Assembly (NCBI GenBank): GCA_027603945.1 | Contig: JADIIU010000008.1 | Location: 1-64,000 of the forward strand | Reading direction: 5' to 3' | DNA from: Terramyces sp. JEL0728 | Taxonomy: Eukaryota > Chytridiomycota > Chytridiomycetes > Rhizophydiales > Terramycetaceae | DNA: 64,000 nucleotides | Shown here: positions 1 through 64,000 of the stretch, one piece after another | Numbering within the stretch: position 1 is the first letter of the stretch | Layout: each line of letters starts with the position of its first letter | Translations under genes and position numbers: made by a program | Notes under the pieces: model-generated | Databases searched by the model: none | What the model was told of the DNA's origin: nothing | The model's input: the letters and a program-made list of their open reading frames with translations, nothing else

Positions 1-1445
1 TAAGCAGATTCACAAAGCAAGCGGTTTCCAAAACGAATTCGCTCTTGGGTGAAACCGCCTGGACTCATTTCACCCACTCCAGCTATCCAAGTTACGGGCT
101 AAGGGTAAAAGCCAACGGAAAACTATGTGATCCAACTGTTAATCAATACTCTGGTTATTTGGATACAGCAGATGATAAACACTACTACTTTTGGTTCTTT
201 GAAAGCAGGAACAAACCTTCGGAAGACCCAGTTATCATGTGGTTGAATGGTGGACCTGGCTGCAGCTCTTTTATTGGGTTACTGACTGAACTTGGTCCAT
301 GCAATATAAACAAGGATGGGACAGGTACAGATTTCAATGAATTCTCTTGGAATTCAAATGCCAACATTTTCTTTTTGGATCAGGTGATTCCTTGTTAATG
401 TTAGCCTGTCAATGTTGGTCTCAGTTACTCTGACAGTCAAATTGTCGATACTACAGCATCAGCGGCAGAAAATGTTCATGCTTTCTTGCAAATCTTCTTT
501 GATGCATTCCCAAAGTACTCTAAACAAAGTTTCCATATTACCGGTGAATCTTATGCCGGCCATTACATTCCTGCTATTGCCAAATCAATCCAGGATCACA
601 AACACGCGATTGAACAAGGAAGCGAAGCAGGGTTGCTTATAAATCTCGAATCACTAGCAATTGGAAATGGAATAACTGATTCGCTAATTCAATATCAATA
701 CTACGCGGATATGGCTGAAGACCAAGCCTATGGCCCAATCCTTCCAAAAGAAACAGTCGACAAGATGAGGCAAGGATGGCCAGTTTGTGGAGCACTTATC
801 AAAGCCTGCTACGCATTCCCTAGTCCATATACTTGCAAACCAGCATCAGAATTCTGTGAAAATTTAACAAATGGAGACTTTGAAAAAACCAAATTGAATC
901 CTTATGATTTACGAAAACCACCTGGGGATAAGTCATTTGATGAATCTGAAATATTGATGGCCAAATGGATTAATTCACCGGAAATTCAACAGCAATTAGG
1001 AGTAGACCAAACTTTTGTTGGCTGTAATGATAAAGTCGGCGCTGATTTCAGAAAGAATGGTGATATAATGAGGCCAATAGTAACAGGTATCCCGTCCTTG
1101 TTGGAAGATGGTATTGATATTTTGGTATACGCTGGTGATGCTGATTGGAGTTGTAATTGGATTGGAAACAAAGCCTGGGCACTTAACCTTCCTTGGCACG
1201 GACACGAAGCATTCAACAACTCGAATGATACTGAATGGATTTCATCTGTAACTGGCCGTCCAGCTGGAGTCTACCGTCAATTCGACAATTTTGCATTCCT
1301 CAAAATTTACAATTCATCACACTTTGTCCCAGCAGATCAAGTACTATTTATTAACCTTAGCCCGAACACTCTTTGGAATTCATCAACAAGTGGATCAGAG
1401 GCAAACCAGTCATTTCAAAGTAAATACATGTATTTGTTTTTATAA
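1..1445 (+). CDS. Serine carboxypeptidase (S10, carboxypeptidase Y-like), 5' end outside window
   Basis: This is a vacuolar or secreted S10 peptidase that removes C-terminal residues from peptides. The frame is open from base 3 to the window edge, so the signal and propeptide lie outside. Exon 1 ends at 383, a 21-nt intron occupies 384-404, and exon 2 runs from 405 to the stop. Visible family signatures are the [10 protein letters not shown] oxyanion block, [12 protein letters not shown] across the splice junction, nucleophile Ser in [10 protein letters not shown], catalytic Asp in [12 protein letters not shown] and catalytic His in SSHFVPADQ. All triad residues are present, so it should be active. 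The C terminus (after NQSFQS) is short. Its last six bases overlap the convergent gene on the other strand. Confidence 0.95.
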
Positions 1446-2396
1446 ATTCAGGCCCAAGTATTTCATTTCTCCAGTTAGTTGGAAAGGATTGGTGGGGAAG
1501 AAAGAGTATTGTCCTATAGTGATTGAACTGGTGTAAACCCATAGAGTTGTCCCCAAATAGTTGGGTCCCAAGTTCAAATTATTGATGGTGTTGATTGCTG
1601 TTTCAACATAACCCTGGCCATTTGCAAACGTACTAAATCCATTTGCCAAGCTCTTTCCGTTCCGTAAATAATAGCTGAATTCATTTGTGCTAGCTGCAGC
1701 TGGGATTATTATCGTGTAATATATCGAAAAAGTACTTTGGATTTGAAATTGGTTAATAACTGACCTTAGTAGCTGTCCGTACTGTGCTGGACTTTCAGAA
1801 TACGCTAAGCCTCCATATAAATCATATCCATTGACAATGAAATAATTGTTTGGTCGAAACCCCGACAAGATTGGCTTGATGTTCTTTACGGGGCCGTAGA
1901 TAGAAAGCACTCTTCCATTCGGAAAGAACTTGTTTTTGCAATTATACCTGGTGCTAGTCAACAAGGGATTCATGTATTTGACTAGATTTGCTGTAAATTC
2001 AATCATTTGGGATAAGGGTTCCAAATCAAGCGCTAGTCCAGCTGCATGATTGGATTGACAAACTAACAGCACGAGTCTGTAGCCCAGCATCTGATATGGA
2101 AAGTCGTTGAGCAAAAGGGCATTGTCAAACAAATATAATACTTGTTTGACTTTTGGGATTTTCAACATGCTTGACACTGTACTATTGTTGAAAGGAATAA
2201 TCCATTTCTGGTTGTAGTCTACTGAACCAGTGTACAAATAGATGCTCGATATTACGCTGTTTGCGTTGGCGATAGTGTTGAATTTTGACAGATCAGCAAC
2301 CACTCTGCTGGTATTCAAGTTTTTCGGGTACACAAATATTCCATTTCCAAAAAGCAGCCCAAAGACAGTCCTGAGCACCAAGAACAGTTTGATCAT
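1440..2396 (-). CDS. Secreted TIM-barrel-like protein, possible glycoside hydrolase
   Basis: I do not recognise this family with certainty. The chosen start (ATG at 2396) gives a hydrophobic signal peptide beginning MIKLFLVLRTVFGLLFG; the upstream extension lacks an ATG. The roughly 318-residue protein shows spaced hydrophobic beta-strand-like segments (SSIYLYTG, QVLYLFDN, GLALDLEPL, RVLSIYGP, YFIVNGYDLYG, LGTTLWVYTS), the rhythm of a (beta/alpha)8 barrel. A D-x-E pair in GLALDLEPL recalls the catalytic acids of GH18-like enzymes, and several N-x-S/T sites fit secretion. It has no intron and is convergent with the carboxypeptidase. Function is inferred from fold appearance only; a structure prediction would decide. 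Confidence 0.6.
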   Translation of the reverse strand: MIKLFLVLRTVFGLLFGNGIFVYPKNLNTSRVVADLSKFNTIANANSVISSIYLYTGSVDYNQKWIIPFNNSTVSSMLKIPKVKQVLYLFDNALLLNDFPYQMLGYRLVLLVCQSNHAAGLALDLEPLSQMIEFTANLVKYMNPLLTSTRYNCKNKFFPNGRVLSIYGPVKNIKPILSGFRPNNYFIVNGYDLYGGLAYSESPAQYGQLLRSVINQFQIQSTFSIYYTIIIPAAASTNEFSYYLRNGKSLANGFSTFANGQGYVETAINTINNLNLGPNYLGTTLWVYTSSITIGQYSFFPTNPFQLTGEMKYLGLNL

Positions 2397-2680
2397 TGGA
2401 GTTTTGAAATTAAATTCGAGGTCTGTCACCTCAATAACTGACAATGTGGTGGATTACCCGCTGCAGGAATAGCTTCTCTAGTGATCTACCAAACCCATAT
2501 CCGAAACAAGGAATCATTTAAATGGGATTGATGACTTGGCAATAATTGTACCCAAGAGCAAACCACGTAGCTGTTTCGGTATTGCCACAGCAGATTCCTG
2601 ACATGTAACAGTAGAGTCCTGACATGTAACCGCACAACATCAAATATAAATCAACATAAAAGTATGTATGCACAAATAAC

Positions 2681-2685
2681 AAAAA
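2681..2685 (-). terminator. Pol III T-run after tRNA-Gln(UUG)
   Basis: Read on the minus strand, five T residues follow directly after the tRNA-Gln 3' end. This is the only T-run that can end transcription of the tRNA-His/tRNA-Gln pair, because the 5-nt spacer between the two tRNAs has none. Confidence 0.7.
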
Positions 2686-2757
2686 GGTCCCACCGAGATT
2701 CGAACTCGGGTCACCAGATTCAAAGTCTGGTGTGATAACCAACTACACTATGGAACC
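2686..2757 (-). tRNA. tRNA-Gln (anticodon UUG)
   Basis: A 72-nt cloverleaf with acceptor stem GGTTCCA/TGGGACC, the D-arm typical of eukaryotic tRNA-Gln, anticodon loop CTTTGAA (anticodon TTG) and T-loop GTTCGAATC. There is no intron and no encoded CCA. It lies 5 nt downstream of tRNA-His on the same strand and is followed by TTTTT. Its sequence is close to the tRNA-Gln(CUG) at 35990-36060. Confidence 0.95.
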
Positions 2758-2762
2758 AGCTT

Positions 2763-2832
2763 GCCATCAGCAGGAATCGAACCTGCGTCGCAGCGGTCAC
2801 AACGCTGAGTACTGCCACTATACTATGATGGC
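2763..2832 (-). tRNA. tRNA-His (anticodon GUG)
   Basis: Begins GCCATCATAGTATAGTGG, as eukaryotic tRNA-His genes do. The anticodon loop TTGTGAC gives GTG, and the T-arm contains GGTTCGATTCC. The G at -1 is not encoded, as expected where it is added by Thg1. No T-run separates it from tRNA-Gln. Confidence 0.95.
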
Positions 2833-2961
2833 GATGTTTTCATTTTCTTGGTGTGGTAGTAAACTATGTTGATTCTTATTATTGCAATCCAGATCAAACT
2901 GTAAAATAAACACCTTTGAACCAATTGTGCTCAGAAGGTAACGATTAAAAACATTATTTAT

Positions 2962-3588
2962 TCAACACCAGTTATCCTTGAGGACACTGTTCCTCTTCAG
3001 AGTCGTTCGGTCCAATTCCAATTTTGGGGCAACTTCCTCCCAATCAGACCCATTCATGCTTTGAACCAGCGAAACCCGTTTAGCCCGTTTTTCAATAATA
3101 ATTGCTTCCATATCAGCTCTTGAAAGCGAATGTCTGCGTAGCTCTCTACCAGTATCTCGGTAGCTAGGATATTTACCTGTAACAACCAGTGATCTTCTCT
3201 TGTCAATGTTTCTTGGCACGGTGTCCCGGTTAAAAATATTCGCAAACGAGTGCCGTCTTGCTTTCTTGATAGCTTCGATCTGTACTGTCGATGTGCTTGG
3301 AATTACCGAGATTTCTTGGGTAAAAGTTGCGGTTGATGCAATATCGCTTTCATCTTCTTCGACAATACGAGGAAGGGTATTAACAAACGATTGAGGAGTG
3401 CCAGCAATATCGACTTCTTCATCACTGTCAAACAGTTTGTACTCTTCATATTTTGTGCTTTTGAAGATGCCTTTAATTTTGCTGAACGCACGTTTGAGTT
3501 TAAGCTTTCCTAGCTTGAACTTTCCGGATATCTTTCCAAATATATTTCCCTCTGCCATTATCAAACACAAAATAATCCAAAAATTCAT
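2962..3588 (-). CDS. Hypothetical basic protein with repeated R-x-x-S sites and a C-terminal -WC motif
   Basis: Not recognised. The protein is about 208 residues, or about 198 if the second ATG at 3558 (MAEGNIFGK) is the true start; the first ATG would add a short hydrophobic head. The N-terminal third is very basic (repeated GK/LK/IK segments). The middle and C-terminal parts carry repeated basophilic kinase consensus sites: ARRHS, KRRS, LRRHS, AKRVS and LKRNS. The last 26 residues match those of the next gene (3744-4112): W-x-x-V-x-P-x-L-x-L-D, then a basic/Asn stretch, ending L-K-D-N-W-C. The two are tandem paralogues. A cytosolic phosphoprotein is the most I would infer. Confidence 0.75.
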   Translation of the reverse strand: MNFWIILCLIMAEGNIFGKISGKFKLGKLKLKRAFSKIKGIFKSTKYEEYKLFDSDEEVDIAGTPQSFVNTLPRIVEEDESDIASTATFTQEISVIPSTSTVQIEAIKKARRHSFANIFNRDTVPRNIDKRRSLVVTGKYPSYRDTGRELRRHSLSRADMEAIIIEKRAKRVSLVQSMNGSDWEEVAPKLELDRTTLKRNSVLKDNWC

Positions 3589-3743
3589 TTCTCCGACGTC
3601 TTAATATATTAAAATGATCAGGAATTAATATGCACGGACAAAATATTAAATCTTGTTTTCGTGTTTAGCCTGAAAAGTATTAATTGAGATATAAATGATT
3701 TATTAAGTTTTAATGGAAAACTATTATACTAATGGATACCAGG

Positions 3744-4112
3744 CTAGCACCACTCGTCGCGCAATCTGCGGTTTTCTCTAATAGTTTGTGGATCTAGCCG
3801 TAATGTAGGTCTAACAGGCTGCCAGTTTCCACCTTCTGATCTTTCCACTATCAATACAGGCGGTATAATTGGTGTTGGAAAATCTACCAGCGTATCTGCA
3901 ATTGATTCCACGTCACAATCTGATTCTGGGTCGTCAATATACGAGCTTTCTTCATCTATGAGTGAAGCTTCGTCAACCACATTTCCAAGTTGTGTATTTT
4001 GTCCATTTTCAGGTTTATTCTGGATCATCAGCCGTAGTCTTTGAAAAACAAATTTAAACTGCTGTTCACTTTGGAGGACTAATCTCTGTATTTTCTTGCC
4101 TATGCTATCCAT
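3744..4112 (-). CDS. Hypothetical protein, paralogue of the downstream gene at 2962-3588 (C-terminal -WC motif)
   Basis: Not recognised. It has 122 residues with a basic, amphipathic N terminus (KKIQRLVLQSEQQFKF), an acidic Asp/Glu/Ser centre and a conserved C terminus, W-Q-P-V-R-P-T-L-R-L-D ... L-R-D-E-W-C. The C-terminal 26 residues align with the neighbour without gaps: W, V, P, L, L-D, T, N, L and W-C are all shared. Both genes are on the minus strand, 155 bp apart, which fits a tandem duplication with a diverged middle. The terminal Cys is not a CaaX box. No intron was found. Confidence 0.75.
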   Translation of the reverse strand: MDSIGKKIQRLVLQSEQQFKFVFQRLRLMIQNKPENGQNTQLGNVVDEASLIDEESSYIDDPESDCDVESIADTLVDFPTPIIPPVLIVERSEGGNWQPVRPTLRLDPQTIRENRRLRDEWC

Positions 4113-4353
4113 TAGCAGTTATGACTGGCGTGATTTGCGCTATAAAAGCGTTTTAAACTCAGCTTTTCGGACTGTCGCGGTTCAACAAATTTCAACTCAG
4201 CAACATATAAACAAACAAAAAGATGACAGCTCCAGTTGATTTGCCTTGGATATCAAGAATTTCATTTATCTGGGCATTTCGGCATTATCAAAATACATTA
4301 TTTTAAGAAGCAAATATGACCGCTTTATATGTTTATTCACTGAATAGTAGATT

Positions 4354-7300
4354 TTAATTAAAAGGATTTGGATTCCCAGCAGGTCTAGGATGAGATGTTG
4401 GTGGTGGACCAGGTCTGAATCCTTGAGTTGGTGGAGGTCGGAACGGTTGTGCTACTGGAGGACCGCTTGATGGTGGAGGTCTACTTACTGGCGGGCCAGT
4501 TGGTAGCGTGTTTGGTCTTGGTGGGTTCCCAGCAGCTGGTGGCCGAGATCCAACCACCGGCATTTGGTTGAACTTTGGTGGGCTTTTTGGAGGATATCCA
4601 GGTCCAGGATGAGTTGGCGGAGGTGCACCATGGTGCGCTTTTTGAGCAGGCAGCGGTTTCTGTTGAGGAGATTTTACGTGGTGAATACCCAAGTTTCCAG
4701 AAAGTTGTGGTGGATTTGGTCCTGGGGGTTTAGATTCAAAATGCCCATTAATCCCGTTTTGTGCTACCGGAGGAGCAACAGAATGCGCACCTGTCTTTGC
4801 TATGGGCTGTTGCATTGTTGCTGGAGAATGTCCAATTGGTGGGGGACCTACATTTTGTACTGGCGGATAATGCAAAGTGTTTGGATTGGCTGCAAATGGA
4901 TCCACAGCGTGGGAAGGTACTGGAGGCGGGGCAATCTTTGCAGATTCAAAATTACTTGGAGTATTTGCAGGGGCCAACACTGGGGGAGCTGTCGATAGAG
5001 ATGCATCATTTGTTTTTGGTGGAGACTGTAAAATTGGTTTCGATTGGAAAATATTATTCACAGGAGGTGCATTCGGTATTGGAGGTGCATTAAAGCTACC
5101 TGATGTTGGCTGTGTATTTGTAACTGGAGCTATATTGTTGGGCAGTGGAGGTGCGCCATAGTTGTTGGAAACCGGAGGTGCTCCATAGTTGTTGGAAACC
5201 GGTGGAGCGCTATAGTTGTTGGAAACCGGTGGAGCGCTATAGTTGTTGGAAACTGGAGGTGCGCTATAGTTGTTGGAAACTGGAGGTGCTCCATAGTTGT
5301 TGGAAACCGGTGGAGCGCTAAACACTGGCGGAGCACCAAAATTGTTAGATCCAGGAGGAGCTCCAAAGTTACTCAAAGGCATTGGAGGTGCGCTGTAATT
5401 GCTCAACGGCACAGGAGGAGCTCCAAAGTTACTCCCGGTAATCGGAGGTGGTGCAATAGCCGTTGATCCACCAATACTGCCTCTTTGTTGGGGAACCATT
5501 GAGTGGGGAGCTGGAGAAATAGCAGGTCTAACAAGTTTTTCAAGACCATCAGCCAATTTTTTAATTCCAACAATCCATTGTCCAGTGGCAGTAAAGTGAA
5601 ACTTTATAAGATCGTGCTCAACTTTTTGGGCAGTAGCATAATCCCCCTGTTCCAAAGCTAAAGATTAAAAAAAGCTACCTTTTGAAAATGAAGACAACTG
5701 GGTGATCACTCCTGGTTCCACCTGATGACTGTTCATTTGATCAAATAAAATTTCTAATTTCTTGTGCCATTCAGAAAGATTCTTTTGGTCTTCCAGCTAT
5801 AATCAATTTAAATTTACACTCTTTGTTGAGCTATACAGCTTCTCCCAAAGTCTAGTAAGCGATTCATAAATCGCCTTTTCCACTGGATTGGTGATCTGAC
5901 TTCGGTCATTTACCGCTACAATTAATAGTTATTACGAGCTTTTGGTTGAACAGGAGGGGGCGGTTGTGAAACAACAGAATCAGCTCTTTGCGGTAATGGG
6001 AAAGTAAAATTCTGAGTAGTGTTTGGGGCTACAAAGGTCGGTGGTTCATAATGAGCATCTGCAATCGGTGGAGCATGTCCTGTAGAGTTTACCTGGCTAG
6101 CTGAAGTAACTGGTGGCGCAGTGTTATAATTTGCTTGTGGAGGTACCCAAGGAGTAGCAGAAGCTGTTTGGGGAATCGGGTTAAAAGTAGGTGGCTGAGA
6201 AGCGTATGTACTAGATACAGGAGGTGCACCGGTAAAGGACGGAGTGTGTGACTGCCCATATTTGTTTACCGGTGGGTTGTACGAATTTGCAACTGGCTGC
6301 GGATATGGGCTAGGAGGTGGGTTGTACGAATTTGCCGCTGGAGGAAATGAAGAAGGAGGGTACTGATTTGCAGGCTGAGATTGATATTGATAAGGCTGAT
6401 TGTACTGTGAAAAGCGACCTGGATCTGAATTTTGCCAACTATTCGCTGGGGTTGCGCTGCTTGCGTGGAAGCTTTGGTATTGATTAGGAGCCGCCCTAGC
6501 CTTTTCAGCGGCTTCTTTTTCCCTCTGCAGCTTTTCTCCATCAAACACTTGCACTCTTTCAAATGGGAACACTGGGGATTGTCCGTTTACACTTTGCTTA
6601 TAGTTGAACGATGCATATACCCTGTCCCTAAGTATACCTACGTCAGGCAATGGTTTTGAAGGAACATAGTGCAGTGGCACTTGTTCCAAGAACCTGTATG
6701 CAACATCAAGTTTGTTTTGTGTTGCAGCAGCATGTGCGTAATCAATAAACAAGTCATACAAATCGGCAAGGGTATAGTTGTCTTGAGGGTCTTGCAATAC
6801 TAAATCTTGATCTTGATAGCTGATTGCTTGTCTAAATATTGAAATCTTTTCAATCAAGTTGACTAATGGAATATTGTCGCCCACAGATCCTGGTCTTGCC
6901 GTCGAGAGTCCCTGGCACCATAACGAAACTACCTTTTCTAGCTCTCCAGCGCCAAGGTAACATAGACCAGCAACATGCTTTCTATCTGGCCCAGATGAAA
7001 CTACTAATCTGTTTCCCAACGTTGCAAAGTAATGGGCATATTCCTCAGGCTTTGCATAAGTACACACCACAGCCAAAAGCTCTTTCCATGATTCGTTTGC
7101 ATCCAACTTTGCGTTCTCGACAACATCTGTCAAGTCACCATTGTAAATATTTTCAAGCACTCTGGAATAAGGCCGGACATTTGAAGTCTTTTTGAAATAT
7201 TCCATCTGCACTTTTTGAATTAATTCAGGGCCGCCATAATAGGACAGCATAAAGGCATCAGCCATGCGATTGGACGCAATGCACACGTTTACTGCCAAGT

Positions 7301-8994
7301 CAAAATCGCCTACAATAACTGCTTTAGTAATAATGGCGTCAATAGCAGCTTCTTCAGTCTGCTTTCCAGAAAATAATGAAAACTCTTCTGCAGGTTGCGC
7401 TTCAGGGTGATTTTCTGAATCTTTCGATACGCCAATATCCAACTTTTGAAGAACAGCAGATAACCGTTCATCTTTTTCAAATGAAGCATCAAATCCAAGG
7501 AAATCTCTCATCAACTCTGTGGAATTTGCTGCAAACAAGGTTTTCATAAATTTCCACACATCTTTGTCCCTTTCTGACTTTACAAATTCTGAATCTTTCA
7601 TATAATCACAATATTGCGATGTAACCTCTGGATTTGCACTTTGAAGTATAAATTCTAATTGGGAAGTCCTGAATACAAACTCTTCGTTCAGTGGTATTGA
7701 TTTGATGGATATCTTTGACTCGTGCGTACTATCAAAAATTGCTAACTTCCCTCCAAATCCCCATACTGCACCAACAGACTTTCTGAGCCACTTTGGTGGA
7801 TGAGGCAAAGTAAATACAGGCTGTTGCACTCTGTGATTGCTATTAGAAGGAACCATCCCTATTTGCGAAAAAGGATCATTGAGGTCAATTTCTTGGTGAA
7901 CTGGAGGTGGAGGTGAGAAAATATCGTCTTCTGGATGATTACTTGCTCCTTGGATCGAGTGAACCGAAACCCTTCCATCGTAGCTAGCCACTACGCACAA
8001 ATCTGGGTTTCTTGGACACCACTTGGTATCAAAACTCCAGTTTGCCGAGTGAACCAAATCACCGATTGGAACTCCTTTCATAGTGTCCCAGACAATCGTT
8101 CTGTTATCTTTACCACACGAAAGCAACAGCTCGGAATCCTTTGGACACCAATCCATAGACAATACTCCTTTCGAATGTCCACTTAAAGTCTACAATTAAA
8201 CAAGATAACCTTCTCAGGCGCACTTGCATTTCTGAGATCCCACATCAAAATTACTGGATTTGCGTCATCGTCGCTGCAAGTCAGCAATTGTGTTGGCTAT
8301 TATTAATTATAGGGCTACAATGTCAGGATTCCAAGAAATGGCAGTAATTGGTTTTCTTCCTCCGGGATTGTTCATTTTTATCAGCTCTTTGCGGTTACGT
8401 AAATCCCAAATAACGCTGTATCCATTTGAAGACCCAGATGCCAAGATATAAGATACTTGTTTGTTCCAGGCCAAACAAGTAACATCCTCCAACCTTTGCG
8501 ATCTTGCTCCAGGCTCATATGGACTATTGATTTGATTCATATCCCATATAAATATCTAGATGAAATATAGGCTACCTCTCCATCGGATGCTCCAGATGCC
8601 AGCAAATTGGTTGTAATTGGGTTGAAATCCAATCCTCGGACTGGCCCAGACTGCTTTGCTACGTGGAATGGCCTATCAGATTTCTTCAGCAGGGATTTGG
8701 TTTCCCATATGTCCAACTCGCCATTTTCTTTGCCGCATGCTAGATGAGTTGCTCCCCATGCAAGACGGTTGAATCTATGTCAAATCAACCATACCTAGAG
8801 TTGCTGGTTATTGAATGTAGCTTCAGCATATCCTTGTTTGTAGAGTTGAGATTCAGTGAGTAAATTTCTAGTTCTGCTTTTGATGAGAATGATGCGTCAA
8901 GCGCTCCAGCAACTGATCCTAAAGCTAATAGCGGCTCTTTTTCCGTAGCAGGTGACCAACTAGTGGTGCTCGTTTTGTCAATCCTCTTAATCAT
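4354..8994 (-). CDS. SEC31: COPII outer-coat protein Sec31, with an unusual second Pro-rich tail
   Basis: Outer scaffold of COPII vesicles leaving the ER, pairing with Sec13. The spliced model (seven introns of 20-22 nt) gives 1498 residues. The start is the ATG at 8994 ([15 protein letters not shown]), which aligns with known Sec31 N termini. Order: seven-blade WD40 N-terminal domain (motifs such as [21 protein letters not shown]), alpha-solenoid, first Pro-rich linker, then the conserved C-terminal helical domain (ending [17 protein letters not shown]). Oddly, a further Pro/Asn/Tyr-rich tail of about 390 residues follows this domain, including six 9-residue repeats; in yeast Sec31 the helical domain is at the extreme C terminus. 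That tail is in the same exon. The gene is divergent from the formin. Confidence 0.95.
5158..5319 (-). repeat. 27-bp minisatellite in the SEC31 tail (six units)
   Basis: Six in-register 27-bp units begin at 5158, 5185, 5212, 5239, 5266 and 5293. Each contains ATAGTTGTTGGAAAC (plus-strand reading) and encodes a nine-residue unit, [S/G]-A-P-P-V-S-N-N-Y. Degenerate relatives (NFGAPP, NYSAPP) flank it. The frame is kept, so copy-number change would only alter tail length. Confidence 0.9.
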
Positions 8995-9286
8995 TTTGGA
9001 TTTGCAAATTGCTTTTTCGCGAAGTGCAACGTTGCAACTGCAATTCATTAAAAACACTCAATTAGCAAATGTTCTGGTTTATGTTTTCGTCAGGAAATCA
9101 ATTTCATTGAGGCTTGTAGCTTTGTGATTCGCAGCATGGCTATTTCGCTGCTTGAAATATTATACAGTAGTCTGCTTGGCTGTTTGCACAGGAGAACCCC
9201 AACCTTTCTATTTCGTATTTTCTTAAATCTAGCAAATCACGTTCTGTTCTTGACTTTTTACTGACAAAATTCCAACCAGATAGCAT

Positions 9287-12200
9287 ATGAATAAGAAATT
9301 TCAGTATGAATTTGAAAAAATGATGGTATTATTGCAATAACCAAGGATGAGCGTAATCTTCCCCAGAATGTACGACAAAGTTTGAATTCTCTGGACCATT
9401 CAGCCAAATTTGAATTACTGGAGCAGCATAAAAGGGAATCTAAAAAATCATTGTGGAAGAGACTTTCGTTTGGAGGCAAGACTAAATCTATGGAAAGTTC
9501 AACCGCTTCCACGTTTGGCAGCAATATTTCCAAGATGGCTGAAAATGATAATCCAACAGGGGATGCAGCAATTGAACGGCAATTTGCTCATTATTTGAAT
9601 AATTCAACTTTGTCAGAGGAAACCAAAGCGATAATGTCGAAATATGATTTCAAACAAAAGAAAATGTATGTGGACAAATTTCAAAACGAGGATATCGACC
9701 AAGCATTCAATAAAGTCTTGGTAGCTATGCAAATGAATGAGACTGAGCGGATGAATTTGTCCAAGCAGAGAAAGGAAGAAAAGGTGGCGATAATACAGAG
9801 ATACAACGAACTAGTCAGCAACAAAGAGCGGTACAAAAACAAACCACTCCCATCACATACAGCGGCACAGCCGACATATTTTAATTCAGATATCGGCCAG
9901 GATCTAAGGACGAGTCAATCAGAATCAAGGAATACGATTATTCATTCAGATTCACCAACATATCCCCCGCAATCAAGACTGCAAACTTCAACTTCGGAAA
10001 GTAATCCTAGCAACCCCCCTTCAATATATTCTCGTTCGACTTTTGAAAGTAATCGTCCTCCTAATTCTCCTATTTCCAAATCCAGCTCGAAATCGAGCTT
10101 CAAAGGAGAAAGTAGAGAAAGGATACTGAAAAACTATCAAAGAGAGTCTCAACAGATAGAAAATAAAAAATCAAATGAAAGGATAGATACAAGAAGGTCT
10201 TTGAATACCTCAGCCTCTTTTCAACATTTGCCAAAAGAACCATTGCTCGTGGTCCCTGAACTTCGCAAAAGGGCTGGGAGTATAGGGACAGAAAACATAT
10301 CCAATCCAAGTGCCAATCTACCCTATCTTGGCTCTCCAAGGATAGAATCAGGAAAATATCCTGAAAATTCTCCAGAGTGGTTCATCATCAATTTAGCAAA
10401 CAGGTATTCTGATACTAAAGTAGAAATATATCTCTAAAAACACTATTCAGACACTTGACTTCGTTAAGGTTAAAACTGGCTATGAACAATGATAGCTTTC
10501 TAGTAAATTTCATTAATACCGTTATATCCTACAGTAGTACCGTCGGGGTCAATGGAATTTCAACGCTAGAGATTTCCTTGGACAGAGTGTGCACTCCGTT
10601 TTATCAGTCAGAAACTCTAAAGCGGAGACACTACGAAAGCAACTTAAAAGCAGGAAAACTGGACACTAACAAGCCGCTACCATCAACACCATGGTATGCA
10701 GACTCTATATTACCGGACGAATTGAGATTGGAGGTGATTAGATGTGTGGATATAATTATGAAAAACGACACTGGGATGACAGCCGTACTGTCATCAGGGG
10801 GATTGCTGCGACAAATATTATGGTGCCAGGCTCTTCCAAAGCCGATGATTCAAGCGCATATCTTGCAAGATAAGCGGGCGACAAATGCCTATATAGAATT
10901 ATTATATACTATTTCTGGTATAATCGGCCCTGCTTGTATCGTAGACGACAACCTGAAAAATGTTATTATCCAGGTTGTACACGAACTTCAGAAATACCAA
11001 AACGAATCACTGCCATTTTACTTTTTGGTAAATTCTCTTGCGAATCCGATTTTCCCCACTGACAAGCGAGGATCAAAAAGACACTCGTACGTCAACCAGT
11101 CTATGCTATTAGATTATTCAACCATTTGGCTCTATAGAACTCAAACCATGGTGTTTTTCAATGGCTTTGTATCATCATCTGACTCGATATTCGAAAGATC
11201 CAAATTACGAAAAATGCTGGAAGCCTGTGGGTTATACAAAATCATTAGGGATTTAATGTCAAAGTCCCCCTCAGAAGATTTTATGGTTCAAGCCAATTCA
11301 TATCTTGTTGACAGAGAAAACGATTTAAAAGCCCAAGAAGGAACCTTCAAGATCAAAACCGAAATGGTGGGAGATTCACGGGCAATTGTAGAATCTTTAT
11401 TTCAAGCCATTTCCACTTTTCCTAATCCGAACATGGCAACTCACTATTTGACTATCACCCTGCAGAATTTGTCTAATATTTTCAAAAAACTCAAAGAAAA
11501 AGACCGCAATACTGGTAAAGACGACTTGCAAACAAGAGAAACACATGCAAGAATATTCAGTCTAATAGAAAATTCCACCAGATTTTTGTACACTTCCATA
11601 GACAATTTAAACTTTGAAAATATGACAAGCAACCAGCTGTCGGAGAATATCGAATCAGAATTTCTAATAGCAATTGAAAGCGAATTGGGTTACCCCTTGC
11701 GAAATTCAAAGCCTTCAAACAGCTTGACTGGGTCTGAAGAAACATTACAGCTTCGCGAAAGAGTTTACGAAGTGGAAAGGAGAAATAATGCATTACTTCG
11801 AAAACTTAACGAATCTAGTGCTTTTACTCGAAACTTTACAGACACTTCAGTTTTTGATTCTTCTGAACAGATACCTACAAAGGAAAGCAGAAATAGATTA
11901 GAATTAAACATTCCATCGGATACTTTCGGTTCCACCTTATTTGACTCTATACCGTCCGATTTATTGGCTGATGGAGCCATTCCAGTTGATCGTAAACACG
12001 CACGCAGTAGAATATCAAAAACTGCGGGGATAGGTACCATTTAATTAATCCAGGCCGATTATGGGAAGAGATTCAACGGTTGGAAACTCTGGTTGAGATT
12101 CTCCAAAACAAGAAGCGAGCTGACGCAGAAGCAGCTATGTTAAAGAAGGAAGAATCGATAGTTCCTGCTGTTCCAAATATACCTCCTCCGCCGCCTCCGC

Positions 12201-13908
12201 CAGTCCCACCAGCTCCACCTCCACCTCCGCTAGCAGTGCCTTCCGCAGCAATAAAGCTCAAATCAAAGGAGGCTGTAAAACCAAAAAGAAAGCCATTAAA
12301 AGTACAAAAACCTAATTTAGCCGTTCCAATGGTCAAAAATACCCAATCATATGTTGCACGACACAATCTGGAAGCAGCTACATGAAGAAGCAAACGAGCT
12401 CGCCGTGCTAAACGAAGATGATGTTTTTGAATTGTTTAGTAAAAATGAACAGGCGGTTAAGGTGGTTAAATCGACGGAAAAGAAAACAGTAGTGCGTATA
12501 TTGGAGAGGAAGATTTCCCAGAATATCGAGATAGTGTTGAATGGATTTAAATTGCCATTTGAAACTATCCGAGGAGCAATATTCACCTTGAATGACAAAG
12601 TTTTGAGTCTTGAAAAGCTTTGCAATTTGGCGCCATCCATACCAGAGACTGAAGTTATTGAAACTATAAAATCGTATAGCGGTGTAGTTGAAATGCTAGG
12701 AGTAGCCGAACAGTTTATTTTTTCGGTAGCAGACATCCCAAATTTAAGCCGGAGACTTAATTCGATGATATTTAGACTAAAATTCCAGCAGGAATTTGAA
12801 GAATTATACCCAGATATCCAGACTGTCATCACTGCCATTGGCCAAGTAAAGGATTCAAAAGCATTTTATACAATACTTCAAGTGACTTTGGTAGTGGGCA
12901 ATTTCCTCAATGGGTCTACTTTCAGAGGAAACGCAAAGGGATTCAAAATCGAATCACTCTTATTGGTAACTATCTAGTTTAACAGACAGCTCAAAGATAC
13001 TAGAGCAGAGCCAAATAATAAGTTCAATTGCCCAACACTACTGCATTATATCGTTCGCATTCTGGATAAACAATTTACTGGAGCTGTGGATTTTATAAAT
13101 GAAATGGATCAAGTAGTCTACGTTGGAAATGTAAATATCCCGAATTTGATAGCCTGTATCAAAGACCTCGAAGAAGGATTGCGCCAGCTAGAAAAGGAGA
13201 TGGAGGAATGGATAGAAATAATTACCCATCCAAGTGATTTATTCATTTCCACTTTCCAGGTACCTGCAGCTAACACTAGATTTTCATTACCACAGCCAAG
13301 GACCAGCTTGATACCATGAATAAAGCAACAGGGATTCTCGAGACTAGACTGCAATCGCTATTTGAATTGTTTGGCGAAGAGGAAAATGATCGAAAAGATT
13401 CACCGCAAGGCTTTTTTGAAACTATCAATAGATTCTCGAAAATGCTCAAAGTATTTGGTATTAACAATAGAGAGCACAAATTGAAAACGACGCAGTCGAC
13501 AGGAGAATCGCAAAGAAGCTTGCCCTGGAAGGAAAGAAAGCACTAGAGGAACAAAAGAAAATAAACAATACAGAAATACAATCCGATACACAATCAGAGG
13601 TAAACGTGAAGAATACCGAGTTAGAGCCAGAAGTGCAAACACCGCACACTATGGAGCTAACAACATTCTTGATGAAAGGAGTATCAATGGCAGAAGCTAG
13701 GAATACTATCAAAAGGGTTAAAACGACACACCGAACTAATATTTTGGGAAAGTATGATGCAATCCAGATTGCTGATACTAAAACACTTTCGTCTTCATTA
13801 AACCAATTCGCCACTATTGAAGAAGAAACTGAAGAAGACTTGCAAGAGAAACTACTAGAAACTAAATCAATAGGGTTTAGTTCCAGTTCATCAGTGGAAG
13901 AACTATAA
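9287..13908 (+). CDS. Diaphanous-related formin (GBD-FH3, FH1, FH2)
   Basis: Nucleates and elongates actin filaments under Rho GTPase control. The first exon (9287-9325) and a 20-nt intron (9326-9345) join FEKMMDERNLP to the rest, restoring the start of the GTPase-binding domain. In all, seven introns (19, 20 x5 and 24 nt) give 1492 residues. Domains in order: GBD/FH3 (about 1-750, with a low-complexity Ser-rich insert), short FH1 poly-Pro (PPPPPPPVPPAPPPPP), FH2 (from PLKPFQWSK to the KRAQIEND region), and an acidic, Ser-rich tail. In the tail TTFLMKGVSMAEAR may be a weak autoregulatory element, but no clear DAD is seen. Together with Spa2 at 52637-55063 it implies fungal-style polarised actin assembly. 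Confidence 0.95.
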
Positions 13909-13940
13909 TGTAAATAAATATGACAACTATCATGAATGCT

Positions 13941-15653
13941 TTATTCTTCCATCTCTTCGTCTTCAAAGTATTCCTCCTCGGAATCTATTTGAGATTCCTC
14001 ACTATCGTCCAGCTCTGTTTGCTCCATTTCTGTTTCGGCATCAAAAACAACAACATCTTCATCTTCCAGAGCAACGTTGACATCCATCTGAGAGAGAACC
14101 ATATCTATACGTCCAGACAGTCTGACTAATTTGGAAGTAACAGCCTGTCTAGCTTCAAGCATTCGGTGTAGAGACCCAAGTTGTCTAGTTAATTTAGGAA
14201 CCTAAAATCAGCAAACAGTTACAGATAAAAGGTACGAAGAATGGATCGTTAGACATGCTCTAAGCCATTCAATGAGGTGGATAGCTCTGTTTGGCTGCTT
14301 TTGTATTCTAATAACGACTGCATCTATTAAACGGATCACTTGTGTTGCATGAATCCCTCTAACTGTTCCATATATGGTTTTACGGTTGGAGACTGATAAT
14401 GCCCTTTCCAGCATATCGACATCTCCAGAATGCAGCGCTTGAGATAAAAGTTGGGTAACAGTTAATTGTGACGATTGTTTGGTTTCCGTTGGTTCATCGA
14501 CAATCAATGCTTTAACTTGATCTTCAATAGTTGGCTCGCTAACCAAATTTTCCATGATATGTGCCTTTCTGGCGGAATCATTTCCATCTATCAATTGCGC
14601 TCCATTGGCTAAAGTGGATTTCTTTGGAGTACCAGCAGCTGTGGATCGTGTAATCACCAGATTTTTTTGGATAGCTTTATCCTTCAAATATGCCTAGTTT
14701 AAAGCCAAAATACCACTCTTTCAAGGACAAAATCAAATACACTACCATAAGCCAACAATAAACGAGCACCGTTGTGCACTACGTTTAAAATTTCTTGATT
14801 TTCAGAGTTCAACTCAACAGTTCCATCTGGTTTTCCCTTTGAACTTGCTGGGTTGACATCCCACAAAGCAATTGCTCCGTTTTCTAATAATGCCAAAAAT
14901 GTGCCGTCATCTCCAACTGAAATGGATTTTGGAATTGAGTCCACCACGTATAATTTAGGGTCCTTTTCTTGCTCAACATCGTTTGAACGTAAAGTCCATC
15001 GTGAGATAAACCTATCATCTTCCGCAATAGAATAAATGTGCTTTTCAGTCAGCAAGATTTGTGAGATCTGTGTCGCATGTCCTGACAGAGTCTATATTAA
15101 TAAAAAATACCTTTTCAGTAGCCAATTCACCAAGCTTGACGATTTCAATCTGATTTCCGGCAATAACTAGTTTATCCCCAGAAGCACTAACTGCAATCTT
15201 GGAAGCCCCGTCAATCTTGGACTTGTAGCTGGTTTTTGTAACTTGTTTTTTTATATTCCATCCAAACACATTGCCATCTTGATCCAACGACCAACCTCTC
15301 TTTCCATCGGCAGAAAAACAGAAATCGGCCAATTTTGATGAATGTTTTGCTTCTAGATTGTACTTTAGAATTGCTTCTGAAATTGAATAAATTAAAATTG
15401 AGCCAGCTTCCAAACAAAGGGCCAAGAAATGTTCATTCTTATAGCTACCAAATGCAATACCAGTAGCTACTGCTGGTGTAGGATGAGTGTAATCGCATGT
15501 AATCGTCTGGTTGGAAGTGTTCTTGACGATAATACGGAACGAGTCCATTGACGGCGTAACTATAGCAAAATGCGATTTATTAATAGTAAATCCATTCAAG
15601 ACTTTGGTTGGTAGATGCTGCTGTACCTTTGCTCGTTTGCTGTTTGTTGGCAT
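13941..15653 (-). CDS. UTP5: U3 snoRNP/t-UTP component Utp5 (WDR43-like)
   Basis: Nucleolar protein of the t-UTP subcomplex, needed for early pre-18S rRNA processing and rDNA transcription. The spliced model is 550 residues with three introns (19, 20, 21 nt). The N-terminal half is a degenerate WD40 propeller (for example ILLTEKHIYSIAEDDRFISRW). The C-terminal part is a Utp12-type helical domain (TQLLSQALHSGDVDMLERAL, then HLIEWLRACLTIHSSYL). It ends in a strongly acidic tail (EEEYFEDEEMEE), as in WDR43/Utp5. It is convergent with the formin (32-bp gap) and divergent from the CDGSH gene, with only 30 bp between start codons. Confidence 0.88.
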
Positions 15654-15683
15654 TGAAAAAAAAACAAAAAAAATTTACAGGAA

Positions 15684-16071
15684 ATGCAAGTCGAGGACAT
15701 TGAAGAATTGAAGCCGTGTGTTGCCATGTACTGTCCGATTAATGTCAAGGACATTGAAAAAGGCAAAGAGTATCTCTGGTGTAGCTGCGGATTATCCAAA
15801 TCCCAACCTTGGTGCGACGAATCCTGCGCTGGAACTGAATTCAAGCCGCTGAAATGGGTTCCTACTAAAGATCAGGATAGGTATTCGATATGTGCATGGT
15901 AATTGTTTTTAACGTAGCAAATATACAAAAGATCCGCCAATATGCGATGCTTTCCATACCAAGCTCCCGCTTTTATATCTAAAGCAAATCAAGGATTGTA
16001 AGCAAGACCATACGAATGTAAAGATATGCTCAAAATGCGGGTGGGCAAAAGATTCAAAATTTAATGAATAA
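15684..16071 (+). CDS. Double CDGSH iron-sulfur protein (CISD3-like)
   Basis: Small 2Fe-2S protein, in other species mitochondrial and tied to iron and redox homeostasis. The model joins 15684-15898 and 15918-16071 (19-nt intron), giving 122 residues. Motif 1 is CSCGLSKSQPWCDESC, so the usual fourth ligand His is Cys. Motif 2 is CACKYTKDPPICDAFH, a regular C-x-C-x2-T-x3-P-x-C-D-x2-H site. A third pair of cysteines (KICSKCGW) follows near the end. No transmembrane segment is seen, which resembles CISD3 rather than mitoNEET. Confidence 0.9.
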
Positions 16072-16101
16072 AATGTATAGAAATTTCGCAGTGCTCCAAG
16101 T

Positions 16102-17570
16102 TTAGCTATTCTCCAATTCTGCATCCGGAATTGAGCTGTAGCTTTGGTTCTCCAATTTCCTTCCATACTCATACGTGGCAACAACGCTAGCCAAGAAAAT
16201 GATTGATACAACAACAATGATAGCCCAGAGGGTATCGTGCGAAAACACCAAATGGGACTTTTCAATTTCTGCTGGTGGAATGTTTTGTGAATGCTGACAA
16301 GCCCTGTAAGTATCCAAATATGTAGAATACCCATTCTGTTTGATTTGATCGTGAACTGTATTCAGAAAAGTCTTCCACCATTTAGGGTCCAGGTGTCTGA
16401 GATTGTAAACAGTGCTTGTATCACAGGTTGCAGTGTAGAATGAACCGCTGGGTATTTCAATATCTTCTCGATGATCGATATTCAGCTTCTCCAAATCCGC
16501 ATAGTATTGAACATGCTTTACCAATTTCCTTTGTTGGATTACGCCTAATCTAAAGGAAGGGTTTGAAAATGGAACAATTGAAGGTCCAGTGTAAATTTGC
16601 CCAACTATCTTGTTGATTTTGGTTGACTTTAAAAGATTTTGTTTTCTAAGTGGAGTAATTTCGTACTTGTCACTTTTGGTCAACAGGTAGGTGACATCGT
16701 AGTTTACATGGCCAAAATACTGCGAAACAATTGATTCAGAATGTTCCCCAATAATACTCTTATACGTGTGTAAACACTTTTGTTTGTATAAAGACTCGGA
16801 TTTAAATGTCTGTGTTAACAGGATATACCATTGGCGGGACATGTCCAATGACAATTGCAGATTTGTTTGCTGCACTTAATCCTGACAGGGTATTGCTCAA
16901 CCACTGAAACTGAATATCGCCAGGATGCGACGACTTTTCAAACCCAGGATTACAATCTAAATAAGCAAATATTACCGCCAAGCTCTCCATTATCAACAAA
17001 CCAATCAATCGTATTAACAGAGATAACAGTGACTGATTTAACTTCAATCGAATAATAACCGCCTGCTAAAAAAGTAGGGAATATTTGGTCTTGCTGGTCT
17101 TGATCCCAAAGTATTTTCCAAATATCAAATAACCGCGCATAATCGCGTTGAAATGTATACCCGATTTTGTATGTATCCCAATTTCCAATAGTCGGTAGTA
17201 TAATTGCATTTACAGCTTCTTTTAACCCGGTTATGACAGTTGTGATTTGATTTTGAATCTCGGTATCTGATCTCTCTAATGATGAATCTCTATCATGGCG
17301 TGCAAGATCACCAGTAAGAAACACTGCCTTGATTGAGGTGAGATTTGATATGAATGAAAATGTGGCATTAATCAACGATGCTGGAGAGTCACATTGCGAC
17401 CCTACTTTGCCGTAGTATGGTTTGACCCCCTTGTAGTGGTTATCGAATAGTGACGAATGGCAGTAATTATTCGATAGATTCGAGTCTGTATAGTACGGAT
17501 CCCAGTGTATATCCGTCAAGTGTAAAAAGCTCCAAGCTAGCGTAGTGTGTGCTATTGCGAATATTTTCAT
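16102..17570 (-). CDS. Vacuolar endopolyphosphatase (PPN1-like metallophosphatase)
   Basis: Cleaves long inorganic polyphosphate chains. The spliced product is 476 residues (two 19-nt introns). It has an N-terminal signal and a C-terminal membrane segment (WAIIVVVSIIFLASVVATYE) with a short cytosolic tail. Metal-site motifs in order: LHLTDIHWDPYY, LTGDLARHD, IGNWD, IGHVPP and YFGHVNYD. The last, GHxN rather than GHxH, matches the GHMN of yeast Ppn1 and argues against acid sphingomyelinase, whose motif is GHTH. The PGDIQFQWL segment also follows Ppn1. Topology differs from yeast Ppn1, which has its membrane segment at the N terminus. Confidence 0.85.
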
Positions 17571-17908
17571 TAATACGCGAACTTGAACCAGCAGTAAAAA
17601 ACATAAATTTCAAACATAGTGCAGCATTAGAAACTACTCGGCATTATGGATAAGCTTTTAGCATGATGAGTCACCATTGTGGAGCTTCTCCAAAATGAAA
17701 TTATTAGTGCATGGCTAGTATTCCTGGCCGGATATTACTCATTCAATATCGCTACCGCCAATACCCCTACTTTTTCCAGAGTTATTCCATTTATCCAACT
17801 AAATGGAGTGGAAAAAAAGTGACTCTTCCGTCCAACCTGATCCAAATCGACTGAAAAACCGAATCCGGCCGATCTTTTATTTTAATACCAATAATTCTTT
17901 ACATCTTT
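17571..17908 (+). other. 338-nt spacer with a possible short membrane-protein exon
   Basis: No recognised gene. In one plus-strand frame, 17671-17822 reads VTIVELLQNEIISAWLVFLA and continues through about 30 more residues to a TGA at 17820-17822. That includes a plausible membrane span (SAWLVFLAGYYSFNIATA). An in-frame TGA lies just upstream, so a start would need an upstream exon that I could not define. The rest may hold the promoter of the next gene. Confidence 0.3.
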
Positions 17909-18223
17909 ATGAATTCAACGATAACAGAAGAGTTTTTTACTCGCACGTCGCCAGCTTCAATTGTTATATGCACCATTGCACTTGTGATATTTGTCGCAAC
18001 TATTGGAATTTGTTTTATTGAAGATTGGATGGAGAGCAGGAAACGAGTGGATAACATGGATATTATTTATATTGATTCTACTATACAGACGGAGGATTAT
18101 TTACCGCCCTACACTGAATCAATTACCGAACCAATTACCGAACCAATTACAGAATCAATTACAGAATCGATCATTGATATTGAACAACCAATTGAACCAC
18201 CACCTGCATATATACCTGTATAG
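17909..18223 (+). CDS. Small single-pass membrane protein with ITE[P/S] repeats and a PPxY motif
   Basis: Not recognised. It has 104 residues: a short N-terminal region with an N-glycosylation sequon, one membrane span (SIVICTIALVIFVATIGICF), then a cytosolic tail. The tail contains LPPY, five tandem [S/P]-I-T-E-like units and PPPAY. PPAY is a canonical PPxY ligand for WW domains, as in adaptors of Rsp5/Nedd4-type ubiquitin ligases. A role as an arrestin-like or BSD2-like adaptor at endosomal membranes is a guess from the motif alone. It has no intron, and its stop lies 1 bp from the stop of the convergent TatD gene. Confidence 0.75.
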   Translation: MNSTITEEFFTRTSPASIVICTIALVIFVATIGICFIEDWMESRKRVDNMDIIYIDSTIQTEDYLPPYTESITEPITEPITESITESIIDIEQPIEPPPAYIPV

Positions 18224-18224
18224 C

Positions 18225-19124
18225 CTATTTTATTTTAAATAAATTAATAGTATTATGATAAAGCTGCTGGCTTAATTCTTCTTCGTTCACTCCTTTGATT
18301 CCTGCAACGACTTGCAAGACTTGGTGCAGCAAGCAAGGTTCGTTTCTAGACTTGACCATCTGTCCCATCTCAAACTTTTCCTTCTTTTTTGTCTGGTAGG
18401 CAGGTTGTGATCTAACGTATTGATGTGATGCATGGGCAGGTCGGATATCACACCACGGAGCATCAGTCTCTATCAGTAACCTATCAACTGGTATTTCTTT
18501 AACTACGTTTAGATTTTCCAGAGTTTTTAGAGAACATCCATTGACTCCAATATACAACCCCATGCCAACAAGCGCTTTCATGTCATCCAACTGACCGTCA
18601 AACGAATGCACAACACCGTTAATCCCGTAGTTTTTGATTATATCAATAAAATCAGTTTCTGTGTTCCGCATATGTAAAAATAGTGGTAAATCAAATTCCT
18701 TGGAGAGCTCCAGCTGTTTAACAAAATATTGCTTTTGAATATCTTTAGGACAGAACTCCAGTCGATCATAATCCAGCCCGCACTCACCAATCGCCACGAT
18801 TCGTCTATCGTGCAGCTGGTCATTCCGTATTAAGTCTTGCAGTTCCTTGTAGTATTGCTCCGGCCCTTCCTTGTATTCATGGAATTCGTTTGAATGGGTT
18901 GGATGACAGCCAGCAGTTGAGTAAAGCGAATACCTTTTTGCATATTCCAATGCTTGAATACTGGATTCCAAATTCACTCCTGTGATAATCATCGATTCAA
19001 CTCCAGATTCACTAGCCCTTTGAATTACTTGAGCAATATCCGCCATATGAGCTACTTTTCCTCTATATATTCCTTGGTACATTGAATCAGTCAAATTCAC
19101 TGCAATGTCAATCATTCTCTTCAT
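18225..19124 (-). CDS. TatD family deoxyribonuclease (TATDN1-like)
   Basis: Metal-dependent 3'-5' exonuclease of the amidohydrolase superfamily, in yeast linked to apoptotic DNA degradation. Protein of 299 residues, or 296 if the second ATG at 19115 (MIDIAVNLTD) is used, which aligns better with the family. Visible metal ligands: GCHP, GECGLDYD, LFLHMRN, VVHSFDG and LLIETDAPWC. All are intact. It has no intron and is head to head with the cyclophilin gene, with 8-17 bp between start codons. Confidence 0.95.
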   Translation of the reverse strand: MKRMIDIAVNLTDSMYQGIYRGKVAHMADIAQVIQRASESGVESMIITGVNLESSIQALEYAKRYSLYSTAGCHPTHSNEFHEYKEGPEQYYKELQDLIRNDQLHDRRIVAIGECGLDYDRLEFCPKDIQKQYFVKQLELSKEFDLPLFLHMRNTETDFIDIIKNYGINGVVHSFDGQLDDMKALVGMGLYIGVNGCSLKTLENLNVVKEIPVDRLLIETDAPWCDIRPAHASHQYVRSQPAYQTKKKEKFEMGQMVKSRNEPCLLHQVLQVVAGIKGVNEEELSQQLYHNTINLFKIK

Positions 19125-19132
19125 TTTTACAG

Positions 19133-19795
19133 ATGCAAAAAGTGTTTTTGGAAATTACAATTGGAAACAAGCAAGACTATGAGAAGGAACTAGAGAAATA
19201 CAATCATGCAAAGCAACTGCTAGAAAAAATCTACCAATCATATGGCTTACCATCCAATCTTGAAGAATTATCCCCCGATGAATTGGAAATTCTTCAAGAT
19301 AACAGTAAACAAGAATTACGATTTACAGAGCCAGAGAATATAAACAAAGGACGGATAGTGATTGAATTGGATCCAAATACACCTAAAACATTGGCCAATT
19401 TCCTAAAGATTTGTACTGGCGAAGTTACAAGTAAAACAACCAGAAAACCCCTGCACTATAAAAACACTCCAATCCACCGCATTGTTAAAGACTACATAAT
19501 CCAAGGTGGTGATGTAATTAGGGGAGACGGAAGCGGAGGTGAATCAATTTATGGAGGAAAGTTCAATGACGAAAAACACGGCTTGGCTAGAAAGTTTGTA
19601 AAGGCAAGTGTCGGAATGGCCAATAGCGGCAAGAACTCCAATACCTGCCAATTCTTTTTCAGTATGAATGATTTCCAAAAATTAAATGGCAAGTATGTTT
19701 GTTTTGGACAGGCAGTGGAAGGAATTGATATTTTGGATTTGATTAACCAGACCAGCGAACCTGTATATGTATCTGATTGTGGAGTTGCCGAATAG
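19133..19795 (+). CDS. Peptidyl-prolyl cis-trans isomerase, cyclophilin type, with N-terminal extension
   Basis: Prolyl isomerase of 220 residues. About 70 N-terminal residues, predicted helical (DYEKELEKYNHAKQLLEKIY), precede the cyclophilin barrel. Active-site blocks are present: HRIVKDYIIQGGDVIRGDG, GMANSGKNSNTCQFFF and LNGKYVCFGQAVEG. The Trp that contacts cyclosporin A in human CypA is not at its usual place before LNGK, so drug sensitivity may be low. The start is the first ATG, directly after a pyrimidine-rich TTTTTACAG. No intron. Confidence 0.93.
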   Translation: MQKVFLEITIGNKQDYEKELEKYNHAKQLLEKIYQSYGLPSNLEELSPDELEILQDNSKQELRFTEPENINKGRIVIELDPNTPKTLANFLKICTGEVTSKTTRKPLHYKNTPIHRIVKDYIIQGGDVIRGDGSGGESIYGGKFNDEKHGLARKFVKASVGMANSGKNSNTCQFFFSMNDFQKLNGKYVCFGQAVEGIDILDLINQTSEPVYVSDCGVAE

Positions 19796-19943
19796 CAAGA
19801 CTGGCAGATATTCAGAAACACCGCGATTAGTCTGCCTTGCTGAATAAATGATTCATTTAACTTGACAGTCTTATTGAATTCAGTCCGACAAATTCAATAG
19901 TAAATTCGCAAATAATTTTGCCATTTAAGACGTAATCAGAAGA

Positions 19944-20600
19944 ATGGAAAAAGACCAAAGGACAATAGTGTCGTTCTACCTCGGTCTAGTAATAATTATC
20001 TCCTTCATTTCACTGCTACTGCCATCACACTCTTCTTTTTTCAACGACAAGCACAACCTGTTGAACCAAGTTTTTGTAAAGAACGGATGGGGATGGACAT
20101 TAATTTCAGCAGTATCAATTCAACTCGTTAGTTTCAAGACTGGCAAACAATTAATGTTTGGATTCGGAAGGTTATTACTGGCTTCCATACATTGGCAGAT
20201 ATCACTGGTAATCATGTCTGCGGTTTTACATCACACTGGCTCTTGTTCAATCGATTACGGTGATATTTATAGCTGTAAAGGTAATGGCGGAGTATGGTCT
20301 GGATTTGATATTTCCGGGCATTGCTACTTGCTCATACATTCATCACTGGTCATACTGGAAGAATTCAAGCAGCTGCCTAAACTTAAGCCCGAAGTAAATC
20401 CTATTGTTGCCGTAGTTGGTGTAGGCAGCTGCGCATTGCTGATTTTATGGATAATAATGCTGATTGCTACGTGTTTATATTTCCATCCGTTCCTTGAAGT
20501 GGTATTTGGGAGCGCGTTGGGTGTATCCTGGTGGTTTGCATTTTATATTGGCATGGGGCAATATTATCCTGTACTGATTCCCAAGAGACAGCGAGAATAG
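19944..20600 (+). CDS. FIT2 family ER protein (FITM2/Scs3-like), lipid droplet biogenesis
   Basis: ER membrane acyl-CoA diphosphatase family, needed for normal lipid droplet emergence and phospholipid balance. The 218-residue protein has about six membrane spans (first VSFYLGLVIIISFISLLLP). Both family signatures are present: GFDISGHCYLLIHSSL (catalytic His of the first motif) and ATCLYFHPFLEVVFGSALG (second catalytic His). No intron. The convergent neighbour is HEM25. Confidence 0.92.
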   Translation: MEKDQRTIVSFYLGLVIIISFISLLLPSHSSFFNDKHNLLNQVFVKNGWGWTLISAVSIQLVSFKTGKQLMFGFGRLLLASIHWQISLVIMSAVLHHTGSCSIDYGDIYSCKGNGGVWSGFDISGHCYLLIHSSLVILEEFKQLPKLKPEVNPIVAVVGVGSCALLILWIIMLIATCLYFHPFLEVVFGSALGVSWWFAFYIGMGQYYPVLIPKRQRE

Positions 20601-20661
20601 ATTATAGACATACAGATTGGAGTGTTGCAGCAACCAATAACCATGACTCAGTTTATATTTA

Positions 20662-21542
20662 TTAAATATATCGTTTGATGAATTCTTCATATACAGTCCA
20701 AGAAATTGCGCTGGAAAAAGACTTGCGTAGCACTCTAGGCACCATTCCTGAATAAAGCGATCTAACACCTTCCCTTCCAACGACCTTTCCGAACGCATAA
20801 ACCATATTCTTGTACTCTTGCGGCTTCAGCTGGATTCTAGTCTTGATCATGTCGAAAGGTTGGGTAACTAGAGTTGCCATGAATCCACCAAACAACCCGC
20901 TAGTCATATTGACAATAGTAGGGTTAACCTGTCGCTGATTGCCAATAATCTTGAAATGTTCGTAAAAGTAAACGTAAATACCGGCAAATGGAGCATCCCT
21001 CATAGCAGTAGCTCCAAATCCAGCAAACAATCCTTTTGCGCCTTCAGTACGGATTATACTCTTGAATGCTTCATAGATACTCTTGTAATGAAACAAATCA
21101 CTTTCATATCTGATTTTGATCACTGTTATTGGCATCATTATGAATCCAACTGACACTCTTGCTAGAACGCCGCCGGAAAGGTTGATTGTTGATTTGTTCA
21201 GTATTGGTCTATTGTCAAGTGTGAATGAAGAGAGAAATGTTCTAGTATGATGCAGAGTGTAAAAATATAACCCCGAGCCTGGTACATTCCTGTATATTGT
21301 GGGCAAGGTACCTCTCCATAGCCCTAATATTCCATCTTGGTGAATGATTTGTTTAATGGTGGATATAGTTGTGATTTCATTCAAGTGTATGGTCAGTTTG
21401 GCTTTGGAGAGCTGTTGCTGGAGACGCTAGGTTATACTAAAAGTACTGTCTTTGTCAAGTCTAGTGGCTGAAGGATAATGCATGAAAGTAATCCAGAGAG
21501 CGAGCCTCCAAGTAAATGTTTGAAAGATCCTTTTTCTGACAT
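20662..21542 (-). CDS. HEM25: Mitochondrial glycine carrier (Hem25/SLC25A38-like)
   Basis: Inner-membrane carrier that brings glycine into mitochondria for the first step of haem synthesis. The start is the ATG at 21542 (MSEKGSFKHLLGGSLSGLL); a 20-nt intron at 21427-21446 falls inside the first carrier signature, joining LQPLDLTKT to RLQQQL. The three repeats show P-x-[D/I]-x-x-[K/R] signatures (QPLDLTKTR, MPITVIKIR, QPFDMIKTR). The block GLWRGTLPTIYRNVPGSGLYF is diagnostic of SLC25A38. Protein of 286 residues, normal for the family. Confidence 0.95.
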
Positions 21543-21667
21543 TTACCCGAAAAATATTTTACAATCTTGGTTCAGATAAACGAGGCAAATCTGATACCTC
21601 TTATTTGACTGCGAATCAGAGACTTATTTCGTCCGTGTACAAAGATGAATGTACAATAATTCATTTA

Positions 21668-22576
21668 TTAATTTCCCTGTGCTGCAAATTTGTACTTTTC
21701 CTTTTCCAATCGGAGGAAATCTTGCAGTTTTTGCTCTTCTCTTTTCCTTTGTTGTTTCTTTTTCAGGTCGCTTCTAACAATACTGTCGAATTTTGGCTTT
21801 AAAACAACAGGCATTTGATCGATAATTAATTGCGGTTTGATTTCAGATCGGGTTTGAGCTCTCTTTAACGTTGAATACCATTCGAATGCCAATTGGTGCC
21901 AAACTGGTGGGTAAGGTGAAGGGATTTCCATAGCATTAGGCTGAGCGAATGGCGATCTGAGGAAGACAGTCGAGCAAGTGGCATAACATACTTCAAGGTA
22001 TGGCGGGATAAACATCCAAGGCGACATGTATCGTATAGGTTTGAATTCGCTCTTTTCGCCATCAATCGCCAATGTAGGGACAGATTTAGGGTTAACTGTA
22101 ACCATGTCCCCATCATCCAATCTCCTAGCAGGAAATTTGCACTAAATTTAGCAAAATATTACAATTTCCCCATTGACTTTAACTTTACCAGTGCTAACTA
22201 ATCTCCTTGCTTGGAAAATGCTTCTAGCAAAGTGACTTCTAAACACAGTCACATCAACTCTTCTTTCCAGCTCACAAAACATGATACTTTGAATATGCGG
22301 CAATTCTTCCTTTTCCTTCTTGGTGTATAATTTATAAGGCAAATTGGTCTTGAAATGTCTGTCCATGAATTGTGTTTCAGTGATATTTGGTACATGGTAG
22401 GCCCTGAGGTGCTTCTTTGCCTCCCATTTTTGCTGGTAAACTGATTTGCGGGACAAGTCCATTGGTTTCTGATTTTTAATCAAATTCAATAAATTGGTTT
22501 TGTTCCAAGACATGCGTATTAATGGCTTTTCTGTGCTGTACAGATTTTTTACTTTCCAGCGTATCAATCTTCCCAT
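21668..22576 (-). CDS. NAM9: Mitochondrial small-subunit ribosomal protein uS4m (Nam9-like)
   Basis: Component of the mitochondrial ribosome with an S4 RNA-binding domain. A 21-nt intron splits the S4 domain after VKVNGEI, giving CKFPARRLDDGDMV. Protein of 295 residues. The N terminus from MGRLIRWKVKNLY and SLYQQKW-like block (SVYQQKWEAKKHLRAYH) fits Nam9. The S4 core is LERRVDVTVFRSHFARSIFQ. The fungal/mitochondrial C-terminal extension has PWMFIPPYLEVCYATCSTVF and ends in a basic coiled tail. The start at 22576 is chosen by alignment. Confidence 0.93.
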
Positions 22577-22699
22577 TTCAGTGTGATGTTGAAATTTTTT
22601 TTTTGAAAAGTTGTATTCGCTGTCATTCACAGTAATGTTCGGCAAGCAATTCGCTCATAAAGTAGGACGGTGAGTGGGCAGTTTGTTAAACATTATTTA

Positions 22700-24910
22700 T
22701 TACGATAGTACAAGGCGATCCATCGTCACTACCACTTTTTCTTCTTGGTTGCTGCCACTAATAATCTTTTTGTTGTTGGCAATTTTCAAAGAGAGTAGCC
22801 TTTTTATCCCGTTAAACATTTGAATTTGCTTCATATTGGGTTCGTGTTTAATCTATTATCAGCAGGGCTTACTTTGACTTCCTTTTGCTGTTCCTGTAGG
22901 ACCTTGCAGTTGTTTTCCAACTCAGTGATCTTTCTGTTATACAAGTCGCGGTAAGTCTTGAAGCCTCTTGCTTTTTGTACCAACTCAATCATGTCGTCAG
23001 CACCGATGTAAGCCTTCATTTCATTCATTACTGCGTTAATTAATTGTACCTCTATCTTGAGCAATTTCAGATTGCTGGATTAATTGGTTCAAGTGATGGT
23101 AGCGAGAATGATCGTTCCTGATGTCGTTTCTCACATTTCGCAACTCTTGGTCAAGCGTTGAATTTTCACTTTCAAGCCCAATCATTGTTGTGTCATAAAT
23201 TCTCTTCTTTTCTGTATACACGTTCTCTAATTCTTGGGCTTCTTGACGCAACGCTCGGAGATTTTGAATTACTGGCGCCAATTGATTCTTTTTTTCATTA
23301 ATTGAATAGGTAAGTTGTTGAATAATTGCAGAAATTTGGTCAAGTGTCTTTCCTTTTTCCTGGTCAACTTCGCTCTTCATTTCTGATACCTTTTCGAGAT
23401 TACTTTGCGCATCATGATATCCAACTACTCCGCTTCTTTGTTCTGCAATTTGAATATTTTGTTTGAATTCAGCTTCGTATTTACCCAAAATCTAGAGTGA
23501 GGAAAAGTTACTTCTTCTGTCCGTTGCAATATCCCATACTCGGTTGTCAAACTAGAAAGTTCTGCCTTTTTACGTTTATAATTGGTTGATTTGCCCCTCA
23601 ATTCAGAAACGTATCTCTTAAAGTCTTCCCCTTGCAACATCTTTGGTAAGCACTAATTACCTTGGTGCTTGACTTGGTTTGTTCTTCCTTTTCAGCAGCT
23701 AATTTTTGAAGATTGGCCAACTCTTCTTGAACCGCTGGGAGTTTTGCCAATGTGCCCTCCTTTTTTCTAGCAATAATCTGGGCTTGTTGTCTAAACAATG
23801 CTAAGTTGGCATCTCCTGAATTTCTTCATTAACAATCACATACGCTATTTTCAACTTTTGTTCAGCAAGGTCGACAATTTCATGGTTGATTTTGGCAATT
23901 TCTGCTTCTAATTTTGCAAATTCTTGTTCATTAATTTGTGGTTGAGCGAGTATTTCATTCAAATCTCGAATCTTTGCTTCTGCTTCCATGAGGTTCTGGA
24001 TTAAATGTAAACTACCTTTGGAAAGTTTTCTTGGGACAAGAATCTGTCCATTCCATGTTCTTCTTCCATTTTTGCAAAGATGGATTCTGGACTGGAATTC
24101 ATTAGATTTGCCTGAATTAAAAACAGCTACTTTGACTGATTTCAGCTTTTGTATCGCATTAGTGTACTTTGCATCTGCTTGAGTAACCTGTCCTCTTTGA
24201 TCACGAAGTCGATCCACCATTTCTATTTCGTTATTTTGCTCAGTCCGCAAATTCTTTGCTACTTGGATCCATTGTTCTGATTTTGGGACCCCTTGCACCT
24301 TTTTCTGAATGCGGGTGATCTTGCTAACCAGCTGTTGTTTTTCTTCCTCCATTTGTTGAATTTCGCGTTTTATGGCAGTTGAATTTGGCCCATCTTGCTT
24401 TAAACTATCGAGATATCTATGAGTGTTTCTGAATTCTTCTTGCACGGCTTCAATTTGGGTTGTTAAATCAATGATAACTTCATCCTGCGAAAACTCTGAT
24501 GGGATGTCTGGGATTGATAAAAATTGGGCCAAGTAAGCTCTTTTCTTGTGAATAGCGAGATCCTTAGTAAGAAAAGTCAGATAATACAAGACTGCTTGTC
24601 TGTTTGGTGTCAAAATAGTTGAAATAAACCCGTCGCTGAGTAAATTGGAAACTTACATTTCTTGGGCATCCTTACAATTCAGCATTTGCATAAAGTCGCA
24701 TAGCCGAAGAGTTTTTTCTTCCATATCCCTGTCTAATAGAAATATTGACTGGCTGTTGGCCGAGTCGATATACGCGGCTACTTCAAAAAGTGTCTGAACG
24801 AGTTGAACATTTGGAATTTCATCGTGTAATTGAATAATCGACCATTTTTTAGAGAATGGCGGGCTATTAATGACTGTTGATACTACTTTCAAGTCAATCA
24901 AGTAAGTCAT
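22700..24910 (-). CDS. IFT81: Intraflagellar transport protein IFT81
   Basis: IFT-B core subunit that, with IFT74, carries tubulin into growing flagella. Nine exons and eight introns (19-21 nt) give 683 residues, the family's usual size. The N-terminal calponin-homology-like domain (MTYLIDLKVVSTVINS...) is followed by long coiled coil. Diagnostic blocks: KKRAYLAQFL, PSEFSQDE, LFRQQAQIIARKKEG, GEDFKRYVSELRGKS, YGILQRTEE, LKSE-like VSEMKSEVDQEKGKT and the end PNMKQIQMFNGIKRL. Two introns (24112-24130 and 23996-24015) total 39 nt, so an unspliced reading slips out of frame and back without a stop; splicing restores SPESIFAKMEEEHG. This is direct evidence for a flagellated ancestry, probably flagellated cells. 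Confidence 0.96.
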
Positions 24911-24936
24911 CGATGACACGCGTTTGGAAAAACTTT

Positions 24937-26316
24937 TTATTTTCTAGGTGGTGTTTTCGACGACCACGATAAAGATGGAACGCCGCTAATATCATGAATA
25001 TAGTCATCTTCAACATTTAAAAGCGGTGTACGGTCAGTGTCATTTAACATTGATGGATGTGGAATGGCAGCAGGGGCAAAAGTGGGCTGGTTTAGTGGTG
25101 ATATTTGAGTCATCAGGTCCGTCTTGTTTGATGGGTTTGTACTAATAGGCTCCGGTTTTGGATTCGATAGGGATACGACAGGATTATCTAGGGTTTGGCT
25201 GTTATCCTCGAAATGCACATGAGCATGGTTGGAATGAGAAAGAGATTGTTCAACAGGAGTATCAATAAGAGCATTTTCTATTGAGCGGTGTTCGCCGTGA
25301 GCGTGGTTGTGATCATGTGCATGGGTGTGTGCAGAATGGTGGTTGTGATGCGAATGGTCGGAATGTGAACCATGTTCCTCATGGCTGTGGTTGTGAGTGT
25401 GTGGATGGTCATGTTGGTGAGAATGGTTGTGTCCATGGTTGTGTTCAGCATGATCATGAGAGTGACTTTGATCAGAATGGTTGTGGTGCGAGTGATCGTC
25501 ATGAGTATGGCCCGAATGTGAATTATTATGGTCAGAGTGGCCATGATGCGAGTGGTTGTGGTCAGCGTGAGAATGAGCATGTCCTGAATGAGCATGTCCT
25601 GAATGATCATGATCGGTAACTAATCCTCCTGGTAGATTTGAGCCGCTATTTTCCCGAGTCATAGGTTCTTTTGACAGCGCTATACGATGCAAATTTCCGT
25701 ATGCGATATCACATCCAATTCTATTTTAGTCAAAAAATACAGTCCATCACCTTCCCACAGGTCTGGTATAATAATCACGTTGCGGATAGAGTCCAAATCA
25801 GAATTATATACATACAGTGTCAATTGCTTTCCTTTGAAATCTTTAACAAGATTTAAAAAATCTTCTTTCCTGTGTAATGTTCTATGTGGTGACCCAATAA
25901 TGTAATCCGTGTTTGATATTAATCCAGAGACAGACGAAGGCGAGTCTTTTTGGCTACATTAAAACGCAATTACACTTCAAGCACATGCCACACTCTTTCA
26001 TGTGCGTCTTCAAATGAACAGGCTTTTGCTTTCAACCCCAAATGCTTCCCTACAATAGAAACCATGCGCAGGCTCATTGTTTTTGAAGAATATACTATGA
26101 GCGGCAGCGGTTTATTTTCTGAAATATAATCTCGAAGTATGGAGGGATCTTCATTCAATCTTATGCCATTGCAGTGCGTGATGTAGTCAAAGTAAACTTT
26201 ATAAGTTGGGAGTTACCTTCCAGTCCAGCCTTTTCCGCTGCCGAATCTGGTTCTATTTCCAATATGTGAAATCCAATTGTGCTTCCCTCCAAAGGACTAC
26301 TTTGATTTGCTCCCAT
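24937..26316 (-). CDS. Golgi reassembly stacking protein (GRASP/Grh1) with a histidine-rich tail
   Basis: Peripheral Golgi or ER-exit-site protein with two PDZ-like GRASP domains, acting in Golgi organisation and unconventional secretion. Three 20-nt introns give 439 residues. MGANQSS at the start fits N-myristoylation (Gly2, Ser6), as in animal GRASPs. PDZ1: GFHILEIEPDSAAEKAGLE; PDZ2 begins after ERVWHVLEVQKDSPSSVSGL, ending WEGDGLIGCDIAYGNLHRI. Instead of a plain Ser/Pro tail, the same exon continues into about 108 residues with about 48 His in HxH, HHxH and DHxH patterns, then a Ser/Pro/Asn-rich end with TPLLNVEDD. The start lies 34 bp from the start of the divergent p47 gene. Confidence 0.92.
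25288..25611 (-). repeat. Histidine-rich low-complexity coding region (GRASP tail)
   Basis: Codes for about 108 residues, 48 of them His, alternating with Ser, Asp, Asn, Gly and Ala. No exact nucleotide period is kept, although short units (SGHAH twice) repeat. Composition resembles the metal-binding loops of ZIP and ZnT transporters, but no membrane segments are present here. The opposite strand is open too but is only a complement artefact. Confidence 0.85.
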
Positions 26317-26350
26317 TTTGCTTGAAAACTTTTTCACCCTGGAATCAACA
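26317..26350. promoter_or_regulatory. 34-bp divergent promoter region between GRASP and p47
   Basis: Only 34 bp separate the two opposed start codons, so both promoters and 5' leaders must share this segment or reach into the coding sequence of the partner. No TATA-like box was seen. Inferred from geometry only. Confidence 0.4.
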
Positions 26351-27437
26351 ATGTCTGCAAAGGACGAGTTTATGCAAATTACCGGAGCTGATGAAAAGCA
26401 TGCTGAATATTTCTTGGAAGCTGCAAAAGGAGATTTACAGACTGCATTATCCACATTCTTTGAGGGATCTGCCTCCGCAGCACCTCCAATTCAATCTCAA
26501 ACCACTGCCCAACCACCTCAACCAAAACAGTCACGTATAAAAACATTTTCAGATTTTAATAATGACGACGATGACGAAGAGGACGATCAGAAAATGTATG
26601 CCGGAGGCGAAAAGAGTGGAATTGCAGTCAAAGGTCCCAAGAAAGATCCGCAAAATGTAATTAAAGATATTCTGAACCAAGCTGCCAAGTAACATTAGCT
26701 TAATCTAGGGGTGGTGTAAAAGAAGAAGAGGCTGAAAAGAAACCAAAGCATTTCACCGGTGTTGGACAACGGCTGGGATCAGACAGTGTACCTTCTGCAG
26801 TTATCCAGCCTCCGGCATCTAATCCTGAACTAGAACCAGTTTCAAGAACATTGACTTTCTGGCAAGACGGATTCAGTGTTGAAGATGGACCTTTGTTGAG
26901 ATACGATGACCCGCAAAACCAGGAACTGTTGAATGCAATTAAATCTGGGAGAGCACCAGCTTCTTTATTGAATGTTGCCAACAACCAACCAGTTGAAGTG
27001 AAAGTTGCACATAGAATGCAGGAAAAGTATGTCCCACCACCAAAGAAACCGATGGCTGCATTTGGTGGTGCTGGAAACAGGCTTGGATCAATCGTTTCTT
27101 CAGCGCCTAGTGTCCCTGGTGCATTCCCTAACAACCCCACTCAATCTGCCGCGCCTGAACCTGCGGCAGTTGAAGTTGATGCAAGTCAACCTGTGACATC
27201 TATTCAAGTAAGATTAGGAGACGGGAAAAGGTAAACGATTGTAATATTAGATTAGTTGCAAAGTTTAATCAAACACATACTGTAGGAGATTTGAGGGCAT
27301 TCGTTCGTGCTTCCACCAGTGATGCTCGCAATTTTGTATTACAAACCAGTATGCCTACTACTATTATCCATGACGATAAATTAACTTTGAAAGAAGCTCA
27401 GTTATTGAATGCAGTTATTATCCAACGCTTTGTTTAA
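26351..27437 (+). CDS. SHP1: p97/Cdc48 cofactor p47 (Shp1; UBA-SEP-UBX)
   Basis: Adaptor that brings ubiquitinated cargo to Cdc48/p97, used in Golgi and nuclear-envelope membrane fusion and proteasomal degradation. Two introns of 20 nt; 348 residues. Order: UBA (KDEFMQITGADEKHAEYFLE), an acidic linker (DDDDEEDDQ) with a basic KGPKKDP stretch, SEP domain (RTLTFWQDGFSVEDGPLLRY), Pro/Ala-rich linker with SHP-box-like FGGAGNRLGS, and a UBX domain (IQVRLGDGKRLVAKFN to the end VIIQRFV). GRASP and p47 both serve Golgi membranes and share one divergent promoter region here. Confidence 0.95.
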
Positions 27438-27455
27438 TAAAAAATTTTACTAAAA

Positions 27456-28523
27456 ATGCGAGTGCGATATCTTTACCCAATATCCTTCACTGCTGCAATT
27501 GCGACGGTTATTTACGCTGACCAAAAATCATTTGTTTATGAAATTAAGAATCATGGATTCACCACTCTCCCACAATTTGACAACAAGAAATTAAGGGATA
27601 TCAGTATTGAAAAGAAACTGGCGATCAATGCAAGTGGAGACCTGATTGATTTCAATGAAAATACAATCCTCAAAGGCAAGAATTTAATGTCCGTTCAAAC
27701 AAATGGAGATTCAACCTTGTCATTATCAAGGAACGGCAAAGTATATTTGAATGGAAAGCAAGTAGTATTTTCTGGAAACTGGTTTGAAAAAATAGTTGAA
27801 ATTGCTTATGGAGATGCAGCAGTTGCCAGGTCAAATCATGGAAATGTGTTTGAATTACAAAATAATGAATTCACAGAAATCAAAGAATTGAAAGCAAAAG
27901 AAATTGTAAAAATCGCAGCTGGAACTAGCCATACACTGTATTTAAGTAAAGACGGACAAGTATACTCCAGAGGGTCGAATAGTCACGGGCAGTTAGGATT
28001 GGCACAGAAATCAATGGGAGCTATCTTTAGAAAGGCGCAAGATGTGAAAAATGATTGGAAATCCCCTATTTCCGGAATCAAGCTAGGTAGCTGCACTAAA
28101 ATATTTGCTGGCGCGAATACTTCCTTCTTTGTGTTTGAGGATGGACACGAAACAAATGTCTATGCTTGTGGATTTGGTTTGAATGGACAATTGGGTAACG
28201 GCGGTTTCTTTCAGGTGTCTTCCTTGTCCAAAGTAAACGGACTGTCTTTAAAAGAGTACAGCGAAGATTTGCAATCCCTTGTTCCAATTCAAATACACGA
28301 TATTAAAGTTAGCGATACGCATGCGGTAGGCGTATTGGAAAGTGGAGATAATAAGGATATCCTTATGTGGGGACAAGCTCAATTTCGATTAGATGAGAAG
28401 AAGGGACCTTCTGCAATTCCACTATACTGCAAGAGCGTAACCGAATCTGAGCGTCTGCAATTAACGAAAACCCAAGATGTCGTAATTGGTAATGGTATTA
28501 CCGCAATATTCAATAAATGTTGA
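27456..28523 (+). CDS. RCC1-repeat protein, Fmp25-like, probably mitochondrial
   Basis: RCC1-type beta-propeller of 355 residues. The N terminus is basic then hydrophobic (MRVRYLYPISFTAAIATVIYA), consistent with a mitochondrial inner-membrane anchor as in fungal Fmp25, which supports respiratory complex III assembly. Repeats are weak at first and clear later: IAAGTSHTLYLSKDGQVYSRGSN-like block, then FAGANTSFFVFEDG, NVYACGFGLNGQLGNGG. No intron and no frameshift. An alternative is a generic RCC1 propeller of unknown partner. Confidence 0.75.
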   Translation: MRVRYLYPISFTAAIATVIYADQKSFVYEIKNHGFTTLPQFDNKKLRDISIEKKLAINASGDLIDFNENTILKGKNLMSVQTNGDSTLSLSRNGKVYLNGKQVVFSGNWFEKIVEIAYGDAAVARSNHGNVFELQNNEFTEIKELKAKEIVKIAAGTSHTLYLSKDGQVYSRGSNSHGQLGLAQKSMGAIFRKAQDVKNDWKSPISGIKLGSCTKIFAGANTSFFVFEDGHETNVYACGFGLNGQLGNGGFFQVSSLSKVNGLSLKEYSEDLQSLVPIQIHDIKVSDTHAVGVLESGDNKDILMWGQAQFRLDEKKGPSAIPLYCKSVTESERLQLTKTQDVVIGNGITAIFNKC

Positions 28524-28560
28524 CGTTTTGCAATCCGCCTCCTGAAAAAGTTTCCAATAA

Positions 28561-29243
28561 ATGGGTAGCTTTAATTCAACTCCAAAAATATCGTCAAAAG
28601 ACAAAGCCATATTAGAATTAAAAGTACAACGTGATAAACTGAAGCAATACGAGAAGCAAGTATTGACTTATTAACTAGCTCCAAAAAGTTATTGACCGGG
28701 AATTGGTAGTTGCCAAACAACAGCTCCTTTTAAAGAACCATCATGCGGCAAGATTAGCACTTTCGAAAAAGAAATATCAGGAGCAGCTTTTAGAAAAGAC
28801 TGGAAACCAACTTATGACGATTGAGCAACTAACACAGAGCATCGAATATGCCCTTGTGGAACAGGATATTATAAATAGGCTGCAGTTAGGAAACAAAGTC
28901 CTGGAACAAATCCATCAAGAAATGAGCATTGAAAAGGTAGAAAAGATCATGGACGACACTGCTGACGCCATTCAATATCAAAATGAAATTCAAGAAATTA
29001 TTAGTAGAGAATTGAATGAAGAGGATGAAGAAGAAATTATGGCCGAATTGGATCGCTTGATTGAAGAAGAGGTAAGTCTGGCTAACGTAGGCTTTGGAAG
29101 GGCAGACAGAGATCAAAATACTTCCTAACGTTCCAACGAGTGACAAAGTTCAAGATCAATTGAACAAGAATAAGCAAACTGCGGTTGAGTCGCTTCCTAA
29201 AGTGCCAATAAAACAAAAGCCAGCAAAGAGTATTTTATATTAA
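28561..29243 (+). CDS. VPS20: ESCRT-III subunit Vps20 (CHMP6)
   Basis: Starts ESCRT-III polymer assembly on endosomes after binding ESCRT-II. Two 19-nt introns; 214 residues. MGSFNST fits N-myristoylation. The first exon ends KQYEKQ and splices to LQKVIDRELV. The ESCRT-III helical core (AKQQLLLKNHHAARLALSKK, then YQNEIQEIISREL) is followed by acidic alpha5 (EEDEEEIMAELDRLIEEE) and a C-terminal tail with VESLPKVP, a plausible MIM2-type Pro motif for Vps4. The convergent neighbour is KATNAL2. Confidence 0.92.
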
Positions 29244-29276
29244 TGTAGAACTGCTGCCTGCTTGATGTAAATAAAT

Positions 29277-30874
<1,598 letters not shown>

Positions 30875-30964
30875 TTCTCAAGCGACGCGTTGTTTGAACT
30901 ACAAAAATTTTAACACTGCTACTTGAATTATTTATTGTAATGATGTTTGATGCGCTGTGCTATA

Positions 30965-31785
30965 TTATAGTAGAATTTCCAGCAGTTGATACTGAACTTT
31001 TGAATTCAGAGTCTCCTCCAAGCTAACAAAATGATCTCCTGCCAATAGCGAGTCCAGCAATCCTCTGACAATGCTAATCTTGCTCAGTAGATCCGTCCCA
31101 TACATTTTCAAGTATGCAGCTAGATATTTGGTAGCGTCAACATGAAAAGTATGATTGGCAGCTTTCATTACCAGGACAATGTGAAATTCTTTCGAGTAAA
31201 ACTCTATAGGAAACACTTCCGCACAATTAACATTGCCAGATGCAGATACTCCTGTCGGCCCAATCACCGTTGATATATTTACGCAAAGGTTTGAAAGATT
31301 CATCTCCTTTGGCACTTGCAGTTTAGGTACTCTCACAACTGGTGTTACCAGAGGATGTACAAGTTGCACTTTTGCAAATGAAATTTCAGGCAAAGATGAA
31401 GCCCATTCAATTATCTCTTTCAACTGCTGCTCGTGCATTGCTTTGAGTTGCTGGTCAATTAGCGCACAATTTGTATTTATGATTCTGTATAATAGCGCAA
31501 CTGAAGACTTGTAATTGCTGTAGATATTTTGCCCGTAAAACTTGAAATCTGATTAAGCCATGCCTTACTCTGTATCAGGACAATATCTCCCACACTTATC
31601 TGCTCGCTCAACTGTTTTTCATTGTCCTTAATAATCCAATTGTAGCTGGACGATAGAGTCCCCAACAGAACGTTAGTGTCTTTTCCTAGCACCACTGCAA
31701 TAATATCTTTATAGCTTTCATTATTTACGGTTTCAACCTCAACCCACTCCCACACTTTTTTTCTAATTTCCAATTCTCTCTTCAT
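30965..31785 (-). CDS. Hypothetical protein, possible OB-fold N-terminal domain
   Basis: Not recognised. Joining the two frames with a 17-nt intron gives 267 residues. The first 100 residues alternate strand-like segments (DIIAVVLGKDTNVLLGTLSS, ISVGDIVLIQSKAWL) in a pattern like an OB-fold, including a G-D at the turn where RPA-like folds often have it. The C-terminal half is mixed: AKVQLVHPLVTPVVRVPKL, then a helical end. A nucleic-acid-binding role is only a suggestion. It is divergent from the proteasome gene, 30 bp between starts. The 17-nt intron is the shortest I infer in the window and is supported only by frame continuity. Confidence 0.55.
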
Positions 31786-31815
31786 AAATTTTCGAGTTTT
31801 TTCACCCTTGTCAAA

Positions 31816-32440
31816 ATGGAAGTAATCTAAAATTCACATAGGTATTATTGGCAATCACAGGAAAAGATTTTGTAATCACTGCAGCTGATGCCGCCGCAGC
31901 CCGTTCAATTGTGTTGATGAAGCAAGGAGAAGACAAATCTCGAGAATTAAACAAAAACACTCTTTTATTATATTCAGGAGAAGGAGGAGACACAGTTCAG
32001 TTTGCAGAGTATATTCAAAAGAATATCAAGCTTTATTCAATAAGAAATGGAGTTGACTTGACACCTAAGGCAGTAGCCCATTACACTCGCAGAGAAATGG
32101 CAGATGCACTTAGAACAAGAGTAAACATAATCTTATTTAGGATGCATATAGAGTCAATGTATTAGTTGCAGGAACTCATCCAAAAACCGCAGTGCCAGAA
32201 ATTTACTGGATCGATCATCTTTCATCTATGGTTAATCTGCCTTTTGCAGCACACGGATACGCATCATATTTCTGCATGTCCACTATGGATAGATACTGGA
32301 AAGAAAACATGACACAGGAAGAAGCCAAAGCATTGCTCCAGAAGTGCTTTGATGAACTACGTGTAAGATTTTTGGCAAATCTACCACTTTTCATTGTCAA
32401 AGTTATTACCAAGGATGGTATCGAACAAATTACAATGTAA
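31816..32440 (+). CDS. PRE1: 20S proteasome beta-4 subunit (Pre1/PSMB2)
   Basis: Non-catalytic beta subunit of the 20S core. The first exon encodes only Met-Glu (31816-31821), followed by introns at 31822-31841 and 32121-32140 (both 20 nt). Protein of 194 residues. Family blocks: EGGDTVQFAEYIQKNIKLYS, RRDVNL-type segment DAYRVNVLVAG across intron 2, and PFAAHGYASYFCMSTMDRYW. No N-terminal catalytic Thr, as expected for this subunit. Confidence 0.97.
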
Positions 32441-32631
32441 AGGAAAAATAAACTCGTGGTTTTAACTATTGTTGCGCATGAATATGGCTGTATTATCGTT
32501 TAATTCATTCGATTGCAACTCAGCCAACCTTGTTTGCGCCAGGTGTAAATTATCTGTTAGATCAGTTTGGTAAAATGCAAATCAATGAGTAAGAATTTTT
32601 CAAACTTTCAAAACTATCGATCAGCCGCAAA
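32441..32631 (+). other. Spacer with an unexplained short open frame
   Basis: Between PRE1 and RAD6 one frame ends at about 32591 and reads, near its end, TQPTLFAPGVNYLLDQFGKM followed by QINE and a stop. It is about 35 codons long after an upstream stop, has protein-like composition, and would need an upstream exon for a start. I could not place one, so no gene is called. Confidence 0.25.
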
Positions 32632-33123
32632 ATGTCGACAACAGCAAAAAGAAGACTAATGAGGGACTTTAAACGGTTACAAACAGATGCACCGGAAGGA
32701 ATTAGTGGAGCTCCCTGTCCTGATAATGTTCTAATATGGAATGCGGTGATTTTTGGACCAGCAGATACACCATTTGAAGATGGGGTAATTTATACTTATA
32801 TAGACGTTCAAGCTAGTACTAACCTTTGACGAAGAATATCCAACTAAGCCTCCTCACGTTAAATTTATCTCAAGAATGTTCCAGTAGTTGCCAATTAATT
32901 TAGTCCTAATGTTTATGCGAATGGAGACCTATGCTTGGATATCTTACAGAATAGATGGTCGCCTACATATGATGTAGCAGCAATCTTGACGTCTATTCAG
33001 TCTCTGTTGCATGACCCTAATCCAAATTCACCGGCCAATGCTGAAGCCGCGAGGATGTTTTCAGATAGCAGGAAAGAATACAATAAAAGGGTAAAGGAAA
33101 CTGTCGAAGAATCCTGGGTTTAA
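32632..33123 (+). CDS. RAD6: Ubiquitin-conjugating enzyme E2 Rad6/Ubc2
   Basis: E2 for histone H2B and PCNA ubiquitination and N-degron substrates. Introns at 32785-32803 (19 nt) and 32884-32903 (20 nt). Protein of 150 residues, close to yeast Rad6 without its acidic tail. Blocks: [38 protein letters not shown], then [20 protein letters not shown] with the active Cys, and [13 protein letters not shown]. Ends KETVEESWV. Confidence 0.98.
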
Positions 33124-33246
33124 TAAAAATGTAATTGCTATTAGAATTTGGACCTAGAATTGAATCGCCAATCAATACATCTTGAACTCCAGACTGGTTT
33201 ATTCGTACAGATATTTATTGCCAGATTTTTACACGCTCAGACAACA

Positions 33247-33635
33247 ATGGACAGAGAACCTGTATGTGAAAACCAGAGAGAAAGAGTAACAAATATTAAC
33301 GCAGCTGATAGATGAACTAAAAAAAGAAAACTTTGGGCTGAAAATGCGAATATACTACCTCCAGCAGAACCTGGATAAAATAACGCCTGAAGGGATGAAA
33401 GACCTAGTTCAAGAAGTACTACTCGTTAACAAAGCATACGGAGCTGAAGATGCTCGTAGATAACGGCCTGCCAAATCGAAAAATGGAACAGCTGGAGCAG
33501 GAAAACGAAACACTAAAGGAAAGGCTGCTTTCAAAATCAAAGCTTCGAAAGAGCGATGTGATTTTCATTACGAGAACATTGAAATTAGCAACAAAAAGGA
33601 TAAAGAAAATTCAAGAATATATTGAAAAAGATTAA
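33247..33635 (+). CDS. Minimal CM1-domain protein (centrosomin N-terminal motif; gamma-tubulin tether)
   Basis: Two 19-nt introns give a 116-residue protein. Residues about 9-60 match the CM1 (Cnn_1N) motif of Mto1, CDK5RAP2 and Spc110-type proteins: RERLIDELKKENFGLKMRIY, then YLQQNLDKITPEGMKDLVQE and HTELKMLVD. CM1 binds and activates gamma-tubulin ring complexes. Known carriers are usually hundreds to thousands of residues long, whereas this one is essentially CM1 plus a coiled coil and a basic tail (RTLKLATKRIKKIQEYIEKD). The start fits because exon 1 supplies ENQRER directly before the motif. Its stop overlaps the COG6 stop by 4 nt. Confidence 0.85.
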
Positions 33636-35599
33636 TCTAGAGATAATAAAGTCTCGACTTCTTTGATATTTCTACGTATTAAGCTGTTGGGGAATTCGTA
33701 TTTGTTTGCTGGATCCAGGATTTGATTTACCAGCCATGAATATTCTTTGACGAACTGAATACTGCCTTTTCTCACACACTCCTTTGCGATGTCTAGCGAT
33801 TTGATCCTGTACAGCGTCTCACTGACATCTAGTGTGACATTAACAAGATAGGTATCCAGCTGTGCTAGTTTTTGACTAATGACAGCGGTTTCAAGTTCTG
33901 GCAATAGTGAGTAAGGTGGCTCGGACTCTTTCATTTTTACAATTAAACCAAGCAGTCCGCTCTTTTCCAGCATTGTATTCAGCTATATTAGCGACTTTTA
34001 CTTGTTCATGGACTAGTATTGTAATTTGCTGGCTAATCTTGGCATTCATTTCATTGATCAATTCCTCGCAGAAGCCAAATAATGTAAGAATATTGATGGA
34101 GTAGTGATATACATTGACTTTGAATATGGCTTGTTCTAGCGGTGATAGATCATTGTCAGTTTCGCAATTGGTGATTAAAGGATACAACAATTGTTCTTTA
34201 ACGTCTGCCAAGATGGCTTCATTAGACGACACCATATTCATTTCCAAACTAGTGAATATTTCCTTGATTTGCGCCATTGTATCTTTGACAGTACTTGGAG
34301 GATCTAAAGCACTAGTTGGTTCGATAGGAATCCGTGTTAAATCTCCTTTTTGAGTTTCAAGACTGTTTTTGAAAACAACCAAGGCATTGTTACTCGAGCT
34401 ATGGTTACTATTAAATACCGCTCAATAGAGGTCAAGAGGGTAGATTTCTTGTCCAATATTTTTGACAATGTCTGATGATAAAACTGAATAGTGTTTTGGA
34501 TTTTGTAAATCTGGGTGCTTCCCAACAAGACGGTGATCATGGCATCGATCCGTTTCTATAATTAATAGACACTATACATTGAACATTGGTGCTAGGCCTT
34601 CAGTATTCTTGTCTAATATTGCCACAACTTGCTCCGTGGAGGTTTGGTATCCTTCAACGTGCTCAAATACTTCTGGAAGTTCAACGGCCTGTCTTCTGTT
34701 ATTGGCAACAACCCCAAAAACAGAAGACAGCATTTCATATTCTGCGATACAAGCTTGATGGATCCAGGCCAATATATCCCCGACATATCTTGTGGGATCG
34801 TGCGCATAATATTCAATTGGTTTTGAATGCTGTGTCCCAGCAGATAGAGCATTTTGGAAAGCTTTGACAAGCGCATTTTGTCTAATCGTGGATACTTCGT
34901 CAATACCTACATAAATACAATTGTTACAAGCATCAAATAAAATCGGTCTAAATCTAAAAGCGCGCATCGCTTCAGTAAACTCGCTGGAGATCTCTGGCTG
35001 TTCTTGCTTCAACGTACGACACTGCAACTGTGTCCATTTGAACAGCATTTCAAATTGCTCTTCTTGGACAGCATTCAACTTTGTCAATATCTCCATTCCA
35101 ATGTTTTGATTTCCAATCAATAACGCTTGCGAATGGAGATTCACTTGCTGCAATTTCTTTAAATTCTCGAAAAACTGTTGGTTTATTTCTGTCTTTCTTG
35201 TGATTGAAAATATCCCCAAAAATTCTTTGATAATCGCTTGTTTCAGTTCCGTATCGCTTGAAGTATGTTTTAATTCATTTGTAACATCCACTACCTTGGC
35301 AGTCTTTTCTTTTGCTTGATCCAATGTCGATTTTATAAATGAAAGATTTGAATCCATTTCCTTTATCGACTTTTCCATCTCATTCATCTCCATAAACACC
35401 TGCTGTTAGCATTTCTTACTTTTTCAAACGAATTGAGGAAAATCTCATGTTGCTGTATTAATAAATGCTCGACTGTTTGCCTTGGTTTAACAGTCGGTGT
35501 AATCTTTAAAGCTTCCAGTGTATCATTTTCAACAGTCAGATTGTAAACAGATTCCAATCGCTTTGCCAGAGGATTTGTTTTTGTTAGTTTTGCGTTCAT
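33632..35599 (-). CDS. COG6: Conserved oligomeric Golgi complex subunit 6
   Basis: Subunit of the COG tether for retrograde intra-Golgi traffic. Four introns (20, 22, 20, 19 nt); 628 residues. The ATG at 35599 (MNAKLTKTNPLAKRLESVY) matches the conserved NPL.(R/K)KL start. Core landmark: HDPTRYVGDILAWIHQACIA; the end SIQFVKEYSWLVNQILDPAN also follows COG6. Helical throughout. Confidence 0.93.
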
Positions 35600-35713
35600 T
35601 GCAGATTTGCAAAGCACAAACCATTTAGTCACGTGGGATAAGCTTGCTGTTTATATTACAAGAGGACATAACTGATTGTTGTAGCTATAGCTCCGTCCAA
35701 CTCAGACTTGAAC

Positions 35714-35953
35714 ATGTGGCGGTCGAGAACGCGTAGTTTGTTTATTTCAATTTTACAGATGGCATCTGCTAGTGAATTCTATCAAATGAATGCAGAAGGA
35801 AGCAAGGTAGCTTATGCGAGTTCCACAAGTGTACAACCAGTTTCGCTTTGCAAAGTACAATCCGGGTCAGGAAAATACAAGGCACATTCAAGTGGAATAC
35901 AAACCGATTCGTTAAGAGCTGGACCAAGTGGCATTAAAAAGAAGAATCAATAA
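35714..35953 (+). CDS. Uncertain small open frame (structure unresolved)
   Basis: A 79-codon frame starting MWRSRTRS and ending AGPSGIKKKNQ is open. A different frame inside it reads more like a conserved protein: MRVPQVYNQFRFAKYNPGQE, continuing NTRHIQVEYKPI. With an 18-nt intron (GTTAAGAGCTGGACCAAG) that frame would run on to end INKVTAELFGCK, just before tRNA-Gln. A small mitochondrial protein with a basic presequence is possible, but I could not join a consistent set of exons. Treat as a placeholder. Confidence 0.3.
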   Translation: MWRSRTRSLFISILQMASASEFYQMNAEGSKVAYASSTSVQPVSLCKVQSGSGKYKAHSSGIQTDSLRAGPSGIKKKNQ

Positions 35954-35989
35954 AGTGACAGCTGAACTGTTTGGTTGCAAATAAAAAAA

Positions 35990-36060
35990 GGTCCCGACGA
36001 GATTCGAACTCGTGATCCCAGATTCAGAGTCTGATGTGATAACCTCTTCACTACGGGACC
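35990..36060 (-). tRNA. tRNA-Gln (anticodon CUG)
   Basis: A 71-nt cloverleaf with acceptor GGTCCCG/CGGGACC, anticodon loop CTCTGAA (anticodon CTG) and T-loop GTTCGAATC. The minus strand continues into a run of seven T residues (35983-35989), a normal Pol III terminator. It is close in sequence to tRNA-Gln(UUG) at 2686-2757. No intron. Confidence 0.95.
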
Positions 36061-36254
36061 GTGACTGCTTTGAAAAAGGTCTACCCATGAATATACATTA
36101 ATATTCGAAACTTGAGCAATACTCTATCAATATGGAAGGTTTAACATTAATACTTTCCTTGCATTACTTTCTAAATGTAGCAATAAAATTTATCGGTCTG
36201 GATTAGACTGGCAGCAATTGGACGACAGCAGTAAGCCAACAAGTAATTCCAGAA

Positions 36255-36932
36255 ATGGAAAGCCATGCAAACCCATTAGCAACATCAACTCTTTCCAAAT
36301 CAAAGGTCAAACTTTTTGCAGATAAAAAAATGGTCGAGTTGCAGTACATTGAAAAAATAAATGAAATAAGCAGCAATTTGCTGGTTCTTTTTCATGGATT
36401 TGGAGACACTCACAAGAATTTCATTAAATTTGGTGAAAAGTTGCAACTGCCTCAAACTTCACTCTTATCGCTCTGTGGTCCACATTCAATCCCATTCTTT
36501 CCCGGAAGTAGCTGGTACGATATGTATGATGAATACGGTAACGATTTATCTCCAGAAGCTCAATTGAAATGCTTGAAACACACTACAAAGATGATTCTGC
36601 CGGTACTGCAAAAGAAAGTCTATAAGCAAATAGTATTGCTAGGTTTTGGACAAGGAGGAACTATTGCACTTGATGTGGCGAATGAATTAAAACTAAAAGC
36701 GATTTCAATATCTGGATTTCCATTGCAGAAATACGACATCAGCAATGTTCTAATAACATGCGGGATGAAACAGCGTGGAATAGAAGTTGGACAGGTAGTA
36801 CGATTGGAAAAGCAAGATTTTGAAATGCCAAAACAAAAAGAAGCTCAGGTTATCATGCAATGGTTGTCTGGGCATTTGTATTTAAGGAATTTGAAATTGG
36901 AACAAATGGCTGATGTAGTTGAAATAAAGTAA
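36255..36932 (+). CDS. Alpha/beta-hydrolase, phospholipase/carboxylesterase-like, lacking the usual nucleophile Ser
   Basis: Protein of 225 residues in the phospholipase/carboxylesterase group. The oxyanion region LLVLFHGFGDTHKNFIKFG and the downstream SSWYDMYDEYGND are well kept. The nucleophile elbow reads LLGFGQGGTIALDVANEL, so the G-x-S-x-G Ser is Gly. A C-terminal catalytic His is not obvious either. It may be a non-catalytic member or use another mechanism. No intron was detected and the start follows a short AT-rich leader. Confidence 0.75.
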   Translation: MESHANPLATSTLSKSKVKLFADKKMVELQYIEKINEISSNLLVLFHGFGDTHKNFIKFGEKLQLPQTSLLSLCGPHSIPFFPGSSWYDMYDEYGNDLSPEAQLKCLKHTTKMILPVLQKKVYKQIVLLGFGQGGTIALDVANELKLKAISISGFPLQKYDISNVLITCGMKQRGIEVGQVVRLEKQDFEMPKQKEAQVIMQWLSGHLYLRNLKLEQMADVVEIK

Positions 36933-37090
36933 TTTAATATCTCTGAATTTGGCGTACCTCTGTGTCTCGGACACTGCAGATTTATAACTCCAAGTGAATT
37001 CAGCTGCTTGCCGGTTGAGCCTATTCGTTGGATCATGTAGAAATATTTAATAGTCAATTCATCGCCTTTATCCCACTTAATCTTTTAAAA

Positions 37091-38201
37091 ATGAATCTAA
37101 AAGAACAACTAATACAAAAAGAAGCAGATCTAAAAACAGCATGCGAACTAGGATTATACCTCACTCAGCAAAACCAAGATCTTCAGACGCAATTGGAAAA
37201 AGAAAAGAATAACCAGCTGGTGATTGAACAAGAATATATTAAGATGGAAACACAGCTAAATGAAAACAAGATTGAAATTAATAGATTAAGAGATACCGAC
37301 AAGAAACAAAAAGCAATGATTGACAAGAATCAAGATAGTCTGATTCAAATGGAAATCGAAAACAAACAATTGATGACCAAGATGGATGAATATCAAGATA
37401 AAATTAAACTTTTGGAGCAGCAATTACTGCAACTTGAAACTTTAAATGAAACACTAAAGAATGAAAGAAACGCATTTCAACAAGAAGCAGAACGATTAAA
37501 ACAAGTGAAAACCAAAGAACAAATCAAAATTGAAAAAGTTGAAGTGATCAAAGAAGTAGACAATAGACAAGAAATAAACAATCTTTTAGACGTAATTGAG
37601 GAATACAAACAATTATACGAGCAAGCACTACAGCAACCGGTCGAACAAGAACAAAAACTAATTGCTTCAAATTTACCCCAACAGTCCCTATTCTCACAGC
37701 TACAAGTACGAAAAGAAACGAAAAGGATTGAAATGAAGATTGATTTAGATCTAGTCAATCAATTGAAATCAGAAATACACGATTTGAATCAAAAGATTGA
37801 AGTACTGGAAAAAATGAATAGCTACGGGTTAAAGACTGACAGTGAAGATGAAATCAAATATTTGAGGATGTGTAAAATTGAAGAAGGAAATAGGAATATA
37901 GAACTATTGAAAAAGATTAAACTATTAAATGGTAATCATTGTTGATTTAGATGAAATTAATGAATTGAAAAAGGAGAAAGAAAAGGAAATTGAAACTAAA
38001 GATGTTCCAGAACAAGTCAAAGATAAAGAAAACAAGCAGGAAAAGGTTGATGAAATCATTCAACAAATTCATCAGCAAGCAGAAGAGAGATTCATTGAAA
38101 CTGCCCAATCACCAATTAAACCTGTAAAGCCGGTGGAAGAGTCAAAGAGAAAGCGGTTAAAGATCGATAGACAAAACCAGCAAGAATGTAAGCAGCAATA
38201 A
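37091..38201 (+). CDS. Coiled-coil protein with a CC1-box-like motif (possible dynein adaptor)
   Basis: One 19-nt intron (after KKIKLLN); 363 residues, almost all coiled coil. Residues 12-35 (ADLKTACELGLYLTQQNQDL) resemble the CC1 box of BicD, Spindly and TRAK proteins, where a short A-A-x-x-G helix contacts dynein light intermediate chain. Here the core reads A-C-E-L-G. A Spindly-type motif later in the protein was not seen. The tail is basic (KRKRLKIDRQ). A cargo adaptor for dynein is a reasonable hypothesis; a generic coiled coil is the alternative. Confidence 0.6.
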
Positions 38202-38247
38202 AGTTACACGCGGATTCTTTAATCTTACCAAATCAAATGCAAGTAGT

Positions 38248-39003
38248 TTATTTCCTTTTCGATTCATACAGAGCACGATGCTCTCCCAAACAGCTTGAAT
38301 CAGTCTTTAAATAATCATAAAACTTTTTAGACAATACGGTATCATCCTTCAGTAGCAGCTCAATATTTTGTTTAGACAGGTAATTCCAAAACTCTTTTTT
38401 TGTAATCGAATAAAATAACTCCAACTGGTCGTAATCCAAGTACGGCACAATTTCCTCTAAATTAATCGTGGCTGCTTGATCTACTGGTTCCAGCTTTAGT
38501 AAATCCATTCCTAGATTAAAAATAGCTACCGACTTGTTCCATTACGCTCTTTCGTTCTTTTCGTGAATAATCATTAAAATACGTTTCATAATACAGTTCA
38601 TCTCCGAAATCAGTTACTTTATACTGTTTCCATCTGCAAATATATCCAAATATAGTATATATTTGTTGTTTATGGATCAAAAACTCTTGCAAATCTTCGC
38701 TCATTATCGAATTTAAAATCATGTCTACAGTTAATGAAGCTTACAGACACATTCCATTGGGTGCAAATAATCCACTATTGAAGATAATTTAGATAGAGGG
38801 TAGTTACTGGTTACTACATCCAGCACCAGTTTCTTGAAATTTAGCAATAAAGCAAGCTGTATCTCTGATTTTTCCTGTTTGATTTGCGCTTGTAGCTGTG
38901 AGAGTAAAAGTGCTATATCTGGTATATCTAATTGTTGGATCAATGAAGTATCTTTGTTTTCAACCGAATGCCATACGAGCGAAAGTATATTTTGAGATGA
39001 CAT
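38248..39003 (-). CDS. Hypothetical helical protein
   Basis: Not recognised. Two introns (20 and 19 nt) join three frames into 238 residues: MSSQNILSLVWHSVENKD, then YMILNSIMSEDLQEFLIHKQ, then MDLLKLEPVDQAATINLEEI. It is predicted helical, mildly acidic, Tyr/Phe-rich in the middle (CRWKQYKVTDFGDELYYETY) and ends in a charged tail (RALYESKRK). No catalytic motif, signal or membrane segment. Confidence 0.7.
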
Positions 39004-39141
39004 TTTCGTTTCAAAAAAAGAAAGCAGGTATTAGATAATTGTAGTGGACTATCCCTCGATCGGTAGACACTAGAGCTTTCAGCTGTAGGATCGACTCTAG
39101 GAAACCATAAGACTAGAAATAAAACCTTTTTTTATTACAAA

Positions 39142-39456
39142 TTAAAATTCATTATTAAAAGTCTTTCTTTCACGGTCGACAGCCAAATTTACTTTTAAAA
39201 CCCTTCCATTAAGAGTAGTTCCGTCCAACTCTTCTTTAGCTTTTTCCGCATCTTGCTTATTTGCAAATTCAATAAATGCAAATCCTCTTGAACGACCTGT
39301 TAATCGATCACGGACAATGAAAACATCAAGGATTGATCCGAATTTGGAGAATGGCTGGCGGAGTTGGTCTTCGGTTGATGTCCATGCAATGTTACCTACG
39401 TACAATTTCTGTAATTGCTTTGGGAATGAATGGAATGCTCTTTTTAAGAAATACAT
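39142..39456 (-). CDS. Single-RRM RNA-binding protein, possibly mitochondrial
   Basis: 104 residues with one RNA-recognition motif: RNP2 LYVGNIAW and RNP1 RGFAFIEF, both with the aromatic residues that stack on RNA bases. The 15 residues before it (MYFLKRAFHSFPKQL) are basic and amphipathic, like a short mitochondrial presequence. Resembles plant and fungal glycine-poor small RRM proteins. No intron. Confidence 0.88.
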   Translation of the reverse strand: MYFLKRAFHSFPKQLQKLYVGNIAWTSTEDQLRQPFSKFGSILDVFIVRDRLTGRSRGFAFIEFANKQDAEKAKEELDGTTLNGRVLKVNLAVDRERKTFNNEF

Positions 39457-39765
39457 TTTTTTTTGTTTTTCGTACTTTTTTTTTTTTAGAATTTGAGTAT
39501 TTATGTTGAGTAGAGATTATTTTAGATATTAAGCATGCCATTTAATTCACAGCGACGACGTTGGTATTACAAAGGCCAAAGATTTCCTTTTAATATATTT
39601 GAAATCGTATTGAGGATTGTCTATTATTAGCTGCTGCAATTTCTTATCTGATTGCCAGTAATACCTGTAAAATACTTGAAGTTTCCACAAAAGCAAAATG
39701 TTTAATCACGACAGGTAATTAATATTTTCAAAAACGATTTATTCATTTGTTTATCGCAATAAACT
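39457..39765. other. 309-nt AT-rich intergenic spacer
   Basis: No gene, RNA or repeat recognised. It holds the upstream region of the RRM gene, with a T-rich tract at 39476-39486, and the 3' flank of the membrane-protein gene that ends at 39766. Confidence 0.5.
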
Positions 39766-41163
39766 CTAATACCGTCTGAAATCAAATGTATTTTGGACTT
39801 GATTAACAGTTACCCAAATCCAATCCTAAAATCAACATCTTTTACCTCCATATTCCTAGTATATTCGTTTTTCATGAATATAAAGAATCCGAATAAGCCT
39901 AATCCGCCTAACCATTGACAAAAGTCCATCCAACTAGCCCATCCGTGGGCATTGATACTATACAAGAAATCACTGCGCTCCATCCACCACCTACATCAAT
40001 AGCAGTTACCATGGCGGAACAATACACAGAGTATCCAGCGACTGATTGCGGTAAAACGTGGCAACTATTCGATACACAATGCTTGGTTCAATAAAATAAA
40101 CTAGTGAGAAAATTGAAGATATAAATAGAACTGCTTTGGAAAACTGCGATGGTCCATATATCCGATTTCTATTTGGCCTCAATGTTGCGTGTGGTAAAGG
40201 TAGGGATTTTGTCATTATCACAGCAGATACCATATGCATAAAGAATAGAATCTGCAGTCCAGTAGTAATTAATACACCTACCAACCACGGCCGGCCCAAA
40301 TCAATTTCCATTTTTTCAATTGGATCTGATAACCTTTGTGAATCCCTAAATAAGATCGTTGCTACATTGTAAGGAATAACACTGCAATACGTAGAATCCA
40401 CGCTGATATAAATACATTTTTCCAATTAAACACAAGCTTTGTAATTATTCCTTGTATCTTGTCAATTACCTCTTGGGTTTTACTGGTTGGAAAAGGAACT
40501 TCTTGTTCAATCTCTTCTTCCGGCTCAATATGATCTAAATCCTGCTGCTGAAATATTAGACTAGTTGGATTGGCACCTGGATAAGAAAATGATGTTGGAC
40601 GTCGCAATGGTGAAGGCAGCAGAGGTGTTGTTTCGCTGTTGTTTTCCAAATGAGTACGGTCAGTTGGATTGGCAGCAGCTAAGTTAATTACGGATACCTG
40701 TTGATCTATAAATCCTTTGCTGATTCATCGCCAAAGTCCCAAACAGCAATGCAGTTGATCTTGCGATAAAAGAAGCTATCAGCAGCCACGTATCCATTAC
40801 ATACGGCCCTACAATCCAAGTCTGTTCAAGCGCTTCCTGTGGTTTCTCCGAATGTGGTAGTCCTAAACTGTACCGAATTGCATCAATGATAAATCCCAAA
40901 CCAAGAAACAAGTACATGAAACAGTACTGATAATTTGTTATTGAAGGGTGAGTAATCTTCCTATTGAATATTTTAACATTATTGTATTTAATAAAGCTGA
41001 TTATGCAGATTGATATGAATGTAATTGCTAGGATTATATAAGTGGTTGAAATTGCTGGATACTGCAGCCGAAACGAAGCTGTGGTATCGTATGGTGGAAG
41101 GGTTGAGCTGGGATAAGGGCAATTGGGCAGAGCGAGACCTCCTAAAATATCGATATCTGGCAT
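39766..41163 (-). CDS. Multi-pass membrane protein of unknown function with a dileucine sorting signal
   Basis: Not recognised. Four introns (19, 20, 19, 20 nt) give 439 residues. About six or seven membrane spans: ISTTYIILAITFISICIISF, FMYLFLGLGFIIDAIRYSLG, WLLIASFIARSTALLFG, then after a roughly 80-residue cytosolic insert a second bundle (WLVGVLITTGLQILFFMHMV, AVLFISSIFSLVYFIEPSIV, WLGGLGLFGFFIFM). The insert has SETTPLLPSP, an E-x-x-x-L-L type signal for AP complexes, and an acidic stretch. It ends NQVQNTFDFRRY. An endolysosomal or vacuolar location is suggested. Divergent from the neighbouring TatD-like gene (37 bp). Confidence 0.7.
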
Positions 41164-41200
41164 TTTTTGCAAGTTTATTTTCCCCTCAAGCCTTAGTCTC

Positions 41201-41980
41201 ATGATCGATGTTCATTCTCACATTATCGATACCCCAAGCACACTAGACAGTATCGCGAGAATCGAAACTAGCCAGATATTTATCATGTCAACAAAAAACA
41301 AAGACTTTTCGCTGGTGGAATCCCTTGCTGCAAAATACCAAAAAATAACACCTTGCTATGGAATACATCCTTGGTTTACTAATCTTGAAACAGATATTAG
41401 TGAGCTGGAACAATATCTTGTACGAAATCCGAAGGCATTGGTTGGAGAAATTGGGCTGGATAAAGTTGCGACAGACAACAAGGGAAATTTGTATGATTTC
41501 AAAGTTCAGCTAGATTTATTTCAGAAACAGATGGAGTTGGCAACAAAGTACCAAAGACCAGTATCTGTACATTGTGTCCACACGCCTTCAGAGATGCTTT
41601 CATATTTCACCCAGCTGGATAGGACCTGTGCACCATTCAAGAAATCGAAATTGCCTTTACCTTGTCCGCCTTCCATTATGATGCACTCATTCACCGCGTC
41701 GCTGGAAATCGCTAAACAGCTGATGAAATTACCACGAATTGGCAAACGGTTTTACTTTTCATTCTCTCACTTTGTGAATTCTCGTTCACCAAAGAGCTTG
41801 GAAAAGATTGGGGGAATACCAGATGACAGGATACTCTTGGAAAGTGATATCCATGACTGCACGTTAGTGGATGGGGCAATGAACCACACCATAAAGTTGG
41901 TGAGCCAGGCAAAAAGTTGGTTGGAAGAAGATACAATTAAAATAACAACACGAAATGCTAATGAATTCCTGCAATTTTAA
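41201..41980 (+). CDS. TatD-related metal-dependent hydrolase (Scn1-like)
   Basis: 259 residues in the TatD superfamily but distinct from the TATDN1-type gene at 18225-19124. Motifs: MIDVHSHIIDTP, CYGIHPWF, LVGEIGLDK, VSVHCVHTP, MMHSFTAS and LLESDIHD. The sequence FYFSFSHFVNSRSPKSLEKI fits fungal Cut9-interacting protein Scn1. All metal ligands appear present. Its stop codon abuts the proposed stop of the convergent TSNAXIP1-like gene with no gap. Confidence 0.88.
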   Translation: MIDVHSHIIDTPSTLDSIARIETSQIFIMSTKNKDFSLVESLAAKYQKITPCYGIHPWFTNLETDISELEQYLVRNPKALVGEIGLDKVATDNKGNLYDFKVQLDLFQKQMELATKYQRPVSVHCVHTPSEMLSYFTQLDRTCAPFKKSKLPLPCPPSIMMHSFTASLEIAKQLMKLPRIGKRFYFSFSHFVNSRSPKSLEKIGGIPDDRILLESDIHDCTLVDGAMNHTIKLVSQAKSWLEEDTIKITTRNANEFLQF

Positions 41981-44291
41981 TTACTTTAATTTGCCCAGTA
42001 GGTCTTCCATTCCACTGCCCTTGCTTAATGGGTAGTTCTTGATATTCAAATGTTACTAATAAATTACCTCGATAAATTTCTTTTTGGGAATCATTAGTCT
42101 CGGTTTCAGATCTGCCGGTTTAATTCCAAACCCAATTCCCATCAATTTGTCCACCTCGCCGGGTTTCTTTGTGCTATCCAGCTCATTAAAGAGTTTTGTA
42201 GCTTCAAATACAGAAAGATTATCATCTCTCGATATCCTCTTCATTGCATTCTCCAATTCTAACAGGTAATCGAGTCTATTTTGCAAGTGTTGAGACTTTA
42301 CCAGTTCGATGAAATTTGATTCTGACTCTGTCTCAAACAAGAAACGGTAAATAACGTTTGTACCAGGCTGGTCGTTGATTAGGGCCTAGTTATTACAAAA
42401 ATACCTGCTCCAGCAAATATAGCTGCTGTTTGGATTTTGCGGGCCAGAATTGATTTAGCGCTTTCATTACTGCTCCCCGATCCAAGAAGCCTTTGGCGTT
42501 ATTATCGTTGGTATCCATATCGTTTTGATAAAACAAGGTTTTTAATTTTTCAATAGTTGATCGTAGTGTCGAGTATGAAGATTCATGCAAATCACCGCTT
42601 AGTACCTGAAGAAACATTTGGCAGTCTGGACTGTTTTCCTTGGACTTTTGACAGGTCTCTATCAAGTTGTATCCCCATTCACAAATTATATCTTGATTGC
42701 CAAACCTTTTCTTGAGATAGAGATAAAAGAACTCGTCCAACTATTGTTAACTCAATCTACCGTAGTTTGCTTGACTGTAGCGTCGTGGAGCGTTTTGGCT
42801 TCCCATATATCTTTGATCAGCAGCAGACAGTTTTCCTTTGTGAGGTGTCTGTTAAGCACTTTTGTTTTAGAGCGAAGATATTTTGGAATTGAAGAATCGG
42901 TTCCTTTTGCTGGAAAGTACTGGTCCATTATTTGAGGAGCAGGTGTTTCCACTGTAACCGGCTCTGCAGTTGATTGATGTTCTTCTACTTTAACTTTTGG
43001 TTTGTTCTGCTTAGTACAACTGTACCTTTTGTAATTCTCTGATAAACTTTATGATTGCATCGTTATAATCCATATTCTTGGCCATTTGCCAATAATCCTT
43101 AATATTTGACGAAAATTGGCTTTGGATGTATTCCCAGTCAGGCAGTTGGGTATTTAGAACCTTGGAAGCAGCCTGTTTCGCATTTTTGTAGTTCTTTTCT
43201 AGTTCGTCGTACTTTAATTTCCAAGTTAAATTAGATCTACCATCATTCTCTTTTCATCATTCGAAGCTGCCATCTTTTCTTTTACGTCTGCCAATTCTTT
43301 GATAATTGCCGGGATATTCTTTGACTTGTACTCTTCCAAAGTCTTGGTTACCTGTGAAATGGAGAGTTGTAAATCGGCGTTTTCTTGTATTGCTGGTTTT
43401 AGAACTGGTTACCTTTTTGTTTTGCTGAAATCAAGTCCACAACTTGATTACTCTTTGCATCCAACAAATCCCTCGTTCTCCTTTCATAGTTGGCGTACTC
43501 TTGCGTAAGATTTTTCAACTCGACCATTTCCGGAGACTAGGTTAGACAGTCAACAACTTCGACTGGCTTCATCTCTGCCTTTCTCTTTTGTTCCTGTACC
43601 AACGATTCGTTCTTTTTGGTCATCAACATCAACTCTTGTGTTTTTGCTCGGAGTTTCTCCTGAACAGCTTCATTATCTTTAACCAGTTCTTGAATCATTA
43701 ACTTTGCTTCATGAGTTACTTTTTCAACTTCCTTTTGCATTCTAAATTCCATTACAGACAACTTTGACTTTACTATTTCAAACTGAGATAAATCGTTTCT
43801 TTGTGAGTCGATAATCAAGTCGTATTCCCGTTTGATGTCTGACAAAATTGGTTCATAGCTTTTGAAACTTTGAATGAATAAATCTAAATTAGCTTTCAAG
43901 CAACCAAAGACTTGCGTATATACTTGAAGGCGTCTGATGGTGCCAGGAGCTTCGCTATTATTAGACGGTTGTACTGAGTTGCTCCAATAACATGCAATTC
44001 GCGGTTTACAAAAGCCTGTGCTTTCCTAAGAAAGGTTGGTTTTGACAAGTCTCCTGGTATAACAATCTTGTCTGCTCCTTTTTGTTGAGTTGAAGCAACG
44101 CCAGATTTATATTTATAGATGAAATCAGGATCAGAGCCTCGTATATTTCTAGGGGATTCCTCCTGCTCCCATGCTGAAGTGGTGACTGGAGCTGCAGCCA
44201 ATCCTCCAACTTTGTGTATAGATTTTTCCAGCTTCTGTCCGTCTGAGAATGTTTTCCCATAATATGTGGCAAAACTCGACCTTCTTTCCAT
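41981..44291 (-). CDS. TSNAXIP1-like coiled-coil protein (flagella-associated family)
   Basis: Eight introns give 710 residues; six introns are 19-21 nt and two are tentative at 29-30 nt. The TSNAXIP1_N domain is rebuilt by a 20-nt intron: NRELHVIGATHEAPGTIRRL, then QVYTQVFGCLKANLDLF, KSYEPILSDIKREYD. Coiled coil follows, then the conserved C-terminal block DEFFYLYLKKRFGNQDIICE and EWGYNLIETCQ. The family is restricted largely to ciliated organisms and is expressed with sperm and cilia genes in animals. Together with IFT81 and KATNAL2 it supports a flagellum. The exact end is uncertain: without the last intron the protein would stop after KKKFIEVIY. Confidence 0.85.
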
Positions 44292-44405
44292 CTAAACGCG
44301 AAGATGAACTACTGATCCAGCCGATCTTCAACATTAAACAATACCAGCTCTAATTTTTTGATATTTTTATTTAAACGAATAAAAAAGCAACTTCAGATAC
44401 AATGT

Positions 44406-44597
44406 TTAAAGGCATGAAACGGCAAAGGCAGCAACAGCCAAGGCAGGCATGACAGCATTTGAAAGTGCGGAACTAGGAGTCTTGGTAGGAGTTGCAGTTG
44501 TGGTCATTGGGCCGTCACAGTCAACTTGCAATTGTGGATCTGCAGCAGGAGCAGCGATAACAAAGACGGAAAGAAGAGCGACTACAAATGACTTCAT
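44406..44597 (-). CDS. Tiny secreted, probably GPI-anchored protein
   Basis: 63 residues. Signal peptide MKSFVVALLSVFVIAAPA; short mature part with VDCDGPMTTTATPTKTPSS (one Cys and a Thr/Pro-rich O-glycosylation stretch); then a hydrophobic tail (NAVMPALAVAAFAVSCL) after small residues, the layout of a GPI signal. The mature peptide would be only about 25 residues. Function unknown; a wall surface glycopeptide is likely. Confidence 0.7.
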   Translation of the reverse strand: MKSFVVALLSVFVIAAPAADPQLQVDCDGPMTTTATPTKTPSSALSNAVMPALAVAAFAVSCL

Positions 44598-45472
44598 TAT
44601 TATTTAATATTAAATTGTAGTTAATTCGCGCTTGGCTTTATACTATTTTCTAATATTAAAAACTAACCGTGCACTCCGACGATTTAATAAAAACGAATTA
44701 ATTTCGTCGGAAACCCCCTTGTGGATACGATTCATGAGATACGTATAAGGATTAATATTCAATGGCGAATATCAAGACAACCTCTGTTCAATCTTATTCC
44801 TGGCGGATATTGCCGGGTTGCGACAAAAATACTGTCGGAATTACAAGCGCGATGCAGAGGAACGATTTGGACTTTTTAAAAATATTCCTGTTGGTGAACT
44901 CCACTATATTTAATATCATTCCCGCTCAACTTTATCTTGTCGGGTACACATTTAATATCATGTAGAAAGAGATTCATTAAATGCATGGATTGCAGGAGTC
45001 GATTGCAAGTCCCTGAACATTGGATTACCAAATAATACTTTGACAGTTATTGGCTGTAGACAAGATCGATACCTATGACAGGTTGACACTGTAGCACCTT
45101 GGACCCGTAACAACAAATTACTGAATAGGATTGCGCAAATGCAATGGGCACCACTGTACATGTGTCTAAAGTCCCGACCTTGACAGCCAGCAATTTCATC
45201 ATAGTAGGACACAGCCTCCAATCTGTCAATGGAAAACTGTTTCCATTTCTAAATCCGCACATAATTCTTGATAGTTCTTGCCTTGAATAAATTTACAGCA
45301 GTTCTCTTTTTCCATTCTAGTATGTTTGAGCTTGGATTTCGTCTTTTGTTCAAATTTTGTTGTGGGCTTTGGGGGCTTCTACCACCTATTGGATTCCCCT
45401 ATTGGAAAAAGTTTCATTGAGCCAAGGCCAAAATTAATATTTAATGCACATCAAAGATTACAAATCATCAAA
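44598..45472. other. 875-nt spacer, the largest in the window
   Basis: No gene could be supported. Two overlapping minus-strand frames lie at about 44958-45262; one reads MKLLAVKVGTLDTCTVVPIA, the other RLEAVSYYDEIAGCQGRDFR. Both have protein-like patches and cysteines, but they compete and no intron joins them. The 3' part is upstream sequence of the Lys-repeat gene. Confidence 0.4.
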
Positions 45473-45925
45473 ATGTTCAAGATTCTTATCAATCTATTCG
45501 CAATCCTCGCTGTAGTTGGCGCTACTCCAGCAGATTTCCAATCATCGTTTGCAGATTCCAATGCTCTTGAAAAGCGTGAAGCCAATCCTCTTGCAGAACC
45601 AATTGCGCAACCAAAGAAAGGAAAGAAAGGTGCAAAGAAGGGAAAGAAAGCAAAGAAGGGAAAGAAAGCCAAGAAGGCAAAGAAGGGAAAGAAAGCTAAA
45701 AAGGCAAAGAAGGGAAAGAAGGCTAAAAAAGCAAAGAAAGGAAAGAAAGCAAAGAAGGGAAAGAAGGGAAAGAAAGGTGCAAATAAGGCTGCTGCTGGCA
45801 ATGCTGCTGCAAACCAAGCTGCTGCCGCCGCTGCTCCACCTGCTGCTGCTGCAGCTGCTCCTGTTGCTCCAGCAGTCTTGCAAGATATTGAACTCGATCC
45901 AAATACCGCCAAGCTTGCATTGTAG
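45473..45925 (+). CDS. Secreted lysine-rich KKGK-repeat protein with a Kex2-like site
   Basis: 150 residues from the ATG at 45473, chosen because it starts a signal peptide (MFKILINLFAILAVVGATPA). A short pro-segment ends LEKR-EANPLAEP, a K-R site followed by E-A as in Kex2/Ste13-processed precursors. Then a block of about 55 residues built from KKGK, KKAKKG and KKAKKAKKG units, an Ala-rich linker and an acidic end (DIELDPNTAKLAL). The mature protein is extremely basic. Possible roles are a wall or polymer organiser, a nucleic-acid or polyanion binder, or a toxic or antimicrobial peptide; the sequence does not decide. No intron. Confidence 0.85.
   Translation: MFKILINLFAILAVVGATPADFQSSFADSNALEKREANPLAEPIAQPKKGKKGAKKGKKAKKGKKAKKAKKGKKAKKAKKGKKAKKAKKGKKAKKGKKGKKGANKAAAGNAAANQAAAAAAPPAAAAAAPVAPAVLQDIELDPNTAKLAL
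45613..45783 (+). repeat. Coding repeat KKGK/KKAKKG
   Basis: AAG/AAA-rich tandem coding repeat with units of about 12-27 bp (AAGAAGGGAAAGAAAGC and variants). Lys codons alternate AAG and AAA and Ala codons vary, so the protein repeat is better kept than the DNA repeat, which suggests selection on the protein. Confidence 0.85.
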
Positions 45926-46453
45926 ACGCGTTTTATATCTGTAAATAATAAATATTTATTTCCCAAATTCGATTTCTGGTGTTGCTGGAAGATTACAGTC
46001 GATGGCTTGATGGTATTGCACAAAAGAACTAAGCCTTGGTAAGAGACAAAGAATAGTGATAAATCATGCCAACTAGCATATTTCATTATCTCCCAGTACT
46101 ATTATTGATCGAGCACGACTTGATATTCTATGTGATTGCAACTTGTTGCTTGCAGGTGGGAAATAATCCCTGCAGTAATTTCTCAGGCATTCAAACTGGA
46201 GTTGGTTGAACTTTATATTTTGCCAGGAGGACAATGCGGAACAAAGGCAGTTGCAAGCAAATACAACATGTTACTTATTTGTGGCCGATTCAGGTTTACA
46301 TATGACAAGCCTGTCTTTGGGAGTCTCGCTGAAAGTTGGATGCTTTCAAAATTGGAAGAAAAAAAAGTTGCTCCAATCAAGCCGGCTCGGCTCGGCTTGT
46401 TAGGGTAATTGAAAGGGAATTTAAAAAAAAAATTCTTACCTTTCAAAATCCAA
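45926..46453. other. 528-nt spacer upstream of eL22
   Basis: A small plus-strand frame exists (46136-46408), but its composition and the overlapping antisense frame give no support. The 3' end (46410-46453) is an A-rich leader before the eL22 start and probably holds its promoter. Confidence 0.4.
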
Positions 46454-46977
46454 ATGGCTCAAGTATGTATGAATTGCCTCCCTCGACATTAAACAAAGAA
46501 CAATAACAAATACCTTTGCTCAGATTCGTATTGAATTAGGCATTTAAACGACGAGTAGCTATTATTGTTTGCTCATGTTTATGTCAAGAGTAGGGCTCTG
46601 AACAGATTAACCAATAGAAACAAGTTCAAAAGAAGACTGCTGCAAAGTTCACTATCGATGCTACCAAGCCAGCTGCTGATGGTGTTTTCGACATTGCTCA
46701 ATTCGAAAAGTTCTTGCAAGACAGAATCAAGGTTGAAGGACGCACTGGAAACTTGACCGATGCTGTTACCATTGCCCGCTCTGGATCCGTCATCACTGTC
46801 ACTGCTTCTGCTGCCACTCCATTCGCAAAGCGCTACATCAAGTACCTTGCAAAGAAGTTCTTGAAGAAGCACTCTCTCCGTGATTGGATCCGTGTTGTTG
46901 CCTCAACCAAAACCGCTTATGAATTGAGATACTTCAACATTGCTGGAGATGATGAAGAAGAAGATGATGAAGAATAA
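46454..46977 (+). CDS. RPL22: 60S ribosomal protein eL22
   Basis: Large-subunit ribosomal protein of 122 residues. Exon 1 is only MAQ (46454-46462); the intron at 46463-46617 is 155 nt; exon 2 starts [18 protein letters not shown]. Blocks: [35 protein letters not shown] and [19 protein letters not shown]. The acidic tail DDEEEDDEE is typical. Codon use is biased to C-ending codons, as expected for high expression. Confidence 0.96.
46463..46617 (+). other. 155-nt intron in eL22, the only long intron found
   Basis: Begins GTATGT (the yeast consensus) and ends ATTAACCAATAG, so the branch-like TTAAC lies close to the AG as in the short introns. No snoRNA boxes convincing enough to call were seen, although a CTGA lies near the 3' end. 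Its position directly after the third codon recalls ribosomal protein genes of yeasts. Confidence 0.85.
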
Positions 46978-47060
46978 TCTCTTATAAATCACCATATTCA
47001 CTAAATTTTAATGTAATTTTATAGTTTAAATTATTTTGTTTATTTGCTTGCTAATATTGA

Positions 47061-47802
47061 CTAGTAATCCACCTTGTGCATTGATTTGTAATCTTTCATG
47101 TATGAATCTCTTGATTTTGAATCCCGATCAGTACCCTTGGGCGATCTTTCTCCAGAAGCTTCCCGTTTTCTATACTTGTCTCTATATCCCTTGTAACTAT
47201 CATCTTCATATTTTCTCTTTGAAGTATCTCGATGTTTCTTCTTGGACTTTTTATCTTTCTTTTTCTTCTTTTCGCTGAAATATGAACTCATTGGATCTTC
47301 ATTGATTTTGGCAGCCCCTTCTTCTTCGTCATCGGATTCTGGTATGTAACCAGGTTTGAGGTGCGGTGGTAAAACCAAGTCTCTTCGTCGTTGTTCTCTT
47401 TCTTCAAACTCCTGATCATTTTCTCCTTTCATTGGTCGTTTAACATACTTCTCTGTATGATCAACTCTGATGTTTCTATCCAGTATCTTGATCCCATTCA
47501 GGTTATCTACTGCCAGAACAGTACTTTTCTGATTTTCATATCCAAGAAAACAAAACCCCTTTGATTTACCAGATTCAAAGTCTCTAATCAAATCCAAGTC
47601 TATTATTTCTCCGTATTGTGAGAATATTGCAATCAGATCTCCCTCTGTTAATTCGAATGGTAGACTTCCAACATAAATGTAAGCCGAATCCTATGTTAGT
47701 TTGTATTACTTTGAACTGATCGTGCCAACTTGCTTTTCCAACCAATCCTTTTTCCAACTCAATTTGATTCAGTCGTTGAATGTTGCGAGTATTATGGGCC
47801 AT
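47061..47802 (-). CDS. IST3: Splicing factor Ist3/RBMX2 (RES complex)
   Basis: RRM protein of the spliceosomal RES complex, with Bud13 and Pml1. One 19-nt intron after KASWHDQFK joins to DSAYIYVGSLPFELTEGD. 240 residues. Conserved N-terminal block IQRLNQIELEKGLVGKASWH, RNP1 SKGFCFLGY, then the VDHTEKYVKRP segment. The C-terminal tail is Lys/Arg/Ser/Asp-rich. A spliceosome that must handle 20-nt introns makes its RES component of interest. Confidence 0.93.
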
Positions 47803-47838
47803 GTTCAGGATCACAAAAAGTTTTACGACAAATTTAAT

Positions 47839-49464
47839 TTATTCATCAATTCTTGAAATATTCTTGGTTTGAATTGCAGTCGCGGCAACCTCTTTTCGAG
47901 TCTTGCTGCGAGTGTTGTCATTTGAAACTGAATATCTCGTTTCTGGCTGGGCTGGACCAGTTTGATTACTTGATCGTCTAGGAGCATTTTCACCCTTCTT
48001 GGTTGTTGGTTTGCTTGAATTACCTGATTTCCTGCTCTTTCCAGTTTTCTCTTTGGAGATATCCATCAGATTCTTGAGACAAAAAGTCTGGATTACAGAA
48101 TGTACGGCAATGGGAAAGTTTTGAATGTTCCCAATCGAATAGTCATTGCGGTCTATTCCGTACAGTACTCTGCCATACGAGCGGAATAGCGCTAGTCCAA
48201 TGTAGCACGCGGTGTTGAAATTATAGAAGCAATACAGAACCATTAGCCAACGATTTTGGTCTACGAATTTCTTCAGCATTGGATACATGCCCAAGGTTTT
48301 TGATTTGAGCAGAGTATACATGATACCAAAGATTGGCAATGAGTTCAAAATCATCATCAAGATATACCAGTATACCGTATAGGGTTTCCAGTACGGCCAA
48401 ACAGCGTATACCCATCCGTAAATATTGGTAGCGTAGGAGTAGTACACATACGAAGATCCGTTGAATGCAAAATTGCTGACAACAATAAAGACGTACACGG
48501 CAAGATTGAATTTCCATCCTTTACCGTAAATTCTAAGGCCAAGATATGCAGTAGTACACACTCCCATCAGTGAAGCCAGATTCTGAGCTAACGCATTGAT
48601 GGTCTTAATTATGTTTCCCATGAAAGACGAAGGATATGTGCCATACGATCCCCACAGACTGAGAGCAAAAGACGTCAACCACATTAGCTGCTCGATTGTC
48701 ACTAAAATATATAGCGCGGACCACCTTTGATAAACCAAATATCCGTAGTATGGAATGGTAATGAAATAACAAACCACAGACAAAATAGCACACAGCAAGC
48801 TTACTACATCAATTACGTAAGAAAAGTTTGGCACTAGTAAAGACTTTGGGATTTGGGAGATCCATCGAAAGTGTCCGCTGTTGCCCTGAATATTTTGGAC
48901 TTGCGAGAGTGTCAGATAACCACGCGGAGTCGTTTGGTTAACGGAACTAGCCAAACCTACAGTCATGGAAACATTCCCCGAACAATCTTTGGTATTGTAA
49001 AACTGGATATTCGGCAAACTGCAGCTCATGTTTTCAATACATGTGCTGTCACGAATGTACAGTGATTGATATCCAAATGTGTTATTTCCAGCTTCCTGCA
49101 AAAGGCAGTAATTGCTACCCGTCGCAACATGCGGGATATTATTTTCAATGCCTGCAGAATCCAGATAGTCGTACGTTACACTCTGCATCTTTGTCAAGGT
49201 ATAATTCAGGGTTGACACGCAACATTGATATGGCTGCAATTCGCTGTTCATTCTGCCACAGGAAAACATTGGGTTGCTGCTGAGAAATACTGAAAACGAA
49301 GGCGGCCAAGTTTCGTTGTGGGTTTTTGCAGAAGCTGCTTTGTAATCCACCAATTGAAATTGATAGATCGCATCTGGCGGTCCTGCGCAATTTCCACTCT
49401 TCCATTGCGATTCGACGCAAGATGTTGATGCGCTAGCACTTTGGATTATCAGTGGGAATATCAT
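47839..49464 (-). CDS. Seven-transmembrane receptor-like protein with a Cys-rich ectodomain
   Basis: 541 residues: signal peptide (MIFPLIIQSASAST), an ectodomain of about 200 residues with at least ten Cys and several N-glycosylation sites, then seven predicted helices (starting with YVIDVVSLLCAILSVVCYFI and ending with the NFPIAVHSVIQTFCL segment). The C-terminal cytosolic tail is basic and Ser-rich (KSRKSGNSSKPTTKKG). The family was not recognised. The layout suggests a surface receptor, perhaps a fungal GPCR-like protein. No intron. Its neighbour upstream is the GH16 wall enzyme. Confidence 0.75.
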   Translation of the reverse strand: MIFPLIIQSASASTSCVESQWKSGNCAGPPDAIYQFQLVDYKAASAKTHNETWPPSFSVFLSSNPMFSCGRMNSELQPYQCCVSTLNYTLTKMQSVTYDYLDSAGIENNIPHVATGSNYCLLQEAGNNTFGYQSLYIRDSTCIENMSCSLPNIQFYNTKDCSGNVSMTVGLASSVNQTTPRGYLTLSQVQNIQGNSGHFRWISQIPKSLLVPNFSYVIDVVSLLCAILSVVCYFITIPYYGYLVYQRWSALYILVTIEQLMWLTSFALSLWGSYGTYPSSFMGNIIKTINALAQNLASLMGVCTTAYLGLRIYGKGWKFNLAVYVFIVVSNFAFNGSSYVYYSYATNIYGWVYAVWPYWKPYTVYWYILMMILNSLPIFGIMYTLLKSKTLGMYPMLKKFVDQNRWLMVLYCFYNFNTACYIGLALFRSYGRVLYGIDRNDYSIGNIQNFPIAVHSVIQTFCLKNLMDISKEKTGKSRKSGNSSKPTTKKGENAPRRSSNQTGPAQPETRYSVSNDNTRSKTRKEVAATAIQTKNISRIDE

Positions 49465-49508
49465 GACGGTACTAAAGAAGGAAACGTCACTTTTAAAAAC
49501 CTATTAAA

Positions 49509-50621
49509 TCATGAATATATTAATACTGCGATACCAACCCAAATAGAAAGTGCCAGAAGTGGGCCATGATAAATAGCGGAATTTTGAATACTTAATTTCA
49601 ATTTTCCGCTGGTGTCGTATTGGTAACCGGGTGCAGCTGCTTGTGGAATAACGCCATTAACCACTAGCATTAATAGTAATATTACACTCTGTTGGTTGGT
49701 TTGGTTTGGTAGCAGAATAACCTGGGTTGGAGGCAGAGTTTGGCCACTTTGGAACCACATTATCGTTACTATCATAACATTCCACAGTAATAGACTTGAA
49801 ATAAGCAGAATAAGAGCTAGAGCTATCCGGAAAATGTACAGCACCGCCAGCCCAGGAATTTACTAGTATTAATTAAAATTACTGGCTTGACTCCAAATGC
49901 TAATTTGAAATTTCCCAGCCCTGTCAGGGAAGAATTTCTCTGTCGCTGATTTCGGATCAGTGGCCAACGAACTGTTCTTGTAGTAAGTACGTACCAACTT
50001 ATCATCAATCATAAAATTGATCAAATCGTGTTTCCAGTCGATGGTATAGTTGTGATACGCGGTAATATCGTTGGATAATCGATGAGTGGTGCTCCGGAGT
50101 CCGTATTGAGGAATACCGCGGAAATAGACGTTGGTTTCGGCATTGGTCGGATCTGAGCCTAGTAATTCCCAATCAATTTCGTCGCCTCCATCTGGATTTA
50201 CCACGCTCAAGTCTACGTTTGGATCTGGAAGTTGGGGCCCCATTGATACAAATGTAATTACTATACCGCTAACTGCTGGTGCTTTCAAAATAGCAGAAAT
50301 CCGTCCATATTGCATAAATCTAGTGGATGACATTCTAGTTCCAATCGGATCAGCACCAGCCGCGTTTGGCGTAATATCTAACCTTGCCCCTTCCCCAGGA
50401 ATCAAATGCACGTTTTGGGGATTGTAGTCGATAGTCATATCGTACCTGGAGACATCCAAGCCTTTAATATCAGTCATGGTAGGATGATTCGCCATGTCAA
50501 AAAATCTGGATGGGTCCGAAAAATTCACAGTTTGGGACAAGCAGTTGCCAATGTACTCTGGGGAGGTACTTGGGTCAGGGGTTTGAGCAATTATCTTTCC
50601 GAGTAGAATTAAGCTGATCAT
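49509..50621 (-). CDS. GPI-anchored GH16 wall transglycosylase (Crh-like)
   Basis: Probable chitin-glucan cross-linking transglycosylase at the cell wall. The start at 50621 gives a signal peptide (MISLILLGKIIAQ). Catalytic block DEIDWELLGSDP has nucleophile and acid/base in E-I-D-x-E order, preceded by MQYGRISAILKAPAVSGIVI and followed by TIDWKHDLINFMIDD. A 20-nt intron after SIWSQA leads to NSWAGGAVHF; a second of 22-28 nt leads to a tail whose end is a GPI-type hydrophobic segment (LLALSIWVGIAVLIYS). About 356 residues. It is strong evidence for a fungal-type chitin and glucan wall at some stage. Confidence 0.9.
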
Positions 50622-50922
50622 GCAAGTTTTAGAAGGAAGTTGAAGCAATCACGCATACTTGTAAACAAACCTATCACGTTTTCCATAATCAATCATTCAT
50701 GCATAATCTTACGTATTCAAATTCATTTTGAAAGCAGACTTACATTCAACTATAGAAGGTGAGATTGGATCTGGGTAAATGCCGATATATGAGCCGCCGA
50801 GATCCTACTTTTACACAATGGGTTGATGCTCGTACCGTTAATTATGCTTAAGAGCAACTTTATACCCGATCTCTTGATAATTCTGTTTCAAAAATAACTT
50901 TTTCTGACGCCTTCAATCCAAA
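50622..50922. other. 301-nt divergent promoter region (GH16 and SNF1)
   Basis: No gene seen. Contains AT-rich stretches and a pyrimidine-rich leader (CTGTTTC ... AAAATAACTTTTTC) before the SNF1 start. Confidence 0.4.
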
Positions 50923-52526
<1,604 letters not shown>

Positions 52527-52636
52527 TGGGAAACAATATATTCAGAATAGATCAGTAAATGCAGCAACTAATAAAAATTTTACTATGTATAAATTTAATA
52601 ATCCAACACAACCAACAAATCCTTGGCTTGCTATTG

Positions 52637-55063
52637 TTAAAAATCGATTACTTTTGCAACTTCGTAAGATAATGTACCGACTTTTTGCTTGATGGCGCGA
52701 TCGCTCGGGGTCTTTATTATTAGATCGTTCAAGTCTAATAATTCGTTGCGGATATCACCAAGGACCGCAAGAACATCATCGGCATCTGCCATTGCATCTT
52801 GATTCATTTGAGGAGATATATCCAATGTTCCTTGAGTTTCGTATATTATATTGTCCATACAAGTTGCAATGCTATTGATAAACTTGGTAACATTATCAGT
52901 TGGAGAATTTTGCTTGATGGCAGCCAGCAAATCTTGGATATTATGTGCAATAATGTCGGTCTGTTCTTGCAGGTAATCCTAGTAATTAAAATGAAACAAC
53001 CTTTAGCTCAGGCAGTTCAAACGGAGGCAACTCTTCATTGGTATATGCTACAGATTGTCTCATGGTGTCTCTTTGGGAGCTGACCGGTTTGTTTGTTTTA
53101 GCAGGCGGAGGCTTTGACACCAACTTTAGCAAGTCCAGCAAATCAGCAACACAGCCTGTCAAGTACTCGATTTCCTGTTTGATTTCACCTGAAGTGTCGT
53201 ACTTGGCACTTCCGGAAGCATGCTCTTTTGCGATACCCATCAAATGGGTCAGAGATTCAGATAGCTTTCCTTTAGAGTCTGCCAAATCGTCTTTATCGGC
53301 ATTTGAAACTTTAGGGTCGTCTTCTTTTTGTTCGCAATCTTGGGTAATTTGTTTGCAAGTCAACAGCAAGCTCTTCATAGGGCCAAGAACCGAAACCGGG
53401 TTGCTGTTTTTGGTAGAATCAATTAAATCCTTGGATATTTTCTTGAAAGTCGACAACAAATCAGTGGCTGCTTCATCTCTTTCTGTTCTGTCGCTTTGTG
53501 CAGGAGAAACTATATCTTCCCTCTTTGGAGAGAGTACTTGCTCTTTTCTTGGCGACATTGGTTTTTCGAGGGGGGCTGGCGAATTTGAAGCAGATCTAAT
53601 AGGAGATTGGTAAGCATTCACAGATGTTCTGGCTGCACTTTTCTTTTTAAATTCTTCCTGCATCCTCTCCATGTCCTTCTTTAGAGAGGAAACTTCGTTT
53701 TCTGCCTTTGATAACTCGCTCGCTAACAATTGTTTGTTTGCTTTCAGTGCATCTAGCTCGGAATTGGAGGTTTCAATTTGCTGATTGAGTACTTGCACAT
53801 CTTTGACCAAAGCAGCAGAATCGCTGCGGATATTGTCGAGAACTTTTTGCTGGTCGTCGAAATCATCTTGAAGTTTCATATATTTATCATCTTGCTCTCT
53901 TACACTAATCTCCAAATCTTTAGAAATCTACAATTAATAAGTATGAACTTGTTGCTCTCTGTCGAAATTTTCTTGCAGCAAATCATAATCTCTTTGAATC
54001 TTTTCCACCTTTTGTTCCATATCCAAATTTGAGGAATCCAACGCTTTATAATCCTGCACATAAGAAACTTGGTACCTTTTGTAGTTTTCCATAGTCCAGC
54101 TTTAGTTTTTCATAGTCTTCACTCAATTCAGCGTTTAATTGCTGCAATTGCGAGATTTCAGTTTGATATTTGCGGGAATCATTATTCTTTGTAGACATTT
54201 GAGTTTGTAAATTCTGGCTAGAATTTTCTGCTTCCTTCAGTTTCTTTTCCAACATTGCAATCTTGAATTCGTAGTCGGATTGGATTTTGGCCATTTCTTC
54301 TTTCATTGCTTCATTATTCTGGGCACTGTTATTTCCGTCATCGCTCCTATACGAAGGGATTCTGGTATTTGGGTCTCTGGAGCGTGCTCTCTGACTCGGT
54401 GCTCTTCTGTTTTCGACAGATGGGTCTCTTCTTCTTCTTGCTCCAGGCTCGCTAGCAACTGCGGCATTGCGAGTCCTTTCAGATCGCTCTACAGGTCTCT
54501 CTGGCGGTCTTTCACTGCGGTCGGGACGGCTATTTCTTTCAGAATTCTAAATTAACGAAACAGTTACTTCTCTTCTTCCAGATATTACTCTTTCAGTTTC
54601 TCTTGGAGATGGAGAATTGGAAATTGGTCTTGGTGGCTCCACGTCCAAAGCCTATGGTAAAATAGAAAATACCCCGTAACGAGCATTAAAGTCTGAAGCA
54701 ATATTCGGAAATCTTTTCTCAATTTCAAAATATAATTGAGCTGCTAGTTCCTTGAATCTATTTTCTGGCAATGTCGCCATTTTCTGTCTAGCTTGATTTC
54801 GCTTTGGTGCTAAATCTGTTCGGATAGGTAAAAATGGCACTAGCGGTTATTTCTGAATTACAGTCTTTTGAATCGTTCAATCGCCGATTTAATTCATCGT
54901 AAACATCCATAGATACATCCAGAAATTGTTCTGGTGGCAGTCTATTAATTCTGGACATTGCTGATGTAGGTCCCATTGAATATCCCTGATTAAAATACGA
55001 TTCTAAATATTCTCTGAATAGTGCATAGTGTGCTGCGAATGTTTCCTGGTCTCTACTCGACAT
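52637..55063 (-). CDS. SPA2: Polarisome scaffold Spa2-like protein
   Basis: Polarity scaffold that, in yeasts and filamentous fungi, holds formins and MAP kinases at growth tips. Six introns (21-22 nt); 765 residues. Two Spa2 homology repeats at the N terminus: RLPPEQFLDVSMDVYDELNR and, rebuilt by a 22-nt intron, LPFLPIRTDLAPKRNQARQK followed by RFKELAAQLYFEIEKRFP. A basic, Arg/Ser-rich linker and a long coiled coil follow, then a C-terminal Spa2/GIT1-type helical domain (LLSTFKKISKDLI to the end). The start at 55063 precedes ETFAAHYALFREYLESYF. With the formin it forms a likely polarity module. Confidence 0.92.
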
Positions 55064-55265
55064 TCCTTTGGAAAGAAGAAAACAACCAGTGTGGCTAAAA
55101 TCCACACTCAGCAATGGTGATGGTTAAAATGTCTCTATACCAACCGTAGTAGGAATGTATGCTGAGAATCAAATATTCACTCTTCCCAAGTCTAATTTTT
55201 CACTGAATCAAATTAAATCTTGGGAGAGTCAAGAAATAAACTATGAATGAATTATATTGAAAACA

Positions 55266-56564
55266 CTATTCTTCTTTAACGGTAGTTGTGTCTTCTGCAA
55301 TTGGTCTAAGCTTGGAGTCTCTAACAGAAATGGAATCGTCAGGGACAAGGTCCTTGACTGGAGCAGCTGAAATGTCCTTGACTGGAACAGGAGGATTCAT
55401 ATCAGATTTTGGACCCCTAGGTAGTGTTTGAGAGCGGGCTGGACTATCAAGTACACTGGTGCGCTTTGAAGAAACGCTTTGTGCACGTGTCAACTCCTTT
55501 GCAAGTCCTTGGATTTGTCTCAAGCCCCAATCCCTAGTTTCTTTGTCGATATCCAAGAATTCCATTGGCAATTTCTTTTGAATAGAGTCGTGGTCGTGCA
55601 GTTTAATAACCAGCTGGATTTCATGTTTGACACTGATCAAATCGCTTTCAAAAGATCCAGCAACCTTTACACGGCCCTTCTTGTCCTTTACTACTGGTTC
55701 AGATTGAGTAAGGGTAATGGTTCCAGACCATGGTTTGCATTGGCCGGAAAGTTTATGCCACGCTTTAGCCATTTTGGAAAACGGTTTGACTAAACTTTCA
55801 GAAATTACATTTTCAAATGTAGTCTCTTGATCGTGGGCTTTCCATGTTTCTATTTGTACTAATGAGGCACTGATGGCTTTGATTTGATGGTTTGATTGGC
55901 ATGGAGTTGCTTGCAAAATTGAGATTTCGGTTGGGCTGTCAAAGAACATTACAGTTGACGATAGCTTGGCAGTCAAATCCAAGAAATCATCTTTATGGAA
56001 TATTTGGCGAGCAGAGTCTGCGATTGTATTTGCAATTGAAGGCAATCCCAGTCTAGGCAAGTCTACTGGTTCTAAGACTGATTTTGAGGTCTTTTGAGTG
56101 TTTTTGAACATTCCGGTTTTGTTGTAGCTAAGGGTTGGTTTCAGTTCGTATTCAATGGAAGCAGCAGGCTTGGCATTTTCTTGTTCTTTTCCATTCGCCT
56201 TTACTGTCGGGCTAGATTCAAAAGAGGCAGGAAGCGATTCCAATTGTGCCGGATCGATTTCAATTTCGAAAGCAAGTTCATGGTCACCTTTAGTATAAGT
56301 TTTTGGTCCTTCCAGGTGCAATAATGGGGCTACATAGTGGTACAAGTCGATATTTTGTTCTAAAAGACTCCCGCCAACTCTAAATCTAGTTTTCTCGACT
56401 CCTTTGAATTGAATGGTTGCTTCAGTCAAGTCAATTTTGTTTGTAACTTTGAATTTTACAATTCCCCTAATTTTAACTTGGCTTGTAATTCCAAGGTAGC
56501 CATCGACTAGCGGTTGTCCATAGACTGGTTCGACCCTGAGGTCTTCAATTGAGTGTTCAAACAT
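55266..56564 (-). CDS. Alpha-arrestin-like protein
   Basis: 432 residues with an arrestin N-domain: VYGQPLVDGYLGITSQVKIR, then VKFKVTNKIDLTEATIQFKG, and a C-domain with the paired strands HQIKAISASLVQIETWKAHD and GTITLTQSEPVV. The tail has PARSQTLPRGP and two PVKD units. No PPxY motif is seen, so Rsp5-type ligase recruitment would need a partner; the PPxY membrane protein at 17909-18223 is one hypothetical candidate. No intron. The start at 56564 drops an unsupported 16-residue extension. Confidence 0.85.
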   Translation of the reverse strand: MFEHSIEDLRVEPVYGQPLVDGYLGITSQVKIRGIVKFKVTNKIDLTEATIQFKGVEKTRFRVGGSLLEQNIDLYHYVAPLLHLEGPKTYTKGDHELAFEIEIDPAQLESLPASFESSPTVKANGKEQENAKPAASIEYELKPTLSYNKTGMFKNTQKTSKSVLEPVDLPRLGLPSIANTIADSARQIFHKDDFLDLTAKLSSTVMFFDSPTEISILQATPCQSNHQIKAISASLVQIETWKAHDQETTFENVISESLVKPFSKMAKAWHKLSGQCKPWSGTITLTQSEPVVKDKKGRVKVAGSFESDLISVKHEIQLVIKLHDHDSIQKKLPMEFLDIDKETRDWGLRQIQGLAKELTRAQSVSSKRTSVLDSPARSQTLPRGPKSDMNPPVPVKDISAAPVKDLVPDDSISVRDSKLRPIAEDTTTVKEE

Positions 56565-56812
56565 GAAGAAAGTTTCTTTGACTGCTTTTTTAAGGCGGCT
56601 TGTGGGACACAAATCAGAGTAATGACCAAAGGATTTCTCAACTGCATTCCAGCAACTGAATCATCTACTGAATTATCGGCACAAGAGGCAGCATTGCCTA
56701 CTAGAAATTGCTTGAATGACTAGCAACGGCACACTAACAATTTGGATTAGTTCAGAGAGATATAATTCAATATTTAATTTATTAATATTCACAAATTTAC
56801 AGCGTGAAAGAA

Positions 56813-57040
56813 TCATTGCAGTCCATTAGCAACAGATTTCAAATTGGTGAATTCTTGATCGATTCTGCTCAAGTCATTCAATGCAGTTTGAACTTGCGGA
56901 TCGTTTCCACCATTAATTTGGGATAATTGGCGGTTGATATCATCGACATCATCTTGCAATGTAGAGATTTGGTTGTTGATCAAATCCTTGTTGCTTCTGG
57001 CAAAGACAGCGGCTAATAAGACTACAAATTTGAATTGCAT
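56813..57040 (-). CDS. Small secreted helical protein, HsbA-like fragment
   Basis: 75 residues: signal peptide MQFKFVVLLAAVFARS, then amphipathic heptads (ISTLQDDVDDINRQLSQING, LNDLSRIDQEFTNLKS). It resembles the first half of the longer proteins at 61373-61828 and 62185-62730, so it is either a short paralogue or truncated. No Cys. Confidence 0.7.
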   Translation of the reverse strand: MQFKFVVLLAAVFARSNKDLINNQISTLQDDVDDINRQLSQINGGNDPQVQTALNDLSRIDQEFTNLKSVANGLQ

Positions 57041-57532
57041 TTTGAGTATGAGTCAAGCGCACTGGCACTATTTATATACTGGAAAAGTTTCATTGGAGTT
57101 GATGTCATGTTTCACATACCATGAAGCCAACTTGGGGGTAGGAAAATGTTGCTGGGACCTACAATGAATGGCAGAGCCAGAATGACATCAAAATGAAAAT
57201 ACACAGAAATCCTTTTACTGTACCATCTAGGCTCCATTGTGCCTGCATATCCTTATTTGTACCTACCAGAGTTTGGTTGACTCTTTGGCAGGGGTTCACT
57301 CCAGCGAATCTAATCTTGGCGACTATGCGCAATGAAATCTCTGAAATATTGTGCAGCCAAATCTGCGAATTTTTGCTAGAAATAAATGCTTTATTCAATT
57401 GTTCATTTGTTATCAACTTATTTGGTCTCCACTGTAATGGGGGGTGGAGGTTAAATCTCTGAATTTGATTGGTCAATTTCACCCCAGCATTTGCCGTTAA
57501 AACTTTGCAAATTGATAATCACGGAAAAACAA
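57041..57532. other. 492-nt spacer
   Basis: Open frames exist on both strands at 57159-57482, but they overlap each other, neither looks like a known protein and no splice context supports them. The 3' end contains the upstream region of the PIF1-like gene. Confidence 0.4.
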
Positions 57533-60344
57533 ATGAATCCCGATCAATATTTGTATCAGCAGCAGCAGCAATCGGATGCAATGCATGGATATGAAAATCA
57601 AATGTTTGACCGACGAAGTTCCATCATGTCTATTCCAGACTATAATTATCCAGCAGAAGAGCCAGCGAGAAAGTCGTCAGTGTCGAAATCAGGTTCTACA
57701 AAGCTATATGCGTTAAGAATAGCGTCCACCCCTGGAATTTATTCTAATTGGAATTTAGCGAAAAGTTTAATTGACGGTTGCCCAGGGGCGAAATATAAAG
57801 GATTCTTTACTGTCGAAGAATGCATGCAATTCATATGGGAACAGTTCCCTGCTTCCACATTTACAAAGAATGAGCAGGGAGATTATATCATGGATGATCC
57901 CGAACCAGTATATCATGTAATTGCAAACTAATTCCAGGTAATTGAAGAAGCCAGACTAAAGAAAGAAAAGAATTCGGGGCTAATGATAGACGACGATTTG
58001 TCTACCTTTGATCCGAAAGATCCGCAATGCACTCAAATTATCAAATTGTATTCCCAAAACTCTGACTTGAAACTCATTTTGAACGATGAGCAAGTGCACG
58101 CTTTGAACTTAATCCGTAAATCGGAAAATGTGTTTATTTCCGGAGGAGTAAATACCATTAACAATAGAAAATGACTGGGAAAGATGTCTTGTTGGCGCAT
58201 GTATACGAACACTTGGCAAACTCGAAAAAGTATTTTCATATTACCACTGCGTCAGTTATTACTTCGCTAAACAGCCCAATTAATCACACACTAGGATGGA
58301 CTGGAATGGGGAAAGCATTAGGAACGAAAAAGCAAATATTGAGTAAAGTAAGAAAAAACACACAAGCTAGAAAATGGTGGGCTGATACAGATGTGATTAT
58401 TGTTAAGGATGCATCTCTAATGTCTGCATTTTTGCTAGATATTATGGACTTTTTAGGAAAAGAAATTAGAAAAGATACACGTCCATTTGGTGGGATTCAA
58501 ATGATTCTTGTTGGAGACAGTCATGGATTAAATCCTCCAAATGTATCCGCTGTGTGCTGTCCAAATTGCGGCCAAACCCATAGGATTGGGGGGATCAACT
58601 TTACCGCAGTATCGACCACCCCTGGATCTTTTATCACTTGCAATAATGATGCCTGTGGAACCTTGTTCTTAAATACGTGGATATTGTATCCGTTCGAGGC
58701 TTCATGTTGGGACGAGGCTAACTTTTACTTTTTGAAAATGAAAAAGAGTTACGAACACGACACAAACCTCGCTACATTGTATACTGAGCTTACCAAACAA
58801 CCTCCGATATCCGATAACGCTAGACAGATGCTATTGAATGCCAGGAAATCTATTAATGACCAGGTAGCTTGAATTTAATGTAGACGGTATTTATATGCCC
58901 AACTTTTGAGGAATCTCAAAAGATGAATGAACAAAGATTGCAGGAGCTGAATGGAGAATCGCTCAAGTATGAAGCACAGGACACTGTTTTGAATAACTTT
59001 GATTTCTCGTCCAGAGCCCAACAAAAAGACGGGCCAACCGATGAGATATTGTGGTTGAAACGAGAAGCAAAAGTATTATTTGTAGACAGACACCATCCAT
59101 ATACGCAATTGGGTGTTGTTGTAGGGTTTGTACAACCAACCCCCGAGGATCTGAAACAAGCTCTATCATCTGTTGCTGGAAAGAATATGAAAATGATAGA
59201 AAATTCAATTACCGAATGGCTAAACAAGTATTCATTGTTGCCCCAAGTTCGCGTCTTGAGTACGGGGGAAATCAAAACCGTAGCATGTAAAGCTTGGGTG
59301 GTTAGGTCCAATCGCAGAGCTGTAGCGTGGAGGGTTCAGTTGCCTATTCGATTGGCATACTCTGTTGCGCTCCACAGATCTCAGGATTTGCAATTAACTT
59401 CTCTTACGGTAACCCTCTTTTAATTTTAGCTTGCGCCAAGTATGGAATGGGCCTCTGGACAAATGTACATGGCTCTACTGTTGGCTAGGTCGTACGAGTC
59501 GATTTGTATAGAATCGTTCAATGAAAACTCGTTTCTTGGAGATAAAAGGGTTTTGGAATTTGAAGCTGCAGCGAAGGAAGGAACTGTCTGTAAAGGTGTT
59601 AAATCAAACACATTACCTGAAAACTTTTTGAGTAACCCAAATGTGTCGCTGAAGAGGAACTCTGTTGTATCCTTGCAGAATGCAAATAAAAAGCGAAGGC
59701 CATCGAAACCAATGGTAGCACCAATGAATAGCGGAATGGGAATGGAGAATACTATGCATATGCCACTGAACGATCCATTGCTTCTTCGGTACCAACAGCA
59801 GTTATCTCAGCGTAGACATTCGTATCAGCCACTCACATCGTACCAAGAGCAGCAATACGCATGGATGGCATCGCAGGCACCGATGATGAATCACGGAATG
59901 CCTCAACAAGTAAGCAATCAAAACTTGCAACCAACCCGACAGAATGAAAATGTCCTGAGTCACTCTCCAAATCTAATGCACTCTGGCCAACAGCCTTTGC
60001 ATACACTAGCCATTCCAGAGCATTTCCCCAACATTAATCAAAAGGAATATCAAATGCCAATTAGAAGTAAAATATCCAGATTGGAAACTAGTATTCCCCA
60101 TGCGACAGGGCCAAAATCCGCCGGCACTGTTGGCCAATCATTCATGTACAATTCTATGGGTCTTAATCAGCAATTCCTCCATCCAGTCCTGGCAAAAGCT
60201 GAAACTCATATGCCAATGCCAATAGTCAATGAAATGCAGCAAAATTATCAGCCCCCTGATATCAATACCCAGAATCCTCCCCCTTCAGAGCAAAATAGCG
60301 GATATGCCAACCCTAACAATTGGCAGCAGTGGAATCAGTCATGA
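57533..60344 (+). CDS. RNase H1 N-domain plus PIF1-like protein with degraded ATPase motifs (pseudo-helicase)
   Basis: 909 residues, four introns (21, 20, 20, 21 nt). After a Gln-rich start, residues about 60-105 form an RNase H1 N-terminal (viroplasmin-like) hybrid-binding domain: YALRIASTPGIYSNWNLAKS, CPGAKYKGFFTVEECMQFI. Then a PIF1-type SF1B core: LNDEQVHALNLIRKSENVFI leads to Walker A G-G-K-M-T-G-K-D (Ser/Thr replaced by Asp). Walker B reads DVIIVKDASLM (D-E to K-D), motif III ILVGDSHGLNPP (Q to H), the RQ of motif IV is lost (KKSYEHD), HKSQG is HRSQD, and VALSR is MALLLA. A Cys cluster (CCPNCG ... CNNDACG) sits in the core. A Met/Gln/Pro-rich disordered tail of about 250 residues ends it. 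Frame is intact over 2.7 kb, so it is a maintained non-canonical protein rather than a pseudogene. Confidence 0.9.
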
Positions 60345-60417
60345 ACAATAGTATGATATTTATTAGTTTAAAATAAATGCCTTAATATTCATTACCATAC
60401 TTTGGGGCCGTTTGCAA

Positions 60418-61042
60418 TTACCACCAATCAATTAGCCCCAGTCCCTGTTCTGCGCAACTGGCATAGATGGTGTAAGGTGCTTTCCTATTCACCAATGTTT
60501 CATCAGTATCTGATTTCTTCATAGGTCCAACATCTATAAACTCTGCTTGCTCCACTCTAAACCGTATCCAATTCCCAGGATCCATAAAATATTCATTATC
60601 GTCGTATTTCCACACCCAAGCTCCTTCCTCGCGATTGCTACTATAAACTCAAACTTACAACACCGTACCGTCCATCAAATACTGCGGAGGAATATAAATA
60701 TCATCAAAAAACTTTAGTGATACTCGTACCCCTTTAACTGCATCACAGTCCTTTACCAATCCCAAGAGAACCTGTCCTTTAAATGGTCTGAAGACTACCA
60801 TCCTGAACACAACTGTATTAAAAAAGAGCACCTTTACATTGATATGATCCGTCCTGGCAAGCGTGAATTATGGGATCAGTTGCAGAGTCAATATCGTACA
60901 CTCGCAAACAAAGGCCAACATTATGCAGGACTTTGTTTGAATATTTTCTATTCAATTCATCTTCCAGAGCTTTGATTTGAGAATATTTAAATGATGCTGG
61001 CTGTACCCTGACTAAATCTTCTATCGTCTCCAGCACAAACAT
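60418..61042 (-). CDS. RPC25: RNA polymerase III subunit RPC8 (Rpc25)
   Basis: Stalk subunit of Pol III, homologue of Rpb7, involved in initiation. Two introns (19 and 21 nt; the second could be 18); 194 residues. Starts MFVLETIEDLVRVQPASFKY; middle VVFRMVVFRPFKGQVLLGLV; OB domain FFDDIYIPPQYL; end APYTIYASCAEQGLGLIDWW, which is diagnostic. Confidence 0.95.
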
Positions 61043-61372
61043 TTTCCAATTTTGTAAAAAAATGAGATTACAATTCTAGACTGCAATATTGAAAATTGGC
61101 TGCTACAGCTGCGTCATTAGAGTTGTAGGCAAGCCTTTGCGATCTTGGAGGTTCATGGTTATCCTCGCGACACAAAAACGAGCCATGCGTACCAGACTAA
61201 AAGGAATTTCTTGGAATCTCATGGCTCCAATTACAAATTCAAGGCTTCTAATGAATGGCTCTGTTATGAATCGGAATTTGACTATCACCTATGGATTAGC
61301 CCAAGCCCCCTCTCCTTGTTTCGTCTGCAGGAAAATCGCATAAAAAGTAGATAGCCTTGGGACTCTGGAATT
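61043..61372. other. 330-nt spacer
   Basis: Two overlapping plus-strand frames of 69-84 codons are open here, but neither is recognisable. No intron joins them to a known family. Confidence 0.4.
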
Positions 61373-61828
61373 ATGTTCAAATCTGTCATATTGCTTTTCG
61401 CTGTAGTATATTCTAGCCCTGTTGCTCAAAGTGCCTCGTTAGCAGTGTCTGGATTAAGCCAGGATGTAAATAAGATCCAAACAGACTTTACCACCCTGTC
61501 CAGTGATCTTTCCAATGTCCAAGGAGCAGCAGCAGCAGATACAAATCGCTTGAACGACATCAAGCAGAACCTGTCCAACATCAACAACCTGATCAATAGC
61601 TTGAACAGACTGGTTTCAAAAGGAAACGCTGGAAACAACCTCTCTGTTGCTCGGGCTGCCCAAGATATCAAGGATTCATTGTGCAACGTTTGCAGATCAA
61701 TCGACAAAGTTAATGGAGCCAGTGCTAACGATGTCAGCAAATTATCTACCATTGGTAACAACGATTGCCGCCAATTAAACGATGATTTCCGCGGCTTGGT
61801 CGATGATATTGGCAGAGGTGTAAATTAA
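61373..61828 (+). CDS. Secreted helical protein, HsbA-like
   Basis: 151 residues: signal peptide MFKSVILLFAVVYSSPVAQS, then helical, Ser/Asn/Asp-rich sequence with three Cys (LCNVC, DCRQL). Aligns with the next gene along its length (RSIDKVNGA / RSTDKVSGK; DDFRGLVDDI / DDFRTVRDNL). Overall layout resembles fungal hydrophobic surface binding protein A / wall galactomannoprotein families, a weak match by eye. No intron. Confidence 0.75.
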   Translation: MFKSVILLFAVVYSSPVAQSASLAVSGLSQDVNKIQTDFTTLSSDLSNVQGAAAADTNRLNDIKQNLSNINNLINSLNRLVSKGNAGNNLSVARAAQDIKDSLCNVCRSIDKVNGASANDVSKLSTIGNNDCRQLNDDFRGLVDDIGRGVN

Positions 61829-62184
61829 ATGTACAATAAATTAAATTTATAATATCTCAATTTGTAATTCCTCGCAGATAAATGTTTGTTTCCAACAAGG
61901 CGTTTGGTAGCACTCAGGAAAGATACTCATAGTGTGTACAGTGCCAGAGGAGCCTTGAATTATTGATTCATAATTAACGCAACTCCAGGCGATGTTTTAG
62001 GAAGTACTTTCATTGTATAAACAGCCAAAGACCTAAACACTGCTTACATCATAATCTCTACGAGTATCAAATCCAAAGAGGGGTTAGTTACCCAGACCTT
62101 GGCTCCTGTCAAAAACATTACGACAAAACAGCCAACGTGTTTCACCAATTATATAAATGAGAATGTGAAAAAAAGAGCATCAAA
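61829..62184. other. 356-nt spacer
   Basis: No gene recognised. Contains the 3' flank of one secreted-protein gene and, at its end, a leader (AAAAAAAGAGCATCAAA) before the next. The same ATCAAA/ATG context precedes the Lys-repeat gene at 45473. Confidence 0.4.
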
Positions 62185-62730
62185 ATGTTCAAAACCATTG
62201 TACTTATCCTTGCCGCTTCTATTGTTGCTTCCCCTCTTCCGGCAAAGAACGAAAACAAGAACAACCAAGTAAATAACCAAAACAACAACAACCAAAACAA
62301 TAACAATGGCGGCGGAAATGGCCAAGTTAAATTTGATTTGAACGGTGCTCAGAACGACCTCAGCCGTTTACAAGATGATATCAGTCAACTGCAAACCAAC
62401 CTTGGTACAGCTCAAGGTGGATCTGCCCAAGATGCCAGCCGGCTTCAAGATGTCCCAAACAGACTAAACTCGCTCAATCAACAATTGAGAGACTTCCAAA
62501 CATCCCTCACCCAAACTAACGGAAACGTTAATGCGGACCAATTTAACACGCTTCTTGCCCAATTCCAGTCTATCAGTGATGGATTCAATGGTCTTGGAAG
62601 AAGCACCGATAAAGTTTCTGGAAAGGATTCAGCTAGCGACAACAGTTTGCAGTCAACTGGCAGCAGCTTCAAGACCGTGTTTGATGACTTCAGAACTGTA
62701 AGAGACAACTTGTTGAACAAGCTCCAATAA
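62185..62730 (+). CDS. Secreted helical protein with an Asn-rich spacer, HsbA-like
   Basis: 181 residues: signal peptide MFKTIVLILAASIVASPLPA, an Asn/Gly-rich low-complexity stretch (NNQNNNNQNNNNGGGNGQ), then the same helical repeat family as 61373-61828 (QNDLSRLQDDISQLQTNLGT; RSTDKVSGKDSASDNS). No Cys. Probably a paralogue from tandem duplication with an added spacer. No intron. Confidence 0.78.
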   Translation: MFKTIVLILAASIVASPLPAKNENKNNQVNNQNNNNQNNNNGGGNGQVKFDLNGAQNDLSRLQDDISQLQTNLGTAQGGSAQDASRLQDVPNRLNSLNQQLRDFQTSLTQTNGNVNADQFNTLLAQFQSISDGFNGLGRSTDKVSGKDSASDNSLQSTGSSFKTVFDDFRTVRDNLLNKLQ

Positions 62731-62779
62731 TTGTTTAAACTGTATAAATGAATAAATTATCTTCCACCCTATTAAAACT

Positions 62780-63840
62780 TTATTTGCTTCCCTTTTTCAA
62801 TGCAGGGTCTTCAACAAGGTCAAATTCAATTACAAACAAAACCTTGTTACTTGATTGCGCTTTGGCCATCAAGCGCAATGGCTGATTATTCAAGTATCGA
62901 AGGATATTAATGTTGATTCCTAGGGACAAGTCAAAAGTATTCAAGTCAATAAATGGTGCGAAAATCTACTGTTAATTTGAAATACTTCAAAATTGTAGAC
63001 ATTGTTTGGAGAGAAAATGGTGTGCTTTCGTGTCTTTTGTTTTTGGTAGTGCTTTCTGCGCTCTGCTATGGCATCAGAAGCAAAATCCGGTTGTGTAGTG
63101 TGCAGCAGCGTGTTATTTTCTTCTAGTTCTTTGCCGTCTCGCCATATCCAATCTCCCAAAATATCTGATGGTGTTGGTTTTGAAGTAACAGAATTCATAG
63201 CTTGAGACTTTTCTTGTTGTTTGGTTGCGGTATATTTAGGATCTGCGCTGTTTAATAAAATAAGGGAATCTTTAGATTTAGCAGAGATTTTGTCAGACAC
63301 TTCCTTTGCTTTAGGATCAAGCGGTGCAGCCCCAACAACCGGGGTAGCAGCCTTGACTACATTCACAATATTCATCGAGCACAAGATTGGCGAATACAGC
63401 CAAGGGGTTTCTGAATAAATATCAACTTGTAAGGCAGGATCGATCAAATTCGCAAATTTAATTGCAATCCAAGCTCCAGTTGGCGGTGTACATTTTCTTT
63501 CGAATTCTGAACCAAATAACAAATCATCAGCAGAGTATTCCTTGAATTAGCGTAAAAATACATGTTTGAATCTTCCCTGTACTTGTAACGCAAACAATCT
63601 CTTTTTACTATCGAAATATCCAGCACAAGACTTTGGCTCCTTTCCATCCGGAGTGATCCCTTTGAAATCTTTGATTCTAACGAGCACATTTCCTGTAAAC
63701 AAGGGTGAATCTATGAAATGTGGATTAGCCTCGTCGTTTACACTGGCAATCGCGAGACTTTGGATGGAAGGGCCTATTCGTACTTGGAGCTTTCTTCCTT
63801 GCACCGCATCCTCTCCACTCGCTCCGAAAATGTATTCCAT
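62780..63840 (-). CDS. DUF1769 family protein
   Basis: Fungal family of unknown biochemical role. Two introns (21 and 20 nt); 339 residues. Conserved blocks: FALQVQGRFKH joined to EYSADDLLFGSEFER, then DIYSETPWLYSPILCSMN, LGDWIWRDGKELEEN, KHTIFSPNNVYNFE and the end RYLNNQPLRLMAKA, VLFVIEFDLVEDP. The Lys/Ala/Ser-rich linker in the middle is lineage-specific. A second copy begins upstream at 63893. Confidence 0.88.
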
Positions 63841-63892
63841 TTAGATTTCAAAAAGAAAACACGTCCTGAAGCCACAAAATTTAAACAGAACG

Positions 63893-64000
63893 CTAAATCT
63901 GATTATATTCAATTATAAATAACGACTGGCCGTCGTTTGTTTTCGCCATGAATCTAATCGGCTGGTTATTTACATATTTGGTGATATCAATGTGGATTCC
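63893..64000 (-). CDS. Second DUF1769 gene, C-terminal part only (runs off window)
   Basis: The last 35 codons read GIHIDITKYVNNQPIRFMAK, then TNDGQSLFIIEYNQI and a stop. They align with the end of the neighbouring gene (RYLNNQPLRLMAK, VLFVIEF) and stop earlier. The distance to the neighbour is 52 bp, so this is a tandem duplication on the minus strand. Confidence 0.85.
   Translation of the reverse strand, partial: GIHIDITKYVNNQPIRFMAKTNDGQSLFIIEYNQI

Follow-up and report, generated by a model that had tools for sequence, protein, structure and literature searches.

Very likely, the nuclear GT-AG (U2-type) introns of Terramyces sp. JEL0728 have been reduced to a minimum length imposed by two nearly constant distances, and are recognised as one unit by the major spliceosome. 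Their lengths, mostly 19–22 nt, are close to the shortest known to be removed by any spliceosome. The introns come very probably from the nuclear genome of this chytrid, a free-living fungus, and the data support the proposal of an earlier note on this DNA that a fungal-type gene set carries spliceosomal introns of narrow, near-minimum length. The analysis covered a 64-kb stretch, the window, and a further 200 kb of the same genome (264 kb in total).

With a gene finder whose prior on intron length was flat from 10 to 150 nt, 98 introns were called in the window, 89 of them 19–22 nt long, in agreement with the roughly 95 introns of this size that the earlier note had counted; two of the 98 calls are false and one had a misplaced boundary. 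The four introns it had named (32121–32140, 32785–32803, 15899–15917 and 21427–21446) were called at exactly these coordinates. The peak persists beyond the window, with 283 of 325 introns at 19–22 nt in the window plus 200 kb, 57 of 66 at loci outside the training set and 340 of 391 in a larger call set. Seven decoy dinucleotide pairs, trained identically on the window plus 200 kb, gave 9–18 calls of 19–22 nt versus the 283 for GT-AG. Even a simple tally of GT..AG strings, limited to those beginning with GTAA, GTAT, GTGA or GTAG and containing TAAY or TGAY, has its peak at lengths of 19 nt (36 strings) and 20 nt (38 strings), where six shuffles average 18.5 and 19.7. Calls of 28–150 nt do not rise above noise (41 for GT-AG versus 65–80 for 13 decoys); a few introns of 24–30 nt are present, as had been noticed, and one of 29 nt is backed by protein alignment. 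All spliced models are indeed divisible by three, but the finder keeps the reading frame by design, so this carries no independent weight; the evidence lies in the protein alignments.

Such alignments back 37 GT..AG introns in eight genes, 36 of 19–22 nt and the one of 29 nt. The spliced model of Sec31 (4354–8994, minus strand), with introns at 8775–8794, 8556–8575, 8297–8318, 8190–8209, 5916–5935, 5797–5817 and 5658–5678 (20, 20, 22, 20, 20, 21 and 21 nt), is identical across all 1498 residues to the protein deposited in GenBank for Terramyces sp. JEL0728, which backs all seven; the GenBank models of this isolate are predictions too, and the junctions were also compared with other chytrids. 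In the flagellar transport protein IFT81 (22700–24910, minus), all eight junctions (24636–24656, 24112–24130, 23996–24015, 23824–23843, 23641–23660, 23492–23511, 23031–23049 and 22853–22872) align gap-free to Boothiomyces sp. JEL0866. Among nine further chytrids compared for IFT81, B. macroporosus is gapped at two junctions. Two annotated Boothiomyces proteins show gaps at the same junctions only, and others do not; judged from these sequences, the tiny-intron state may be common to the family Terramycetaceae. Some gene models of Terramyces relatives look damaged at short-intron sites.

TSNAXIP1 (42053–44291, minus) has introns at 43955–43974, 43537–43557, 43393–43412, 43212–43240 (29 nt), 43007–43025, 42741–42760 and 42386–42404, supported by the GenBank protein of the same species and by relatives. 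The fifth was first called at 43010–43025 (16 nt); with the next AG it becomes 19 nt, as in GenBank and three relatives. A 12-nt call in this gene (42056–42067) is false, being read through in the GenBank protein of this species. Solved structures cover both introns of proteasome subunit beta 2 (31816–32440, plus; 31822–31841 and 32121–32140, 20 nt each), both of RNA polymerase III subunit RPC8 (60418–61042, minus; 60813–60831 and 60638–60658) and, gap-free, both of the Rad6-type E2 (32632–33123, plus; 32785–32803 of 19 nt and 32884–32903 of 20 nt). The second false call, of 75 nt (33118–33192), fuses Rad6 with the next gene across its TAA stop (33121–33123); that short gene (33190–33463, start approximate, plus) carries a 19-nt intron, 33286–33304, from the gene finder only. 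In a katanin-like AAA ATPase (29412–30874, minus), 30063–30082, 29940–29959 and 29763–29781 align to solved AAA ATPases, with 30802–30820 and 30614–30633 lying outside the aligned region. For the SNF1/AMPK kinase (50923–52526, plus), six of seven introns (50999–51018, 51252–51271, 51465–51485, 51614–51635, 51991–52012 and 52290–52310) align to solved AMPK; the poorly aligned 52081–52100 was left out of the count.

Domain matches add to this picture. Peptidase_S10 (positions 44–420 of 420, 310 bits) runs across both junctions of a serine carboxypeptidase (237–1423, plus; introns 384–404 of 21 nt and 1341–1360 of 20 nt), and in COG6 (33632–35599, minus) COG6_N spans 35400–35419 and COG6_C (1–462 of 462) spans 34907–34927, 34556–34577, 34399–34418 and 33983–34001. 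Snf7 (2–169 of 171) crosses the first two introns of a Snf7/CHMP protein (28561–29265, plus; 28660–28678, 29072–29090 and 29230–29248), GRASP55_65 the last two of a GRASP protein (24937–26316, minus; 26197–26216, 25954–25973 and 25721–25740), and UBX the second of a p47-like SEP/UBX protein (26351–27437, plus; 26689–26708 and 27231–27250). GIT_SHD and GIT1_C mark a GIT/Spa2-like protein (52595–55063, minus) with introns 54840–54861 (22 nt; 54810–54861 in another run), 54652–54672, 54547–54567, 54054–54075, 53928–53948, 52979–53000 and 52631–52651. RRM_1 is found in an RBMX2/Ist3-like protein, so named by eye and a likely splicing factor (47061–47802, minus; 47691–47709), Ribosomal_L22e downstream of a 28-nt call, 46590–46617, in ribosomal protein L22e (46575–46977, plus), and Glyco_hydro_16 in a GH16 model probably fused with its neighbour (47839–50621, minus; 49863–49882, 49664–49685 and a doubtful 26-nt call, 49501–49526).

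The remaining introns come from the gene finder. They lie in a CDGSH iron-sulfur protein (15684–16071, plus; 15899–15917, 19 nt, with zf-CDGSH upstream of the junction), a metallophosphoesterase (16102–17570, minus; 16810–16828 and 16957–16975, with Metallophos on the first 316 residues) and a mitochondrial carrier with three Mito_carr stretches (20662–21542, minus; 21427–21446, 20 nt). Genes named by eye are formin-like (9535–13908, plus; 10404–10423, 12034–12053, 12302–12320, 12966–12989 of 24 nt, 13260–13279 and 13451–13470), WD40 (13941–15653, minus; 14202–14222, 14694–14713 and 15092–15110), S4-like (21668–22513, minus; 22142–22162), a membrane protein (39810–40917, minus; 40679–40697, 40346–40365 and 39991–40009) and helicase-like (57533–60344, plus; 57917–57937, 58148–58167, 58864–58883 and 59409–59429). 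A coiled-coil protein (37091–38201, plus) has 37932–37950, and further gene models have 31549–31568 (30965–31785, minus), 38725–38744 and 38511–38529 (38248–39003, minus), and 63541–63561 and 62966–62985 (62780–63840, minus); a model with no Pfam match (1440–2396, minus) contains a doubtful 36-nt call, 1700–1735.

Removing the short segments restores conserved proteins, at the aligned junctions and in two splicing factors. Unspliced Slu7 gives two partial matches, one of 139 bits and one of 104 bits that contains two internal stops, and the spliced model one full-length match of 289 bits; U2AF65 rises from 252 bits with four internal stops, below the curated cut-off of 310, to 334 bits, above it. 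In two gene copies that were compared, indels are confined to introns or intergenic stretches. That the gene models are automatic, with two false calls and one shifted boundary in the window, speaks for the segments being artefacts of the gene finder or indels from assembly or sequencing. For the class as a whole that account is refuted and has almost nothing left to recommend it: the segments combine GT..AG ends with a branch motif at fixed spacing, the decoys fail and the junctions fit homologues. The finder does demand GT..AG ends, but the decoy pairs fail and 37 such introns are alignment-backed.

The branch-like motif described before the AG is real: of the 348 called introns of 18–23 nt, 288 contain T[AG]AY, versus 244 of 1423 uncalled GT..AG strings of 19–22 nt, and the motif emerges without any splice-site matrix. 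In 255 of 348 introns the presumed branch A is base 14 or 15 of the intron and is followed by 5 or 6 nt; branch points were assigned by motif alone, and in 29 of the 348 the best-scoring A has at least 9 nt after it. The same four spacing cells hold 95 of 1423 uncalled strings and 70 of 103 introns in a set built without splice matrices. Because the 3' matrix of the larger set extends over the final 10 bases of the intron, it may make the 5/6 spacing look tighter; no matrix includes the 14/15 spacing. In the matrix-free set, 100 of 115 introns of 15–40 nt have a branch A 4–8 nt before the end, and among these 100, lengths of 19, 20, 21 and 22 nt were seen 21, 37, 22 and 9 times versus 17.4, 35.0, 25.6 and 8.2 predicted from two independent spacings. 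In the larger set the two spacings show a slight negative correlation (−0.14; Fisher p 0.13), and 21-nt introns number 55 versus 74 predicted, a shortfall that may reflect detection bias against multiples of three. At the 5' splice site, GTAATT starts 54 of 348 introns and only 18% have G at +5.

We infer from this sequence pattern how splicing would proceed. U2 snRNA would locate a clear yUNAY branch motif whose A stands 14 or 15 bases from the first intron base, with 5 or 6 nt, final G included, after it; the two distances, added independently, yield 19, 20 and 21 nt, with 22 nt arising by a one-base stretch. The 5' splice site would be reduced to GUA(A), the usual G at +5 being gone, and the region pairing with it would directly abut the branch helix, so that the intron is recognised as a single unit. 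The 3' splice site would mostly be the first AG past the branch, where a pyrimidine tract would have no room, and a U-rich stretch would instead lie upstream of the branch. The earlier note's suggestion of sterically overlapping recognition thereby gains spacing numbers, and its steric side stays a probable interpretation.

Removal would fall to the major spliceosome, of which five of the six splicing proteins sought (Prp8, SF1, U2AF65, Slu7 and Prp18) and U2 were found. Prp8, U2AF and SF1, in which a search for losses had been advised, are all encoded. Prp8 has a PROCN domain of 774 bits in an open frame (about 1985 residues covered, the gene end lying outside), the spliced SF1 model a helix-hairpin, a KH domain and two zinc knuckles, and the spliced Slu7 model its full domain. 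U2 snRNA is full length and intact (140 bits over 1–192); it reads GTGTAGTATCTG, and its intact GUAGUA matches the yUNAY motif. This match, together with the GT-AG ends and the same short segments inside the splicing-factor genes themselves, makes it extremely improbable that the segments, very short and uniform as they are, represent non-spliceosomal elements such as ciliate-type eliminated DNA or translational bypass elements.

A standard spliceosome could nevertheless be insufficient, with parts remodelled (for example shortened U1/U5 or changed branching factors), along the lines suggested for Stentor and observed in the Bigelowiella nucleomorph. U1 and U6 snRNA were not found with standard models or patterns, nor did the genome search match RED (RED_N), though such searches cannot show absence, those for U1 and RED having given no signal anywhere. 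The mostly absent +5G implies that U1/U6 pairing must differ. Set against the PROCN, SF1 and Slu7 domains, U2AF65 above its cut-off and full-length U2, we regard remodelling as possible but unlikely. As to why the introns are short, deletion bias alone, discussed for mikrocytids in the portion of that study considered here (PMC10245619), would erode introns neutrally until further loss stops splicing, with no special recognition mode. The genome is compact (15.0 Mb, with 80% coding and 1.54 introns per kb of CDS in the 264-kb sample, extrapolating to about 18,500 introns), and such erosion is compatible with the two-distance explanation; alone, it gives no reason to expect two separate distances to be fixed on either side of a conserved branch motif, and we consider it evenly poised. 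The chances seem equally balanced for the fuller form of the two-distance reading, in which nearly the whole intron set of a free-living fungus sits on a 14/15 plus 5/6 lattice of two independent rulers around a conserved branch motif, at or near the physical limit of a normally composed spliceosome, the one here looking complete in the parts sought except for RED.

The nucleomorph and heterotrich comparators named earlier hold, but the list lacked mikrocytids and Encephalitozoon cuniculi; the comparisons here draw on parts of the respective reports. The Bigelowiella natans nucleomorph has 865 introns of 18–21 nt (PMC6461891). It shares with Terramyces near-identical lengths (27 of the 340 introns are 22 nt, one above its range), the GU start and the branch-binding GUAG kept in U2, but the portion of the report used describes no obvious 5' motif past GU, no obvious branch motif, shortened U1, U2 and U5 and a relict nucleus (PMC6461891). 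In Terramyces the branch motif is clear, the spacing is fixed, U2 is full length and the nucleus is an ordinary one; the motif, the U2 and the 15-Mb fungal genome rule out nucleomorph-type introns. In Stentor coeruleus, with introns of 15–16 nt, the 5-nt tail after the branch A, the GUA 5' site and most splicing factors kept are as in Terramyces, and its single most abundant intron starts GUAAUU, the Terramyces GTAATT; as far as that account goes, the ciliate's branch A lies at 10–11 with no strong branch consensus (PMC9505925), unlike the fungal 14–15. Lengths of 19–22 nt and a branch A mostly at 14/15 exclude heterotrich-type introns. The parasites Mikrocytos/Paramikrocytos have 224 introns of 16–17 nt, with only 17–19 splicing proteins identified in the part of the study cited, and share the extremely narrow range (PMC10245619); length and the splicing proteins found, together with about two introns per gene model, set Terramyces apart from this strongly reduced type. 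The microsporidian E. cuniculi is likewise fungus-related, with short introns and a clear branch motif, but the report, as far as consulted, gives a wide range of 22–76 nt, 37 introns in all and a reduced spliceosome (PMC3629993).

A literature search, which did not extend to the genome paper, found no published description of such tiny introns in Terramyces. Intron surveys that drop lengths under 30 nt exist (PMC10639083), and a 30-nt floor would miss nearly all introns of this species. It is still debated what the minimum size of an intron is and whether tiny introns call for a spliceosome that is stripped down or remodelled; the known cases compared here come from a relict nucleus, from parasites and from a ciliate. 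With introns of 19–22 nt, a clear branch motif and most of the sought factors present, and with chytrid relatives and yeast available for comparison, Terramyces would make these spacing limits directly testable.

Introns were called with a gene finder that covered the two strands, joined exons across any GT..AG of 10-150 nt with equal probability per length, and was trained on long open frames from the window and from twenty further 10-kb segments of this genome (264 kb in total). Run over the 264 kb with neither a splice-site nor a branch model, it returned 125 introns, 103 of which were 17-23 nt long, with a mode of 20 nt. With a 10-column matrix for the 5' end and an 11-column one for the 3' end, and the length prior still flat, 283 of 325 introns measured 19-22 nt, with 80, 133, 48 and 22 introns of 19, 20, 21 and 22 nt, respectively. 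The earlier note had described such a narrow length distribution, putting the number of 19-22-nt spliceosomal introns in the window at about 95; there, the same model (matrices, flat length) called 98 introns, 89 of them in that range. At held-out loci outside the training set, 57 of 66 additional introns were again 19-22 nt.

Decoy dinucleotides did not reproduce this peak. The untrained model called 60 GT-AG introns of 18-22 nt vs 4-11 for each of 13 decoy pairs, and full retraining on seven decoy pairs gave 9-18 calls of 19-22 nt out of 176-227, compared with 283/325 for GT-AG. A model-free count of GT..AG strings containing a branch-like motif also showed an excess at 19 and 20 nt. By contrast, at lengths of 28-150 nt in coding regions the untrained model made 41 GT-AG calls, below every decoy (65-80), so that longer introns cannot be discerned there as a class; the counts cover coding regions, introns in untranslated regions being invisible to the gene finder. 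Among the 51 calls outside 19-22 nt, ten had an overlapping, frame-keeping alternative of 19-22 nt; all calls were kept unchanged. One 42-nt call at a sampled locus (L020:4717-4758) splits exactly into two adjoining 21-nt GT..AG units, each with a branch-like motif, and may represent back-to-back introns with no exon between them, or stepwise splicing.

Eight gene models were checked against proteins. Of the 43 introns called in them, 36 were supported as called, one was supported with a shifted acceptor, two were false and four lay outside the comparison. The 37 supported introns comprise 7, 19, 7 and 3 of 19, 20, 21 and 22 nt, respectively, and one of 29 nt. All seven junctions of Sec31 were supported, the spliced protein being identical in all its 1498 residues to the one that GenBank gives for Terramyces sp. 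JEL0728, as were all eight of IFT81, which aligned without a gap throughout to the protein of Boothiomyces sp. JEL0866; among nine more chytrids compared, B. macroporosus was gapped at two junctions and several others had a small gap near the first. In TSNAXIP1, the Terramyces sp. JEL0728 GenBank protein (100% match) and its relatives supported six of eight calls as made, including the 29-nt intron, extended a 16-nt call to 19 nt by use of the next AG, and showed a 12-nt call to be false. Six of seven SNF1/AMPK junctions fell inside stretches aligned to solved structures, three of five were supported in the katanin-like ATPase (the remaining two lie beyond the aligned region), and protein alignment supported 2/2 in both RPC8 and PSMB2. 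Two of four calls were supported in the Rad6 model; of the other two, one belongs to the following gene, and the 75-nt call in this model is a gene-fusion artefact. Pfam profiles (carboxypeptidase, COG6, Snf7, GRASP and p47) span twelve more junctions. Splicing also merged two partial Slu7 profile matches into one full-length match and raised U2AF65 from 252 bits, under the family cut-off of 310, to 334 bits.

The introns share a compact anatomy. In 285 of 348 introns of 18-23 nt the best-scoring branch-like A is base 14 or 15, and in 283 it is followed by 5 or 6 nt (4-7 nt in 313). The four core combinations of these spacings account for 255/348 introns vs 95/1423 uncalled GT..AG strings of 19-22 nt. 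The branch motif is TTAAT, CTAAT, TTAAC or CTAAC in 225 of the 348, and an additional AG between branch and 3' end occurs in 19. The 5' site reads GTA in 90% with A as the next base in 58%; only 18% have G at +5. The interior is 75% A+T, T being commonest at +5 to +9 (43-60%), before the branch. In the matrix-free set, 70 of 103 introns fall in the core, the two spacings are unlinked (Fisher p 1.0), and summing them as independent quantities closely predicts the length histogram. In the larger set they are weakly anticorrelated, with 55 introns of 21 nt seen vs 74 predicted, a shortfall that perhaps reflects the finder's poor view of stop-free 21-nt introns, or selection. An in-frame stop is present in 52 of 57 introns of 21 nt vs 63% expected; this excess resembles selection against stop-free introns of 3n length, but the finder is nearly blind to such introns.

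Two contigs, C199 and C111, carry near-identical 3.1-kb stretches with the same two genes, representing haplotypes or a recent duplication. The copies differ by substitution at 16 of 2354 coding sites and 4 of 619 intergenic sites, and at none of the 119 intron sites. Two single-base indels lie within predicted introns, giving 21- and 20-nt versions of each (L001:1513-1533 vs L002:1513-1532 and L001:2165-2185 vs L002:2152-2171, in the corresponding sampled loci); intergenic indels are of 1, 2 and 9 nt, and coding indels are absent apart from a 13-nt overhang at the stretch end. The intron indels sit where introns predict them, in a sample of only two events.

Losses in Prp8, U2AF and SF1, for which the earlier note had proposed a search, did not materialize: all three are encoded, as are Slu7 and Prp18, with Prp8 seen without its end and Prp18 as two exon matches. 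The spliced SF1 model contains a helix-hairpin domain, a KH domain and two zinc knuckles. Across the Slu7, U2AF65, SF1 and Prp8 models, 14 of 15 introns are again 19-22 nt; the remaining one, in SF1, was called at 15 nt. Yeast Slu7 is dispensable where the branch sits near the 3' splice site, and its retention here is notable because 4-7 nt follow the branch A in 313 of the 348 introns. The U2 snRNA matched the model from end to end (140 bits) and contains GTAGTA, the sequence that binds the branch; Rfam otherwise returned only tRNAs in the window and, in 246 kb of other sampled loci, only this U2. For U6, a family search gave two weak matches (27 bits, under the cut-off) within two near-identical coding-gene copies, which are not U6; a first sequence pattern had no match, and a second had one match with one mismatch, as did its reversed control, and is unconvincing. 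Neither U1 nor RED (RED_N) was found, but the control genomes were silent too and absence is not claimed. An RRM protein (RRM_1) at window:47061-47802, with a 19-nt intron, resembles by eye RBMX2/Ist3 of the spliceosomal RES complex.

Terramyces, which we take to be a free-living fungus, is placed by NCBI in the Terramycetaceae (Rhizophydiales, Chytridiomycota), and the IFT81 gene fits a flagellated one. The closest IFT81 matches come from Boothiomyces, at 90% and 88%, and from Globomyces, at 67%, with no Terramyces IFT81 among the best 120 listed. The genome comprises 231 contigs totalling 15.0 Mb. In the sample, 107 of 150 gene models have introns and the density is 1.54 introns per kb of CDS, which extrapolates to about 18,500 introns genome-wide. 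By eye, three small proteins of the window that resemble one another (window:61373-61828, 62185-62730 and 56813-57040) look secreted and contain repeats rich in leucine and aspartate; none of them received an intron call. Another secreted-looking protein (window:45473-45925) has a long lysine-rich KKGKKAKKAKKGKK repeat, then an alanine/proline stretch.

Fourteen of the introns are already implicit in the two Terramyces GenBank proteins compared (Sec31 and TSNAXIP1), and the raw fact is thus already in the database. A search of titles and abstract openings found no published description, although an earlier mention is possible, the genome paper, reportedly by Amses and others in PNAS, being outside that search. 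A large survey left out introns <30 nt and so would miss those of Terramyces (PMC10639083). Short introns are described in other systems. Stentor introns are 15-16 nt, with the branch A at 10-11 and a 5-nt tail; the tail and a reduced 5' site are shared with Terramyces, but in Stentor the loop is shorter and the branch motif weaker (PMC9505925). Bigelowiella nucleomorph introns are of the same length (18-21 nt), but no obvious motifs mark them and the snRNAs there are shrunken (PMC6461891). Mikrocytids have 16-17 nt introns and a strongly reduced spliceosome (PMC10245619), and E. cuniculi introns span 22-76 nt (PMC3629993). Very short introns are therefore known; those of Terramyces stand apart in combining a clear branch motif with two fixed spacings and with the presence of most of the splicing factors tested, in a fungus.

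Relatives were assessed by counting alignment gaps in annotated proteins that lie ≤4 residues from Terramyces junctions. Such gaps made up 2/2 in B. macroporosus IFT81, 2/5 in Boothiomyces JEL0838 TSNAXIP1 and 5/5 in Boothiomyces JEL0866 TSNAXIP1, one of the last due to the 16/19-nt error in the Terramyces model, and 0/25 and 0/9 in Boothiomyces Sec31. In more distant chytrids they were 1/2, 2/4, 1/2 and 0/2 (IFT81), 0/10 and 4/10 (TSNAXIP1) and 2/42 (Sec31). Judged from these alignments, the pattern is suggestive only: the gaps at or near several junctions in three Boothiomyces GenBank proteins (P0002, P0242 and P0243) suggest mis-spliced models, but not in the genus's Sec31. The parts of the literature examined yielded no intron lengths for other Rhizophydiales. 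Because the Boothiomyces support is mixed, no more than an even chance is given to the proposal that a two-ruler lattice of 14/15 plus 5/6 governs nearly the whole intron set and is possibly common to Terramycetaceae.

With the branch A at 14-15, the U6-pairing bases near the 5' end would adjoin the U2-pairing bases around the branch, and the 5-6 nt that follow would finish the intron. The 5' site, branch and 3' site are probably recognised together as a single short unit, which would account both for spacings that vary by no more than a base or two and for the rarity of introns outside 19-22 nt.
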